Shown here: positions 1-64,000 of the stretch, piece by piece
Layout: the number at the start of each line of letters is the position of its first letter
Position numbering within the stretch: position 1 is the first letter of the stretch
Assembly: GCA_014843695.1 (NCBI GenBank)
Contig: CM026387.1
Coordinates: 79,928,341-79,992,340, forward strand
Origin: Archivesica marissinica
Lineage: Eukaryota; Mollusca; Bivalvia; Venerida; Vesicomyidae
Reading direction: 5' to 3'
Length of the DNA stretch: 64,000 nt
The notes under the pieces: model-generated
Database searches by the model: none
Told to the model about the DNA's origin: nothing
What the model saw: the letters and a program-made list of their open reading frames with translations, nothing else
Position numbers and translations under genes: made by a program

Positions 1-689
1 CACCTCGATACTACCACATGATGACCAACCACATATACACTTTCATGTTGGCACCTCGATACTACCACATGATGACCAACCACATATACACTTTCATGTT
101 GGCACCTCGATACTACCACATGATGACCAACCACATATACACTTTCATGTTGCCACCTTGACACTCCCACATGATGACCAACCACATATACACTTTCATG
201 TTGCCACCTTGACACTACCACATGATGACCAACCACATATACACTTTCATGTTGGCACCTCGATACTACCACATGATGACCAACCACATATACACTTTCA
301 TGTTGCCACCTTGACACTCCCACATGATGACCAACCACATATACACTTTCATGTTGCCACCTCGATACTACCACATGATGACCAACCACATATACACTTT
401 CATGTTGGCACCTCGATACTACCACATGATGACCAACCACATATACACTTTCATGTTGCCACCTTGACACTCCCACATGATGACCAACCACATATACACT
501 TTCATGTTGGCACCTTGACACTACCACATGATGACCAACCACATATACACTTTCATGTTGCCACCTTGACACTACCACATGATGACCAACCACATATACA
601 CTTTCATGTTGGCACCTCGATACTACCACATGATGACCAACCACATATACACTTTCATGTTGCCACCTCGACACTCCCACATGATGACC
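1..689. repeat. 51-bp tandem array, about 13.5 copies
   Basis: A 51-base unit recurs with few substitutions. It varies mainly at a CTCGATACTACC / TTGACACTCCC segment. It runs off the left edge. 51 is a multiple of 3 and the unit lacks a stop in one frame, which gives a false 183-codon frame rich in His. The array ends in a SINE-C-like tail (TTTCGCAATCATT, then AAATTAAATAAAG, to 720), and its unit resembles the segment just upstream of that tail in the full SINE-C at 50376. It probably grew inside a SINE. Confidence 0.95.
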
Positions 690-738
690 ATGTTTCGCAA
701 TCATTATAAATTAAATAAAGATTGAAGATTATTTTCAG

Positions 739-788
739 GGTTATGGATTTAGTGTTGGCCATCTGCTCGAGTTATTGCTGGAATTAAG
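739..788 (+). CDS. EXOC6: EXOC6 exon a (first in window)
   Basis: The acceptor ATTTTCAG precedes this 50-base exon and the donor GTAAAT follows it. It reads GYGFSVGHLLELLLEL plus the first two bases of an Arg codon, which the next exon completes with one G. The match to the family is inferred from the phase, the helical leucine pattern and direct continuation into DQYSDTLTLQW. It is less certain than later exons because it is short. Confidence 0.75.
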
Positions 789-3700
789 GTAAATAACTTA
801 CTTTATCGCATAACTTTCAGGGTTCATTCTAGGTCAGAATTTTTGGGAGAAGTGAGAAAGCGAGTGATCGCTTCCTTAAATGGTGTTCTTTAATATACTT
901 CTGCAAAATAGGGTTAAAATGCACAGTACAACCATTAAATAATGGGCCAGTGTATCTTACTAGACAAAATTTTGTTTGAAAATCGTAAAGTTTTAGGGAG
1001 AAGTGGGGCCCCCAGAGGGCGAAGTCAGGGTCCCTAGGGCAACTATTTCACCCACATCGCCCTCTCAACTGATCCCTGAACGTTGCTTGTATTCAGTTTA
1101 ATACAGCCATCACATATTTTCTTGTATGTACACACGTGTAATACAACCTGGACGGATTCTTATTGGTCTCAGCAGGGTTGCTTGCTTTAAACATTCGCCA
1201 GATAGTTTGTGGGTGAAATCAACTGATTAAATCAATAAAATGCTAAATATGCACTGGCTGCATATAGTGATTAAAAATATTGTGTCGATTATTTGCAAGT
1301 TGTTTGATGATGATTTAGCTTATTTACCCTCGCAGTCGGCGAACCATGTGGGAGAGCGGCTAATTGTTTGATGATGATTTAGCTTATTTACCCTCGCCGT
1401 CGCGAACGATGTGGGAGAGCAGCTAATTGTTTGATGATGATTTAGCTTATTTACCCTCGCCGTCGCGAACGATGTGGGAGAGCAGCTAATTGTTTGATGA
1501 TGATTTAGCTTATTTACCCTCGCAGTCGGCGAACCATGTGGGAGAGCGGCTAATTGTTTGATGATGATTTAGCTTATTTACCCTCGCAGTCGGCGAACGA
1601 TGTGGGAGAGCGGCTAATTGTTTGATGATGATTTAGCTTATTTACCCTCGCAGTCGGCGAACGATGTGGGAGAGCAGCTAATTGTTTGATGATGATTTAG
1701 CTTATTTACCCTCGCTGTCGGCGAACCATGTGGGAGAGCGGCTAATTGTTTGATGATGATTTAGCTTATTTACCCTCGCTGTCGGCGAACCATGTGGGAG
1801 AGCGGCTAATTGTTTGATGATGATTTAGCTTATTTACCCTCGCCGTCGGCGAACCATGTGGGAGAGCGGCTAATTGTTTGATGATGATTTAGCTTATTTA
1901 CCCTCGCTGTCGGCGAACCATGTGGGAGAGCAGCTAATTGTTTGATGATGATTTAGCTTATTTACCCTCGCCGTCGGCGAACCATGTGGGAGAGCGGCTA
2001 ATTGTTTGATTATCGGGAACAAGTTTCTATGGTGTATGGGTGCATCTTTCTGATTTTCTCGAGATGAAATATGGCTGAAAAGTATACAGCAAACAGAATT
2101 TTTGTTCTTCAAATTTATTGTTGTTGTTACTGTGGTAATGTGATATATAGGATGTTACACTCGTGGTGATTTCATACCATATTTTATGAAACGTACGTTC
2201 CTATGTGTAATAATGTCAAACGTGCAGAGTTTTGTATTGGCGATGTCTTAAATTGGCACATTTCCCCCCCCCCCAAATTAAACCCACACTCGGCTCGGCA
2301 AGAGAAACGCCAATAAATCGTACTATTATGGGATAGAAATATAATCAGTGACATCACGCGATTCTGACAAGTTTTAAATCAATTTGCATCAAATGTTGTT
2401 AATTAATTGGAAAAGTAATAACCATTATAATGTGAACAAACAATTTTATTTTGGCAAGTTTACGGACTATGTATAGTGCAAACCATTGATTACCATTGTA
2501 TGTGCCGTATGCATATGGCCATATCTTGCTCACAGTAAAACCTGTGTTAGCAATCACCTCTATTAAGCAGCCATTTTCAAGATTCCCAATATGTTGTTAT
2601 GCCCCCTAAGGGAGGCATATATTTGTTTGCATTGTCGGTGTATCCGTCCGTCCGAGTCAATATTTCCAGTCTGGGCTGTACCCTCTTCGGCAGTGGCTGT
2701 TAGCTTCGGGGGCATTCATCACCTACTGTGATATTTCTTGTTTTATTATGCATTAGACCTCTATTAAGCAGCCACCTGTGTTAAGCAGCAACCTTCTGTG
2801 ATTCCCTTGATTGGCTGTTTAAGACATGTTTAACTACTCTGACAAACTTTTATTTATTTTACAACGATTGCGAAGCAAGTTTTAACAACTTATATTAATC
2901 ACTCTCGTTGGTGCGTAAATGTGATCATTCGTGTCGGAGGAAACCGGAGTACCCAGAGAAAACCCACCTCTCCGATCTGGCGACCACCGTACCATATAAT
3001 TGACAAATAGTTGCCGAAAGGCTACACCATTTAATATGCTACATCCACTGTTGCGTTCAATACATCACAGCCATCTTGAATGTAAAGGTTTCAAGTGACT
3101 GGGTCACATTGTCCAAGGGATGATATTGATAGTGTATAGAACTTTATTTTAGCTCGATTGCGAAACAAGTTCTTACAACTTTTATTGATCACTCTCGAGA
3201 CCTCATTCCTTCTGGATCCATCGCCACAAATATTACAAATTTATTTTAGCTCTATAGTTTATTCTTTAAGTAATGTAGGGTACAGTTTTTGTTAAAGATT
3301 ACACATTAAGGTCAAGGTTGCTGTCAAATCTCGTCGGCGAAAAGTAAACAATCACTGCAATGTCAGCTAGGTTCGCGAATATATCTGAGGAAGAACAGCC
3401 GATTGTTCGATATAACAAAATACCTTGTTGGACATTATTTTCCTCGGGTTGACAATATCCACCGTCACACTCACCGAGATGAAATATTTATATAGAGTGG
3501 TGGAGCCTATGCTCGGCGTAAATCCCACATATAATGACCAGTATAAAATGTTTATTACACTTGCCGTATATTATTATTTTCTTAAGTCGTGAAAACAACT
3601 TTAAAAAACTCCTGGTTGACAGTTTTAGCTTTATCACATGACCATGCTGCTCTATACAGCTATCGTAACGGTGTCGGTCAACACCCGTTTATATGGGGAA

Positions 3701-6700
3701 CTGAAGACTTCAGGGCACCTATGCACGGCGCACTTGTTATTTTTTATTTATCCATCATAACTTGTTGAATATCTTATTTTGATATAGTACATCATTGAAT
3801 AAAAACACTTATTGGTCTTAATTAGAAATGGTATAGAAACTGTTTTTCCAGTTAGATGTAGATTTTTAAAATTCGGATAGCTACCTCAATTGCTCATACA
3901 CCGTATCAGTTTCGGGGGAAATAGACCAGTCATGTGACAGTTGCATCAGGCTGCCGGTACACTCAATGGAATGCTATTGAACCATGCTTCAGTTCTGTCA
4001 GCGAAATTAGCCTAGAACCATATAAATATTTTAAATACAAATGTAAATGGACAAATATGCCGAGCATAGGAATACGCCGAGCATAGGAAAACGCCGAACA
4101 TAGATTCCACCACTCTACTATCCTCGTAAATATCATGATATATGGGAAATGGTATATCAACAGTTCAACATATTACTTGTTATTACGAAAACATTTCCTA
4201 AAAGGCCATTCCATTATGAGACTACTTTTTGGCAGTGCATTGTGTTGTCTCTTAATATAGTGTCGATTGTACTTGTATTTATTAATATGTGTATAAAAAA
4301 GGACTATTTAAACTAAATAAGAGCCCCGCTCAGGCCGTGTCTCATTTATATGAAAAAGTTGGCAGTTTCTTACGGAGGTTGGTGCACCCAAGTACTGGTT
4401 AACCGTTGGAGCCTGCCCAGGAAAGGTGTTGTTAGGTAAACTGCCCGCCGGCGATATAGCCCAAAATGGTGCTGATGCAGGCGTAAAACCCGAAATATAA
4501 AAAATATAAATAAATAAAACTAAATAAGATGCCACTTTAGGAATCTGGAACCAGACTGCCTAATATAGATTGGCTGATTACTTGAGAATATTTTTGGAAG
4601 TTTTTGACCACCTATACTTCATTTTCATAAACCATTTCATACCATATATGATAGATGAGTCTTGTTTTTGTTGTTACAGGGACCAGTATAGTGATACGTT
4701 GACACTGCAGTGGGTGGACGTGTTTAACGATATATTTGCGGATGACAATTACACACCAATCTACATCGAGAGTGAACCCGACTATGTATCTGTGATAACT
4801 CAGTTTCCTTTCCAAGATGACGAGCTCCAACAAGTAAGGCATCTTTACCTCGTATTCACACATCACACCTAGCCCCGCGGTTATAAAACTGTTCTCACGC
4901 GATCTGATTGGTTGATTCTGAGTGTTACTGTCAGCTGAACTAATCACACGATTGAGATTGATCTCACGCGATCTGATTGGTTGATTCTGAGTGTTACTGT
5001 CAGCTGAACCAATCAGATGATTGAGATTGATCTCAAATCTCACGCGATCTGATTGGTTGATTCTGAGTGTTACTGTCAGCTGAACCAATCAGATGATTGA
5101 GATTGATCTCAAATCTCACGCGATCTGATTGGTTGATTCTGAGTGTTACTGTCAGCTGAACCAATCAGATGATTGAGATTGATCTCAAATCTCACGCGAT
5201 CTGATTGGTTGATTCTGAGTGTTACTGTCAGCTGAACCAATCAGATGATTGAGATTGATCTCAAATCTCACGCGATCTGATTGGTTGATTCTGAGTGTTA
5301 CTGTCAGCTGAACCAATCAGATGATTGAGATTGATCTCAAATCTCACGCGATCTGATTGGTTGATTCTGAGTGTTACTGTCAGCTGAACCAATCAGATGA
5401 TTGAGATTGATCTCAAGCGATCTGATTGGTTGATTCTGAGTGTTACTGTCAGCTGAACCAATCAGATGATTGAGATTGATCTCAAATCTCAAGCGATCTG
5501 ATTGGTTGATTCTGAGTGTTACTGTCAGCTGAACCAATCAGATGATTGAGATTGAGTTTTGTTAACCTTTAGGCCTAATCACTTGAGCTCCACATTGTCT
5601 TGAGCTCCACATTGTTTTGATGACTATTTAGATTGTCCATGAACTTTACCATGAGCAACAAAGAGAAATAAATCGTTTCTAGAAAACCTGTACGGCTGCA
5701 TATTTTTTTCCCATTTCGAAGCCCCACCTCCCGAGTCGAGACACCTACATATCTTTGCAAATCGTTCCAAGTTAAAAATAATATTTAATTTACTGCAGAA
5801 AAAAATACAGAATGATGAATAATTTTGAAAATAAAAGCCATCAAAACCAATTTTTTATCAACAGACAACTATTGACTCACAATAGCCACCTTTAGCAAAC
5901 AACCAATTACCGACTGATGTTTGCCATATGTACCTTGTGCCCATAATCACGAGAACTTTGTTTGAAAGTTCGAGTATGTGTTATGTCACCTTAATTTACA
6001 TCCTGTGCCGTCTGATCTGGCTCATTGCTGTTTGCAAAATTGATTTTATCTCCGCGAGCAAAAGGTTAAAGTTGCTGCCATTAGCAAACAGGACATACCC
6101 ATACATATAGGAACGTACACGAGTGGTCATTTCATACCATATGAAACGAGTTTCACAAAATATAGTGTGAAATCACCACGAATGTAAGATCCTTTTCATC
6201 ACATTACCACAATAACAACAACCAATTCTATAAATTAGAAAAAACATTCAATTTGCTAGTATACTTTTCCTGCATCTCGATGAAATCGGTATGGTGCATC
6301 TGTACCCCGTAGTAAATAGTCCCTGAAAAGGAAACAGCTCCACGTAAATAACACAATACTTTTAATCCCTATACTGTAGAGCGCTAGTGCATATTTAGCA
6401 TTTTTATTGATTTTCAACAAAGAAAAGTATGATGCAGAGTTGCAAACTATAGTTGTTGAAAATCAATAAAATGTTAAATATGCACTAGTGGGATACAGTT
6501 TAGTGATTAAAAGTATTGTGTCAAAAGCAAGCTGTCGTGCCGTGACCAATCAAAATCCATCCAGATTGTATTACACGCGTGTACATACAAGAAAATATGT
6601 TATGGCTGTATGGAACTGAATACAGGCAAAGTTATGCGAGACAATGCTGTGTCATCTTTCTGTACAGGAATATGACATGAATGATTTATATTACACCGTG

Positions 6701-9700
6701 GACAGATGTTGCCTGAGCATATTGTAATTGGATGTATCTGCTTTATTTGCAGTCTCTGTTTCCTAAGAGATTTCCATTCTCCGAGTTTGTACCAAATGTT
6801 TACAACCAAGTGAAAGAATATATCAACGCCTGCCTAAAATTCTCTGCTGATTTACATCTAAGGTATATTACATGTTTATAACCGGGTGAAAAAATATAAT
6901 ATGAATACCTAAAATTCTCTGCTGATTTACATCTAAGGTATATTACATGTTTATAACCGGATGAGTCCGCCTCCATGGTCGAGTGGTTACGGTCGCTGAC
7001 TTGTATACCACTGTAACCTATCATCACTGATGATCACCGGTTCGAGCCCCACTCAGGCCGTGTCTCATTGATATGAAAAAGTTGGCAGTTTCTTACGGAG
7101 GTTGGTGCACCGAAGTACTGGTTAACCACTGGAGCCTGCCCAGGAAAGGTGTTGTTAGGTAAACTGCCCGCCGGCGATATAGCCCGAAATGGTGCTGATG
7201 CAGGCGTAAAACCCGAAATATAAAAATATAACATAATTATAACCGGGTGAAAAAATATAATATGAATGCCTAAAATTCTCTGCTCTGGTATATCCTGAAC
7301 TCTAAACAAATAACGTGTGTGTGTATTTGAGGTTATAAAGCTCTGCCCACCTGAAGACACTGTAAGCAAGGGTACCAAAATGTCACTTGAGGATTGACCC
7401 CGACGTGTACCCCTCGCGTCTTATTAACGATATATTTTAGAGTTTCCCAGGGAATATATTTTTATAAAAACGGCTCTTGGCTGTGTATTTAATGTCTAAA
7501 TTTAGTATAATATTGAGCTCAAAATATAATGGATTCTCTGTTGGTTAATGAAACAGTGGAAGTCGTGATAGCACAGTTGTAGCGTGTAGGTGCGAAAGGC
7601 CCGGAGTTTGTGCCCCGCTGAGGCCGTTATGATTGTGCCCTTAGGCAATGCATTTAAATGTGCCTCTTCTCTCCCTCATGGCAATGGATTCCATCAGGAA
7701 TGAGGTATCGAGATTAATATAAGTTGTAAGAACTTGTTTTGCAATCGAGCTAAAATAAATTTGTATAAACTAACTAATGAAACCAGTCTAAATATACTTC
7801 CATTGATCAACAAACATACAATAGCAACAGCTGTGTTTTACGTTTATTTATCGTCGCTACCAGTTGCCCATATGAGCGACGCCTCCTGAAGAAATTAGTC
7901 ATTTTGGACGATAGTGCAATGATACAGACAGAGACCCATTCCAGAGTCTCCTCTGGTTCTTTTACGTGCACGGTGTAAAGCACCGACACGAGACCTCGGT
8001 TTAAAGTCCCATCTGAAAGACTGTTAATCGCGAATTTTCAATCCATGTTTTCATGTAGACATTTTGGCTCATTGCAGGCACGTTACGAGCTAGTAAATGT
8101 GATATTGTGCAGAAGATCTGTTTTTCAACAGCTCCCGTGTACATGGGGTCACATCTGAAAGACTGTTAATTTTATTAGGGTCAGACGGAGGATCGAACTT
8201 GCGATCCCTGGATTACCAGTCCAATGTGTTACCACTGGGCAACAGATCCGTCTGTCAGCTGTTAGCTGATTGATGTACATGATGTTTAACACCTTGTGTA
8301 TTTCCTCATATATAGATGGATGCAGTGCAACCTGTAAAGACCATGTGAAAGGAAAGATGTAGTCTATGTTTACATGTGGTCTCTATAAACCTATCAAATT
8401 ACACTAGAGGACAAAATTGTACTGAAATTCCAGGACATATTTCCAGAGTTTTCAGTTACAAATAAGAAAAACACATCAATGAATTGTCGTCTATTTATAG
8501 CCTTTATATTACCCAGCATGCAGAGAGTTAATGTGAGGTCAGAATAGTGGTTTATGGGGCAAGGTGTATTTATGCCATGGTGGTTTTCATCACAAGTCGG
8601 ACTGATCTACAAGGTGAAATGAAAGGGTGTAGTCATGACATGTTCATTTATTTTCTATCATAAGTTATCTTACGAGCAGTGGTGCAAGTTTTCTCATATT
8701 GAATGTATGGAGGAGTTGTCTTTCCTCTTTGTAAAAACATTTCTCCATCATATACCTTACACTCCAAGGGTCTCCGTGGTTGTGTGGTTACGGTCGTTGA
8801 CTTCAAATCATTGCTCCTCACAGCTATAGGTTCGAACTCATTCAAGTGAGGAAGCTATCCAGCTTGCTTGCAGTAGGTCGGTGGTTCTACATGGGTGTCC
8901 GTCTGTGTGTGAAATAATGATTGGTGAGGCAAGCCAGTGTCTTCCTCCAATAATAATTGGAGTCACCATATACCTAAGCTGTTGGGTGACTTAAAAACCC
9001 TTAAAAAAAGAAACAAATATCTTACACTTCTGCATGTTTTGAATGTCTATCTTAATCCATACACAGTTGAGTAATGTACTGTTTTCAGTCATACAGAAAT
9101 AGATGATATGATACGCAAGTCCACCAATCTGTTGCTGACTCGTACATTGAGTGGATGCCTGTCTTCTCTGATAAAGAGACCGAATCTTAGTCTTCTACAG
9201 GTAAGCATTAAGTAGAATATAACTGTCTGTTGCTGGAAACCTCCGATCCCTTCAATCTGATGTGGGTCGTCTCCGCGGCCGAGTAGTTACGGTCGTCGAC
9301 TTCAAATCACTTGTCCCTCACTGCTGCAGGTTTGAATCACACTCGGGGGGGGGGGGTATTGAATTTGTTCAAGTGAGGTGGCTTGCAGAAGGTCGGTGGT
9401 TTTACCTTGGTACATTCCCATGCTGTAAATGGTGCATACAGGTAATATGTTTAGGATTGGGACCATGGGTAATATGTGGGACCATGGGCTTAACCTTGCA
9501 TGATTTTTGTATGCTAGTAATATGCTGTGTGGGGTGCAAGTTTACCTCCATCTGTGTGAGGTGCAAGTTAACCTCCATCTGTGTGGGGTGCAAGTTAACC
9601 TCCATCTGTGTGGGTGCAAGTTAACCTCTGTCTGTGTGGGGTGCAAGTTTATCTCCATCTGTGTGGGGTGCAATTTAACCTCTGTCTGTGTGGGGTGCAA

Positions 9701-12700
9701 TTAACCTCCATCTGTGTGAGGTGCAAGTTAACCTCCATCTGTGTGGGGTGCAAGTTAACCTCCATCTGTGTGGGGTGCAAGTTAACCTCTGTCTGTGTGG
9801 GGTGCAAGTTAACCTCCATCTGTGTGGGGTGCAAGTTAACCTCCATCCGTGTGGGGTGCAAGTTAACCTCCATCTGTGTGGGGTGCAAGTTAGCCTCCAT
9901 CTGTGTGGAGTGCAAGTTAACCTCCATCTGTGTGGGGTGCAAGTTAACCTCTGTCTGTGTGGGGTGCAAGTTAACCTCTGTCTGTGTGGGGTGTAAGTTA
10001 ACCTCTGTCTGTGTTGGGTGCAAGTTAGCCTCCATCTGTGTGGGGTGCAAGTTAACCTCCATCTGTGTGGGATGCAAGTTAACCTCTGTGTGGGGTTCAA
10101 GTTAATCTCCATCTGTGTGAGGTGCAAGTTAACCTCCATCTGTGTGAGGTGCAAGTTAACCTCCATCTGTGTGGGGTGCAAGTTAACCTCTGTCTGTGTG
10201 GGGTGCAAGTTAACCTCCATCTGTGTGGGGTGCAAGTTAACCTCTGTCTGTGTGGGGTGTAAGTTAACCTCCATCTGTGTGGGGTGCAAGTTAACCTCTG
10301 TCTGTGTGGGGTGCAAGTTAACCTCCATCTGTGTGGGGTGCAAGTTAACCTCTGTATGTGTGGGGTGCAAGTTAACCTCTGTCTGTGTGGGGTGCAAGTT
10401 AACCTCCATCTGTGTGGGGTGCAAGTTAACCTCTGTCTGTGTGGGGTGCAAGTTAACCTCCATCTGTGTGGGGTGCAAGTTAACCTCTGTCTGTGTGGGA
10501 TGCAAGTTAACCTCTGTCTGGGTTTAAGCAGAGTCATAGTTAAAGGTCAACTTTACGAGATTTTCCAGCAGTACCTGCTGCTCTCAGTGTTAGTTCAAGG
10601 GTATACTTAATGGTGAGGGGTCAGATTGGGCGTATTGCGTGTGTATCATATCTCCAATGCGGCAGTGTTCATGAGCCTCAGAGTTCAGTATATTATTTAG
10701 ATGTAACCCATATATGAAACCAACATGTTAATCCTGATTTGCAATCTTATATCCGGCACAGTGAACGTCAGGGCCTCCGCTGTCTATCGCCACTGGCGCC
10801 AATTTTGGCAAAAGTGGCTCCAAATATTCGAAAGTGGCGAATATGTATGGCGCCATGATTTAAGTGACCCGAAAATTCGTTCTCGAGTCGCGCATACCAT
10901 GAGTCGCAGGGCACAGAAATGTCGATAACCAGCCCAATCAATACACGGTCAAGATTGTTTATTGCTCGTTAGTGGGATATGAATGACACGATGTGAGAAG
11001 ATAATTGGGCAAGTATGCTCGATCAATTAGTTAAGAAAACACCTGGCATCATGTATATTTGAAGTGTGCCGTGGATACAACAAATTAACAACAATTACGG
11101 CACGATTTTGATGATAAAGACACCGCCTGAATGTTTACAGCACTCGACAAATTCGACCGTTTTGATTTTGATCAGCTGTTAATTACGCTAGTTTGCTGTT
11201 TTGCAAACGTTTTTTGTGATGATCTCTTAATTACCGTGATCCCAACAAAGGTGAGGAAATTGATTGTTTATCGATAATTTCTGCTTGCCCAGCAGGAAAC
11301 TCGACGTGCCCGGTGAAAAATCACAACGTTTCTTGAAATTGACATTTTGTGTCTGTGATTCGAAAGCCGTGAACACGTTTTATTATTATATTACGGACTT
11401 GTGTCATTGGGTTTTATAGCACAATGAATTATATTTAAGCGTGCTCGACTATACAGATAATCTATGTTCTCGTAAGAGACAGAGTGCACTGAATCGGTAG
11501 TAAAGTCAATTTTCTGGAAAATTCGGAAATTCCACATCTATTTTTAGACACGCACCTGTTAAATGAAACTCGTAGTGGTTATTTGCCGACGGGCTTGCTC
11601 TCCACAATAATGATCAATGTAGTACTATGCTGTAATTAGTGTACCAGTCAATTGACTATTACCTTTGAAGTTACAATTTAATGCCTCAGGGAAAACATGT
11701 CACAGATTAATTTATGGCTTCGGATTATCGGACAATAGCGGCAATCAACAAGGATCAGTCAAGCAGGTCGCATATCTTATCTTACTTGTGGCCCCTGTTT
11801 CCACTGTTGAGTGTGAAAGGGGGTTCAGCAGGCAACAGCTCATCAAAACTTGCCTGAGAAACTCTCTGGCAATGCCCACATTTAACAACCTGATGAGAAT
11901 TTCTATTGATGGCCCTGGTCTTGAGGACTTTGACTTTGGGGGAGCATTTTTTAAGTGGAAGTCCATGAAATCCAGAAGAATCCTCTTTTAACACCTTTAT
12001 GAGAGATTTTTATTTGTATGAATGTAAAGAATAAAGAATGTATGAGAACACAATAAAGAATGTTGTAATACAAAGAAATTGAGCCTTTCGTTTGTTGTTG
12101 TAGTTTATTTTATATTGGCTCCAATTTTAGCTTATATGGCTCCAAAGTGGCGACAGAGGTGGCTCCACCTTACAAAAAGCCAGTGGAGGCCCTGAACGTG
12201 CATTGTAAGCTCCAACTAGTAAGCAATAAATCTTTCTGGCAGAATGATGATTATTAATTACTTACTGAAGGTAGTTTTGAGGTTGTTATAATCTCTTATG
12301 GATTACCTCGAGACATACATACATGTCATTGTTCTGACTGCCTCACGTCTGTGTTTCTGGTAGTGGTTTACGGATTACCTCGAGACATACATGTCATTGT
12401 TCTGACTGCCTCATGTCTGTGTTTCTGGTAGTGGTTTACGGATTACCTCGAGACATACATACATGTCATTGTTCTGACTGCCTCATGTCTGTGTTTCTGG
12501 TAGTGGTTTACGGATTACCTCGAGACATACATACATGTCATAGTTCTGACTGCCTCTTGTCTGTGTTTCTGGTAGTGGTTTACGGATTACCTCGAGACAT
12601 ATAACATGTCATAGTTCTGACTGCCTCTTGTCTGTGTTTCTGGTAGTGGTTTAGCAAACTGACAGTATAATACTGTAACTTATTTGAAAACAGCAGAGTA

Positions 12701-15700
12701 GATCCAATTCTGGGTTCATGCATGGGCGGGCACCCAGGTAGAACCGTCTTGGATTAGTCAGATAATATTCAATCGCCATTTTAAACAGTCGAGATATACC
12801 ACAAACATATTAACACCAGGAGATGGTCTCTGGGCCATTTCTATTGTCCTTTGGTTTGCTGTATACTAAATAGTTTTACAGAAAGTTACGTTTCTTAAAA
12901 CTCTTGGCAGAATGATGATTACTAATTACTTACGGAAGGTAGTTTTGAGATTGTTATAATCTCTTACGCTCTTATGAACCTCGAGACATACATACATACA
13001 TACATACGTGTTCATACGGGAAAAGCCTGACCGCACCAAAGGCACGGTCATGGTTGTACCGCCTACACACTCGACAACATTCCTAGTCGATCACCTCGTG
13101 CTTGATTGTATTTGGAGCAAACTATTTAACCATATTATATCTATATTCATATCATCTTATTTGATACATTTTATTACAGATCGTTATGCAATGAATTGCT
13201 GTATAATCATCTGGGATAAAAATGCATTAAATGAAAATATTTCAATGATATGTATGCTTATTAGTTTGCTCCAAATATTATAAAACACCAGGTGACCGAT
13301 TATGAATTTTGTTGAATGTACCGGTATATAACATGTACGAGACAAGTGTACACAAAATATACATGAAAAAGAACAGAAAACTTACACATCAAAATATCCC
13401 AAACAGAAAACTATCCAATATATTTTGCCAGTACATTTACTCTTGTATGATCACTTCTCACAATTGATGTCAAGTACACAATGTCACAGTTTTGAACTTG
13501 TATCTAGCCGCTGCATTTTGAAATGTTGTCATGATTTGTGACGTCTATTACGATGTCAATTTTTGTTGCCTAAGCACTACATTCTAGCGCCATTTAGCGC
13601 GCCGTTGCATCGTTTTCCGTCATTAAGACACTTCAGCCTTTGTGTGCTTAAGTGAATGATCGAAGGCTAGTGTGTGTTATTCCATTGATATTATTTAATT
13701 ACGAACGAGAGACGAGAGGTAATTAAAGAAGAAAAATATATGTTTATTTTATAATGAACATTAGTTTCATAAACTTTGTAATTTAAGATAATTTATGACT
13801 TAATAAAATGATATTTAGCTATGATGGGGTTAGAACCTGTGACCGTTCGCTTACAGTGTAAACACGCTACAGAGCTACTGCGCCATCCAGGCAGTTTACG
13901 CATAGTATCCCTCAAGGATGTTATTAAACAAAGTGGATTAAACCAGTCACAACAATCTTACAAACAAAACTAATTGCATAATACTGTAAATTTTGATATT
14001 TGATTTGTAAGTAAGTTTTATGTTCTTTTTCAAGTCCGCCTCCGTGGTCAAGTGGTTAAGGTCGCTGACTTGTATACCACTGTAACCTATCATCACTGAT
14101 GGTCACGGGTTCAAGTCCCGCTCAGGCCGTGTCTCATTTATATGAAAAAGTTGGCAGTTTCTTACGGAGGTTGGTGCACCCAAGTACTGGTTAACCGCTG
14201 GAGCCTGCCCAGGAAAGGTGTTGTTAAGTAAACTGCCCGCCGGCGATATAGCCCGAAATGGTGCTGATGCAGGCGTAAAACCCGAAATATAACATAACAT
14301 AATGTTCTTTTTCATGTACATGTTATCTATAGGTGGTACAACCCCCCCTATATGAAGTATGTTTCTAACGACATCCATGGTAGAATGGGTATAAGTGTGG
14401 AATACTCTCTGAAGCCGTTGCTATTTTCATGACCATAATGTCCATTCTGCTGATAATAACTTGATTAAACCTTGAGAAAGGTGGGTTCGTCAGTACAACT
14501 GTGTTACTGAGTATTTTACGTAATGTCGGAGTATTACAACTGTTTATAACTCATCAATGACTTATATCAACCCATGCAACCTGTTACAACAAATTGTCTC
14601 TCTGTGAAAGATTGCTACAACGAAACAATGAAATCAACTTGCCTTCACTCGTTACAATATTGTTTTACAGTAAAGTAAACTTGTTGCATCAGGTTGCATG
14701 TGTAAATGGAATGAAGGAGTAATTGACCTGGCTACCCGTGTGGACAGCCTGCCATCCTGCCCTAGACTGCAAATGGTGAGGATTGAGTGTGTGGTGTTTT
14801 ACATTTATATATCGCCACTACCGGTTGCCCATATGAGCAACGCCTCCTGATGAGATTAGTCATTTTAGATTTTTGGAGGATAGTGCAATGATACAGACAG
14901 AGACCCATTCCAGAGTCTCCTCTGGTTCTTTAACGTGCACAGTGTAAAGCACTGACACGAGACCTCGGTTTAAGGTCCCAACTGAAAGTTAATTTTATTA
15001 TGGTCAGACGGGGGGATCGAACATGCGATCCATGGGTTGATATGGTGAGGATAGATGAGATATACAAGAACTACATTAGGTTAATGACCCTCCTGTCTAT
15101 TTGTCTATTTCAGTTAATACAGATTTCAATTAACATGAATTACCTGGAGAAATCATGTACACATTTAGAAGACTACATCTCCAGCATCACCGGGTAAGTT
15201 GAGTATATCTCCAGCAGGGGTTGTGCAAATCCTATGACCAATTTGGCAATTTGTGGAACGGACAAGTGGAATTGTGCATCTTAGTTGTCCGGGGACAGTT
15301 GTTTTTTTGTTTTGGTATAAAATGTTGGACTATGAAAGAAACATTATTTCATTGTTAAACATGATAATTATATGAATAAATTATGACAAATTAATTAGCG
15401 GAAGCTTGAAATGTAAACGTTCCTCCATGATGGTTACTGTATGCGTAAAACATTTACCAGACCCAGCTATCTCAGCGGACAGTGTTCAATCCGAGACGAA
15501 ATGTAAACGTTCCTCCATGATGGTTACTGTATGCGTAAAACATTTACCAGACCCAGCTGTCTCAGCCGACAGTGTTCAATCCAAGACGAAATGTAGACGT
15601 TCCCCCATGATGGTTACTGTATATGTAAAACATTTACCAAACCCAGCTATCTCAGCGGACAGTGTTCAATCCAAGACGAAATCAATTCGTCAGTTTTATT

Positions 15701-18700
15701 TTTATGGATGTTTACAAATTACTCAGATTCAGTGCAGCCAAATAATCGTAATAACCTGCAACTTCAAGTAACAACAATCTCAATAGCAAAAGAATATCAG
15801 AGTCTGATGGACAAGACAAAGACTATGACTATAAAAAAAACAACAACAATGAAAACGGACACTCAGGCGATCCTAATCAAGTTACATGTGGCATATGTAC
15901 ACAGTACCAGCAATTAGCAGGCAAAACATCCAGTTTATATGTCAGCAAGAAAGTTGAAAGGCGAGACACATGTATAGCACATGAAATATCTGCCAAGCAT
16001 GTTACAATGTGTATGTTAGAACTTGAATCAAAGGGCAAGTGGGCTTTGCAAGTTTGGTCTTAATTTTGGTGACAAGACAAGTCAATTTTTGCTGTCTACT
16101 TGTCCTTGGACATGTGAACGATTTTGAGATTTCCACACCCCTGTCTCCAGTATCACCGGGTAAGTTGAGTATAACTAGGGAATGTCTATATCCCGGACAA
16201 CCTTATCCCGGGAAATTGAGAAAGTTTTCAGTTAGATCCCGGGAAATTGGGACAATTGTTAGATCGTGAAAATTATTTGTCGAATCTTGGTTTGGGCATT
16301 ATTTTGGGTGAGAATTCGGGAGTTCCAAACAAAACCAGACTAAACTTAAGGTTTTATGGTTGATTGACAGGAATTTGGCAATGTCTCATTTTCTGGTAAG
16401 TTCTTTAAGTTTAGTCTTGTTTTGTTTGGAACTCCCGTATTCTCACCCAAAATGATGCCCAAACCAAGATTCGACAAATAATTTTCAACTTCTCATTCGT
16501 GATCTTGAATTCAATTCATCATCGATTCATCAAACTTAGTGATGAAAAGACATTATGGACCTCCTGAACTCAGACCAAAAATGGCAGCCGAGCTCGGCGA
16601 GCTGCCGAACAGAGAATAAAAGAATATGTAATAACTAATAAGTTGATAACTCGACATTTTGAACGCATTGATTGTAATTCTCACTGTCATGAAATGAAAA
16701 AAAAAACATTGGGTGATCATCAATGTCAAACTTTAACACTGAGTCCAGTCTTTGAACTCTTCTCAACAACATAAATGCAACTGTAGGAGTGTCCTAACTG
16801 TCCTTACACTTTGAGATTGACAATCTAGTGAATCTACTCATTTGAGTCAAACTGAGTGGTCACTGGTGTGGTTCAACACCAACAGTGCCGTGGTTGTTGA
16901 AATAGTTTTTCAGGAAAACTAGAACACATAATGATTTGTCTCCGAGCCGGGACTTAATACGTGTTGCAAAATTACCGGCAGCAGAGAATGCTCTTTCACT
17001 CTCAACGGATGATGGCTTAATTGTCATAAGTGCCCGGTAAAGTTGTTCGAGATTGTGGCCTATTTGGGGGTTCTCTTTTTTTGAGCTTCGTATAGTTTGA
17101 AATCATTTGTCATTGTCTTCAGATCCTTTATGTCCTTAGTATCACTATCATCTTTAACTGCACAGTCGATCGCAAGCTGGAATTTTTCAGCCAGGGTCGT
17201 TTGACTCGTTTCTTTTTCTTTGTCAGCAGACTGTACAGAGGTTCGGTTGCTAGGTTCGACAATGATGGCATCATCTACAGGTGTGCTCTCCTGACCAATC
17301 GAGTCAGCAGACTCAGCCTCAGACTGACCATATAGCTGAGTGTAAATACCCATTGCATATTTCTGAATGACGGATTTGGAACTTCTGTTCCCAAAAACAT
17401 TCGGTTTACTGACATCTGTCTTGGAATGTAAATATTGAATAAGGTCCATGGTAGTTTTATTTCGCCGTGTCGAGATTCGTTCGAGTATTGAATCTCTTAT
17501 TGTCTTACACAATGGGTTGTTTTGGCTACTCTGTCTCTGCTCCAAAGTTTGTAGGAGAAATGTAATAACAGCATCGCCAGACAACAATGAAGCTTCATTT
17601 CTGCATAGTGCATCACTTGCCAGTTTGACAGGCTCTAGTGCTGATGTGAGTTGTTTGATGCACATGAGTTCATTTTCAGTAACCTTTGAGTTCCCTTTTA
17701 GGTCTATGAATGTTTTTTCCAAACATGGCCTAATTTTACAGTATCTCTCCAACATGGCACATAAAGTGTTCCATCGAGTTTTATTATCGTCAAGGATGAG
17801 CTTCAGCTCTTTCCCAATCTCAGACTTCACATGTTTTTGAAGAACTTCATTATCTTTCGGGCTTCGTCTGAAGCGTTTAACATCTTCACGAACGTGCTTG
17901 ATGGCCGAACCTATATCACATTCCAATGTTGTTTCCATTGTCGTACAGAAGTTTATATCTCCGCCGCTGACAGCTTCATCTGCTTCGATGTCTTCAATGA
18001 ATTCAACATCTGCAACATCGTCATCTGTTTCAGAATCAGAACTGTTGGGTAATTCCACATCTTCTGTAGTGTCAGTGCCACTGGTTTGTGTGGTTGACAT
18101 TCCTGAATTTCAGATTCAATTTCCTAGAGGCTAGAACTATCATTTCCCGGGATCCCGATAACTTTTATCCCGGGAAATGAGAAAAATAAATTGCCGGGAT
18201 TTCCCGGGAAGAAACCCTAAGTATAACTACAGCAAAATCAATGGGTAATTTGAGTATATCTGCAGCATGACCGGGTAAGTTGAGTATATCTGCAGCATGA
18301 CCGGGTAAGTTGAGTATATCTGCAGCATGACTGGGTAAGTTGAGTATAACTACAGCAAAATCAATGGGTAATTTGAGTATATCTGCAGCATGACCGGGTA
18401 AGTTGAGTATATCTGCAGCATGACCGGGTAAGTTGAGTATATCTGCAGCATGACCGGGTAATTTGAGTATATCTGCAGCATGACCGGGTAAGTTGAGTAT
18501 ATCTGCAGCATGACCGGGTAAGTTGAGTATATCTGCAGCATGACTGGGTAAGTTGAGTATAACTACAGCAAAATCAATGGGTAATTTGAGTATATCTGCA
18601 GCATGACCGGGTAAGTTGAGTATATCTGCAGCATGACTAGGTAATTTGAGTATATCTGCAGCATGACCAGGTAAGTTGAGTATATCTGCAGCATGACCGT

Positions 18701-21700
18701 GTAAGTTGAGTATATCTGTAGCATGACCGGGTAAGTTGAGTATATCTGCAGCATGACCGGGTAAGTTGAGTATATCTGCAGCATGACCGGGTAATTTAAG
18801 TATATCTGCTTAATAGAGGTCAAATGTATAGCAAAACAACGTATTGGGACTCTGGAAACTGACTGCTTAATGCAGGTTGGCTGCTTAATAGAGGTGACCA
18901 CTAACACAGGTTTGACTGTACTTATTATTGATTCTATGTATTTTTCAGTGCTGAAAAAGACAGTGTTCATGCCGCCAGGCTACATGGGACTTCAATGTTT
19001 AAGGTGAGGTAGTTAATGAAAGATCAGTAACACATTATGCACCACTAGATGTGGAAGTCGTGATAGCCCAGTTGTAGCACGTTCGCTTCATGTGCGAAAG
19101 GCTCAAACTCCAAAGGCCCCGCTGGAGCCGTTGCGATTGTGCCCATAGGCAAGGCATTTATATTCCACATAGCCTCTTTTCTCTCCCTCGTGGCGATGGT
19201 TTCCATCAGGAATGAGGTCTCGAGAGTGATACAAATTGTAAGAACTTGTTTCGCAATCGAGCTATTATAAATTAAACTAGATTCTCCTTGCATGGTGATT
19301 ACTAAACAATGAAATAACCGCCTTTGTTTGGATTTCGAACCCAGTTGGTAGCAACTAACTGGGACATGTATCTAGACAGGCATCGGCTGAACTAAGAGGG
19401 TCAATTGCTACGTGTGTTTTATGCTTTATTCCCACACTTGAGATACAATTAGATACAAACATAATAAGAAAAAGTGATATTTTGTTACAAAATTTGAGGG
19501 ACCTCTGGGCGAGTGATTATGGTCTTTAACCCTTTCAACACCACAGACCTAAATAAGCTTACAAAAAGTGTAGATCCAGATGAGCCAGCTCGTGAACAGC
19601 CGTCTCATCAGGATCTGCACTTTTTGCCAGTGACATGACTATTTTTAGACATAATTACCCATTTTGATAAATGAACTTGTCCAAATGTGATATTCTGATT
19701 CATTTATTGGTTTATGAATATCATGGACCAGTCCATGTGAGTTACTTGGTGTTGAATGGGTTAACATGAAATCACTCGCCACTGCAGGTTCGTATCCCAC
19801 CGGGGGCGTCAAATTCACTCATGTCAAGAAGCTATCCAGCTGGCTTGTGGTAGGTCAGTGGTTCTACCCAGGTACCCGTCTGTGTCGGTAATACTGCTCG
19901 GAGGGGCACCTGGGGTCTTCCGCCCTCAATAGTAGTTGTAGAGTCGCCATATGACCTAAGCTGTTAGTGCGACTCCCCAAAAATCAAACAAGCAAACAAA
20001 ATTAGAAATCTGCTTTGTTTGTAAAACTATTTTCACCAGCTAATATACATAACTTTAAATTTGTGCTGCAGTTCGGGCAGACCTGTATTAATATGGTGAA
20101 TACGTTCAGCATATCCTTACTACAGAATACGTTCAGCATATCCTTACTGCAGAATACGTTCAGCATATCCTTACTACAGAATACGTTCAGCATATCCTTA
20201 CTACAGAATACGTTCAGCATATCCTTACTGCAGAATACGTTCAGCATATCCTTACTACAGAATACGTTCAGCATATCCCTACTACAGAATACGTTCAGCA
20301 TATCCTTACTACAGAATACGTTCAGCATATCCCTACTACAGAATACGTTCAGCATATCCTTACTACAGAATACGTTCAGCATATCCCTACTACAGAATAC
20401 GTTCAGCATATCCCTACTACAGAATACGTTCAGCATATCCTTACTACAGAATGAAAGACTATTACATTTATCTATATTCTGATTTACTAGGATGCAAGAA
20501 GTGAAGCTGAAGATTACATATACAGAAAGCTCAACAATAAGATCGATGAATTCCTGGATCTAGGTAAGATACATACAGTAAACAATAGAACTGATGAATT
20601 GCTGGATCTATGTTAGATACATACAGTAAACAATAGGACTGATGAATTCCTGGATCTATGTTAGATACATACAGTAAACAATAGGACTGATGAATTCCTG
20701 TATCTATGTAAGATACATACAGTAAACAATAGGACTGATGAATTCCTGGATCTATGTAAGATACATACAGTAAACAATAGGACTGATGAATTCCTGGATC
20801 TATGTAAGATACATACAGTAAACAATAGGACTGGTGAATTCCTGGATCTATGTAAGATACATACAGTAAACAATAGGACTGATGAATTCCTGGATCTATG
20901 TAAGATACATACAGTAAACAATAGGACTGATGAATTCCTGGATCCAGGTTAGATACATACAGTAAACAATAGGACTGATGAATTCCTGGATCTATGTAAG
21001 ATACATACAGTAAACAATAGGACTGATGAATTCCTGGATCTATGTAAGATACATACAGTAAACAATAGGACTGATGAATTCCTGGATCTATGTAAGATAC
21101 ATACAGTAAACAATAGGACTGGTGAATTCCTGGATCTATGTAAGATACATACAGTAAACAATAGGACTGATGAATTCCTGGATCTATGTAAGATACATAC
21201 AGTAAACAATAGGACTGATGAATTCCTGGATCCAGGTTAGATACATACAGTAAACAATAGGACTGATGAATTCCTGGATCTATGTAAGATACATACAGTA
21301 AACAATAGGACTGATGAATTCCTGGATCTATGTAAGATACATACAGTAAACAATAAGATCGATGAATTCCTGGATCCAGGTAAGATACATACAGTAAACA
21401 ATAGGACTGATGAATTCCTGGATCTATGTAAGATACATACAGTAAACAATAGGACTGATGAATTCCTGGATCTATGTAAGATACATACAGTAAACAATAG
21501 GACTGATGAATTCCTGGATCTATGTTAGATACATACAGTAAACAATAGGACTGATGAATTCCTGGATCTTGGTAAGATACATACAGTAGACAATAGGACT
21601 GTTGAATTCCTGGATATATGTAAGAAACATACAGTAAACAATAGGACTGATGAATTCCTGGATCTTGATAAGATACATACAGTAGACAATAGGACTAATG

Positions 21701-24700
21701 AATTCCTGGATCTATGTAAGATACATACAGTAAACAATAATATTGATGAATTCATTGATGTAGGTTAGATACATACAGTAAACAATAAGGTTGATGAATT
21801 CATTGATGTAGGTTAGATACACACAGTAAACAATAATATTGATGAATTCATTGATGTAGGTTAGATACACACAGTAAACAATAAGGTTGATGAATTCATT
21901 GATGTAGGTTAGATACACACAGTAAACAATAAGGTTGATGAATTCATTGATGTAGGTTAGATACACACGGTAAACAATAAGATTGATGAATTCATTGATG
22001 TAGGTTAGATACACACAGTAAACAATAAGGTTGATGAATTCATTGATGTAGGTTAGATACACACAGTAAACAATAAGGTTGATGAATTCATTGATGTAGG
22101 TTAGATACACACAGTAAACAATAATATTGATGAATTCATTGATGTAGGTTAGATACACACAGTAAACAATAAGATTGATGAATTCATTGATGTAGGTTAG
22201 ATACACACAGTAAACAATAAGGTTGATGAATTCATTGATGTAGGTTAGATACACACAGTAAACAATAAGGTTGATGAATTCATTGATGTTGGTTAGATAC
22301 ACACAGTAAACAATAAGATTGATGAATTCATTGATGTAGGTTAGATAGACACAGTAAACAATAAGATTGATGAATTCATTGATGTAGGTTAGATAGACAC
22401 AGTAAACAATAAGATTGATGAATTCATTGATGTAGGTTAGATACACACAGTAAACAATAAGATTGATGAATTCATTGATGTAGGTTAGATACACACAGTA
22501 AACAATAAAATTGATGAATTCATTGATGTAGGTTAGATACACACAGTAAACAATAAGGTTGATGAATTCATTGATGTAGGTTAGATAGACACAGTAAACA
22601 ATAAGATTGATGAATTCATTGATGTAGGTTAGATACACACAGTAAACAATAAGATTGATGAATTCATTGATGTAGGTTAGATAGACACAGTAAACAATAA
22701 GATTGATGAATTCATTGATGTAGGTTAGATACACACAGTAAACAATAAGATTGATGAATTCATTGATGTAGGTTAGATACACACAGTAAACAATAAGATT
22801 GATGAATTCATTGATGTAGGTTAGATACACACAGTAAACAATAAGATTGATGAATTCATTGATGTAGGTTAGATAGACACAGTAAACAATAAGATTGATG
22901 AATTCATTGATGTAGGTTAGATACACACAGTAAACAATAAGATTGATGAATTCATTGATGTTGGTTAGATACACACAGTAAACAATAAGATTGATGAATT
23001 CATTGATGTAGGTTAGATAGACACAGTAAACAATAAGATTGATGAATTCATTGATGTAGGTTAGATACACACAGTAAACAATAAGATTGATGAATTCATT
23101 GATGTTGGTTAGATACACACAGTAAACAATAAGGTTGATGAATTCATTGATGTAGGTTAGATACACACAGTAAACAATAAGATTGATGAATTCATTGATG
23201 TAGGTTAGATACACACAGTAAACAATACGATTGATGAATTCATTGATGTTGGTTAGATACACACAGTAAACAATAAGATTGATGAATTCATTGATGTAGG
23301 TTAGATACACACAGTAAACAATAAGATTGATGAATTCATTGATGTAGGTTAGATACACACAGTAAACATGTGGCATTCATATGATGCTGGGGTGTTCACT
23401 CGGTCACAAACTCATGTATTTCTGTGTTTTACAGCGGCATATATTTGGAATCTGTCCGAACAAAGCGACAACCCGAGCGGTTATTTGATGGACTTGATTG
23501 CGTTCCTGCAAAGTATCTTCATGTCTTTCACCAATTTACCGGTCAGTATAGCACGCAGTGTGGATGATCTGTTGTGTATCGATGTGTTAGAATCACAATG
23601 TCCCAAGTTTCTTTTAGTTTACATGTATACAAATTTATTTTAGCTTGATTGCGAAACAAGTTCTTACAACTTGGATTAATCACTCTCTAGACCTCGTTCC
23701 TGATGGAATCCATCGCCATGAGGGAGAGAGAAGAGGCAATGTGGAATTTAAATGCCTCGCACAATCGTAGCGGCTACAGCTGGGCGCAAACTTCAGGCCT
23801 TTAGCACCTGAAGCAAATGTGCTACCACGACTTCTTTTGCTTTCATTATGTAAATACGATTCTGTTCAAGTATCAAAGTTGAAACTCGGAAGTTTATTGT
23901 TCCAACATTTTGACACAAATTAGTCTATGTTACTGGTGTAATAGAATTGTCCGCAGGGTCTGGTAGAGATTCACACAGTGGAATAAACTAGTTATAAATC
24001 TATGTGCATTCAGTCTGTTGTATGGGTCAGGGGTGTACCCCCCAAGTCATGGAGATAATCCATAAATTATCAAGTTATAGAAAGACATGTTCAAATGCTT
24101 CCATCTTTATTGCAGTTCACATTTGTAATAAATACTGAACATATTGAGATTTATACGAACTTCGTTGCCTCGAACTCGGTTGGCTCGAACACCACCGTTG
24201 GCTCGAACATGTCATCTGGTCCTTGCTCTAATCTCTATATAATGCATATTGTTCTACCTTCGTTGACTCGAACACGGATGACTGGAGTTCTCGAACCAGA
24301 TCACTGGTCCCATGAAATCAATTAGTACTTAAATTAACACCTTTGGGTCGAACAGAATTGAGTGTTCAGGTCCTCGTGTCACACAAAAGTTTTCACAGCT
24401 TTTGTTAATGGCAATGACATCCCATTTGATCAGTACACTCGCGTAATTTACATGTCGTGAGATTGGCAATTACTATTCTATTGTGACTGGGTTTCAATCA
24501 CGGCGGCTTTTTTATCCAAAATTTAAATTGGTATTAAACGTAATTATGTATAGAACAAACATATTACACACTTATTGAGTTAAAGATGCCAAGCTACGAC
24601 ATTTCAATATAAACAACCGATCTTGTCGTCTCTTCATCAAATTCTTTATTAATCATGTCAAAGCCAAAATTTACTGTTCTTAACGCTGAGCAACTTAGCA

Positions 24701-27700
24701 AAGGACCCGGCAACGGGGGAATACCTAAATCGGCTACTGGAATACAGGGTGCAAAACGGAAATTAGATCAGAAAACCTTGGAGACGAAATATCATGCCAT
24801 CATAGATGACAATTTAATTTATCAATATTATGGGTCAACCAACACAAGTACCCTTGACTGGAACCTCCCATAACTCGAACCATTACTCACGGACCTGTCT
24901 AGTTCGAGGCAACGAAGTTCGACTGTAACTGCAATTAACATTTTATTATTTCAAAAGGATGAAATTAACTTAGACTAAAATATACTTAATTTAGTTGGAA
25001 GTACACAAATTTTATGACCATTTGCACAGATTTACGAAAATATGGCATAGAAAATTGCATCACAGTTCACAATATGCCCACAATCTGATTTGGAGCACAT
25101 TTAGGATGTGAATTGTATCTTTTATTATGATAACAGTTAATAATATTATATGTGACTTATGGTTTGCCCCCTATGTAACCCCCATACAACAAGCTATCTT
25201 GTCTGTGAACTGTTGATGCTAATCAAAAACAATTTAATGAGCCACTGTTCACAGTATAGATGATTTGTTCTATCAGATTTCATCGAGTGATTTTAGAAGT
25301 TAGATTTCAACCATATACTATTTCACCAGAAATTGTTTCGTCCAACATACGTAACTTTTGCAGTTGTGTGTGTTTCATTTGTTTGTGTATTTATTCCTGT
25401 TGGTTCGGTTGAGTTTATGTTCGTCCTGAATGTTGTGTTGTCACTTTACAAACCTCCTGACTTTAGTATGTGATATTGATGCATAACAGAGATAGACATT
25501 ATACCGAGGATGCAGCTGACTTGCCGAAGGTTAGTGGTTCTACCTCTGTGCCTGTCCATGCCTGAAGTACTGCTCGGAGGGGCACCCGTGTCTTCCTCCA
25601 CCAAATTTCCATATGGCCCTGAGCCTATTCTTCCCAAACTCCATAGTAGTAGTAGTTTTTATTTCATCAAATACAAACAAACATTATAACATATGAAGTA
25701 AGTCAAAGATGACCCGTGATCAAATATGGTATAATAGTACAGTGTATTTCGGCGGTGGTCTTAATAGTTAAACAAGTACAACTTTATAATAATACTACCG
25801 TGTACGCTGGAACTTTTAAACCTGAAAATATATTACATATTTCAAGAATACTTAAATTGAGAAATATTTACGTATAACTAAGATTCTAACACGACCCAGC
25901 TAATAACATACATACGTGTAGAGTAAAATCAATCTCGGGTTATTCTGCAATATACCTACCTTGAACTATGCTGCACGCGCACCGTGTTTTGGCTACGTCA
26001 TTTATACAATGCGTGTAAAGTTTTATGAATGAAATTCACGTGATGTTTGTAAAAAATACCGTTGGAATTCACGGAAGTGAGCTATTTTTAGAATCAGATA
26101 ATCTCTTGTCCATCTTGTTTTTCTGTTAAGTAACGTTTCAGTTACTATTCTGTACAGTTTTATTTGACAAAATAAATAAAATTATTGATCAGTTACAACT
26201 TTTGTTCATTTATGCACTAGATTGATATTTTCCATAAAAAATAACGTCATCACCCCTTACGCGGGAGGAAATTTCGAAAGCCAAATGCAGCGGCGTTTGA
26301 AGAAAATACTCCTTTGATATTATTAGAAGTAAGTCATGTTAGAATCGAAATAATATGTATCAACCGTGGTATATCGCAGAATAACCCTCGTTTGTCGTTC
26401 TTATGCGTAGAAATATATCACTCAGTCCTTCGGCCTTCGTGATATATTTCTACGCATAAGAACTTCAAACCTTGGGTTATTCTGCAATATACCACGGTTG
26501 ATACTTATTATTTCTTAAATATACCGAACCAGGACAATTTCACACCAGTAACACCATAAGACAGCCTGATATGTCGCGCTAAAAATCATTTGGTCAGAGA
26601 AAATTAATTTGATTTTAAGTGCCTTTTAGTCATTTGTATGACCTGTGTTAGACAAACACCGAAAAAGTTTCGTGTTGTTGCAACTTTAAGCCCAAAATCA
26701 AACAGATACATTTCAGTTTTACTCAACTTTTGACAACAAATTGATGCTGTAAATCGGGTATTATTCGCGCAGTAATTTTATTTTCGCTATTATTGCGAAT
26801 GGACTACCTCGCGAATCATACTTCAAAGGGTATGTCCAAAAGAGCTTATGCGAAAAATGCATAGTTTACATGTCATTCTATTATTGCGTGTGGAATGTTT
26901 ACTCAATACAATTCATTCTTACTAGATAATCCAAGCAAAGACACATAACTAAAGAAAGTATCTAATAAAGGAAACAACAAAACTACATCATAAATATCAG
27001 TTTTTGTTCAAATCTTAAGATAACAATCAAACCAGCATCTACTGCGTGTGTTTTACGTTTATTTATCATTGCTACCGGTTGCCCATATGAGCGATGCCCC
27101 CTGAAGAGATTAGTCATTTTAGATTTTTGGAGGATAGTGCAATGATACAGACAGAGACCCATTCTAGAGTCTCCTCTGGTTCTTTTGCGTGCACCGACAT
27201 GAGACCTCGGTTTAAAGTCCCACCTGAAAGACTGTTAATTTTATTACGGTCAGACGGGGGGATCAAACCTGCGATCCCTGGATTCCCCAGTCCATCGTGT
27301 AAACCACTGGACTACGTATCTGTCTGTTCCACCTTATCTGTAGCTAATTCCATCAGCCTTGGAACAGTGTAAAACTATCAGATGCACCTTTTCTTGCGAG
27401 AAACGCTGCCCAACACTGCAAATGCGCATGTCCGTAACTTCGAGTGCGCATGTCAGCTGCATATCATTTGTAAGGAAATTCATATGAAAATAAGACAAAC
27501 AAGGCATGTACATTCATCGAAAGAAATGCAATGGTAAATTCTATTCACTTGGTATTTGGTGTACATATTGTTGTTATTTCTTCAGGATTCAACAAATATG
27601 GAGGTTTGTCTTCCCATCACTCCCTCCCAACCCACCCCCACAGGCCAGAAAGACTACTATTTTTTTATGCACAGAAACCATGAAGCCAACACACTTCCTG

Positions 27701-28263
27701 AAACAACTTCCTCAATCTGCCTTCAGATATGCGCTTAATATTTAACATGTTTTGCCTTTTACAATGTATTTCATCTTTGTTACCGTATATTTCCGACCAT
27801 TAGTCGGTCTCGGTCATAAATTTGACTTGAAAATGTTGATTTTAAGCTGGATCCTTTCATAAGTCGAGGGTACTTTATGGCATTCGTTACGACAATCGTT
27901 TATTCTCTCATATTTTAATGAAACTGAAATTTATTTTAGATATCTGGTTGACTTTTTTTCCAGTACAAATCACACAAAAAAATTCAACTTTTCAAAATTG
28001 TTTGTTGCTCGTTTCTCGGCCATATGTCGACATATTACTTTCATCACTTGTCTATATGAAAAATAGCTTGGCTTATGGTCGGGAATATACATGTAGGTAC
28101 ATCATAAAATGTTATGACATAGTAGATTCTGGATGTGACACCCGGGGTCTTCCTCCGCCAATAGTAACTGGATAGTCACCATATGACCTAAGCTGTTGGT
28201 GTGACTTTAAACCCCAAAAACAAACAAACAAAATTGATTCTGGCCGATAATGCGCAGCTCCAG

Positions 28264-28313
<50 letters not shown>

Positions 28314-31300
28314 GAGCTTATTTACCCTCGGTCAGCTAAATATTAGCAATGGTTACCATATATATAAAAGATAGTTTATGCACATTTATTTTGCAACAAT
28401 ATTTTACAACTTAAGTTTAATCACTCTCGAGACCTCATTCCTGAGGCAATGTGGAATTTTTACGTATATTGCATACGGGCACAATTGTAATGGCTACAGC
28501 TGGGCGCGAACTCTGGGCCCCTAACACCCGAAGCGAACATGCTACCACTGCGCTATCACAACGTCCACTGTAAAAGATACATACACTTGTCAGGTATATA
28601 GAGAATATTAGGTTACTGTCTTATAAATTAGGCGAGTTGGAGAAAATATACAAGGCGAGACTCTGCCAAGACTTGTATTTTTTCGGGTACGGTAACCTAA
28701 TATTTTATTTATCATATCTTCTCATGAAATGAAGGTTTAGAGAGGAAAGATCACCGAATATTCATGACCTGAAGATTATCGTATCATCTGAGAACATAAT
28801 TGTGATGTCATACACGCAGCGTTACGACACCACGAAAAGTTTATTAGGCATTGACTAATAAAGCAAAGTTTATTAGGCAGGCCATTTTTGACCATTATTA
28901 CGCATGAAGATGGGACAAATTAACATATTTGTGTAATATTTTTATATAATATATTATTGATTGTGATTTGTGTTGCAAGGTTATTGTATATTATTGTTTA
29001 TTGGTTATTATTATTGTATATTATTGATTAGGCAATGGTGATGTGTGTACCGGTGAGAACCCCATGAGAGATATATTGTTTAGTATATAGGCTGTATATT
29101 GCTTACTTTCTCTGTACAGTATAGCTAGTGTTACTTACACGTTATTCGCGATATTTCTTATTCTCAATGCATTCTAACGTTCCAACAAAGATTATTTCAT
29201 GTAAGGAAGCTATCTAGCTGGCTTGTGGAAGGTCGGTGTTTCTACCCGGGTGCCCATCCGTGCCTGGAATACTGATCAGAGGGGCACCTGGGGTCTTCCT
29301 GCACCAGGAATAGTAATCGGAGGGGCACCCAGGGTCTTCCTGCACCAGGAATACTGATCAGAGGGGCACCAGGGGTCTTCCTGCACCAGGAATACTGATC
29401 AAAGGGGCACCCAGGGGTCTTCCTGCACCAGGAATACTGATCAGAGGGGCATCCAGGGGTCTTCCTGCACCAGGAAATACTGATCAGAGGGGGTGTCTTA
29501 CTACACCAGGAATACTGATCAGAGGGGCAGGGGTCTTCCTGCACCAGGAATACTGATCAGAGGGGCACCCAGTGTCTTACTGCACCAGGAATACTGATCA
29601 GGGGGCACCCGGGGTATCACCATATGATCTAAGCTGTTTCGACTTTACACCTAAGAAACAAAACAAGCACATCAACAGCCAAGAAGACCATATTTTATCA
29701 TCTGCGGGTGATCATAACTAACTGGTCTGACTGTAAGTTGAATGAAACCGTGACGATATGCTTCGGAAATATGCAACGTTAAGTTGCGTTAGTTTATACA
29801 AATTTATTTTAGCTCGATTGCGAAACAAGTTATTTCAACTTATATAAATCACTCTCGAGACCTCATTCCTGATGGAATCCATCGCCACGAGGGAGAGAGA
29901 AGAGGCAACGTGGAATTTAAATGCCTTGCCTAAGCGCACAATCGTAATGGCTCCAGTGGGGCTCAAACTCCGGACCTTTCGTACCTGAAGCGAACGCTAA
30001 GTTGCGTTGATATTGACCTACTATACTGTACTTGAATTGCATGAGCTAGACCTGAACATGGCAAATTTTATTAAGCTAAACCAAAATTGTATGTTTTAAT
30101 TATGCGCCGGTCATTTGTACCCCTGGGAAAGGGTGGGGGCTTTTAATATTATAAGCACTGCACTGTGGGGACAGTTTGCTGGTGATGACCCCTATGAGAA
30201 CTTCATCCCTTCTGGCATGAAATCTCCGCCATTGACCATGATATTTGCAATTGTTTGCTGCAAAGTATAACCTGACAATTAACTGGTATAGCGCCGACAG
30301 TTCAGTAGCAAAAGTCTCTACTCCCTGTCTATTTTAATCAAATAATCGCTACCATTGACCAAGCTTTATTGGTGTGCGTGGCAGTTCATTGGTGTAACCA
30401 TGGCCCTCTGCTGGATTTGGACTCTGAGACCCGGTTCCAGGATTACACATGACTCGCGCTTAAACAAAGCACCTTTTGTTAATGGATAAAGTTTTTAATG
30501 ATGTGCATTTTTGAAAAATTTAAATAGATATGTATTTTTTATCCGTTAGGCTGTTATAAGTTAATCGCTGGGGTTAATAACATGTGAACCCTGTGGGCTC
30601 TGATCAACCAATCAGAAATATTGAGGCTGAATAACCTGTGAACCCTGAGCTCTGCTCAACCAATCAGAAATATTGAGGCTGAATAACCTGTGAACCCTGA
30701 GCTCTGCTCAACCAATCAGAAATATTGAGGCTGAATAACCTGTGAACCCTGAGCTCTGCTCAACCAATCAGAAATATTGAGGCTGAATAACCTGTGAACC
30801 CTGAGCTCTGCTCAACCAATCAGAAATATTGAGGCTGAATAACCTGTGAACCCTGAGCTCTGCTCAACCAATCAGAAATATTGAGGCTGAATAACCTGTG
30901 AACCCTGAGCTCTGCTCAACCAATCAGAAATATTGAGGCTGAATACCCTGTGAACCCTGAGCTCTGCTCAACCAATCAGAAATATTGAGGCTGAATACCC
31001 TGTGAACCCTGAGCTCTGCTCAACCAATCAGAATTATTGAGGCTGAATAACCTGTGAACCCTGAGCTCTGCTCAACCAATCAGAATTATTGAGGCTGAAT
31101 AACCTGTGAACCCTGAGCTCTGATCAACCAATCGGAAATATTGAGGCTGAATTTGAGAAAAGTTTCTCCAGACCAACTCCTATTCTTAATATTCTATGCT
31201 GAACATTTCTTCACCAGGAACTGAATTTGCAGCATAAGATTTAATGAATGTTAAAACATGAAGCTTTGCAATGTGTGTGTCTTACGTTTATTTATCGTTG

Positions 31301-34300
31301 CTACCTGTTGCCCATATGAGCGGCGCCTCCTGAAGAGATTAGTCATTTTAGATTTTTGGAGGATAGTGCAATGATAGAGACAGACACCCATTCCAGAGTC
31401 TCCTCTAGTTCTTTTACGTGCACAGTGTAAAGCACCGACACGAGACCTTCGTTTAAAGTCCCATCTGAAAGACTGTTAATTTTATTAGGGTCAGACGGTG
31501 GATCGAACCTGTGATCCCTGGGTTACCAGTCCAGCGTGTTACCACTGGACTACAGATCCGTCAGCCTTGCAATAAACTGACTGTGGTGTTAAATGCAGTA
31601 TTGAGTGGTCAATCTGTGGTAATGACTGCTATGCATATCACTACAAATATGGCAGATTTGTAGTCTGTGGATATTGTGGGTGGGGTTATAATATGAAACA
31701 CTAGAGAATATAATTTATATCAGCCTAGATTGGTTTGTATAAGATGTATGTATTTTCCCTATTAAATGCAACATAGCGATACCTATTTAACCCATTTACT
31801 TTTTGTTTTCTTTAATGTAGCATGTGCATTCACATTTTCAAATCCCCCCCTCCCAACATCCTCACACCCAAATCCCCCCCCCTCCCAACATCCTCACACT
31901 CAAATCCCCACCCAACCATAAGCCATCATATCTAAATACACAAATAATGACCATGACCTTTGCTTGCAAATTAGTATTCCCACAATGCACAGCAAGGAGT
32001 ACTGAGCACAATCAGCTCCACCAATACATTGATTGTGCTATTGATCATTAGATAAGATAACAGTTAAATGGCATGTAAATATACCAGTAACTGTTGGAAT
32101 GGGTAACAGGTGGAGAAGTGTGTGCAAATTGCACTGCGATTGATGGGTACTCAGTGTGCGAGTGGTGTAGGTCGCTTACTTAAGTCACTAAACTCCTGGG
32201 ATTGATGGGTACTCAGTGGGCGAGTGGTGTAGGTCGCTTACTTAAGTCACTAAACTCCTGGGATTGATGGGTACTCAGTGGGCGAGTGGTGTAGGTCGCT
32301 TACTTAAGTCACTAAACTCCTGGGATTGATGGGTACTCAGTGGGCGAGTGGTGTAGGTCGCTTACTTAAGTCACTAAACTCCTGGGATTGATGGGTACTC
32401 AGTGGGCGAGTGGTGTAGGTCGCTTACTTAAGTCACTAAACTCCTGGGATTGATGGGTACTCAGTGGGCGAGTGGTGTAGGTCGCTTACTTAAGTCACTA
32501 AACTCCTGGGATTGATGGGTACTCAGTGGGCGAGTGGTGTAGGTCGCTTACTTAAGTCACTAAACTCCTGGGATTGATGGGTACTCAGTGGGCGAGTGGT
32601 GTAGGTCGCTTACTTAAGTCACTAAACTCCTGGGATTGATGGGTACTCAGTGGGCGAGTGGTGTAGGTCGCTTACTTAAGTCACTAAACTCCTGGGATTG
32701 ATGGGTACTCAGTGGGCGAGTTGTGTAGGTCGCTTACTTAAGTCACTAAACTCCTGGGATTGATGGGTACTCAGTGTGCGAGTGGTGTAGGTCGCTTACT
32801 TAAGTCACTAAACTCCTGGGATTGATGGGTACTCAGTGTGCGAGTGGTGTAGGTCGCTTACTTAAGTCACTAAACTCCTGGGATTGATGGGTACTCAGTG
32901 TGCGAGTGGTGTAGGTCGCTTACTTAAGTCACTAAACTCCTGGGATTGATGGGTACTCAGTGTGCGAGTGGTGTAGGTCGCTTACTTAAGTCACTAAACT
33001 CCTGGGATTGATGGGTACTCAGTGTGTGAGTGGTGTAGGTCGCTTACTTAAGTCACTAAACTCCTGGGATTGATGGGTACTCAGTGTGCGAGTGGTGTAG
33101 GTCGCTTACTTAAGTCACTAAACTCCTGGGATTGATGGGTACTCAGTGTGCGAGTGGTGTAGGTCGCTTACTTAAGTCACTAAACTCCTGGGATTGATGG
33201 GTACTCAGTGTGCGAGTGGTGTAGGTCGCTTACTTAAGTCACTAAACTCCTGGGATCAATGGGTACTCAGTGTGCGAGTGGTGTAGATCGCTTACTTAAG
33301 TCACTAAACTCCTGGGATTGATGGGTACTCAGTGTGCGAGTGGTGTAGGTCGCTTATTTAAGTCACTAAACTCCTGGGATTGATGGGTACTCAGTGTGCG
33401 AGTGGTGTAGGTCGCTTACTTAAGTCACTAAACTCCTGGGATTGATGGGTACTCAGTGTGCGAGTGGTGTAGATCGCTTACTTAAGTCACTAAACTCCTG
33501 GGATTGATGGGTACTCAGTGTGCGAGTGGTGTAGGTCGCTTATTTAAGTCACTAAACTCCTGGGATTGATGGGTACTCAGTGTGCGAGTGGTGTAGGTCG
33601 CTTACTTAAGTCACTAAACTCATGGGATTGATGGGTACTCAGTGTGCGAGTGGTGTAGGTCGCTTACTTAAGTCACTAAACTCCTGGGATTGATGGGTAC
33701 TCAGTGTGCGAGTGGTGTAGGTCGCTTACTTAAGTCACTAAACTCCTGGGATTGATGGGTACTCGGTGTGCGAGTGGTGTAGGTCGCTTACTTAAGTCAC
33801 TAAACTCCTGGGATTGATGGGTACTCAGTGTGCGAGTGGTGTAGGTCGCTTACTTAAGTCACTAAACTCCTGGGATTGATGGGTACTCGGTGTGCGAGTG
33901 GTGTAGGTCGCTTACTTAAGTCACTAAACTCCTGGGATTGATGGGTACTCGGTGTGCGAGTGGTGTAGGTCGCTTACTTAAGTCACTAAACTCCTGGGAT
34001 TGATGGGTACTCAGTGGGCGAGTGGTGTAGGTCGCTTACTTAAGTCACTAAACTCCTGGGATTGATGGGTACTCAGTGGGCGAGTGGTGTAGGTCGCTTA
34101 CTTAAGTCACTAAACTCCTGGGATTGATGGGTACTCAGTGGGCGAGTGGTGTAGGTCGCTTACTTGAGTCACTAAACTCCTGGGATTGATGGGTACTCAG
34201 TGGGCGAGTGGTGTAGGTCGCTTACTTAAGTCACTAAACTCCTGGGATTGATGGGTACTCAGTGGGCGAGTGGTGTAGGTCGCTTACTTAAGTCACATTG

Positions 34301-37300
34301 ATGGGTACTCAGTGGGCGAGTGGTGTTGGTCGCTTACTTAAGTCACTAAACTCCTGGGATTGATGGGTACTCAGTGGGCGAGTGGTGTAGGTCGCTTACT
34401 TAAGTCACTAAACTCCTGGGATTGATGGGTACTCAGTGGGCGAGTGGTGTAGGTCGCTTACTTAAGTCACTAAACTCCTGGGATTGATGGGTACTCAGTG
34501 GGCGAGTGGTGTAGGTCGCTTACTTAAGTCACTAAACTCCTGGGATTGATGGGTACTCAGTGGGCGAGTGGTGTAGGTCGCTTACTTAAGTCACTAAACT
34601 CCTGGGATTGATGGGTACTCAGTGGGCGAGTGGTGTAGGTCGCTTACTTAAGTCACATTGATGGGTACTCAGTGGGCGAGTGGTGTAGGTCGCTTACTTA
34701 AATCACTAAACTCCTGGGATTGATGGGTACTCAGTGGGCGAGTGGTGTAGGTCGCTTACTTAAGTCACTAAACTCCTGGGATTGATGGGTACTCAGTGGG
34801 CGAGTGGTGTAGGTCGCTTACTTAAGTCACTAAACTCTCACTGCTGCTGGTTCCAATCCCACTGTGTCATGAGGAAGAAAAAACCATTTGCGAACCAACT
34901 TTTAACAACTTATATTAATCACTCTCGTTGGTGCGGATGAAAGCATATATGTTGTCATTCATGTGGGAGGAAACCGGAGCACCCGGAGAAAACCCACCTG
35001 TCTGATCTGGCGACCATCATACCATATGAGGAAGGTATATAGCTGACTTGCAGAAGATCAGTGGTTCTACCAGGGTGCCTGTCTGCTTGAAATACTGCAC
35101 CTTCACCCAGGTTCTTCCTTTACCAATAATAATTGGAAAGTCGCCGTATGACCTAAGCTTTTGGTGCAACATTAAACTGCAACAACAAACGAATCAACTG
35201 GGATACAAACACTGCACCATTTGCTTAAGCACTTATACACTACAAGCCATCTCATCAGGATCTGCACTTTTTGCCAGTAATACTATTTTTAGACAAAATT
35301 ACCTATTTTGATAAATGAACTGGTCCAAAGGTAATTTTCTTATTAATTTATTGGTTTAAAGATATCCTGGACCAGTCCATGCCAGTTAGTTGGTGTGTAA
35401 TGGGTTAAGCTATCAGTTATCAAGTACTTTTCCTAAATATTATCTTAAACAATTATATTTTGGCAATTAGTGAAGATTTATCATGTCCCTTTTTTAGCAT
35501 TTCAGATGAATTTGCCCCCAAACCTCCTGAAATGAAATGAAAAGCTCTGCTTAGATGTGTTCCACAGCTCTTGTACAACAAAGCATAATATTAGTTAATG
35601 CACGATACAGAATTTATAAGAGGATGTCTAGCTGTCATGCATTCTGACTTCCAATGTAAGAGGATGTCTAGCTGTTATGCATTCTGACTTCCAATGTAAG
35701 AGGATGTCTAGCTGTTATGCATTCTGACTTCCAATGTAAGCAGATGTCTAGCTGGCATGCATTCTGACTTCCATTGTAAGAGGATGTCTAGCTGTCATGC
35801 ATTCTGTCTTCCAATGTAAGCGGATGTCTAGCTGTCACGCATTCTGACTTCCAATGTAAGAGGATGTCTAGCTGTCACGCATTCTGACTTCCATTGTAAG
35901 AGGATGTCTAGCTGTCATGCATTCTGACTTCCATTGTAAGAGGATGTCTAGCTGGCATGCATTCTGACTTCCATTGTAAGAGGATGTCTAGCTGTCATGC
36001 ATTCTGACTTCCAATGTAAGAGGATGTCTAGCTGTCATGCATTCTGACTTCCATTGTAAGAGGATGTCTAGCTGTCATGCATTCTGACTTCCATTGTAAG
36101 AGGATGTCTAGCTGTCATGCATTCTGACTTCCAATGTAAGAGGATGTCTAGCTGTCATGCATTCTGACTTCCAATGTAAGAGGATGTCTAGCTGGCATGC
36201 ATTCTGACTTCCATTGTAAGAGGATGTCTAGCTGTCATGCATTCTGACTTCCATTGTAAGCAGATGTCTAGCTGTCATGCATTCTGTCTTCCATTGTAAG
36301 AGGATGTCTAGCTGTCATGCATTCTGTCTTCCATTGTAAGAGGATGTCTAGCTGTCATGCATTCTGTCTTCCATTGTAAGAGGATGTCTAGCTGTCATGC
36401 ATTCTGACTTCCAATGTAAGAGGATGTCTAGCTGTCATGCATTCTGTCTTCCATTGTAAGAGGATGTCTAGCTGTCATGCATTCTGACTTCCATTGTAAG
36501 AGGATGTCTAGCTGTCATGCATTCTGACTTCCAATGTAAGCAGATGTCTAGCTGGCATGCATTCTGACTTCCATTGTAAGAGGATGTCTAGCTGTCATGC
36601 ATTCTGTCTTCCAATGTAAGCGGATGTCTAGCTGTCACGCATTCTGACTTCCAATGTAAGAGGATGTCTAGCTGTCACGCATTCTGACTTCCAATGTAAG
36701 AGGATGTCTAGCTGTCATGCATTCTGACTTCCAATGTAAGAGGATGTCTAGCTGTCATGCATTCTGACTTCCAATGTAAGAGGATGTCTAGCTGTCATGC
36801 ATTCTGACTTCCAATGTAAGCAGATGTCTAGCTGGCATGCATTCTGACTTCCATTGTAAGAGGCTGTCATGCATTCTGACTTCCATTGTAAGCAGATGTC
36901 TAGCTGTCATGCATTCTGTCTTCCATTGTAAGAGGATGTCTAGCTGTCATGCATTCTGTCTTCCATTGTAAGAGGATGTCTAGCTGTCATGCATTCTGTC
37001 TTCCATTGTAAGAGGATGTCTAGCTGTCATGCATTCTGACTTCCAATGTAAGAGGATGTCTAGCTGTCATGCATTCTGTCTTCCATTGTAAGAGGATGTC
37101 TAGCTGTCATGCATTCTGACTTCCATTGTAAGAGGATGTCTAGCTGTCATGCATTCTGACTTCCAATGTAAGCAGATGTCTAGCTGGCATGCATTCTGAC
37201 TTCCATTGTAAGAGGATGTCTAGCTGTCATGCATTCTGTCTTCCAATGTAAGCGGATGTCTAGCTGTCACGCATTCTGACTTCCAATGTAAGAGGATGTC

Positions 37301-40300
37301 TAGCTGTCACGCATTCTGACTTCCATTGTAAGAGGATGTCTAGCTGTCATGCATTCTGACTTCCATTGTAAGAGGATGTCTAGCTGTCATGCATTCTGAC
37401 TTCCATTGTAAGAGGATGTCTAGCTGTCATGCATTCTGACTTCCAATGTAATAGGGTGTCTAGCTGTCATGCATTCTGACTTCCAATGTAAGCAGATGTC
37501 TAGCTGTCATGCATTCTGACTTCCAATGTAAGAGGATGTCTAGCTGTCATGCATTCTGACTTCCATTGTAAGAGGATGTCTAGCTGTCATGCATTCTGTC
37601 TTCCAATGTAAGCGGATGTCTAGCTGTCACGCATTCTGACTTCCAATGTAAGAGGATGTCTAGCTGTCATGCATTCTGACTTCCAATGTAAGCAGATGTC
37701 TAGCTGGCATGCATTCTGACTTCCATTGTAAGAGGATGTCTAGCTGTCATGCATTCTGTCTTCCAATGTAAGCGGATGTCTAGCTGTCACGCATTCTGAC
37801 TTCCAATGTAAGAGGATGTTTAGCTGTCACGCATTCTGACTTCCATTGTAAGAGGATGTCTAGCTGTCATGCATTCTGACTTCCATTGTAAGAGGATGTC
37901 TAGCTGTCATGCATTCTGACTTCCAATGTAATAGGGTGTCTAGCTGTCATGCATTCTGACTTCCAATGTAAGCAGATGTCTAGCTGTCATGCATTCTGAC
38001 TTCCAATGTAAGAGGATGTCTAGCTGTCATGCATTCTGACTTCCATTGTAAGAGGATGTCTAGCTGTCATGCATTCTGACTTCCATTGTAAGAGGATGTC
38101 TAGCTGTCATGCATTCTGATTTCCAATGTAAGATGATGTCTAGCTGTCATTCATTCTGACTTCCATTGTAAGCAGATGTCTAGCTGTCATGCATTCTGAC
38201 TTCCATTGTAAGAGGATGTCTAGCTGTCATGCATTCTGACTTCCAATGTAAGTGGGTGTCTAGCTGTCATGCATTCTGATTTCCATTGTAAGAGGATGTC
38301 TAGCTGTCACGCATTCTGACTTCCAATGTAAGAGGATGTCTAGCTGTCATGCATTCTGACTTTCAATGTAAGAGGATGTCTAGCTGGCATGCATTCTGAC
38401 TTCCAATGTAAGAGGATGTCTAGCTGTCACGCATTCTGACTTCCAATGTAAGAGGATGTCTAGCTGTCATGCATTCTGACTTCCAATGTAAGAGGATGTC
38501 TAGCTGTCATGCATTCTGACTTCCAATGTAAGCAGATGTCTAGCTGGCATGCATTCTGACTTCCATTGTAAGAGGATGTCTAGCTGTCATGCATTCTGTC
38601 TTCCAATGTAAGCGGATGTCTAGCTGTCACGCATTCTGACTTCCAATGTAAGAGGATGTCTAGCTGTCACGCATTCTGACTTCCATTGTAAGAGGATGTC
38701 TAGCTGTCATGCATTCTGACTTCCATTGTAAGAGGATGTCTAGCTGTCATGCATTCTGACTTCCATTGTAAGAGGATGTCTAGCTGTCATGCATTCTGAC
38801 TTCCAATGTAATAGGGTGTCTAGCTGTCATGCATTCTGACTTCCAATGTAAGCAGATGTCTAGCTGTCATGCATTCTGACTTCCAATGTAAGAGGATGTC
38901 TAGCTGTCATGCATTCTGACTTCCATTGTAAGAGGATGTCTAGCTGTCATGCATTCTGACTTCCATTGTAAGAGGATGTCTAGCTGTCATGCATTTTGAC
39001 TTACAATGTAAGAGGGTGTCTAGCTGTCATACATTCTGACTTCCAATGTAAGAGGATGTCTAGCTGTCATGCATTCTGACTTCCAATGTAAGAGGATGTC
39101 TAGCTGTCACGCATTCTGACTTCCAATGTAAGCAGATGTCTAGCTGGCATGCATTCTGACTTCCATTGTAAGAGGATGTCTAGCTGTCATGCATTCTGAC
39201 TTCCATTGTAAGAGGATGTCTAGCTGTCATGCATTCTGTCTTCCATTGTAAGAGGATGTCTAGCTGTCATGCATTCTGACTTCCATTGTAAGAGGATGTC
39301 TAGCTGTCATGCATTCTGACTTCCAATGTAAGCAGTTGTCTAGCTGGCATGCATTCTGACTTCCAATGTAAGAGGATGTCTAGCTGTCATGCATTCTGTC
39401 TTCCATTGTAAGAGGATGTCTAGCTGTCATGCATTCTGACTTCCATTGTAAGAGGATGTCTAGCTGGCATGCATTCTGACTTCCAATGTAAGAGGATGTC
39501 TAGCTGTCACGTATTCTGACTTCCATTGTAAGAGGATGTCTAGCTGTCATGCATTCTGACTTCCAATGTAAGAGGGTGTCTAGCTGTCATGCATTCTGAC
39601 TTCCATTGTAAGAGGATGTCTAGCTGTCACGTATTCTGACTTCCATTGTAAGAGGATGTCTAGCTGTCATGCATTCTGACTTCCAATGTAAGAGGGTGTC
39701 TAGCTGTCATGCATTCTGACTTCCATTGTAAGAGGATGTCTAGCTGTCACGTATTCTGACTTCCATTGTAAGAGGATGTCTAGCTGTCATGCATTCTGAC
39801 TTCCAATGTAAGAGGGTGTCTAGCTGTCATGCATTCTGACTTCCATTGTAAGAGGATGTCTAGCTGTCACGTATTCTGACTTCCATTGTAAGAGGATGTC
39901 TAGCTGTCATGCATTCTGACTTCCAATGTAAGAGGGTGTCTAGCTGTCATGCATTCTGACTTCCATTGTAAGAGGATGTCTAGCTGTCACGCATTCTGAC
40001 TTCCAATGTAAGAGGATGTCTAGCTGTCATGCATTCTGACTTCCAATGTAAGAGGATGTCTAGCTGTCATGCATTCTGACTTCCATTGTAAGCAGATGTC
40101 TAGCTGTCATGCATTCTGACTTCCATTGTAAGAGGATGTCTAGCTGTCACGCATTCTGACTTCCAATGTAAGAGGATGTCTAGCTGTCATGCATTCTGAC
40201 TTCCAATGTAAGAGGATGTCTAGCTGTCATGCATTCTGACTTCCATTGTAAGCAGATGTCTAGCTGGCATGCATTCTGACTTCCAATGTAAGAGGATGTC

Positions 40301-43300
40301 TAGCTGTCATGCATTCTGACTTCCAATGTAAGAGGATGTCTAGCTGTCATGCATTCTGACTTCCATTGTAAGAGGATGTCTAGCTGTCATGCATTCTGAC
40401 TTCCAATGTAAGCGGATGTCTAGCTGTCACGTATTCTGACTTCCATTGTAAGAGGATGTCTAGCTGTCATGCATTCTGACTTCCAATGTAAGAGGATGTC
40501 TTGCTGTAACGCATTCCAAATATTTCCATGCATTCATTTACCACCAAATAAAAACGATATTTTGTTAATATATAATCTGTGTTTGCACCTATTGGCAAGG
40601 TATGTTCAATTGTGTTCTTGTAATTTCAGGAAAAGGTGGCTAAAACAGCGTGTATGTCGGCATGTAAACACATTGCTCAAAGTTTAATGGATTTTCTGCT
40701 CGATAACAATGTGCTCCAGATTACAAGCCATGCTCTACACCAGTTTAACCTCGATGTCGCCCAGTGTGAAGGTATGTACATTATATAACCTCGATGTCGC
40801 CCAGTGTGAAGGTATGTACATTATATAACCTTGATGTCTCCCAGTGTGAAGGTATGTACATTATATAACCTTGATGTCGCCCAGTGTGAAGGTATGTACA
40901 TTATATAACCTCGATGTCGCCCAGTGTGAAGGTATGTACATTATATAACCTTGATGTCTCCCAGTGTGAAGGTATGTACATTATATAACCTTGATGTCGC
41001 CCAGTGTGAAGGTATGTACATTATATAACCTCGATGTCGCCCAGTGTGAAGGTATGTACATTATATAACCTCGATGTCGCCCAGTGTGAAGGTATGTACA
41101 TTATATAACCTCGATGTCGCCCATTGTGAAGGTATGTACATTATATAACCTCGATGTCGCCCAGTGTGAAGGTATGTACATTATATAACCTTGATGTCGC
41201 CCAGTGTGAAGGTATGTACATTATATAACCTCGATGTCGCCCAGTGTGAAGGTATGTACATTATATAACCTCGATGTCGCCCAGTGTGAAGGTATGTACA
41301 TTATATAACCTTGATGTCTCCCAGTGTGAAGGTATGTACATTATATAACCTTGATGTCGCCCAGTGTGAAGGTATGTACATTATATAACCTCGATGTCGC
41401 CCAGTGTGAAGGTATGTACATTATATAACCTCGATGTCGCCCAGTGTGAAGGTATGTACATTATATAACCTCGATGTCGCCCAGTGTGAAGGTATGTACA
41501 TTATATAACCTTGATGTCGCCCAGTGTGAAGGTATGTACATTATATAACCTCGATGTCACCCAGTGTGAAAGTGTGTACATTATTCATTTTATTTCAACA
41601 AATCTTAAAAGACAGTGATTTACCAAATAGTCAGCACTATAATATAGTTTCTTCTGAAATATAGGCATAGAAACACAATTATTCACAAATGTTTGCATGT
41701 TACAGAGTTTGCAGCCTCTGAGCCCATCCCAGGATTCAATGATGGTACGCTGCAGATGGCATTTGTTGATTTGAGACAGGTATATATAGCAATGTCAAAT
41801 TGTATAAATATTTTTAGTTCTTTTGTGCCAATGCAGTCAAATATCGGACAGAATTTAAGCAAACGACCATCTTAGTAACCTGATTACAACCTTTCTATTG
41901 CAGGGCCGTAGCCAGATTTGAAAAAAGTTTGGTACGAAATGAAATCTGTATTTAGAATTGTAATGCGACTGGGAACTGTTGGGAGGGCTAGGGGGTTCCG
42001 GGGGCATGCCCTTCGGAAAATTTTGAAACCCAGATGCTCTGAAACGCCATTGCCTGCATTCTCAGCAAAGACTGAGCACATGATATGGCTCAGTTTTCCC
42101 ACGTCATTGTCCTACTAATAATAGATTTTAGAACAGCTAGACTGTCCAATCGGCCTTTTTTGAGAGGGGTTTCGAGGTATTCCCCCAAGAATTTTGTGTC
42201 AACAAGAACGATTTAGATGGAACTTCGGAGCATCTAAAATGGCAAATCTAAATGGTAGACTTATGCATCAGTGTGTGTTTATTGCTAGTATGTCTACTGA
42301 ATCCGTGGTCGAGTGGTTAAGGTCGCTGACTTGTATACCACTGTAACCTATCATCACTGATGGTCACGGGTTCGAGCCCCGCCCAGACCGTGTTTCATTT
42401 ATATGAAAAAGTTGGCAGTTTCTTACGGAGGTTGGTGCACCCAAGTACTGGTTAACCGCTGGAGCCTGCCCAGGAAAGGTGTTGTTTGGTAAACTGCCTG
42501 CCGGCGATATAGCCCAAAATGGTGCTGATGCAGGCGTAAAACCCGAAATATAATAATAATAATAATGTCTACTGAAGAGTAGTCATGGTCGCCATGTCCA
42601 GGGACCTGTGAAATAATAAGACAGGAAATCACACTAATCCCTGTATTATCGCGTGGACCATATGCGTAACTTAGCAAATCTCATTCTTGTGTTTAAGTTG
42701 CTATATACTTAATAAATATTCCTGAAATAAAACATGTATACTATTCTTGCGACAATTTGTTGAAAAATGAGCTAGAAGTTACAGACATTAAAATTATATT
42801 TTCAACACCATATTAAGTATGTATAAATTATATCAAAAATCTCAAAACCTATTTGTATGACATTTATGTTCAATTTAAGACTATTCTTGAGAATACATGT
42901 AGAACATGAGTGACTAGTTTGAAATGTCTTAAAGAGTCAGTGTCTCATTTATATGAATAAGTTGGCAGTTTCTTACAGAGTTTGGTGCACCTAAGTACTG
43001 GTTAACCGTTGGAGCCTGCCCAGGAAAGGAGTTGTTAGATAAACTGCCCGCCGGCGATATAGCCCAAAATGGTGCTGATGCAGGTGTAAAACACGAAATA
43101 TAACATAACTTAAAGAGTCAGTTTGCAATCCTGCTCTTTGGTCCTTGCCATGAGTTAACTTAACCATGCTGGGATTTACCAGATTTGGCGCAGGAAGTTT
43201 AGCCCACCCACAAGAGCTCTAGATAAGGATTTTGTAATTGGGTACTGTTACACTATACTTTTCAGATGAATTGTGTATGGCCAATATTCAATTGGATATT

Positions 43301-46300
43301 TTGAAATCTTAACCTAGTACTTTCTAATTCTAATTGTGTATTTTTATGTCCAAAAAACAATTTTATTTGTTTTAATCGTAACTTTAAAGCAACACTACAA
43401 AGGTGGAAAAGAGCAAATTTCTACAAAATGTAATTTCCTGTTTTACCAAATATTTCACTCAGAAACAGAGTATTTCAACTAATAAAATACATGCACTGGA
43501 ATGAGCAAAACAAAAATCGCGTGTGCAACTGCAATAACAAACGTTTGTGAGGGTCGCCCAGTCCAAATGGCCACCACCAGTATATTAAATAAAGCTCTTT
43601 CACTGCGTATGGTAGTCATATGAAAATGTTTGATACAGCTACTAAAACATGACTCACTGCCGATGCTGCATTCGATGCGCATCTCAGTCATCTGAGTGGG
43701 AACAGAGCACGCTGGGTATTGTAATACCCGTGAGGTTGTTTGTTGTCTGTCACATGGGAATGTTGTAACGATTGACTACCGGTAATCCGAGACTGAAGGA
43801 AGCGGATCTAAATAAATAAATACAGGCCAGTGATTGATTGGCCATAGCAAAGTCTCCAGCCACTTTACTTGTCATTGGCCGGAACTTTAACATCGATTTG
43901 TTTGCAAATTGGGAGAATGGAGCTCCCGAGAGGGAGGATCAGGTTAGGGGTCTGAATCTGGAGGATCAGGTTAGGGGTCTGAATCTGGAGGATCAGGTTA
44001 GGGGTCTGAATCGAGAGGATCGGGTTAGGGGTCTGAATCGAGAGGATTGACAAGTCGGTGATTACCGTAGCAAGATATTTTAATGGTAAAATGTGTTGCA
44101 CATGGATTATTCATTGCAGCTTGACATTTCCCCCGATTTATTTCCCGTATTCTTAATGGAAGTCGTGATAGCGCAGTGGATGCGCGTTCACCTCAGGTGC
44201 AAAAGGTCCGGAGTTCGAGCCCCACTGGAGCCGTTACGATTGTGCCCTTAGGCAAGGCATTTAAATTCCACATTGCCTCTTCTCTCCCTCGTGGCGATGG
44301 ATTCCATCAGGAATGAGGTCTCGAGAGTGATTTATATCAGTTGAAATAACTTGTTTCGCAATCCAGCTAAAATAAATTTGTATAAATAAAAAAAAATATA
44401 AAAAGAAAAAATTCTTAATGGACTGTTATGCAGTGAAGGTAACTTGACAGTTCCCCCGATTTATTCCCAGTATTCTTAATGGACTGTTATTCAGTGGAGG
44501 TAACTTGACAGTTCCCCCATTTATTTCCAGTATTCTTAATGGACTGTTATTCAGTGGAGGTAACTTGACAGTTCCCCCATTTATTTCCCGTATTCTTAAT
44601 GGAGTTTATTTGCTGCAGGTAACTTGACACTTCTCACCAATGTACATTACAATTTTCCCATTTTATTTCCATGTAATGTGTTTCAGTTAATGGATTTGTT
44701 CCTGAATGATGATTGGTCAGCGTACCTGGCGGAATATGGCAGTCCAACTGCCAAGTATAGTCGAGTACAACCACACTCAGCTATCAGCATCATGGAAAAG
44801 TAAGACATTTGGTGAAAATAAAAATATCACTGTGACAATATTCTGTCAGGTTATGCTGTAAACTCCTGTAACTAAGCGCATTTGCATTTAATTTAGTGAA
44901 CAAATCGGAAAGTTATATGAGGTAAAATATAGAGAATATTAGGTTACTGTCTTGTAAATTTTAATTTATTAGGCGAGGTGGATGAAATATATACGGCGCG
45001 GCTTTACCAACTACCGAGCCTTGTAATTTTTCGGAGACGAGCCTAATAATTTAAAATTTATAAGACAGTAACCTAATATTCTATTTATCCTATCTTAGAG
45101 ATGTAATTGAGGCTAGTTTGTCGTCGGGAATGTTTTCAAACACTGAACATTGTAAATAGCATTAATCTGAAGCAAATTATTACTTAGTATAGAATTACAA
45201 AATAACATTGAAATTCAATCTTAGTAAGTTTGGGGCTCTGTGGCAGAGTGGATACGGTCGTTGACTTCCAATTGACCAATGATCCATGAGGAAGCTGTCC
45301 AGCTAGCGTGTGGTAGGTCGGTGCAATTGACCAATGTTCCATGAGGAAGCTGTCCAGCTAGCTTGTGGTAGGTCGGTGCAATTGACCAATGTTCCATGAG
45401 GAAGCTGTCCAGCTAGCGTGTGGTAGGTCGGTGCAATTGACCAATGGTCCATGAGGAAGCTGTCCAGCTAGCGTGTGGTAGGTCGGTGCAATTGACCAAT
45501 GTTCCATGAGGATCCAGCTAGCGTGTGGTAGGTCGGTGCAATTGACCAATGTTCCATGAGGAAGCTGTCCAGCTAGCGTGTGGTAGGTCGGTGCAATTGA
45601 CCAATGTTCCATGAGGAAGCTGTCCAGCTAGCGTGTGGTAGGTCGGTGCAATTGACCAATGTTCCATGAGGAAGCTGTCCAGCTAGCGTGGGTAGGTGCG
45701 TGGCAGTCAGATTGACCAAATGATCCATGAGGAAGCTGTCCAGCTAGCGTGTGTGTAGGCGGAGGTCGGTGCAATGACCAATGTTCCATGAGGAAGCTGT
45801 CCAGCTAGCGGGTGTGGGTGTGTTACCTGGCTGTGATGAGGTCGGTGCAATTGACCAATGTTCCATGAGGAAGCTGTCCAGCTAGCGTGTGGTAGGTCGG
45901 TGCAATTGACCAATGATCCATGAGGAAGCTGTCCAGCTAGCGTGTGGTAGGTCGGTGCAAATTGACCAATGTTCCATGAGGAAACTGTCCAGCTAGCGTG
46001 TGGTAGGTCGGTGCAATTGACCAATGATCCATGAGGAAGCTGTCCAGCTAGCGTGTGGTAGGTCGGTGCAATTGACCAATGATCCATGAGGAAGCTGTCC
46101 AGCTAGCGTGTGGTAGGTCGGTGCAATTGACCAATGTTCCATGAGGAAACTGTCCAGCTAGCGTGTGGTAGGTCGGTGCAATTGACCAATGATCCATGAG
46201 GAAGCTGTCCAGCTAGCGTGTGGTAGGTCGGTGCAATTGACCAATGTTCCATGAGGAAACTGTCCAGCTAGCGTGTGGTAGGTCGGTGCAATTGACCAAT

Positions 46301-47195
46301 GATCCATGAGGAAGCTGTCCAGCTAGCGTGTGGTAGGTCGGTGCAATTGACCAATGTTCCACGAGGAAGCTGTCCAGCTAGCGTGTGGTAGGTTGGTGCA
46401 ATTCTGCCCGGGGTCTACCTCCATCTATAATAGCTGGAGAGTCGCTATATGACCTAAGCTGTTGGTGCGCCTTTAAATCCCAAAAACAAAAGTGCAACCA
46501 GCGCTCTCAATTGAACATGGGAAAACGGAAGTACGAACATGGTGACTACAGTTATAGCCATTATTGTCATATTTTAACGTTTCATGTTTTGTATTGTTTT
46601 GGAATATCCATGGCTTCAATGCCGCTTCCAAACCCTAAAAACAAACAAAAACAAATTCTCGGATAACTTAAAAAATCTATTTCTAAAATTCAAGCGTGTT
46701 TTCTAGCATTTAAGTCATCTGAGGACCATCCGGTTCTTGCACATTTTGGCGAGTTTTTAACTGGTTGAAAAATTGACAAAGACGTCTGTTTCATCGTTTT
46801 TTGATGTGTTGAATTATTTATATTATAGTCCATGTCACAGTCGGTTATGTCGAATTCTCCGGTTATCTCAAAGTCGGATCAAAGTCCCGTTTCAGACACT
46901 ATCATTGTACATATAACTGGCTCCGTTTATATCGAATTTCATTAAGTCAAACTTCGGTTATGTCGAAGTATTTTGTTCGGTCCGGCGGAATTCGACATAA
47001 CGGATGTAGACTGTATATTACTTTGCTAAATTTCTACATTAAATTTGCAGGTTGAGTAATTCAGAGAAGAAGAAGACAAAGGTGTTTGCATCTTTAAAGA
47101 GACATGATCGTGATAAGAAGAAACTACAAGAGGTTGTCTTAAAGCAGTTAAAAGGACTTCTCAATGGACAAACGCATGCCTCTGCTCAGAGCTGA
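739..47195 (+). CDS. EXOC6: Exocyst complex component 6 (Sec15), C-terminal half, 12 exons, 5' partial
   Basis: EXOC6/Sec15 is a subunit of the octameric exocyst, which tethers post-Golgi and recycling vesicles to the plasma membrane. Its C-terminal domain is known in the family to bind Rab11-type GTPases. Twelve GT..AG exons join in consistent phase into 404 codons plus stop, about half of the roughly 800-residue family length. Family-typical words are seen in order: VFNDIFADDNYTPI, FPFQDDEL, TEIDDMIRKSTNLLLTRTLS, KIDEFLDL, SGYLMDLIAFLQSIF, KTACMSACKH, QFNLDVAQCE, SEPIPGF, QMAFVDLRQ, DWSAYLAEYG and a lysine-rich end with RHDRDKKK. They cover the all-helical C-terminal domain. The start codon and N-terminal half lie upstream of the window. 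Vertebrates have EXOC6 and EXOC6B; invertebrates usually have one gene, so I do not choose between the paralogues. The introns are inflated by satellites and mobile elements. Identification comes from recalled family sequence, not a search. Confidence 0.95.
818..1078. mobile_element. Non-autonomous hAT-like MITE, copy 1
   Basis: It is bounded by CAGGGTTCATTCTAG on the left and CAACTGATCCCTG on the right, a short imperfect inverted repeat of hAT type. It contains stretches TAGGGCAACTATTTCACCC and ATCGCCCTCT. An inverted relative lies at 49680-49998. I see no convincing 8-base target duplication, so the class is inferred from the termini only. Confidence 0.55.
1090..1285. repeat. Dispersed repeat, inverted relative at 6485-6620
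   Basis: Stretches such as TTCTTGTATGTACACACGTG, AATGCTAAATATGCACT and AAAAATATTGTGTC recur in reverse order and opposite strand near 6485-6620. This marks an interspersed element with no coding content. Confidence 0.6.
1301..2010. repeat. 63-64-bp tandem array, about 11 copies
   Basis: The unit holds TGTTTGATGATGATTTAGC, TTATTTACCCTCGC and a variable GTCGGCGAAC / GTCGCGAACG piece, then TGTGGGAGAG(C)GGCTAAT. Some copies have a one-base deletion. The same GATGATTGAGCTTATTTACC start occurs once at 28306 beside a (GAT)n run, so the unit comes from a dispersed element. Confidence 0.95.
2262..2276. repeat. Poly-C run
   Basis: An uninterrupted C run follows CACATTT. No other structure is visible around it. 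Confidence 0.8.
2536..2815. repeat. Interspersed MITE-like repeat with a nested GCCCCCTAAGGGAGGC element
   Basis: Two stretches carrying CCTCTATTAAGCAGCCA flank a different insert that begins TATGCCCCCTAAGGGAGGC. The flanking family recurs in reverse at 18801-18925, where the border reads ACACAGGTTTGACTGTAC. A decayed pogo/Tigger-type non-autonomous element is possible. No coding content is visible. Confidence 0.5.
2865..3002 (-). mobile_element. SINE-C, 3' fragment, minus orientation
   Basis: TTGCGAAGCAAG, AATCACTCTCGTTGGTGCG, GGAGGAAACCGGAG and AGAAAACCCACCTCTCC match in reverse the body of the full SINE-C at 50376-50608. The tRNA-like head is absent. Confidence 0.7.
3150..3228 (-). mobile_element. 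SINE-D, 3' fragment, minus orientation
   Basis: GCTCGATTGCGAAACAAG, ATCACTCTCGAGACCTC and CATCGCCAC match the 3' part of the SINE-D family (full copy at 44157). The rest is lost. Confidence 0.7.
3493..4117. mobile_element. TIR DNA transposon, non-autonomous (625 bp)
   Basis: The ends are inverted repeats. The left reads TAGAGTGGTGGAGCCTATG then CTCGGCGT. The right is its imperfect complement, with two successive copies of the CGCCGAGCATAGG motif before ATTCCACCACTCTA. No transposase can be read inside. The superfamily is not assigned because I cannot see an unambiguous target duplication. Confidence 0.65.
4322..4525 (+). mobile_element. SINE-A, lacks the tRNA-like head
   Basis: It starts within the B-box region (GCCCCGCTCAGGCCGTG) and carries the family body: AAGTTGGCAGTTTCTTACGG, CCAAGTACTGGTTAACCG, TGCCCGCCGGCGATATAGCC, CAGGCGTAAAACCCGAAATA and an A/T-rich tail. 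It sits in the intron 5' of exon b. Confidence 0.85.
4680..4833 (+). CDS. EXOC6: EXOC6 exon b
   Basis: The acceptor TTGTTACAG lies upstream and the donor GTAAGG downstream. After one base finishing the Arg codon, the exon reads DQYSDTLTLQW, VFNDIFADDNYTPI and FPFQDDELQQ, a strongly conserved Sec15 stretch. It ends in phase 0. The apparent open frame continues into the intron to 4872, but the GTAAGG donor fits the family alignment. Confidence 0.93.
4893..5556. repeat. 69-76-bp tandem array of hairpin-forming units, about 9 copies
   Basis: Each unit holds ATCTGATTGGTTGATTCTG and, about 30 bases later, CTGAACCAATCAGAT. The two form a 12-base inverted pair (ATCTGATTGGTT / AACCAATCAGAT), so every unit can fold into a stem-loop. 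The first copy is shorter. The array lies just downstream of exon b's donor but is not derived from the exon. Confidence 0.93.
6351..6521. repeat. Long imperfect palindrome (foldback element)
   Basis: The left arm contains ACACAATACTTTTAATC, GTGCATATTTAGCATTTTTA and TTGATTTTCAACAA. The right arm is its near complement in reverse, ending AAAAGTATTGTGT. The arms are about 65-70 bases with a loop of about 35. Parts of the family recur at 1090-1285. It is probably the inverted ends of a short DNA transposon. Confidence 0.8.
6753..6862 (+). CDS. EXOC6: EXOC6 exon c
   Basis: The acceptor TTTATTTGCAG leads into SLFPKRFPFSEFVPNVYNQ and continues VKEYINACLKFSADLHL. The exon ends with AG of a codon that the next exon completes with T as Ser. 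The donor is GTATAT. The last 32 bases plus the donor are repeated twice more downstream (6831-7300). Confidence 0.93.
6831..7300 (+). repeat. EXOC6: Tandem duplication spanning exon c's end and donor, about 3 copies, split by a SINE
   Basis: The segment starting TGCCTAAAATTCTCTGCTG in exon c, through the donor CTAAGGTATATTACATG and intron start TTATAACCGGGTGAAAAAAT, is repeated after 75 bases (6906). A partial third copy (from 7237, with CCTAAAATTCTCTGCT) lies beyond an inserted SINE-A. The second copy keeps an intact exon end and donor. Confidence 0.92.
6961..7236 (+). mobile_element. SINE-A, full length, with 10-bp target duplication
   Basis: The tRNA-like head has an A box (GGTCGAGTGGTTACGG) and a B box (GGTTCGAGCCCC), then the SINE-A body and an A/T tail. 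It is flanked by TTATAACCGG at 6951-6960 and 7237-7246. It inserted into the exon-c-derived duplication. Confidence 0.9.
7557..7772 (+). mobile_element. SINE-D, full length
   Basis: The head GTCGTGATAGCACAGTTG is tRNA-like. The body has TTGTGCCCTTAGGCAA, TCTTCTCTCCCTCATGGC, ATTCCATCAGGAATGAGG and the tail GCAATCGAGCTAAAATAAAT. A stretch in the head is deleted compared with the copy at 44157. Confidence 0.88.
7828..8258 (-). mobile_element. SINE-E, minus orientation, with tRNA-like head at its right end
   Basis: The body reads TGTGTTTTACGTTTATTTAT, CCATATGAGCGACGCCTCC, ACCCATTCCAGAGTCTCC and GAGACCTCGGTTTAAAG. The right end (about 8172-8255) reads in reverse as a tRNA-like module with A-box-like TGCCCAGTGGTAACAC and B-box-like GTTCGATCCTCC. 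The copy carries an extra 120-base insert near 8030-8155. Confidence 0.8.
8766..9020 (+). mobile_element. SINE-B, full length
   Basis: The tRNA-like head (GTCTCCGTGGTTGTGTGG, GGTTCGAACTCATTC) is followed by AGGAAGCTATCCAGCTTGC, GGTCGGTGGTTCTAC, GTCTTCCTCCAATAATAAT and the tail CCTAAGCTGTTGGGTGAC with A-rich end. It ends about 70 bases before exon d. Confidence 0.88.
9089..9200 (+). CDS. EXOC6: EXOC6 exon d
   Basis: The acceptor is CTGTTTTCAG and the donor GTAAGC. The exon carries SHTEIDDMIRKSTNLLLT followed by RTLSGCLSSLIKRPNLSLLQ, among the most recognisable Sec15 segments. It ends in phase 0. Confidence 0.96.
9264..9425 (+). mobile_element. SINE-B, 5' part, next to a 27-bp array
   Basis: The head GTCTCCGCGGCCGAGTAG and TTGACTTCAAATCACTTG is followed by a G-run and GGCTTGCAGAAGGTCGGTGG. 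The 3' part is missing; a 27-base satellite starts 100 bases later. Confidence 0.8.
9526..10524. repeat. 27-bp tandem array, about 37 copies
   Basis: The unit is GTGTGGGGTGCAAGTTAA followed by CCTCCATCT, with a common variant CCTCTGTCT. 27 is a multiple of 3 and several frames lack stops, so long false open frames appear on both strands. It follows a truncated SINE-B in the intron between exons d and e. Confidence 0.97.
10769..12194. mobile_element. hAT DNA transposon (1.4 kb), internally deleted
   Basis: The ends are CAGGGCCTCCGCTG and its near-complement CAGTGGAGGCCCTG, a typical hAT inverted repeat. The subterminal sequence GTGGCTCCAAATATTC / ATGGCTCCAAAGTGGC also mirrors. AACGT flanks both sides (10764-10768 and 12195-12199), shorter than the usual 8 bp. 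Only the C-terminal part of a transposase remains inside. Confidence 0.88.
11665..11991 (+). pseudogene. hAT transposase C-terminal dimerisation domain remnant
   Basis: The frame contains VAPVSTVECERGFSRQQLIK and TCLRNSLAMPTFNNLMRIS, then IDGPGLEDF. This is the hAT C-terminal dimerisation motif (a small-residue start, ECERGFS, then LRNSL and LMRIS). The catalytic RNase H-like part and the zinc finger are absent, and the upstream 900 bases of the element give no extended frame. The pattern resembles the ZNF862/TTF-type hAT group. It is not functional alone and cannot move its own element. Confidence 0.85.
12233..12990. repeat. 70-72-bp array (5 copies) flanked by an 80-bp direct duplication
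   Basis: GATTACCTCGAGACATACAT recurs at 12301, 12370, 12442, 12514 and 12586, with TGTTCTGACTGCCTCATG and TGTGTTTCTGGTAGTGG between. The segment from GGCAGAATGATGATTATTAA to TTGTTATAATCTC just left of the array (12238) recurs at 12906-12960. It looks as if the array grew inside a larger duplicated segment. Confidence 0.85.
12991..13821. other. No recognisable gene; AT-rich sequence
   Basis: A (CATA)n run is followed by unassigned sequence. An open frame at 13008-13283 has no family features. GTGTAC/CATGTAC-rich stretches near 13310-13400 look like decayed repeat DNA. Confidence 0.6.
13822..13900 (-). mobile_element. tRNA-like SINE head, minus strand, isolated
   Basis: In reverse it reads GGATGGCGCAGTAGCTCTG (A-box-like), ACTGTAAGCGAACGGTCAC and AGGTTCTAACCCC (B-box-like). 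The outer ends do not form a clean acceptor stem, so it is more likely a SINE head or tRNA pseudogene than a working tRNA. Confidence 0.55.
14033..14302 (+). mobile_element. SINE-A, full length
   Basis: The head TCCGCCTCCGTGGTCAAG and B box GGGTTCAAGTCCC are followed by the complete family body and the tail ATATAACATAACATAATG. This is the least decayed head in the window and a good family reference. Confidence 0.92.
14303..14790. other. Intronic sequence, nothing recognised
   Basis: AT-rich sequence with two related GTTACAA / TTGTTGCA stretches. No coding frame or repeat could be assigned. Confidence 0.6.
14795..15038 (-). mobile_element. SINE-E, minus orientation, head truncated
   Basis: GTTTTACATTTATATATCGC, TTGCCCATATGAGCAACG, GATTAGTCATTTTAGATTT and GACACGAGACCTCGGTTTA match the family. 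The tRNA-like end (GGGGGGATCGAACATGCG) is cut. It stops 75 bases before exon e. Confidence 0.82.
15114..15193 (+). CDS. EXOC6: EXOC6 exon e
   Basis: The acceptor TCTATTTCAG precedes LIQISINMNYLEKSCTHLED and then YISSIT, with GG left over to make Gly with the next exon. The donor is an ideal GTAAGT. This exon end with its donor is the ancestor of the 30-base satellite at 18220-18806. Confidence 0.95.
15215..16143 (+). mobile_element. Small hAT-type transposon inserted in the exon-e donor repeat
   Basis: The ends mirror: CAGGGGTTGTGCAAATCC on the left and, in reverse, CAGGGGTGTGGAAATC on the right. TCTCCAG flanks both sides (15208-15214 and 16144-16150). Inside are three 90-base repeats and a fragment reading TCGICTQYQQLAGKTSS, then RRDTCIAHEISAKHV. 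This resembles a TTF/ZNF862-type zinc finger from a hAT transposase N-terminus. The catalytic part is absent. Confidence 0.75.
15409..15680 (+). repeat. 90-bp repeat, 3 copies, open in one frame
   Basis: Starting GAAATGTAAACGTTCC, the unit recurs at exactly 90-base spacing and keeps one frame open. It encodes KCKRSSMMVTVCVKHLPDPA with ISADSVQSET. The conserved frame suggests an amplified piece of a former transposase N-terminal coding region. The frame runs on to 15771, then fails. Confidence 0.8.
16267..16490. repeat. Long palindrome inside the hAT element
   Basis: The arms of about 85 bases include AATTATTTGTCGAATCTTGG, GGGCATTATTTTGGGTGAGA and GAACTCCCG-type complements, separated by about 55 bases. 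It is either a nested foldback element or part of the hAT subterminal structure. Confidence 0.85.
16860..18100 (-). pseudogene. hAT transposase, truncated, one frameshift
   Basis: The main frame (18100 down to 17060) has an acidic N-terminus, then LILDDNKTRWNTLCAMLERY, the TRWN signature of the hAT RNase H-like region, and ends in KKRTPK. The next frame resumes at once with NLEQLYRALMTIKPSSVESE then RAFSAAGNFATRIKSRLGDK, the C-terminal dimerisation motif, stopping at 16860-16862. The break maps to a 7-base homopolymer (T run at 17076-17082 on +). One base of difference would explain it, by mutation or sequencing error. The N-terminal BED finger and the first catalytic region are missing. Confidence 0.85.
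18220..18806 (+). repeat. EXOC6: 30-bp satellite carrying exon e's 5' splice site, about 19 copies
   Basis: The unit is TGACCGGGTAAGTTGAG followed by TATATCTGCAGCA. It matches exon e's end and donor (ATCACCGG then GTAAGTTGAGTATATCTCCAG). The first units survive at 15182-15214 and 16144-16175, pushed apart by two hAT insertions. Most units keep the ideal GTAAGT donor, and each also has CTGCAG. Sub-variants (AACTACAGCAAAATCAATGG) recur every several units. Confidence 0.95.
18801..18930 (-). repeat. Interspersed repeat fragment (same family as 2536-2815)
   Basis: GCTTAATAGAGGT occurs twice, with GACTGCTTAATGCAGGTTGG and the border CTAACACAGGTTTGACTGT. It marks the right edge of the 30-base array and ends 20 bases before exon f. 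Confidence 0.6.
18949..19003 (+). CDS. EXOC6: EXOC6 exon f
   Basis: A 55-base exon with acceptor GTATTTTTCAG and donor GTGAGG. It completes the Gly codon and reads AEKDSVHAARLHGTSMFK, matching the Sec15 segment between the EDYISSIT and DAR..AE motifs. It lies just downstream of the 30-base satellite and a short repeat fragment. Confidence 0.93.
19050..19275 (+). mobile_element. SINE-D, full length
   Basis: GTGGAAGTCGTGATAGCCC, a tRNA-like head, GGAGCCGTTGCGATTGTGCC, CTCGTGGCGATGGTTTCC and the tail TTCGCAATCGAGCTATTATA match the family. It lies 47 bases after exon f's donor. Confidence 0.9.
19497..20003 (+). mobile_element. SINE-B split by a piggyBac-like MITE
   Basis: The head GACCTCTGGGCGAGTGATTA is separated from its B-box part (GCAGGTTCGTATCCCACC) by a 231-base insert. 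The body continues AGAAGCTATCCAGCTGGC, ACTGCTCGGAGGGGCACC and ends CATATGACCTAAGCTGTTAG with A-rich tail. Confidence 0.9.
19530..19760. mobile_element. piggyBac-like MITE with TTAA target duplication, copy 1
   Basis: The ends CCCTTTCAACACCA and TGGTGTTGAATGGG are imperfect inverted repeats, flanked by TTAA at 19526-19529 and 19761-19764. TTAA targets and CCC termini are hallmarks of the piggyBac superfamily. A second, truncated copy is at 35242-35404. There is no transposase. Confidence 0.9.
20096..20452. repeat. 27-bp tandem array, 13 copies, just upstream of exon g
   Basis: The unit is AATACGTTCAGCATATCC then TTACTACAG, with CCTAC/TTGC variants. It ends 38 bases before exon g. Each unit carries a pyrimidine/CAG stretch that could imitate an acceptor. 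Being a multiple of 3, it is open in both directions and yields false frames. Confidence 0.96.
20491..20563 (+). CDS. EXOC6: EXOC6 exon g
   Basis: The acceptor is GATTTACTAG and the donor GTAAGA. The exon reads DARSEAEDYIYRKLNNK and IDEFLDL with one G left over. Its last 31 bases and the donor are the template of the 48-base array that fills the following intron. Confidence 0.95.
20541..23369 (+). repeat. EXOC6: 48-bp satellite carrying exon g's end and 5' splice site, about 59 copies
   Basis: The unit is exon g's last bases (AACAATAAGATCGATGAATT, CCTGGATCTAG), the donor GTAAGA and intron start TACATACAGTA. Two blocks are clear. The left block (to about 21740) has CCTGGATCTATGTAAG with most GTAAG retained. 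The right block has CATTGATGTAGGTTAG, where the donor is weakened and an in-frame TAG appears in each unit. The array is about 98 percent of the intron. The 554-codon minus-strand frame is a by-product of the 48-base period. Confidence 0.97.
23435..23541 (+). CDS. EXOC6: EXOC6 exon h
   Basis: The acceptor TGTGTTTTACAG follows directly on the 48-base array, with only about 65 bases between. G from the previous exon plus CG gives Ala. The exon then reads YIWNLSEQSDNPSGYLMDL and IAFLQSIFMSFTNLP. The donor is GTCAGT, weaker than most in this gene. The next exon is 17 kb away. Confidence 0.95.
23626..23833 (-). mobile_element. SINE-D, minus orientation
   Basis: TACAAATTTATTTTAGCTTG, GCGAAACAAGTTCTTACAAC, TCCATCGCCATGAGGGAG and the tRNA-like end ACCTGAAGCAAATGTGCTAC match the family in reverse. 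Confidence 0.9.
24152..24927 (+). mobile_element. pogo/Tigger-like DNA transposon, internally deleted
   Basis: The left end ACGAACTTCGTTGCCTCGAA is mirrored by TTCGAGGCAACGAAGTTCG followed by ACTGTA on the right. Several CTCGAAC repeats lie inside the left end. A short frame resembles a CENP-B-type N-terminus, but the DDE domain is missing. Confidence 0.75.
24655..24873 (+). pseudogene. pogo/Tigger-type transposase N-terminal fragment
   Basis: The 72-codon frame includes GAKRKLDQKTLETKYHAI. It resembles the start of the CENP-B-type DNA-binding helix-turn-helix of pogo transposases (basic KRK, then LETKY..I). It runs into terminal-repeat sequence (STLDWNLP) and stops. Only the beginning of the protein survives. 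Confidence 0.55.
24928..25500. other. Intronic AT-rich sequence, nothing recognised
   Basis: No coding frame, tandem array or inverted ends that I can support. Confidence 0.6.
25505..25645 (+). mobile_element. SINE-B, internal fragment, decayed
   Basis: GCAGCTGACTTGCCGAAGG, GTGGTTCTACCTCTGTGCC, ACTGCTCGGAGGGGCACCCG and CATATGGCCCTGAGCC match the SINE-B body. The head and tail are missing. Confidence 0.75.
26346..26515. repeat. Long near-perfect palindrome (about 75-bp arms)
   Basis: The left arm has GTATCAACCGTGGTATAT, GCAGAATAACCC and TTCTTATGCGTAGAAATATA. The right arm is the complement, with a short CAGTCCTTCGGCC-type centre. The end motif TTATTCTGCAATATACC also occurs alone at 25940, so this is the hairpin core of a dispersed foldback element. 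Confidence 0.9.
26516..27040. other. Intronic AT-rich sequence, nothing recognised
   Basis: Unassigned, probably decayed repeat DNA. No coding frame longer than chance. Confidence 0.6.
27047..27328 (-). mobile_element. SINE-E, minus orientation, with head
   Basis: TGTGTTTTACGTTTATTTAT, TTGCCCATATGAGCGATGC, ACAGAGACCCATTCTAGAG and a tRNA-like right end with GGATCAAACCTGCGATCCC and GTAAACCACTGGACTACG. A few bases are missing in the middle compared with 31273. Confidence 0.88.
27783..28100. mobile_element. Short TIR transposon (MITE), pogo-like
   Basis: The left end CGTATATTTCCGACCATTAG mirrors the right GCTTATGGTCGGGAATATAC, and GTCGG-type motifs repeat near both ends. About 320 bp with no transposase. 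Class inferred. Confidence 0.55.
28131..28232 (+). mobile_element. SINE-B, 3' fragment
   Basis: CACCCGGGGTCTTCCTCC, AGTCACCATATGACCTAAGC, TGTTGGTGTGACTTTAAACC and an (ACAAAC)n tail. Confidence 0.85.
28264..28345. repeat. (GAT)n microsatellite with a fragment of the 64-bp unit
   Basis: About 16 GAT triplets are followed by TGAGCTTATTTACCCTCGG, the same start as the unit of the 1301-2010 array. This links that array to a dispersed element with a GAT-rich end. Confidence 0.85.
28383..28568 (-). mobile_element. SINE-D, minus orientation, internally deleted
   Basis: AATCACTCTCGAGACCTC, GGCAATGTGGAATTTTTACG, GGCTACAGCTGGGCGCGAAC and ACCACTGCGCTATCACAACG match in reverse. The block around TCCATCGCCACGAGGGAG is missing. 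Confidence 0.85.
28598..28725. mobile_element. Palindromic MITE, copy 1
   Basis: Left TAGAGAATATTAGGTTACTG and right CGGTAACCTAATATTTTATT are complementary, with a core GGCGAGTTGG. A second copy at 44928-45096 has the same arms and core. Confidence 0.8.
28726..29198. other. Intronic AT-rich sequence, nothing recognised
   Basis: Contains simple TATTATTG-type runs near 28980-29035. No gene feature seen. Confidence 0.6.
29200..29668 (+). mobile_element. SINE-B with an internal 40-44-bp tandem expansion
   Basis: GAAGCTATCTAGCTGGCTTG and GGTCGGTGTTTCTACCCG lead into repeats of ATACTGATCAGAGGGGCACC plus GTCTTCCTGCACCAGGA (29260-29612, about 8 copies), then the normal SINE-B tail CATATGATCTAAGCTGTTTC. 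The repeat unit is the SINE body segment between the CTGGAATACTG and CTTCCTCCACCA positions. Confidence 0.9.
29795..29998 (-). mobile_element. SINE-D, minus orientation, head incomplete
   Basis: ATACAAATTTATTTTAGCTC, TCGCCACGAGGGAGAGAG, GCCTAAGCGCACAATCGTAA and CCTGAAGCGAACGC match the family in reverse. The head end is missing. Confidence 0.9.
29999..30547. other. Intronic sequence, nothing recognised
   Basis: No open frame, array or inverted ends identified. Confidence 0.6.
30548..31150. repeat. 52-bp tandem array, about 11 copies
   Basis: The unit has AATAACCTGTGAACCCTGAG, CTCTGCTCAACCAATCAGAA and ATATTGAGGCTG. The CCAATCAGA word is shared with the hairpin array at 4893, but the rest differs. 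Confidence 0.96.
31273..31566 (-). mobile_element. SINE-E, minus orientation, full length
   Basis: TGTGTCTTACGTTTATTTAT, GAGTCTCCTCTAGTTCTTTT, CGACACGAGACCTTCG and the tRNA-like right end with GGATCGAACCTGTGATCCC and GTTACCACTGGACTACAG. It is the cleanest copy of the family in the window. Confidence 0.92.
31567..32134. other. Intronic sequence with a C-rich repeat at 31840-31915
   Basis: A 2.5-fold repeat of CCCCTCCCAACATCCTCACA lies at 31840-31915. The rest shows no gene or array. The 75-codon frame at 31824 arises from the C-rich repeat. Confidence 0.65.
32135..34835 (+). repeat. 62-bp tandem array containing an A-box-like tRNA motif, about 43 copies
   Basis: The unit has ATTGATGGGTACTCAGTG, GGCGAGTGGTGTAGGTCGC (A-box-like), TTACTTAAGTCACTAAACTC and CTGGG. 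It ends at 34835-34865 in CTCACTGCTGCTGGTTCCAA and TCCCACTG, a B-box-like end of a SINE head. So the array is an amplified SINE 5' half. A central block has TGTGCG and the flanks TGGGCG. Two copies (34297, 34657) share a deletion of CTAAACTCCTGGG. Confidence 0.96.
34884..35027 (-). mobile_element. SINE-C, minus orientation, 3' part
   Basis: AATCACTCTCGTTGGTGCG, GGGAGGAAACCGGAGCACCC and AACCCACCTGTCTGATCTGG match in reverse. It abuts a SINE-B fragment. Confidence 0.8.
35028..35195 (+). mobile_element. SINE-B, 3' part
   Basis: TATAGCTGACTTGCAGAAG, CAGTGGTTCTACCAGGGTGC, GTCTTCCTTT-like TTCTTCCTTTACC and CGCCGTATGACCTAAGC, then an A-rich end. Confidence 0.82.
35242..35404. mobile_element. piggyBac-like MITE, copy 2, left-truncated
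   Basis: TCTCATCAGGATCTGCACTT, TTTTGATAAATGAACTGGTC, TGGACCAGTCCATG and the end TAATGGG then TTAA (35405-35408) match the copy at 19530-19760. The left end is missing. Confidence 0.85.
35612..40505. repeat. 40-bp satellite, about 122 copies, with higher-order structure
   Basis: The unit is GTAAGAGGATGTCTAGCTG, TCATGCATTCTGACTTCC and AAT/ATT. Diagnostic variants (GCAGATG, GTCACGC, CTGTCTTCC, GGCATGC, ATAGGGTG) recur as ordered groups, and a strict three-unit (120-base) repeat runs at about 39490-39970. One unit near 36861 has lost 8 bases. It ends 125 bases before exon i. Words such as CTTCCAAT and AGCTGGCATGC resemble the SINE-B head and body, a possible source. Confidence 0.97.
40630..40771 (+). 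CDS. EXOC6: EXOC6 exon i
   Basis: The acceptor GTAATTTCAG leads into EKVAKTACMSACKHIAQSLM, then DFLLDNNVLQITSHALHQ and FNLDVAQCE with one G left over. The donor is GTATGT. The last 28 bases plus the donor seed a 40-base array immediately downstream. Confidence 0.96.
40741..41575 (+). repeat. EXOC6: 40-bp satellite carrying exon i's end and 5' splice site, about 21 copies
   Basis: The unit is AACCTCGATGTCGCCCAGT, GTGAAG, the donor GTATGT and ACATTATAT. It is identical to exon i's last 27-28 bases plus the intron start. CTCGATGTCGC / TTGATGTCTC variants alternate in groups of about seven units, suggesting block duplication. Almost every copy keeps the GTATGT donor; the last has GTGTGT. At 40 bases, each skipped unit would shift the frame. 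Confidence 0.97.
41706..41779 (+). CDS. EXOC6: EXOC6 exon j
   Basis: The acceptor is CATGTTACAG and the donor GTATAT. The leftover G plus AG gives Glu, then FAASEPIPGFNDGTLQMAF and VDLRQ in phase 0. SEPIPGF and the VDLRQ end are Sec15 hallmarks. Confidence 0.95.
41904..42200. mobile_element. Possible hAT-like transposon end
   Basis: It starts CAGGGCCGTAGCCAG after a pyrimidine tract and includes AGGGGGTTCCGGGGGCATG. This looks like a hAT-type terminus and subterminal region, but I find no matching right end. The short frames on both strands are not convincing. Confidence 0.35.
42295..42556 (+). mobile_element. SINE-A, full length, small head deletion
   Basis: ATCCGTGGTCGAGTGGTTAA, GGTTCGAGCCCCGCCCAG, TTGGCAGTTTCTTACGGAGG, GTGCTGATGCAGGCGTAAAA and an (AATAAT)n tail. 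Confidence 0.92.
42936..43110 (+). mobile_element. SINE-A, 3' part
   Basis: GTGTCTCATTTATATGAATA through GCCCGCCGGCGATATAGC and GCAGGTGTAAAACACG to ATATAACATAAC. The head is missing. AACTTAAAGAGTCAGT or its shorter form flanks both sides (42928-42943 and 43107-43123), probably the target duplication. Confidence 0.88.
43111..43930. other. Intronic sequence, nothing recognised
   Basis: AT-rich and unassigned. GGTATTGTAATACCCG near 43716 is a small palindrome. No coding frame stands out. Confidence 0.6.
43934..44046. repeat. 27-bp tandem array, 4 copies
   Basis: The unit is GAGGATCAGGTTAGGGG then TCTGAATCG/TG. It includes TTAGGG, but this is part of a 27-base unit, not a telomeric repeat. Confidence 0.93.
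44120..44620 (+). repeat. 60-bp tandem array upstream of exon k, split by a SINE-D
   Basis: The unit has TAACTTGACAGTTCCCCC, ATTTATTTCCAGTATTC and TTAATGGACTGTTATTCAG. There are about 5 copies. The exon k acceptor region (TTTTATTTCCATG, then TTTCAG and TTAATGGATTTG) resembles the unit, so the array may have started at the 3' splice site. Confidence 0.85.
44157..44410 (+). mobile_element. SINE-D, full length, with 12-bp target duplication
   Basis: GGAAGTCGTGATAGCGCAG, GAGTTCGAGCCCCACTGG (B box), TTAGGCAAGGCATTTAAATT, TCCATCAGGAATGAGGTC and an A-rich tail. ATTCTTAATGGA flanks at 44149-44160 and 44411-44422, within the 60-base array. Confidence 0.95.
44687..44799 (+). CDS. EXOC6: EXOC6 exon k
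   Basis: The acceptor ATGTGTTTCAG precedes LMDLFLNDDWSAYLAEYG, then SPTAKYSRVQPHSAISIME and AA of a Lys codon. The donor is GTAAGA. The acceptor region resembles the unit of the 60-base array just upstream. Confidence 0.95.
44928..45096. mobile_element. Palindromic MITE, copy 2
   Basis: AGAATATTAGGTTACTGTC and GACAGTAACCTAATATTC are complementary ends, with inner arms TTAATTTATTAGGCGAGG / GAGCCTAATAATTTAAA. It is more complete than the copy at 28598. Confidence 0.88.
45230..46492 (+). mobile_element. SINE-B expanded by a 55-bp array (about 20 copies)
   Basis: The head GGGGCTCTGTGGCAGAGTGG and GGTCGTTGACTTCCAATTG lead into repeats of TTGACCAATGTTCCATGAGG, AAGCTGTCCAGCTAGCGTG, TGGTAGGTCGGTGCAA (45267-46400). 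The remaining SINE-B 3' part follows: GGGGTCTACCTCC, CTATATGACCTAAGCTG, A-rich tail. The irregular patch at 45685-45840 contains small insertions unlike the other units and could include assembly noise. Confidence 0.93.
46825..47018. mobile_element. pogo/Tigger-like MITE next to exon m's acceptor
   Basis: Left CAGTCGGTTATGTCGAATTC and right GAATTCGACATAACGG, GATGTAGACTGTA are inverted. Internal motifs such as GGTTATCTCAAAG and CGTTTATATCGAATTTC repeat the theme. It ends about 32 bases before exon m. Confidence 0.7.
47051..47195 (+). CDS. EXOC6: EXOC6 terminal exon m with stop codon
   Basis: The acceptor AAATTTGCAG leads into a basic C-terminus: LSNSEKKKTKVFASLKRHDR, DKKKLQEVVLKQLKGLLN, GQTHASAQS, then TGA at 47193-47195. 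The length and the basic DRDKKKL stretch agree with the Sec15 C-terminus. A SINE begins within about 10-15 bases of the stop, so it is probably part of the 3' UTR. I see no clear nearby AATAAA. Confidence 0.95.
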
Positions 47196-47204
47196 AAGCC
47201 CGTC

Positions 47205-47665
47205 AGCATGTGGTGAAGATCATAGACTTCAAATCACTTGAACCTAACCGTTTGTAGGTTAGAATCCCACTGGGCGTGTCGGAAATATTTCATGTCGGGA
47301 ATCTATCGAGCTGGCTTGTGGAAGGTCTATGGTTCTAATCTGATGCCCATCTGCGACTGAAAAACTGCTCGGAGGGTCACCCGGGGTCTTCCTCCACTAA
47401 CAATAGCTGGAGAGTTGCCATTTGACCCAAGCTGGCGGCTGTGACTTTAAACCAAAAAACAGCATGTATCGAGGCTCTATATTTACAAGATGGGTACTCC
47501 GTCGTGGACATTAACCGGTCGACCACTGGCAATCACAGCTTCCATTTGGAGCATAGTGGGTTCGGATGTAAGTGAGGAAGCTATCCAGCTGGTCTGTGAT
47601 TCGTACCCGAGCCTGAAGCAATGCACAGATGTCACCTTGGATCTTCTTCCACCATTCGATAAACA
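47205..47665 (+). mobile_element. SINE-B in the probable EXOC6 3' UTR, plus a second fragment
   Basis: The first copy (47205-47462) has a decayed head, GTAGGTTAGAATCCCACTGG (B box), CTGGCTTGTGGAAGG, CTGCTCGGAGGGTCACCCGG and an A-rich tail. A second, more decayed piece near 47565-47660 has GTGAGGAAGCTATCCAGCTG and TTCTTCCACCATTC. The TGA stop is 10 bases upstream. Confidence 0.8.
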
Positions 47666-47694
47666 ACGCCCTATGGCACTCAGACATCAGAATA

Positions 47695-48060
47695 ATCTGA
47701 AGAAAGTGTTAAAATTACAAATTTTCCCCACCACTTTACATTACTGTATAATTTCAAGGGATTATTAGTTAAAAGCTATGCCGTTTAAATTTTATGTCAA
47801 ATAGCATAGATATTTTGAAACTTTTCAATGTTTCCAAGCCCTTCAATTTCCTATCAAATCATGATATAAACAAAAGTTGTGGACTATATATGTGAATGAT
47901 GATGTGAACCATAGGAATTTCTCATTTCTTAAATTGATAGTAAAACCATACTAACGTCATAAACAACCAAATCTACAGATTATAGAATGTCATTGATGTT
48001 GGAGTGACGTTTCAAATGTTCTTTCAAAAACATCTGTTTATGTGTGTCACTAAACAAGTT
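47695..48060. repeat. Dispersed repeat, relative at 51115-51400
   Basis: Shared pieces are TTACATTA(C/T)TGT..AATTTCAAG, GCCATGCC/GCTATGCC with TTTAAAT, AATGTTTCCAA / TATGTTTCCAA and ATATGTGAATGATG. Long but decayed, with no coding frame. Confidence 0.6.
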
Positions 48061-48106
48061 CTCAATTGGTAACATATTGAGTTGAAATGTTCGTGATTTA
48101 TTGTTG

Positions 48107-48873
48107 AGACAATATGGTATAGACCTGATATATTAACTTGTTAATTGAGTCTGTGTGTCGCCATGAGACAATATGGTATAGACCTGATATATTAACTTGT
48201 TAATTGAGTCTGTGTGTCGCCATGAGACAATATGGTATAGACCTGATATATTAACTTGTTAATTGAGTCTGTGTGTCGCCGTGAGACAATATGGTATAGA
48301 CCTGATATATTAACTTGTTAATTGAGTCTGTGTGTCGCCGTGAGACAATATGGTATAGAACTGATATATTAACTTGTTAATTGAGTCTGTGTGTCGCCGT
48401 GAGACAATATGGTATAGAACTGATATATTAACTTGTTCATTGAGTCTGTGTGTCGCCGTGAGACAATATGGTATAGACCTGATATATTAACTTGTTCATT
48501 GAGTCTGTGTGTCGCCGTGAGACAATATGGTATAGAACTGATATATTAACTTGTTCATTGAGTCTGTGTGTCGCCGTGAGACAATATGGTATAGACCTGA
48601 TATATTAACTTGTTAATTGAGTCTGTGTGTCGCCGTGAGACAATATGGTATAGAACTGATATATTAACTTGTTCATTGAGTCTGTGTGTCGCCGTGAGAC
48701 AATATGGTATAGAACTGATATATTAACTTGTTCATTGAGTCTGTGTGTCGCCATGAGACAATATGGTATAGACCTGATATATTAACTTGTTCATTGAGTC
48801 TGTGTGTCGCCATGAGACAATATGGTATAGAACTGATATATTAACTTGTTCATTGAGTCTGTGTGTCGCCGGG
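48107..48873. repeat. 59-bp tandem array, 13 copies
   Basis: The unit has GAGACAATATGGTATAGA, CCTGATATATTAACTTGTT and AATTGAGTCTGTGTGTCGCC. CATTGAGT/AATTGAGT and CCATG/CCGTG variants form blocks. The GATATATTAACTT word also occurs in the dispersed repeat ending near 51400. Confidence 0.96.
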
Positions 48874-49014
48874 CCATATGAGATTGCTTTGTTTTAGTCA
48901 TGGAGTGTAGATACACATGTAATTATATGCTTCAAAATGAGGGACAATGAACTGGTTCTTAAAAAATTATCGATTTCTGTTCAATAAGTTTTTAGGAACA
49001 ATATTTGGTGTAAT

Positions 49015-49166
49015 GGATGCAGTGTTTGCCTTGTAATAGAGCGTTCGAACCCCGCCGGTATTCTACTTGGACAAGACTCCAAAATCCACCTCGTCTCTCA
49101 CCCTCATGGCAATGGATTCCATTATGAAAGAGGTATCGAGTAATCGACTAATGTTGTAAGAAGGCA
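49015..49166 (+). mobile_element. Decayed SINE-D-like element
   Basis: GCGTTCGAACCCCGCCGG (B box), TCGTCTCTCACCCTCATGGC, AATGGATTCCATTATGAA and GGTATCGAG resemble SINE-D. A C-run (about 49207-49226) follows downstream. Confidence 0.6.
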
Positions 49167-49679
49167 GTCAATGGATTTAACCTTTGATGGCAAAGTACTT
49201 GTGTTTGTACCCCACCCCCCCCCCCCACACACACCCTCCCGAAAATGATGCATCAATAATGTGACCACTTCTTTTGATTTAATCTGAAGACAAATTATTA
49301 ATCCTCGTATGTTATTTGTATGATGTATGTGTATGTGCCACATTCCAAGACATGTGGTTTTGATAGAATAATGTGATATTTATGGCATAAGTATTTTATA
49401 TGTTTCATGTATGCGTGTTTGCAATAGCAATTTATATCTGTACCTTGTTTGACGATATATCAGTGTAGCAAGCTTCAACAGTATTAAATGTATACAATGC
49501 TTTGATACGCTCCACTCCTAATGGCATTGGCCAATGTTAGAAAGCTTTACTCCTATCTGCAGTTGATTGGATCAAATATCTATGGTTGATGGTATGCCAG
49601 GTCAACAGATGTGATTGGGTAAATGTCAACATATTGGTTAGTGTGGATTGTAGTCCGGGCTCATACTAGAGGGTGACAA
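49167..49679. other. Intergenic sequence, nothing recognised
   Basis: Apart from a poly-C/AC-rich run at 49205-49235, no structure could be assigned. Confidence 0.6.
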
Positions 49680-49998
49680 CAGGGATCATTCTAGAGGGCG
49701 ATGTGGGCGAAATTGTCGCCCTAGGGACCCTGACTTCTCCCCCCCCCCTCCTTGAGGACCCCACCTCTCCCTTAAAGTAAAAATAATATTTATTTTTTTT
49801 ATAATTTTCATGCCAAATATTGTCCAGTAAGCTACACTGGCCATTGTAAAGCACACGTGCTATTCAAATGTTGTACTTAATGGTCATAATGTGTATTTTA
49901 ATCCTATTTTGTTGGAAATATATTAAATAATAGCATTTAAGGAGGTAATCGTGTGCTTTCTCACTTCTCCATACAATGCTGACCTAGAGTGAGACCTG
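49680..49998. mobile_element. Non-autonomous hAT-like MITE, copy 2 (inverted relative to 818-1078)
   Basis: CAGGGATCATTCTAGAGGG on the left and GACCTAGAGTGAGACCTG on the right. Inside are GCGAAATTGTCGCCCTAGGG and a C-run matching the other copy on the opposite strand. Confidence 0.6.
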
Positions 49999-50089
49999 AT
50001 AGTAGATACATGTACTGGGATTGTAATGCTATACATTGTAGGCCCCCATTACATTGTTGCATTCATTATGTGCCATTTCTCTGCAAAGG

Positions 50090-50357
50090 ATTTGTTTGCT
50101 ATATATATATTACAAGTACGTTATATTGTATAATGTAAATGCTACGTAATGTATTTTGTTTGCTATATATATATTACAAGTACGTTATATTGTATAATGT
50201 AAATGCTATGTAATGTATTTTGTTTGCTATATATATATTACAAGTACGTTATATTGTATAATGTAAATGCTATGTAATGTATTTTGTTTGCTATATATTT
50301 ATTACAAGTACGTTATATTGTATAATGTAAATGCTATATAATGTAAATGCTATGTAG
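50090..50357. repeat. 62-bp AT-rich tandem array, about 4 copies
   Basis: TTTGTTTGCTATATATATAT, TACAAGTACGTTATATTG and TATAATGTAAATGCTATG repeat with a one-letter G/A difference. Confidence 0.95.
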
Positions 50358-50375
50358 TGTAAACATGCTTCCAGT

Positions 50376-50608
50376 ATTAACATTTGGCTCTCCGATTAGC
50401 GCAGTGCTTAGCACTCCCTTCTCACCAATGCAGCCCGGATTCGATCCACTGACCGGGAAGTGTGTGAGATGGTACGGTTGTCGCCAGATGGGACAGGTGG
50501 GTTTTCCTCCCACACAAATGACCACATGTACGCTTTCATCCGCACCAACGAGAGTGATTAAGATAAGTTGTTTAAACTTGTTTCACAATCATTGAAAATT
50601 AAATAAAG
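50376..50608 (+). mobile_element. SINE-C, full length
   Basis: The tRNA-like head GCTCTCCGATTAGCGCAG and TGCTTAGCACTCCC (A box region) is followed by CCGGATTCGATCC (B box), GGTGGGTTTTCCTCCCAC, ACGCTTTCATCCGCACC, AACGAGAGTGATTAAG and the tail AATTAAATAAAG. This is the reference copy for the family; the array at 1-689 derives from its 3' region. Confidence 0.92.
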
Positions 50609-51114
50609 TTTATTCTAATGTTCATTATATATATATATATAAATAATCATATAGTAATTAATAAGGAAGGCTGTATAAATGAATTTCTAGATTACCATTT
50701 CGGGGGAATCGATTGTTTTTCATCTTAATATTTGCACAGGAACATGCATAAGAATAAATCATCCGCAGTTTATTACGCCACAACACCCGGGCTTGCACAT
50801 TATTTTCAAGATTTTTTGTTACCTTTTTGCTGGATATAGATCTACAGTAGTAGATGAAAAACTGAACTTATGTCTTTGTTAGTGTATAAATGAACCATAA
50901 AAGGTGCCAGATTGCACCATTTGATGTCTAGGTTTAAAAATATTTGGGAGGAAGAAGGCCCCCAGACCTAGCGTGCTTAGTTAAAATGGGCTTGCACATA
51001 ATTTTCTGCTGGCTATGCTGCTGATCCGCATGGGTAGCCACTTTATATTTGGCAGCCGCTATACGAAAATTGGCACTCGGGGGCATTTATTTTAGAAAAT
51101 TAGGAAGAAAGTTT
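50609..51114. other. Intergenic sequence, short (TA)n run only
   Basis: A (TA)n run lies at 50623-50640. No gene recognised. Confidence 0.6.
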
Positions 51115-52596
51115 TTTAATTAGACTAAATTTACACATTTTCCCAACTTTTACATTATTGTTTAATTTCAAGCTATTTAAAGCCATGCCATTTAAATTTC
51201 GAAATTAATTTTTTTGATAAAAGTGTTAATACTGTTGCCATAGGAACTATGTTTCCAAACCCATCACTTTGTTGGAAAACGATAATGGCATGATATTTGG
51301 TGAAATCGTGATATTGTCGACTATAAATGTGAATGATGTGCAAAAAATACTTGTATGTGACCCGATATATTAACTTCATATTTGTTAATTATGTGCGGGT
51401 GCCACTTTTCGTCGGCCATATTAACAATTGTAGCAATTTATATAGAATGGGAGTAATTATAGGTAAGCTTGTATTACCATGTTGTTGCACTGTTGCTCTA
51501 TGCAGTGTACCACAATGCACCGTCCTAGGATATTAAAACATTGTGATATATTAATAAATAAAGCTGTATGATTATTCACCTATGCAAGATACTATATCCA
51601 AGACCAGTCTCGCGAGGTACTGGATAACAATTCTGTTTTAGAAGAATTGGAACGGCTGCCTCATCATTGCATGAAGAGTCGACTAATCGGCAATCTCGAC
51701 TAATACGGGCATGGGTCAATTACGTGCCTGGGTCAATTACGTGTTTCAGTAATGCATGATTACTACCTGATTATTAGGACAATTAATTTCCCATTCTGTC
51801 GTGTTTGCCTCCAAATCCATATTGTGTTTTCGTTTCTTTCTCTGGACCGTTTGGGAGTGCTTTGTAAGAAACTTGTTTCCTGATATAGCTAGCTATCAAT
51901 TTTGTACAACTACTGTTTGAGAGCGACACGTGTATGTATTGCTTTTTTTGTTATTTATTACAGTGCAATATGTTTGTATAATATTAAGTGGTCATTTTGC
52001 CACATCGTTCAACATTTCTGTCTTTCCCTGTAGCTGAATGTATGAATGGGAGACATTTGTAATTTTCTATTACCTCCCTTGGCAGATAAAGTTTGATTTA
52101 TTCCAAAATGTGAATAGGTCCTTTTAGTTATAATCCTTTGTTTTTACTGTTGTGCCCTAACCAGATGTTGCTGTATGATAAATGTGATTTTATCAAAAAC
52201 ATGTTAAGTGATTATTTTACAAATAAGTACCCGTTGCATATACTTGTATGAGATCTGTTGAGATACAGTAATTTAATAATCATAAGAAGCGATAGTAGGA
52301 TAACATTGCTAGCATGTTGTGCAAAGGAAACAACGATAAAAACAGAGGAAAACACTTAATAGGACCTATCTACTTTTAGGTAGTATTCAGGGGCAGTAAC
52401 TGACCGATGTCTCTCATTGGACAGCTTAATCGCCATAGCAATATACTGTCCAAAAGTACGATAAAAAGCGTTGGAATTAACTCAGAATTTCAAGACTATG
52501 AAGTGAAGTTAAAGCGACATTAAAGCACAAAAAGCATAAAAAATCCATGTTTTTCGACATCTCCACACTCATAAAAGTGAAAGTAGGAATTCCCGA
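51115..52596. other. Dispersed repeat then unassigned intergenic sequence
   Basis: 51115-51400 resembles 47695-48060. 51400-52596 shows no array, inverted ends or convincing coding frame. Confidence 0.55.
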
Positions 52597-52815
52597 AACG
52601 GTACTATATAGTGGAGGAAATCGTGTGATACTGCCGATTAGATGTCGGTTAGCACTATCTGGAAAGGACATTAGTTCAATCCTACTATATAGTGGAGGAA
52701 ATCGTGTGATACTGGCGATTAGATGTCGGTTAGCACGATCTGGAAAGGACATTAGTTCAATCCTACTATATAGTGGAGGAAATCGTGTGATACTGCCCAT
52801 TAGATGTCGGTTAAA
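52597..52815. repeat. 81-bp tandem repeat, 2.7 copies
   Basis: CTATATAGTGGAGGAAATCG, TGTGATACTGCCGATTAGAT and CTGGAAAGGACATTAGTTC repeat. 81 is a multiple of 3, which makes small false frames on both strands. Confidence 0.93.
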
Positions 52816-52978
52816 TCAGTTTACTACTAAAATGATTGTTGCTGCAATGGGTATGAAATCTCTGATCAGCACATCTTTATTCCTGATGTATGTAATGTGT
52901 CACACATTAGAACTTGTTTACATACAGTTGGTAATAGTTGGGGGGGAGGGGATTTGAGGGAAATATAAAATATTGGTA

Positions 52979-53794
52979 CAGTGAAACCCCTCTAAACCGA
53001 ACGGCTTCCGGACCGGAAGAGAAGTTCGGTTTAGAGGGGTTTTCGGATGGGGGGGGGCAGGTCAACTCTACGACGCTTAGAAGGAGGCTGAGACATGCTT
53101 AGATTTTTACAGTTACTAAAGAACTAATAACTTACAAATGTGGAATAAAATATATATATATAAGCTCAAATTTGTTTGTACCTAATGACTTGTCGGTGGT
53201 TCCGTATTTGATCAATAATTATGAAATATAATTATCAATGTTAAGCCTTAAATAATGATAGTCTGCCTTTTGTGAAATCCCATTCACATCTAATTAGATC
53301 GTATTAAAACTAATTACTCAAACATGAAAAGAGATTAACAAACCTGCAATTGCAAAGGACATAATTAAATAGTGTCCAGTCGTAATCCATTTGAAAACAA
53401 CGTAATTAAAACAAATTTTCAGCATCATTGGTTTTTATCACGCCTTTATGTTCTCACAACACCACGTCGGATGTAAACAATACGGATAAAACACCAATAT
53501 GCCGACTGATTAATTGACTTGTGAAAACACGGAAGGTGTTATGTTTCAGGTGAGACAAAGGTTGTTTCGGATCCGGATTTTACGCCGCTGGCTGTTCGGT
53601 TTTCAGGGGTAATTTGCAATAGAAATGTGCACAAATGGTCCCGAAAACTTGTCCGGTATTCGGAAAAGAGAGGTTCCGGTTTAGAGAGGTTTTTTTACAA
53701 TGAACAAAGAAGGGAAAATATCGGGACCGCGAAAATTGTCCGGTTTGGAGGGAATTCCGATTTAGAGGGGTTCCGGTTTTGAGGGGTTTCACTG
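52979..53794. mobile_element. pogo/Tigger-like non-autonomous transposon (816 bp)
   Basis: The ends CAGTGAAACCCCTCTAAACC and GGTTTTGAGGGGTTTCACTG are inverted, flanked by TA on both sides (52977-52978 and 53795-53796). Extra copies of the GGTTTAGAG(A/G)GG motif sit near the right end. There is no transposase. Confidence 0.85.
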
Positions 53795-53898
53795 TAATAG
53801 GAAATTATTTTTTATTAATTTAATGTCGCTTTAACATTATGTTCACATATTTACTTTGAAGCACATGTATAACTACAGTGGGAACAGCTTTATGTATA

Positions 53899-54012
53899 GG
53901 ATATAAGCCGAAAAACGATCCAATATGTAAAATATTGGACTGTGTGAGGCGCGTAGCACCGAAGACAGTACCAATATTTTACATATTGGATCCGTTTAAG
54001 GCTTATATCTTA
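53899..54012. repeat. Palindrome (about 40-bp arms)
   Basis: GATATAAGCC, GATCCAATATGTAAAATATT on the left mirror AATATTTTACATATTGGATC, GGCTTATATC on the right, with a GTGAGGCGCGTAGCACC centre. Confidence 0.88.
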
Positions 54013-54884
54013 CTTAAAACACACACTTATACAACAAGATCCTACTAATTAAATGTTAATTTCGTACATTTACGCATAGGATTTAATATAATACTCTAGC
54101 CTTTTGACCCAGTCCAATATTAATAATAATGGACTGCAAGTACAAAGGTATGACGTCACGACGGTGTTTTAAGATAAATTACGTAACAATGAGAGGAAGG
54201 CAACAATAATGCATACATTAACAGGCTTTCCACTGTCAGGCTTCTGTCTGAATACAAGCTGTCAATTGTTGATGGTTCTACCAGGGGGGGGGTCTTCCTC
54301 CATAGTGGGTTTGTTCTGGATTAGAGGCGTGCCAGCCACTAAGTATTGAGACTGGCTTTATGTGTTTGAGGATTACACCCACTCCCAAGCATTAGTTTAG
54401 ACATAGTCCTTGGGTAGAACCATCCATCTTCCACAAGCCAGCTGGATATCTGGCCCCATTACTCGATCAAAATCTGATGAGGGTGGAATGATAAAATGGT
54501 AAAAGCTACTTTTATGACTGTGTGAATGTTATACGTTTTATTCAGATTTGAATGGAATTGGCTGAAAGTACAGCATCTTTCATGTAATAGGCACATAAAC
54601 TGCTATTAAAACACCTTTAAAGGATTGAAAACTGGCTCTGTTATTATATTTGTTATCGAATAATAATGTAGGGATAGTACATTACAAGGTCCGACAGTAT
54701 TTCGAAGCGTTGCAGTCTAACCCTTTCTCAAGATAGGCTTGTGTGATCGTCATTTGTCCGTCATTTTGCTTGCTTCAAACAACACATCCAGAACTTCTTG
54801 TCCAATCATAGTGAAACTTTGTAGCAACGATCATTCTAAGCTCCTCTTTCATTAATGTTCAAACCTTCGAAAGTACTGGAGAGG
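54013..54884. other. Intergenic sequence with decayed SINE-B fragments
   Basis: TTGATGGTTCTACCAGG and GGTCTTCCTCCATAG (54262-54307, plus) and, in reverse, GGGTAGAACCATCC, CTTCCACAAGCCAGCTGG (54413-54460) are SINE-B pieces in opposite orientation. The rest shows no gene. Confidence 0.6.
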
Positions 54885-57800
54885 ATGTGTGCGAGGGAGA
54901 GAGAGAGGGGTGTAAGTGATAGAGGAGTATGTGTATGAGGCAGGGGGGTATATGTATGCAGGAGAGAGGGGTATGTGTATGAGGCAGAGAGGGGTATATG
55001 TATGTGGGAGAGAGGGGTATGTGTATGAGGCAGAGAGGGGTATATGTATGTGGGAGAGAGGGGTATGTGTATGAGGCAGAGAGGGGTATATGTATGTGGG
55101 AGAGAGGGGTATGTGTATGCGGGAGCGAGGGGTATGTGTATGTGGGAGAGAGGGGTATATGTATGTGGGAGAGAGGGGTATGTGTATGAGGCAGAGAGGT
55201 GTAAATGTATGCGGCAGAGAGGGGTATGTGAATGCGGGAGAGAGGGGTATGTGTATGCGGGAGAGAGGGGTATGTGTATGAGGTAGAGAGGGGTATGTGT
55301 ATGCGGGAGAGGTGTATGTGGGAGAAAGGGGTATGTGTATGAGGTAGAGAGGGGTATGTGTATGAGGTAGAGAGGGGTATGTGTATGAGGTAGAGAGGTG
55401 TATGAGGTAGAGAGGTGTATGTGTATGCAGGAGAGAGGGGTATGCGGGAGAGAGGGGTATGAGGTAGAGAGGGGTGTGTATGCTGGAGAGAGGGGTATGT
55501 GTATGAGGTAGAGAGGGGTATGTGTATGCGGGAGAGAGGGGTATGTGTATGAGGTAGAGAGGGGTATGTGTATGCGGACAGAGGGGTATGTGTATGAGGC
55601 AGAGAGGTGTATGTGTATGAGGCAGAGAGGTTATGTGGGAGAGAGGGGTATATGTATGAGGCAGAGAGGTGTATGTGTATGCAGGAGAGGTGTATGCGGG
55701 AGAAGGGGTATGTGTATGAGGTAGAGAGGGTATGTGTATGCAGGAGAGAGGGTATGTGTATGCAGGAGAGAGGTGTATGTGTATGCAGGAGAGAGGTGTA
55801 TGTGGGAGAAAGGGGTATGTGTATTGTGTATGGGTAGAGAGGGGTATGTGTATGCAGGAGAGAGGTGTATGTGTATGCAGGAGAGAGGTGTATGCGGGAG
55901 AAAGGGGTATGTGTATGAGGTAGAGAGGGGTATGTGTATGCAGGAGAGAGGGTATGTGTATGAGGTAGAGAGGGGTATGTGTATGCGGGAGAGAGGGTAT
56001 GTGTATGAGGTAGAGAGGGTATGTGTATGCAGGAGAGAGGGGTATGTGTATGAGGTAGAGAGGGGTATGTGTATGCAGGAGAGAGGTGTAGTGTATGCAG
56101 GAGAGAGGGTATGCGGGAGAAATGGGTATGTGTATGAGGTAGAGAGGGGTATGTGTATGCAGGAGAGAGGGTATGTGTATGAGGAGAGAGGGTATGCGGG
56201 AGAGAGGGGTATGTGTATGAGGTAGAGAGGGGTATGTGTATGCAGGAGAGAGGGTATGTGTATGAGGTAGAGAGGGGTATGTGTATGTGGGAGAGGGGTA
56301 TGAGGTAGAGAGGGGTATGTGTATGCAGGAGAGAGGGTATGTGTATGAGGTAGAGAGGGGTATGTGTATGCGGGAGAGAGGGGTATGTGTATAAGGTAGA
56401 GAGGGGTATGTGTATGCGGAGAGAGGTGTATGTGGGAGAAAGGGGTATGTGTATGAGGTAGAGAGGGGTATGTGTATGAGGTAGAGAGGGGTATGCAGGA
56501 GAGAGTGGGGTATGTGGGAGAGAGGGTATGTGTATGCGGCAGAGAGGGGTATGTGAATGCGGGAGAGAGGGGTATGTGTATGAGGTAGAGAGGGTATGTG
56601 TATGCGGGAGAGAGGGGTATGTGTATGAGGTAGAGAGGGGTATGTGTATGCGGGAGAGGTGTATGTGGGAGAAAGGGGTATGTGTATGAGGTAGAGAGGG
56701 GTATGTGTATGAGGTAGAGAGGGGTATGTGTATGAGGAAGAGAGGTGTATGAGGTAGAGAGGTGTATGTGTATGCAAGAGAGGGGTATGCGGGAGAGAGG
56801 GGTATGAGTTAGAGAGGGGTGTGTATGCTGGAGAGAGGGGTATGTGTATGAGGTAGAGAGGGGTATGTGTATGCGGGAGAGAGGGTATGTGTATGAGGTA
56901 GAGAGGGGTATGTGTATGCGGGAGAGAGGGGTATGTGTATGAGGCAGAGAGGTGTATGTGTATGAGGCAGAGAGGTGTATGTGGGAGAGAGGGGTATATG
57001 TATGAGGCATAGAGGTGTATGTGTATGCAGGAGAGGTGTATGCGGGAGAAAGGGGTATGTGTATGAGGTAGAGAGGGGTATGTGTATGCGGGAGAGAGGG
57101 GTATGTGTATGAGGTAGAGAGGGGTATGTGTATGCAGGAGAGAGGGTATGTGTATGAGGTAGAGAGGGGTATGTGTATGCAGGAGAGAGGTGTATGTGTA
57201 TGCAGGAGAGAGGTGTATGCGGGAGAAAGGGGTATGTGTATGAGGTAGAGAGGGGTATGTGTATGCAGGAGAGAGGGTATGTGTATGAGGTAGAGAGGTG
57301 TATGCGGGAGAGAGGGGTATGTGTATGAGGTAGAGAGGGGTATGTGTATGCAGGAGAGAGGGTATGTGTATGAGGTAGAGAGGGTATGTGTATGTGGGAG
57401 AGAGGGGTATGAGGTAGAGAGGGGTATGTGTATGCAGGAGAGAGGGTATGTGTATGAGGTAGAGAGGGGTATGTGTATGCGGGAGAGAGGGGTATGTGTA
57501 TAAGGTAGAGAGGGGTATGTGTATGCGGGAGAGAGGTGTATGTGGGAGAAAGGGGTATGTGTATGAGGTAGAGAGGGGTATGTGTATGAGGTAGAGAGGG
57601 GTATGTGTATGAGGCAGAGAGGTGTATATGTATGAGGTAGAGAGGTGTATGCAGGAGAGAGGGGTATGCGGGAGAGAGGGTATGTGTATGCGGCAGAGAG
57701 GGGTATGTGAATGCGGGAGAGAGGGGTATGTGTATGAGGTAGAGAGGGGTATGTGTATGCGGGAGAGGTGTATGTGGGAGAAAGGGGTATGTGTATGAGG

Positions 57801-59280
57801 TAGAGAGGGGTATGTGTATGAGGTAGAGAGGGGTATGTGTATGAGGAAGAGAGGTGTATGAGGTAGAGAGGTGTATGTGTATGCAGGAGAGAGGGGTATG
57901 CGGGAGAGAGGGGTATGAGGTAGAGAGGGGTGTGTATGCTGGAGAGAGGGGTATGTGTATGAGGTAGAGAGGGGTATGTGTATGCGGGAGAGAGGGGTAT
58001 GTGTATGAGGTAGAGAGGGGTATGTGTATGCGGGAGAGAGGGGTATGTGTATGAGGCAGAGAGGTGTATGTGTATGAGGCAGAGAGGTGTATGTGGGAGA
58101 GAGGGGTATATGTATGAGGCATAGAGGTGTATGTGTATGCAGGAGAGGTGTATGCGGAGAAAGGGGGTATGTGTATGCGGGAGAGAGGGGTATGTGTATG
58201 AGGTAGAGAGGGGTATGTGTATGCGGGAGAGAGGGGTATGTGTATGAGGTAGAGAGGGGTATGTGTATGCAGGAGAGAGGGTATGTGTATGAGGTAGAGA
58301 GGGGTATGTGTATGCAGGAGAGAGGTGTATGTGTATGCAGGAGAGAGGTGTATGCGGGAGAAAGGGGTATGTGTATGAGGTAGAGAGGGGTATGTGTATG
58401 CAGGAGAGAGGGTATGTGTATGAGGTAGAGAGGTGTATGCGGGAGAGAGGGGTATGTGTATGAGGTAGAGAGGGGTATGTGTATGCAGGAGAGAGGGTAT
58501 GTGTATGAGGTAGAGAGGGGTATGTGTATGTGGGAGAGAGGGGTATGTGTATGAGGTAGAGAGGGGTATGTGTATGCGGGAGAGAGGTGTATGTGGGAGA
58601 AAGGGGTATGTGTATGAGGTAGAGAGGGGTATGTGTATGAGGTAGAGAGGGGTATGTGTATGAGGCAGAGAGGTGTATATGTATGAGGTAGAGAGGTGTA
58701 TGCAGGAGAGAGGGGTATGCGGGAGAGAGGGGTATGTGTATGAGGTAGAGAGGGGTGTGTATGTGGGAGAGAGGGGTATGTGTATGAGGTAGAGAGGGGT
58801 ATGGGTATTAGGCAGAGAGGTGTATGAGGTAGAGAGGGGTATGTGTATGCAGGAGAGAGGGTATGTGTATGAGGTAGAGAGGAGGAAGATGGGTATGTGT
58901 ATGCAGGAGAGAGGTATGTGTATGAGGTAGAGAGGTGTATGCAGGAGAGAGGGTATGTGTATGAGGTAGAGAGGAGGAAGATGGGTATGTGTATGCAGGA
59001 GAGAGGGTATGTGTATGAGGTAGAGAGGATGAAGATGGGTATGTGTATGAGGCAGAAAGGGGTATATGTATGCGGGAGAGAGGGGTATGTGTATGATGGA
59101 AATAGAGGGAAATAGTGGTTATGTGTATGAGGGAGAGAGGCATTATGTGTACAAGGGAAAGAGAGGTATGTGTATAAGGAAGTGAGGGGTATGTGTATGA
59201 GGAAGTGAGGGGTATGTGTACGAGGAAGTGAGGGGTATGTGTACGAGGAAGTGAGGGGAATGTGTACGAGGAAGTGAGGG
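54885..59280. repeat. About 23-bp satellite, 4.4 kb, with longer higher-order repeats
   Basis: The unit is GGGTATGTGTATG then AGGTAGAGA or CGGGAGAGA, normally alternating as a 46-base pair. Marker blocks (GTGTGTATGCTGGAGAG; GGCATAGAGGTGTATG) recur at about 1.1-kb spacing, for example 56775 and 57895, showing recent large block duplication. On the minus strand it lacks stops in all frames, producing a 1499-codon frame of TYP, HTHTPL and LSPAYT words. This is a repeat by-product, not a protein. Confidence 0.97.
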
Positions 59281-59344
59281 GTGTGTGTGCAACAAGATGT
59301 AAAACATACATATATGTGAGGGGGGAATAGGGGTATTGGGGAGT

Positions 59345-59730
59345 GACACAAGTGATGTGGGATTTGTGGTTATATAGAGGGCGAGTCAGATAGCTGGTCT
59401 GTAGATGAGAGAGGGCTGTATACAGTGAGGCAAGTGATGTGGGATTTGTGGTTATATAGAGGGCGAGTCAGATAGCTGGTCTGTAGACGAGAGAGGGCTG
59501 TATACAGAGAGGCAAGTGATGTGGGATTTGTGGTTATATAGAGGGCGAGTCAGATAGCTGGTCTGTAGACGAGAGAGGGCTGTATACAGTGAGGCAAGTG
59601 ACGTGGGATTTGTGGTTAGGTATATAGAGGGCGAGTCAGATAGCTGGTCTGTAGACGAGAGAGGGCTGTATACAGTGAGGCAAGTGACGTGGGATTTGTG
59701 GTTATATAGAGTGCGAGTCAGTTACTGAGG
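59345..59730. repeat. 82-bp tandem array, about 4.5 copies
   Basis: CAAGTGATGTGGGATTTGTG, GTTATATAGAGGGCGAGTCA, GATAGCTGGTCTGTAGACGA and GAGAGGGCTGTATACAG repeat from 59347, 59429 and 59511 onward. Confidence 0.95.
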
Positions 59731-59917
59731 ATTGTTGTAGCTGGTGTAGCTAGCTGTAGACGTGAGAGGGCTTGAGGCTCATAGAGTGCTACAAAATAGC
59801 GTAAGAGCCTGGACAGGCACTCGGCTACATGGAAATCAATGATAGGAATTTAGTTTATTTAAGCGTGTTTTTTTTCTTCAGTTGGAATAGTAATACTATA
59901 ATTCATATGCAAATTTA

Positions 59918-60215
59918 TCGTAGTGTTAACTTGAGTAAACCACCATTTACAGGGTTATATATCCTAGTGTTAACTTGAGTAAACCACCATTTACAGGGTT
60001 ATATATCCTAGTGTTAACTTGAGTAAACCACCATTTACAGGGTTATATATCCTAGTGTTAACTTGAGTAAACCACCATTTACAGGGTTATATATCCTAGT
60101 GTTAACTTGAGTAAACCACCATTTACAGGGTTATATATCCTAGTGTTAACTTGAGTAAACCACCATTTACAGGGTTATATATCCTAGTGTTAACTTGAGT
60201 AAACCACCATTTACA
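59918..60215. repeat. 44-bp tandem array, about 6.5 copies
   Basis: AGTGTTAACTTGAGTAAACC, ACCATTTACAGGGTTATATA and TCCT repeat almost perfectly, which points to recent expansion. Confidence 0.96.
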
Positions 60216-60273
60216 TTTATATGTTCAAAAAATACCCATATAAAAATACCCATAAAGGGAGGTCATTTAGAAA

Positions 60274-60612
60274 TTGTCATTTCATAAAGGCAGATTCATT
60301 TGTTGCCACATTAATAAATGTATTACCAAAGCATTGAAAGACAATTGCGAATGTACCGGTTCTTCCAGAGTGGAAATCGTCGCCGTATTGGCCGATGTTA
60401 TTTCTGTACAGGGTGAAACCGCTAGTTTTGTGCTTGATATATTTGTAGTTCAGTCTGGTGTTTTGACCAGACGATGTCGAGGAAAGAATGGCATTTTCAA
60501 TAGAAGACATTTGCCATTTAGAATGGTTGTTAACATTAGGTTCCCTATTGCAGGCTTGGGGTTAGTGTCAGCATTGAAAGACGCTATCGAGAAGACAGAC
60601 ATGTACATATAA
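60274..60612 (+). CDS. Unrecognised 112-codon open frame
   Basis: This is a non-repetitive open frame between an array and the Tc1-like element. It has a Cys-containing N-terminus, a hydrophobic stretch (VEIVAVLADVISV, then FVLDIFVVQSGVL) and a basic patch (TRRCRGKNGIFNRRH). I recognise no family, and there is a shorter frame on the opposite strand. It could be a chance frame, an isolated exon or a decayed element. No splice sites or promoter could be tied to it. Confidence 0.25.
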   Translation: MSFHKGRFICCHINKCITKALKDNCECTGSSRVEIVAVLADVISVQGETASFVLDIFVVQSGVLTRRCRGKNGIFNRRHLPFRMVVNIRFPIAGLGLVSALKDAIEKTDMYI

Positions 60613-60655
60613 TTATGTTGGCTTGCATGTTGAGAGACTCGATGAAAGATATATA

Positions 60656-62159
60656 CTGAGTCAAAAAAGAAACGATACCAAACTAAAAATGACGTAAAAC
60701 GGATAAAACCATAGAAAGGTTTAATATATTATTACGTATCAGTACCGGGTATCTTATTGCAACGTCAGCCAACCATAAACACAGGTAAATAAACACCCGA
60801 TAATCCTGGAACGCCGAATTTCCGATTTGCACGTGCTCCTCAACAAAGACAACTTCCTGCACATGTACAAATCGGAAAACCGGTTTATTGTACTGGTATT
60901 GCATTATCATCGAGGACAAACACCTTACATACCCATTGTTACCTCTAACAAAATGCCTAGGCTAAACCGCAATCAGAGAATGCGTGCCATTGGCATGATT
61001 GACGGCGGTTTACGTCAGCGTGACGTCGCAAATCGACTCGGGGGTTACGCGGATCACGATAACACGTCTACTTCGACGTTATCGAACACATGGATCGGTG
61101 GACGACCGTCCAAGATCTGGTCGACCAAGTGTGACGACGCGTGAACAGGACCGTCACATTCGGACGTCATATTTACGTGACCGGTTCCTACCTGCTACAC
61201 TCCTGCTAGCTGCCGTTACTCCTGGGATGACCAACAATCGCATCAGTGCACAAACAGTCAGGAACCGGCTCGGTGAACGTGGCATTCGTGCCTATCGGCC
61301 ATACGTTGGACCCATCCTGACACGACGTCACCGTGACGTACGGCAGGAATGGACGACGGAACGTGCTCGCTGGACTCTGGTTACAGTGGAATTCGGTGAT
61401 GTTTAGCGATGAATCACGGTTCTGTTTGCGTCGAGCGGATGGCAGAGAGCGGGTATATCGCAGACGCGGTGAACGTTACGCCGACGCATGTGTACGTCAG
61501 GTCGATCTGTTCGGGGGCGGAAGCGTTATGGCGTGGGGCGGTATCACCTTCGGCAGTCGCACTGAACTGTTAGTGGTGGACGGGAACCTAAACGCCCAGC
61601 GGTACTGTGATAAGATCCTTGCGCCAGTTGTTGTGCCGTTCTTTAACGCCAACAGAAACGTCACACTGTCGCACAGGACAACGCCAGATGTCATACTGCT
61701 CGGATTTCCACCACATTGGAGCAGAACAATATTGAAACCCTGCCGTGGCCTGCTTTGTCACCAGACTTGTCACCCATAGAACATTTGTGGGATACGTTAG
61801 ACCGCCACGTCAGCCGGTAACGTTAAACCAACTGAGGGATGTTTTGCATCAGGAGTGGACAAATATTGACCAGCAAGAGATTCAGACACTCTTCCATTCG
61901 ATGCGACGGTGGTGCATTGCAGTGAGAAACGCAAATGGTGCCCATACTCGGTATTGACGTCTGTGTGAAAACTCCATTAGACCCCTGTCCGACGAATTAC
62001 GTCATCACGCAGCAGACAGTTTCGGAGGCTCATTATGCTTTATGTGCTCCTCTTTCAAACATGTTGGACTATCATCTTATGAATTTTCAAAGAATTTTCT
62101 TAATAAATGTTGAAATTATAGACACATAAACACCAGGTATCGTTTCTTTTTTGACTCCG
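60656..62159 (+). mobile_element. Tc1/mariner transposon (1.5 kb), decayed
   Basis: The inverted ends are GAGTCAAAAAAGAAACGATA on the left and TATCGTTTCTTTTTTGACTC on the right, flanked by TA at 60654-60655 and 62160-62161. The size is normal for the family. The transposase inside is broken by several frameshifts, so the copy is inactive. Confidence 0.95.
60953..61957 (+). pseudogene. Tc1-like transposase, at least four frameshifts
   Basis: Family segments appear in order but in different frames. The first helix-turn-helix is MPRLNRNQRMRAIGMIDGGL with RQRDVANRL (60953). The second DNA-binding part is VTRITITRLLRRYRTHGSVD with RPRSGRPSVTT. FSDESRF holds the first catalytic Asp, SVMAWGGIT is typical of Tc1, QDNARCHT holds the second Asp (61674), and SPDLSPIEHLWD holds the Glu. 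The Asp-Glu gap is 33 residues, one fewer than the DD34E usual for Tc1. It ends near RNANGAHTRY (61957). No single frame could be translated to a working protein. Confidence 0.93.
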
Positions 62160-62269
62160 TATATGTCGTTAATATTAATGTTACTAATACCTTTTCTCAT
62201 GCACACGGCCACTTATCCGAGGACAGCTGGTTGGCCAATACCAATTTATGTGAATATTTTTTAATTATT

Positions 62270-62346
62270 TTTTTTACGTTTATTTATCGTCGCTACCGGT
62301 TGCCCATATGAGCGACGCCTCCTGAAGAGATTAGTTATTTTAGATT
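62270..62346 (-). mobile_element. SINE-E, 3' fragment, minus orientation
   Basis: TTTACGTTTATTTATCGTCG, TTGCCCATATGAGCGACG and GAGATTAGTTATTTTAGATT match the family. The rest is missing. Confidence 0.85.
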
Positions 62347-62539
62347 TTATGTGAGTAATTTGATAATTCTGTTTATGTAAGCTAACCTGGGTTCCAGTCT
62401 GTCGATTTTTAACTTCTGGCAAAATGACACGTTGATATGATCAGAAACTCAATACGGCCCAATTAATATAATCGTCTCGGTGCTAAAATATATTTATTTG
62501 ACTGACCAGGCAAAATATATCGACGCCTGTTTCCAGGCT

Positions 62540-64000
62540 ATATGTAAGCTACTAATCAGCAATTTACTAAAGTTAATAATTCGGTTATGTAACTACTAAT
62601 CGGCAATTTAATAATTCGGTTTATGTAACTACTAATCAGCAATTTACTAAATTTAATAATTCGGTTTATGTAACTACTAATCAGCAATTTAATAATTCGG
62701 TTTATGTAACTACTAATCGGCAATTTAATAATTCGGTTTATGTAACTACTAATCAGCAATTTACTAAATTTAATAATTCGGTTTATGTAACTACTAATCA
62801 GCAATTTACTCAATTTAATCATTCGGTTTATGTAACTACTAATCGGCAATTTAATAATTCGGTTTATGTAACTACTAATCGGCAATTTACTAAATTTAAT
62901 AATTCGGTTTATGTAACTACTAATCAGCAATTTACTAAATTTAATAATTCGGTTTATGTAACTACTAATCAGCAATTTACTAAATTTAATCATTCGGGTT
63001 ATGTAACTACTAATCGGCAATTTACTAAATTTAATCATTCGGGTTATGTAACTACTAATCGGCAATTTACTAAATTTAATCATTTGGGTTATCTAACTAC
63101 TAATCGGCAATTTAATAATTCGGTTTATGTAACTACTAATCAGCAATTTACTCAATTTAATCATTTGGGTTATCTAACTACTAATCAGCAATTTACTAAA
63201 TTTAATAATTCGGTTTATGTAACTACTAATCAGCAATTTAATAATTCGGTTTATGTAACTACTAATCGGCAATTTACTAAATTTAATAATTCGGGTTATG
63301 TAACTACTAATCAGCAATTTAATAATTCGGTTTATGTAACTACTAATCGGCAATTTACTAAATTTAATAATTCGGTTTATGTAACTACTAATCAGCAATT
63401 TACTAAATTTAATAATTCGGTTTATGTAACTACTAATCAGCAATTTAATAATTCGGGTTATGTAACTACTAATCAGCAATTTAATAATTCGGTTTATGTA
63501 ACTACTAATCAGCAATTTAATAATTCGGTTTATGTAACTACTAATCGGCAATTTACTAAATTTAATAATTCGGTTTATGTAACTACTAATTGGCAATTTA
63601 ATAATTCGGGTTATGTAACTACTAATCAGCAATTTAATAATTCGGTTTATGTAACTACTAATCGGCAATTTACTAAATTTAATAATTCGGTTTATGTAAC
63701 TACTAATCAGCAATTTACTAAATTTAATAATTCGGTTTATGTAACTACTAATCAGCAATTTAATAATTCGGGTTATGTAACTACTAATCAGCAATTTAAT
63801 AATTCGGTTTATGTAACTACTAATCAGCAATTTAATAATTCGGTTTATGTAACTACTAATCGGCAATTTACTCAATTTAATCATTTGGGTTATCTAACTA
63901 CTAATCAGCAATTTACTAAATTTAATAATTCGGTTTATGTAACTACTAATCAGCAATTTAATAATTCGGTTTATGTAACTACTAATCAGCAATTTAATAA
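62540..64000. repeat. Alternating 36/45-bp satellite, runs off the window
   Basis: Units of TTCGGTTTATGTAACTACTA, ATCAGCAATTTAATAA (36 bases) alternate with a form carrying a 9-base longer CAATTTACTAAATTTAATAA (45 bases). Rarer variants (CATTTGGGTTATCTAAC) mark larger duplicated blocks at 63060-63180 and 63870-63910. The minus-strand frames (RIIKLLISSYIN) result from both lengths being multiples of 3. Confidence 0.96.

Follow-up and report, generated by a model that had tools for sequence, protein, structure and literature searches.

Why should four introns of a single gene each open with a tandem array whose unit is built from the end of the preceding exon and its splice donor? We addressed this question in a 64,000-nucleotide stretch of the Archivesica marissinica genome (the window), where a profile search with the rebuilt protein identified the gene as EXOC6 (Sec15_C Pfam match, E 6.6e-109). 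The rebuilt model has exons a to l, all introns GT...AG, and one uninterrupted reading frame (404 codons and a stop); the lettering was chosen to keep c, e, g and i as in an earlier, sequence-only reading. All exons lie on the plus strand. Exon a (739-788), whose donor is not duplicated, comes from tblastn and a frame check, and the remainder from the gene model and tblastn: b (4680-4833), c (6753-6862, also covered by the 40-mer scan below), d (9089-9200), e (15114-15193), f (18949-19003), g (20491-20563), h (23435-23541), i (40630-40771), j (41706-41779), k (44687-44799) and l, including the stop codon (47051-47195). Among the 120 protein matches listed, the best three showed 71-72% identity, and the named matches of at least 69% identity, some covering only part of the query, were all molluscan (Bulinus, Gigantopelta, Acanthosepion and Biomphalaria); a Mytilus edulis protein stood at 57% and vertebrates at ~57%.

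The introns that follow exons c, e, g and i open with tandem units running from the exon end through the donor into the first bases of the intron, and these units measure ~75, ~30, ~48 and ~40 bp, respectively. A 40-mer centered on the junction recurred locally at 4 of 10 donors (b to k), namely these four, and at 0 of 11 acceptors (b to l) in the same scan, which was ungapped, called matches at or above 75% identity within 1.5 kb, and left out donor a and acceptor a. The ungapped exon portion of the unit is 30 bases in array c, the last 16 bases of exon e (one mismatch), the last ~31 of exon g and the last 26 of exon i; by eye, the array c unit extends to ~64 exon bases with indels. Array c (6799-7290, plus strand; edges approximate, by eye), with 40-mer identity of 1.00 at offset 75, consists of the end of exon c as copy 1, a copy 2 with an intact donor, and a truncated copy 3 (~7237-7290) past a SINE-like insert; the tandem-repeat finder (TRF) missed it, and we added it by hand. 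Array e (15178-18809, plus strand) lies in three pieces (15178-15214, 16144-16175 and 18220-18809) and holds 21 GTAA-type donors, the real one counted in. Array g (20533-23368, plus strand) has ~59 copies, one real and 58 others, in two main subfamilies, while array i (40746-41584, plus strand) has 21, one real and 20 others. All arrays were read from one haplotype.

Alignment agreed with the junction scan. We compared 18 array units (the 32-bp array left out, an array at 1-690 added) with 11 donors and 12 acceptors, giving 414 comparisons with single-base shuffles, and the four units scored 154, 152, 106 and 72 against their own exon junctions, with the next best pair at 37. Since these matches stand far above those to other junctions, four separate seedings are supported, and the four arrays are probably independent events at the same kind of site. 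The sequence-only reading had proposed just this, with units of exon end plus donor in four of eleven introns, each a separate event; the units and the count were confirmed, and the separate events are supported. Its unit sizes (75, 30, 48 and 40 bases; about 3, 20, 59 and 21 copies) also stood, with the correction that arrays c and e are interrupted by inserts.

Those inserts are mobile elements. The one in array c (6961-7236, plus strand) is flanked by the target-site duplication TTATAACCGG at 6951-6960 and 7237-7246; we call it SINE-like from its tRNA-like head and further copies in the window, seen by eye. In array e, a DNA transposon-like insert (15215-16143, no strand assigned) has inverted termini CAGGGGTTGTGC/CACACCCCTG and a 7-bp flanking duplication, TCTCCAG, and a second DNA transposon (16176-18219, minus strand) has an 8-bp duplication, AGTATAAC. 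The second element contains an 80-aa frame with a hAT dimerisation domain (PF05699, E 3.3e-08) and a 349-aa frame that matched no Pfam family. That such elements split arrays c and e argues against assembly error in these two.

Tandem repeats across exon-intron boundaries are already known as the "mirages" of amphioxus genes (Adh3, the globins BflGb6 and BflGb9, troponin C and PGBD5), which the passages cited here describe as minisatellite-like, with units of 10-160 bp and AG/GT signals in many but not all, in otherwise normal genes (PMC3087553; PMC3902484). The EXOC6 units likewise span the boundary, at four donors, and carry the splice signal in many but not all copies (57 of 58 with GT in array g). 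Length polymorphism among alleles is a further criterion of mirages. Unlike the amphioxus cases, they sit in a mollusc gene, at four donors of one gene and in up to ~59 copies, and two of the arrays carry later mobile-element inserts; the BflGb6 mirage, as described in those passages, is on the acceptor side, whereas arrays c, e, g and i are on the donor side. Human segmental-duplication genes show minisatellite expansion at exon-intron boundaries, with units averaging 30 bp, and according to the passages cited these repeats can alter splicing and form new introns (PMC2812944), whereas each array-bearing EXOC6 intron has its own acceptor, which lies beyond the unit. Intron gain by tandem duplication, described in the cited passages for potato RdRp (PMC4974935) and in the Rogers model (as cited in PMC3087553), resembles our case in that the duplication bears a splice signal. 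We rejected gain through a duplicated AGGT here because the acceptors lie outside the units: none of the 11 acceptors (b to l) is repeated locally, and the c, e, g and i units scored at most 26 against acceptors. With no acceptor derived from a duplicated unit, the introns look lengthened rather than new. The human 6-16 (IFI6) gene reportedly, going by a title, has a minisatellite with multiple splice donor sites, and would thus be alike in supplying several splice donors.

How strong is the excess at donors? With seeding uniform over the gene, 0.22-0.48 donor-spanning arrays were expected against the four found (nominal P 9e-5 to 1.1e-3); assumed intron totals of 21,921 bp and 12,000 bp gave P values of 0.0008 and 0.008. 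Clear cases numbered 4 of 11 at donors and 0 of 12 at acceptors. When each array was instead kept to its own intron (a 17-array set, without the 90-bp array of the first array e transposon), the expectation was 1.16-1.83 and P 0.014-0.044. All these P values are nominal and uncorrected, because the window was picked for being striking. The excess shrinks under the within-intron null because, with arrays and transposon-like repeats removed, no other intron of the 11 is as short as e, g and i (201, 66 and 121 bp); the array c intron is not short (1077 bp), and as a group the four host introns fall below the remaining seven in length (Mann-Whitney one-sided P 0.021). The masking of dispersed repeats behind these stripped lengths was rough and drew on this window only, and for them and the within-intron test the transposon borders were ~10 bp off the coordinates given above. 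The notable excess claimed in the sequence-only reading therefore held nominally under uniform seeding and became much weaker within introns.

Other arrays in the gene give this pattern its setting. Fourteen of the 18 counted are not at donors, and local repeats cover 42% of the intron positions from exon b to exon l; among the 18 are a 32-bp array at 31838 with 2.3 copies and the 90-bp one carried by the first array e transposon, and TRF rows with 17-, 10- and 3-bp units were not counted. All 13 measured array ends stayed at least 38 bp away from the next exon, although 7 lay within 140 bp of it; the arrays left out sit farther inside introns e, h and j. As for further ancient mirages, comparing the 18 aligned units with 23 junctions yielded the four known pairs and, beyond them, a single weak one at exon k. 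There, the unit of a 60-bp array in intron j (44411-44633; 44411-44704 with its acceptor-side match, plus strand) aligns over the acceptor (~44648-44704), gapped and without the AG. Its score of 37 had a shuffle P of 0.008 before allowing for the 414 comparisons, and it ranked first among the 8434 window-strand positions scored beyond the array, with 34 as the runner-up. We tentatively read this as a decayed acceptor-side array, although the match could be the frayed edge of the 60-bp array. An acceptor-side array here, if real, would run against the explanation that we favor below.

The arrays contain 98 GT decoys (1 in c, 20 in e, 57 of 58 in g and 20 in i), so that the "about a hundred decoy donors" of the sequence-only reading were borne out as sequence. 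The real, first donor is probably the one used in splicing, as the open frame and the homologous proteins suggest. Use of a decoy is predicted to break the frame and bring an early stop for 94 of the 95 GT decoys tested (c 1/1, e 17/17, g 56/57 and i 20/20, with 17 of the 20 e decoys taken). Scored against the donor consensus, MAG|GTRAGT, 55 of 58 array g decoys fit worse than the real donor, a possible sign of selection against decoys; 19 of 20 array i decoys carry the real donor 9-mer. Donor-core change was 0.130 versus 0.119 elsewhere in array g (rank 22 of 48 shifts) and 0.011 versus 0.085 in array i (rank 33 of 40 shifts). Selection weakening the decoys was rejected because donor-core columns in these two arrays, the ones tested, are no more altered than shifted positions lead one to expect, and we found no clear selection against decoys.

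We think it fairly probable that the four arrays are independent mirage-type minisatellites grown from tolerated duplications across donors. A small tandem duplication would by chance straddle a donor; the exon-proximal copy would stay in place, the new copy would become intron, and the intronic copies would then multiply by slippage or unequal exchange. Because the exon-proximal copy has not moved, the mRNA can stay unchanged. Only duplications on the donor side would leave the mRNA unchanged, and selection would remove those inside exons and most that hit the branch point, pyrimidine tract or acceptor. In a very short intron a small duplication must often straddle the donor, and with exon and 3' intron-end duplications removed, the donor edge would be nearly the sole start site. 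The array anatomy, the separate unit origins, the mobile-element insertions in arrays c and e and the short introns e, g and i are what we observe; the original duplication step and its tolerance we infer. "Selection tolerating duplication there", one of the causes suggested in the sequence-only reading, accordingly fits the data, with the tolerance itself a presumed element. In its favor are the high scores of units against their own junctions, the short host introns, the larger expectation within introns, array ends that all keep at least 38 bp from the next exon, and donor cores in arrays g and i that are not singled out for change. Against this explanation, some excess remains within introns, the intron of array c falls outside the short class, and most array g decoys fit the consensus less well than the real donor.

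Donors could instead be duplication hot spots, with events tied to transcription (U1 binding, polymerase pausing, R-loops) causing DNA breaks or slippage where exon meets intron, a proposal that we regard as unlikely. The low uniform-seeding expectation (P 9e-5 to 1.1e-3), the contrast between donors and acceptors, and a GC skew of 0.29 in consensus units e and g (0.00 in c, 0.06 in i) are in its favor, but GC skew over 60 bp is not raised at donors c, e, g and i (-0.30, -0.20, 0.05 and -0.15; seven others, -0.23 to 0.39), strand skew in the window peaks elsewhere, at 54-60 kb, much of the excess is lost after accounting for intron length, and most of the gene's arrays lie away from donors. 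An R-loop or skew cause was rejected because G-rich positive sense-strand skew is absent at the four donors (-0.30 to 0.05); the breakage suggested earlier is thus without skew support there, and donor-specific breakage is not supported. Chance combined with picking, whereby some gene among thousands in a repeat-rich genome has four such arrays, also seems improbable: the local repeat content, the selection of the window as striking, the within-intron P of only 0.014-0.044 and the P of 0.008 when ancestral introns are assumed to total 12 kb all point toward it, whereas the nominal P under uniform seeding with measured lengths points away.

We give still less weight to the idea that decoys are kept for use, as extra U1 sites shielding long introns from early polyadenylation or as poison splicing that tunes EXOC6 dose via nonsense-mediated decay. 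The predicted early stops and the 9-mer retained in array i agree with it, but most array g decoys fall below the real donor in consensus fit, array i is 97% uniform, so that its near-identical donors call for no selective explanation, and amphioxus mirages are reported in the passages cited to occur without interference in splicing (PMC3087553). An assembly artefact, with wrong copy numbers or junctions, is the most improbable: one amphioxus globin mirage looked aberrantly assembled in a genome draft, but arrays c and e are split by inserts with flanking duplications and array g has two diverged subfamilies; copy numbers of all arrays are given as assembled.

More speculatively, tandem duplication at the donor edge may be how very short introns generally grow long; with hardly any other site able to tolerate duplication, mirages would be expected mainly in those introns that were ancestrally shortest, in any animal genome rich in minisatellites. 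On that reading, arrays would have taken introns g and i from roughly 83 and 135 bp to 2.9 and 0.9 kb, and would have offered a target in intron e, once ~200 bp, to the transposons that now account for most of its 3.8 kb. These arrays add a mollusc to the amphioxus and human boundary-spanning minisatellites that we found and tie them to short introns, a link that would provide a simple, testable rule for intron growth and the build-up of decoy splice sites. The EXOC6 arrays would also be a natural test of how splicing chooses the first among dozens of near-identical donors.

The C-terminal portion of an EXOC6/Sec15 gene lies on the + strand of the window, where we located 12 exons (a to l) by reading and tblastn. 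Spliced together, these exons form a single open frame, 404 codons plus a stop, that matches Sec15_C in Pfam (E 6.6e-109); for the product of exons b to l there is also a match to 2a2f, a solved structure of the Sec15 domain (E 6.7e-78). Among the 120 protein matches listed, the best three show 71-72% identity and the named proteins at 69% identity or above are all molluscan.

The sequence-only reading held that the tandem arrays opening the introns after exons c, e, g and i span the exon-intron junction, and two comparisons bore this out. With junction-centred 40-mers, a local copy at 75% identity or more was present at 4 of 10 donors (b to k, each lettered after its exon) and at none of 11 acceptors (b to l). 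When 18 array units were aligned to 11 donors and 12 acceptors, the cognate unit-donor pairs scored 154 for c, 152 for i, 106 for g and 72 for e, against 37 or less for every non-cognate pair. The exon portion of a unit ranges from 16 bases in e to 30 or more in c and g.

The same reading put the donor copies inside the arrays, or decoys, at about a hundred; we counted 98 with GT, one in c, 20 each in e and i, and 57 in g. The human 6-16 minisatellite reportedly has multiple splice donor sites, going by the title of a paper cited in PMC2572611. In array i, 19 of 20 decoys are identical to the real donor 9-mer. Scored against the donor consensus MAG|GTRAGT, 17 decoys of array e comprise 10 equal to the real donor, one better and six weaker, while by match count 55 of 58 in array g are weaker (one lacking GT), two equal and one better. 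Use of 94 of the 95 GT decoys tested is predicted to bring an early stop, the exception being a single g decoy that keeps the frame open. Three of the four unit lengths (75, 30 and 48 bp) are divisible by three. Read-through past the real donor would run into a stop at bases 17-19 of intron c, 2-4 of intron e, 51-53 of intron g and 15-17 of intron i.

Whether four such arrays exceed chance depends on the null. With 18 arrays (918 unit bases) seeded evenly over present-day introns, 0.22 donor-spanning arrays are expected (P of four or more, 9e-5, nominal like all chance P values here, the window itself being reader-picked). Collapsing the arrays gives 0.35 (P 3.5e-4), removing transposon-like repeats (17 arrays, 19,041 bases) gives 0.48 (P 0.0011), and assumed intron totals of 21,921 and 12,000 bases give P 0.0008 and 0.008. 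The claimed excess stands nominally under even seeding but is much weaker when each array stays in its own intron, at any start leaving the last 0-60 bp free: 1.16-1.83 are then expected (P 0.014-0.044), or 1.37 (P 0.015) with transposons retained except those of array e. Donors (4 of 11) against acceptors (0 of 12) gave a one-sided Fisher P of 0.037, calculated by hand.

Intron length bears on the same question. Stripped of arrays and transposon-like repeats, introns g (66 bp), i (121 bp) and e (201 bp) are the three shortest of 11; intron c measures 1077 bp, and the seven non-host introns 528 to 6433 bp (hosts shorter, P 0.021). With one unit restored, g and i reach 83 and 135 bp. With the final 60 bp closed to it, a 48-bp duplication in intron g touches the donor with a chance of about 0.87, and the corresponding chances are 0.39 (i), 0.17 (e) and 0.07 (c), so the arrays at e and c are less expected than those at g and i.

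As to the seeding cause, the proposed R-loop breakage found no support in GC skew at donors c, e, g and i, only the units of arrays e and g being mildly skewed (0.29). By eye, breakpoint neighbours at e, g and i share no more than about 1-4 bases, an overlap that is usual for slippage or end joining and has no diagnostic value. Array c is interrupted by a SINE-like element with a 10-bp target duplication, and array e by two DNA transposon-like inserts with flanking duplications of 7 and 8 bp, the second encoding a hAT dimerisation domain. Arrays c and e are therefore older than their inserts, which also argue against assembly error at those two places. Array i is uniform, with 97% matches, and is therefore probably young.

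Boundary-spanning tandem repeats received the name mirages from those of amphioxus Adh3, and further cases are described in amphioxus PGBD5, troponin C and globin genes (PMC3087553; PMC3902484). The globin paper (PMC3087553) reports length instability and data suggesting that regular splicing is undisturbed. Human cases at exon-intron boundaries appear in PMC2812944; a repeat within intron 5 of dog LHX3 (PMC3223203) plays no part in the comparison. Among the papers listed on mollusc and bivalve intron minisatellites, a scope with subscription literature mostly outside it, titles and abstract openings showed no boundary-spanning array in any mollusc; at that level of search we do not assert that the EXOC6 arrays are the first in a mollusc.

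The window holds further arrays. A 76-bp array (4893-5555) begins about 60 bp past donor b, its unit containing an internal inverted repeat, CTGATTGGTT...AACCAATCAG. The 62- and 55-bp arrays (32134-34837 and 45269-46403) have units that by eye look derived from fragments of tRNA-like SINEs, and such fragments are common in the window. A very long G-rich array (54921-59288; period about 23 bp) reaches a GC skew of 0.9, and an AT-rich array with a complex periodicity of 45, 81 and 126 bp runs from 62541 to 64000 and beyond the window end.

On the acceptor side, a 60-bp array in intron j aligns, with gaps, over the exon-k acceptor into exon k (44411-44704 with the resembling region). The alignment lacks the AG and is modestly supported, with a score of 37, the highest of 8434 positions, and a P of 0.008 that takes no account of the 414 comparisons made. 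From this resemblance, the array may be an old, decayed acceptor-side mirage whose copies have lost the AG. A SINE-like element has apparently inserted in it (44121-44420), with ATTCTTAATGGA on either flank by eye. Among 13 arrays measured, seven end 38, 48, 53, 66, 113, 121 and 139 bp from the acceptor, and none enters the last 38 bp. This asymmetry between donor and acceptor sides matches what splicing would impose, because a duplication straddling a donor would leave the first donor copy in place and one straddling an acceptor would offer splicing an earlier AG.
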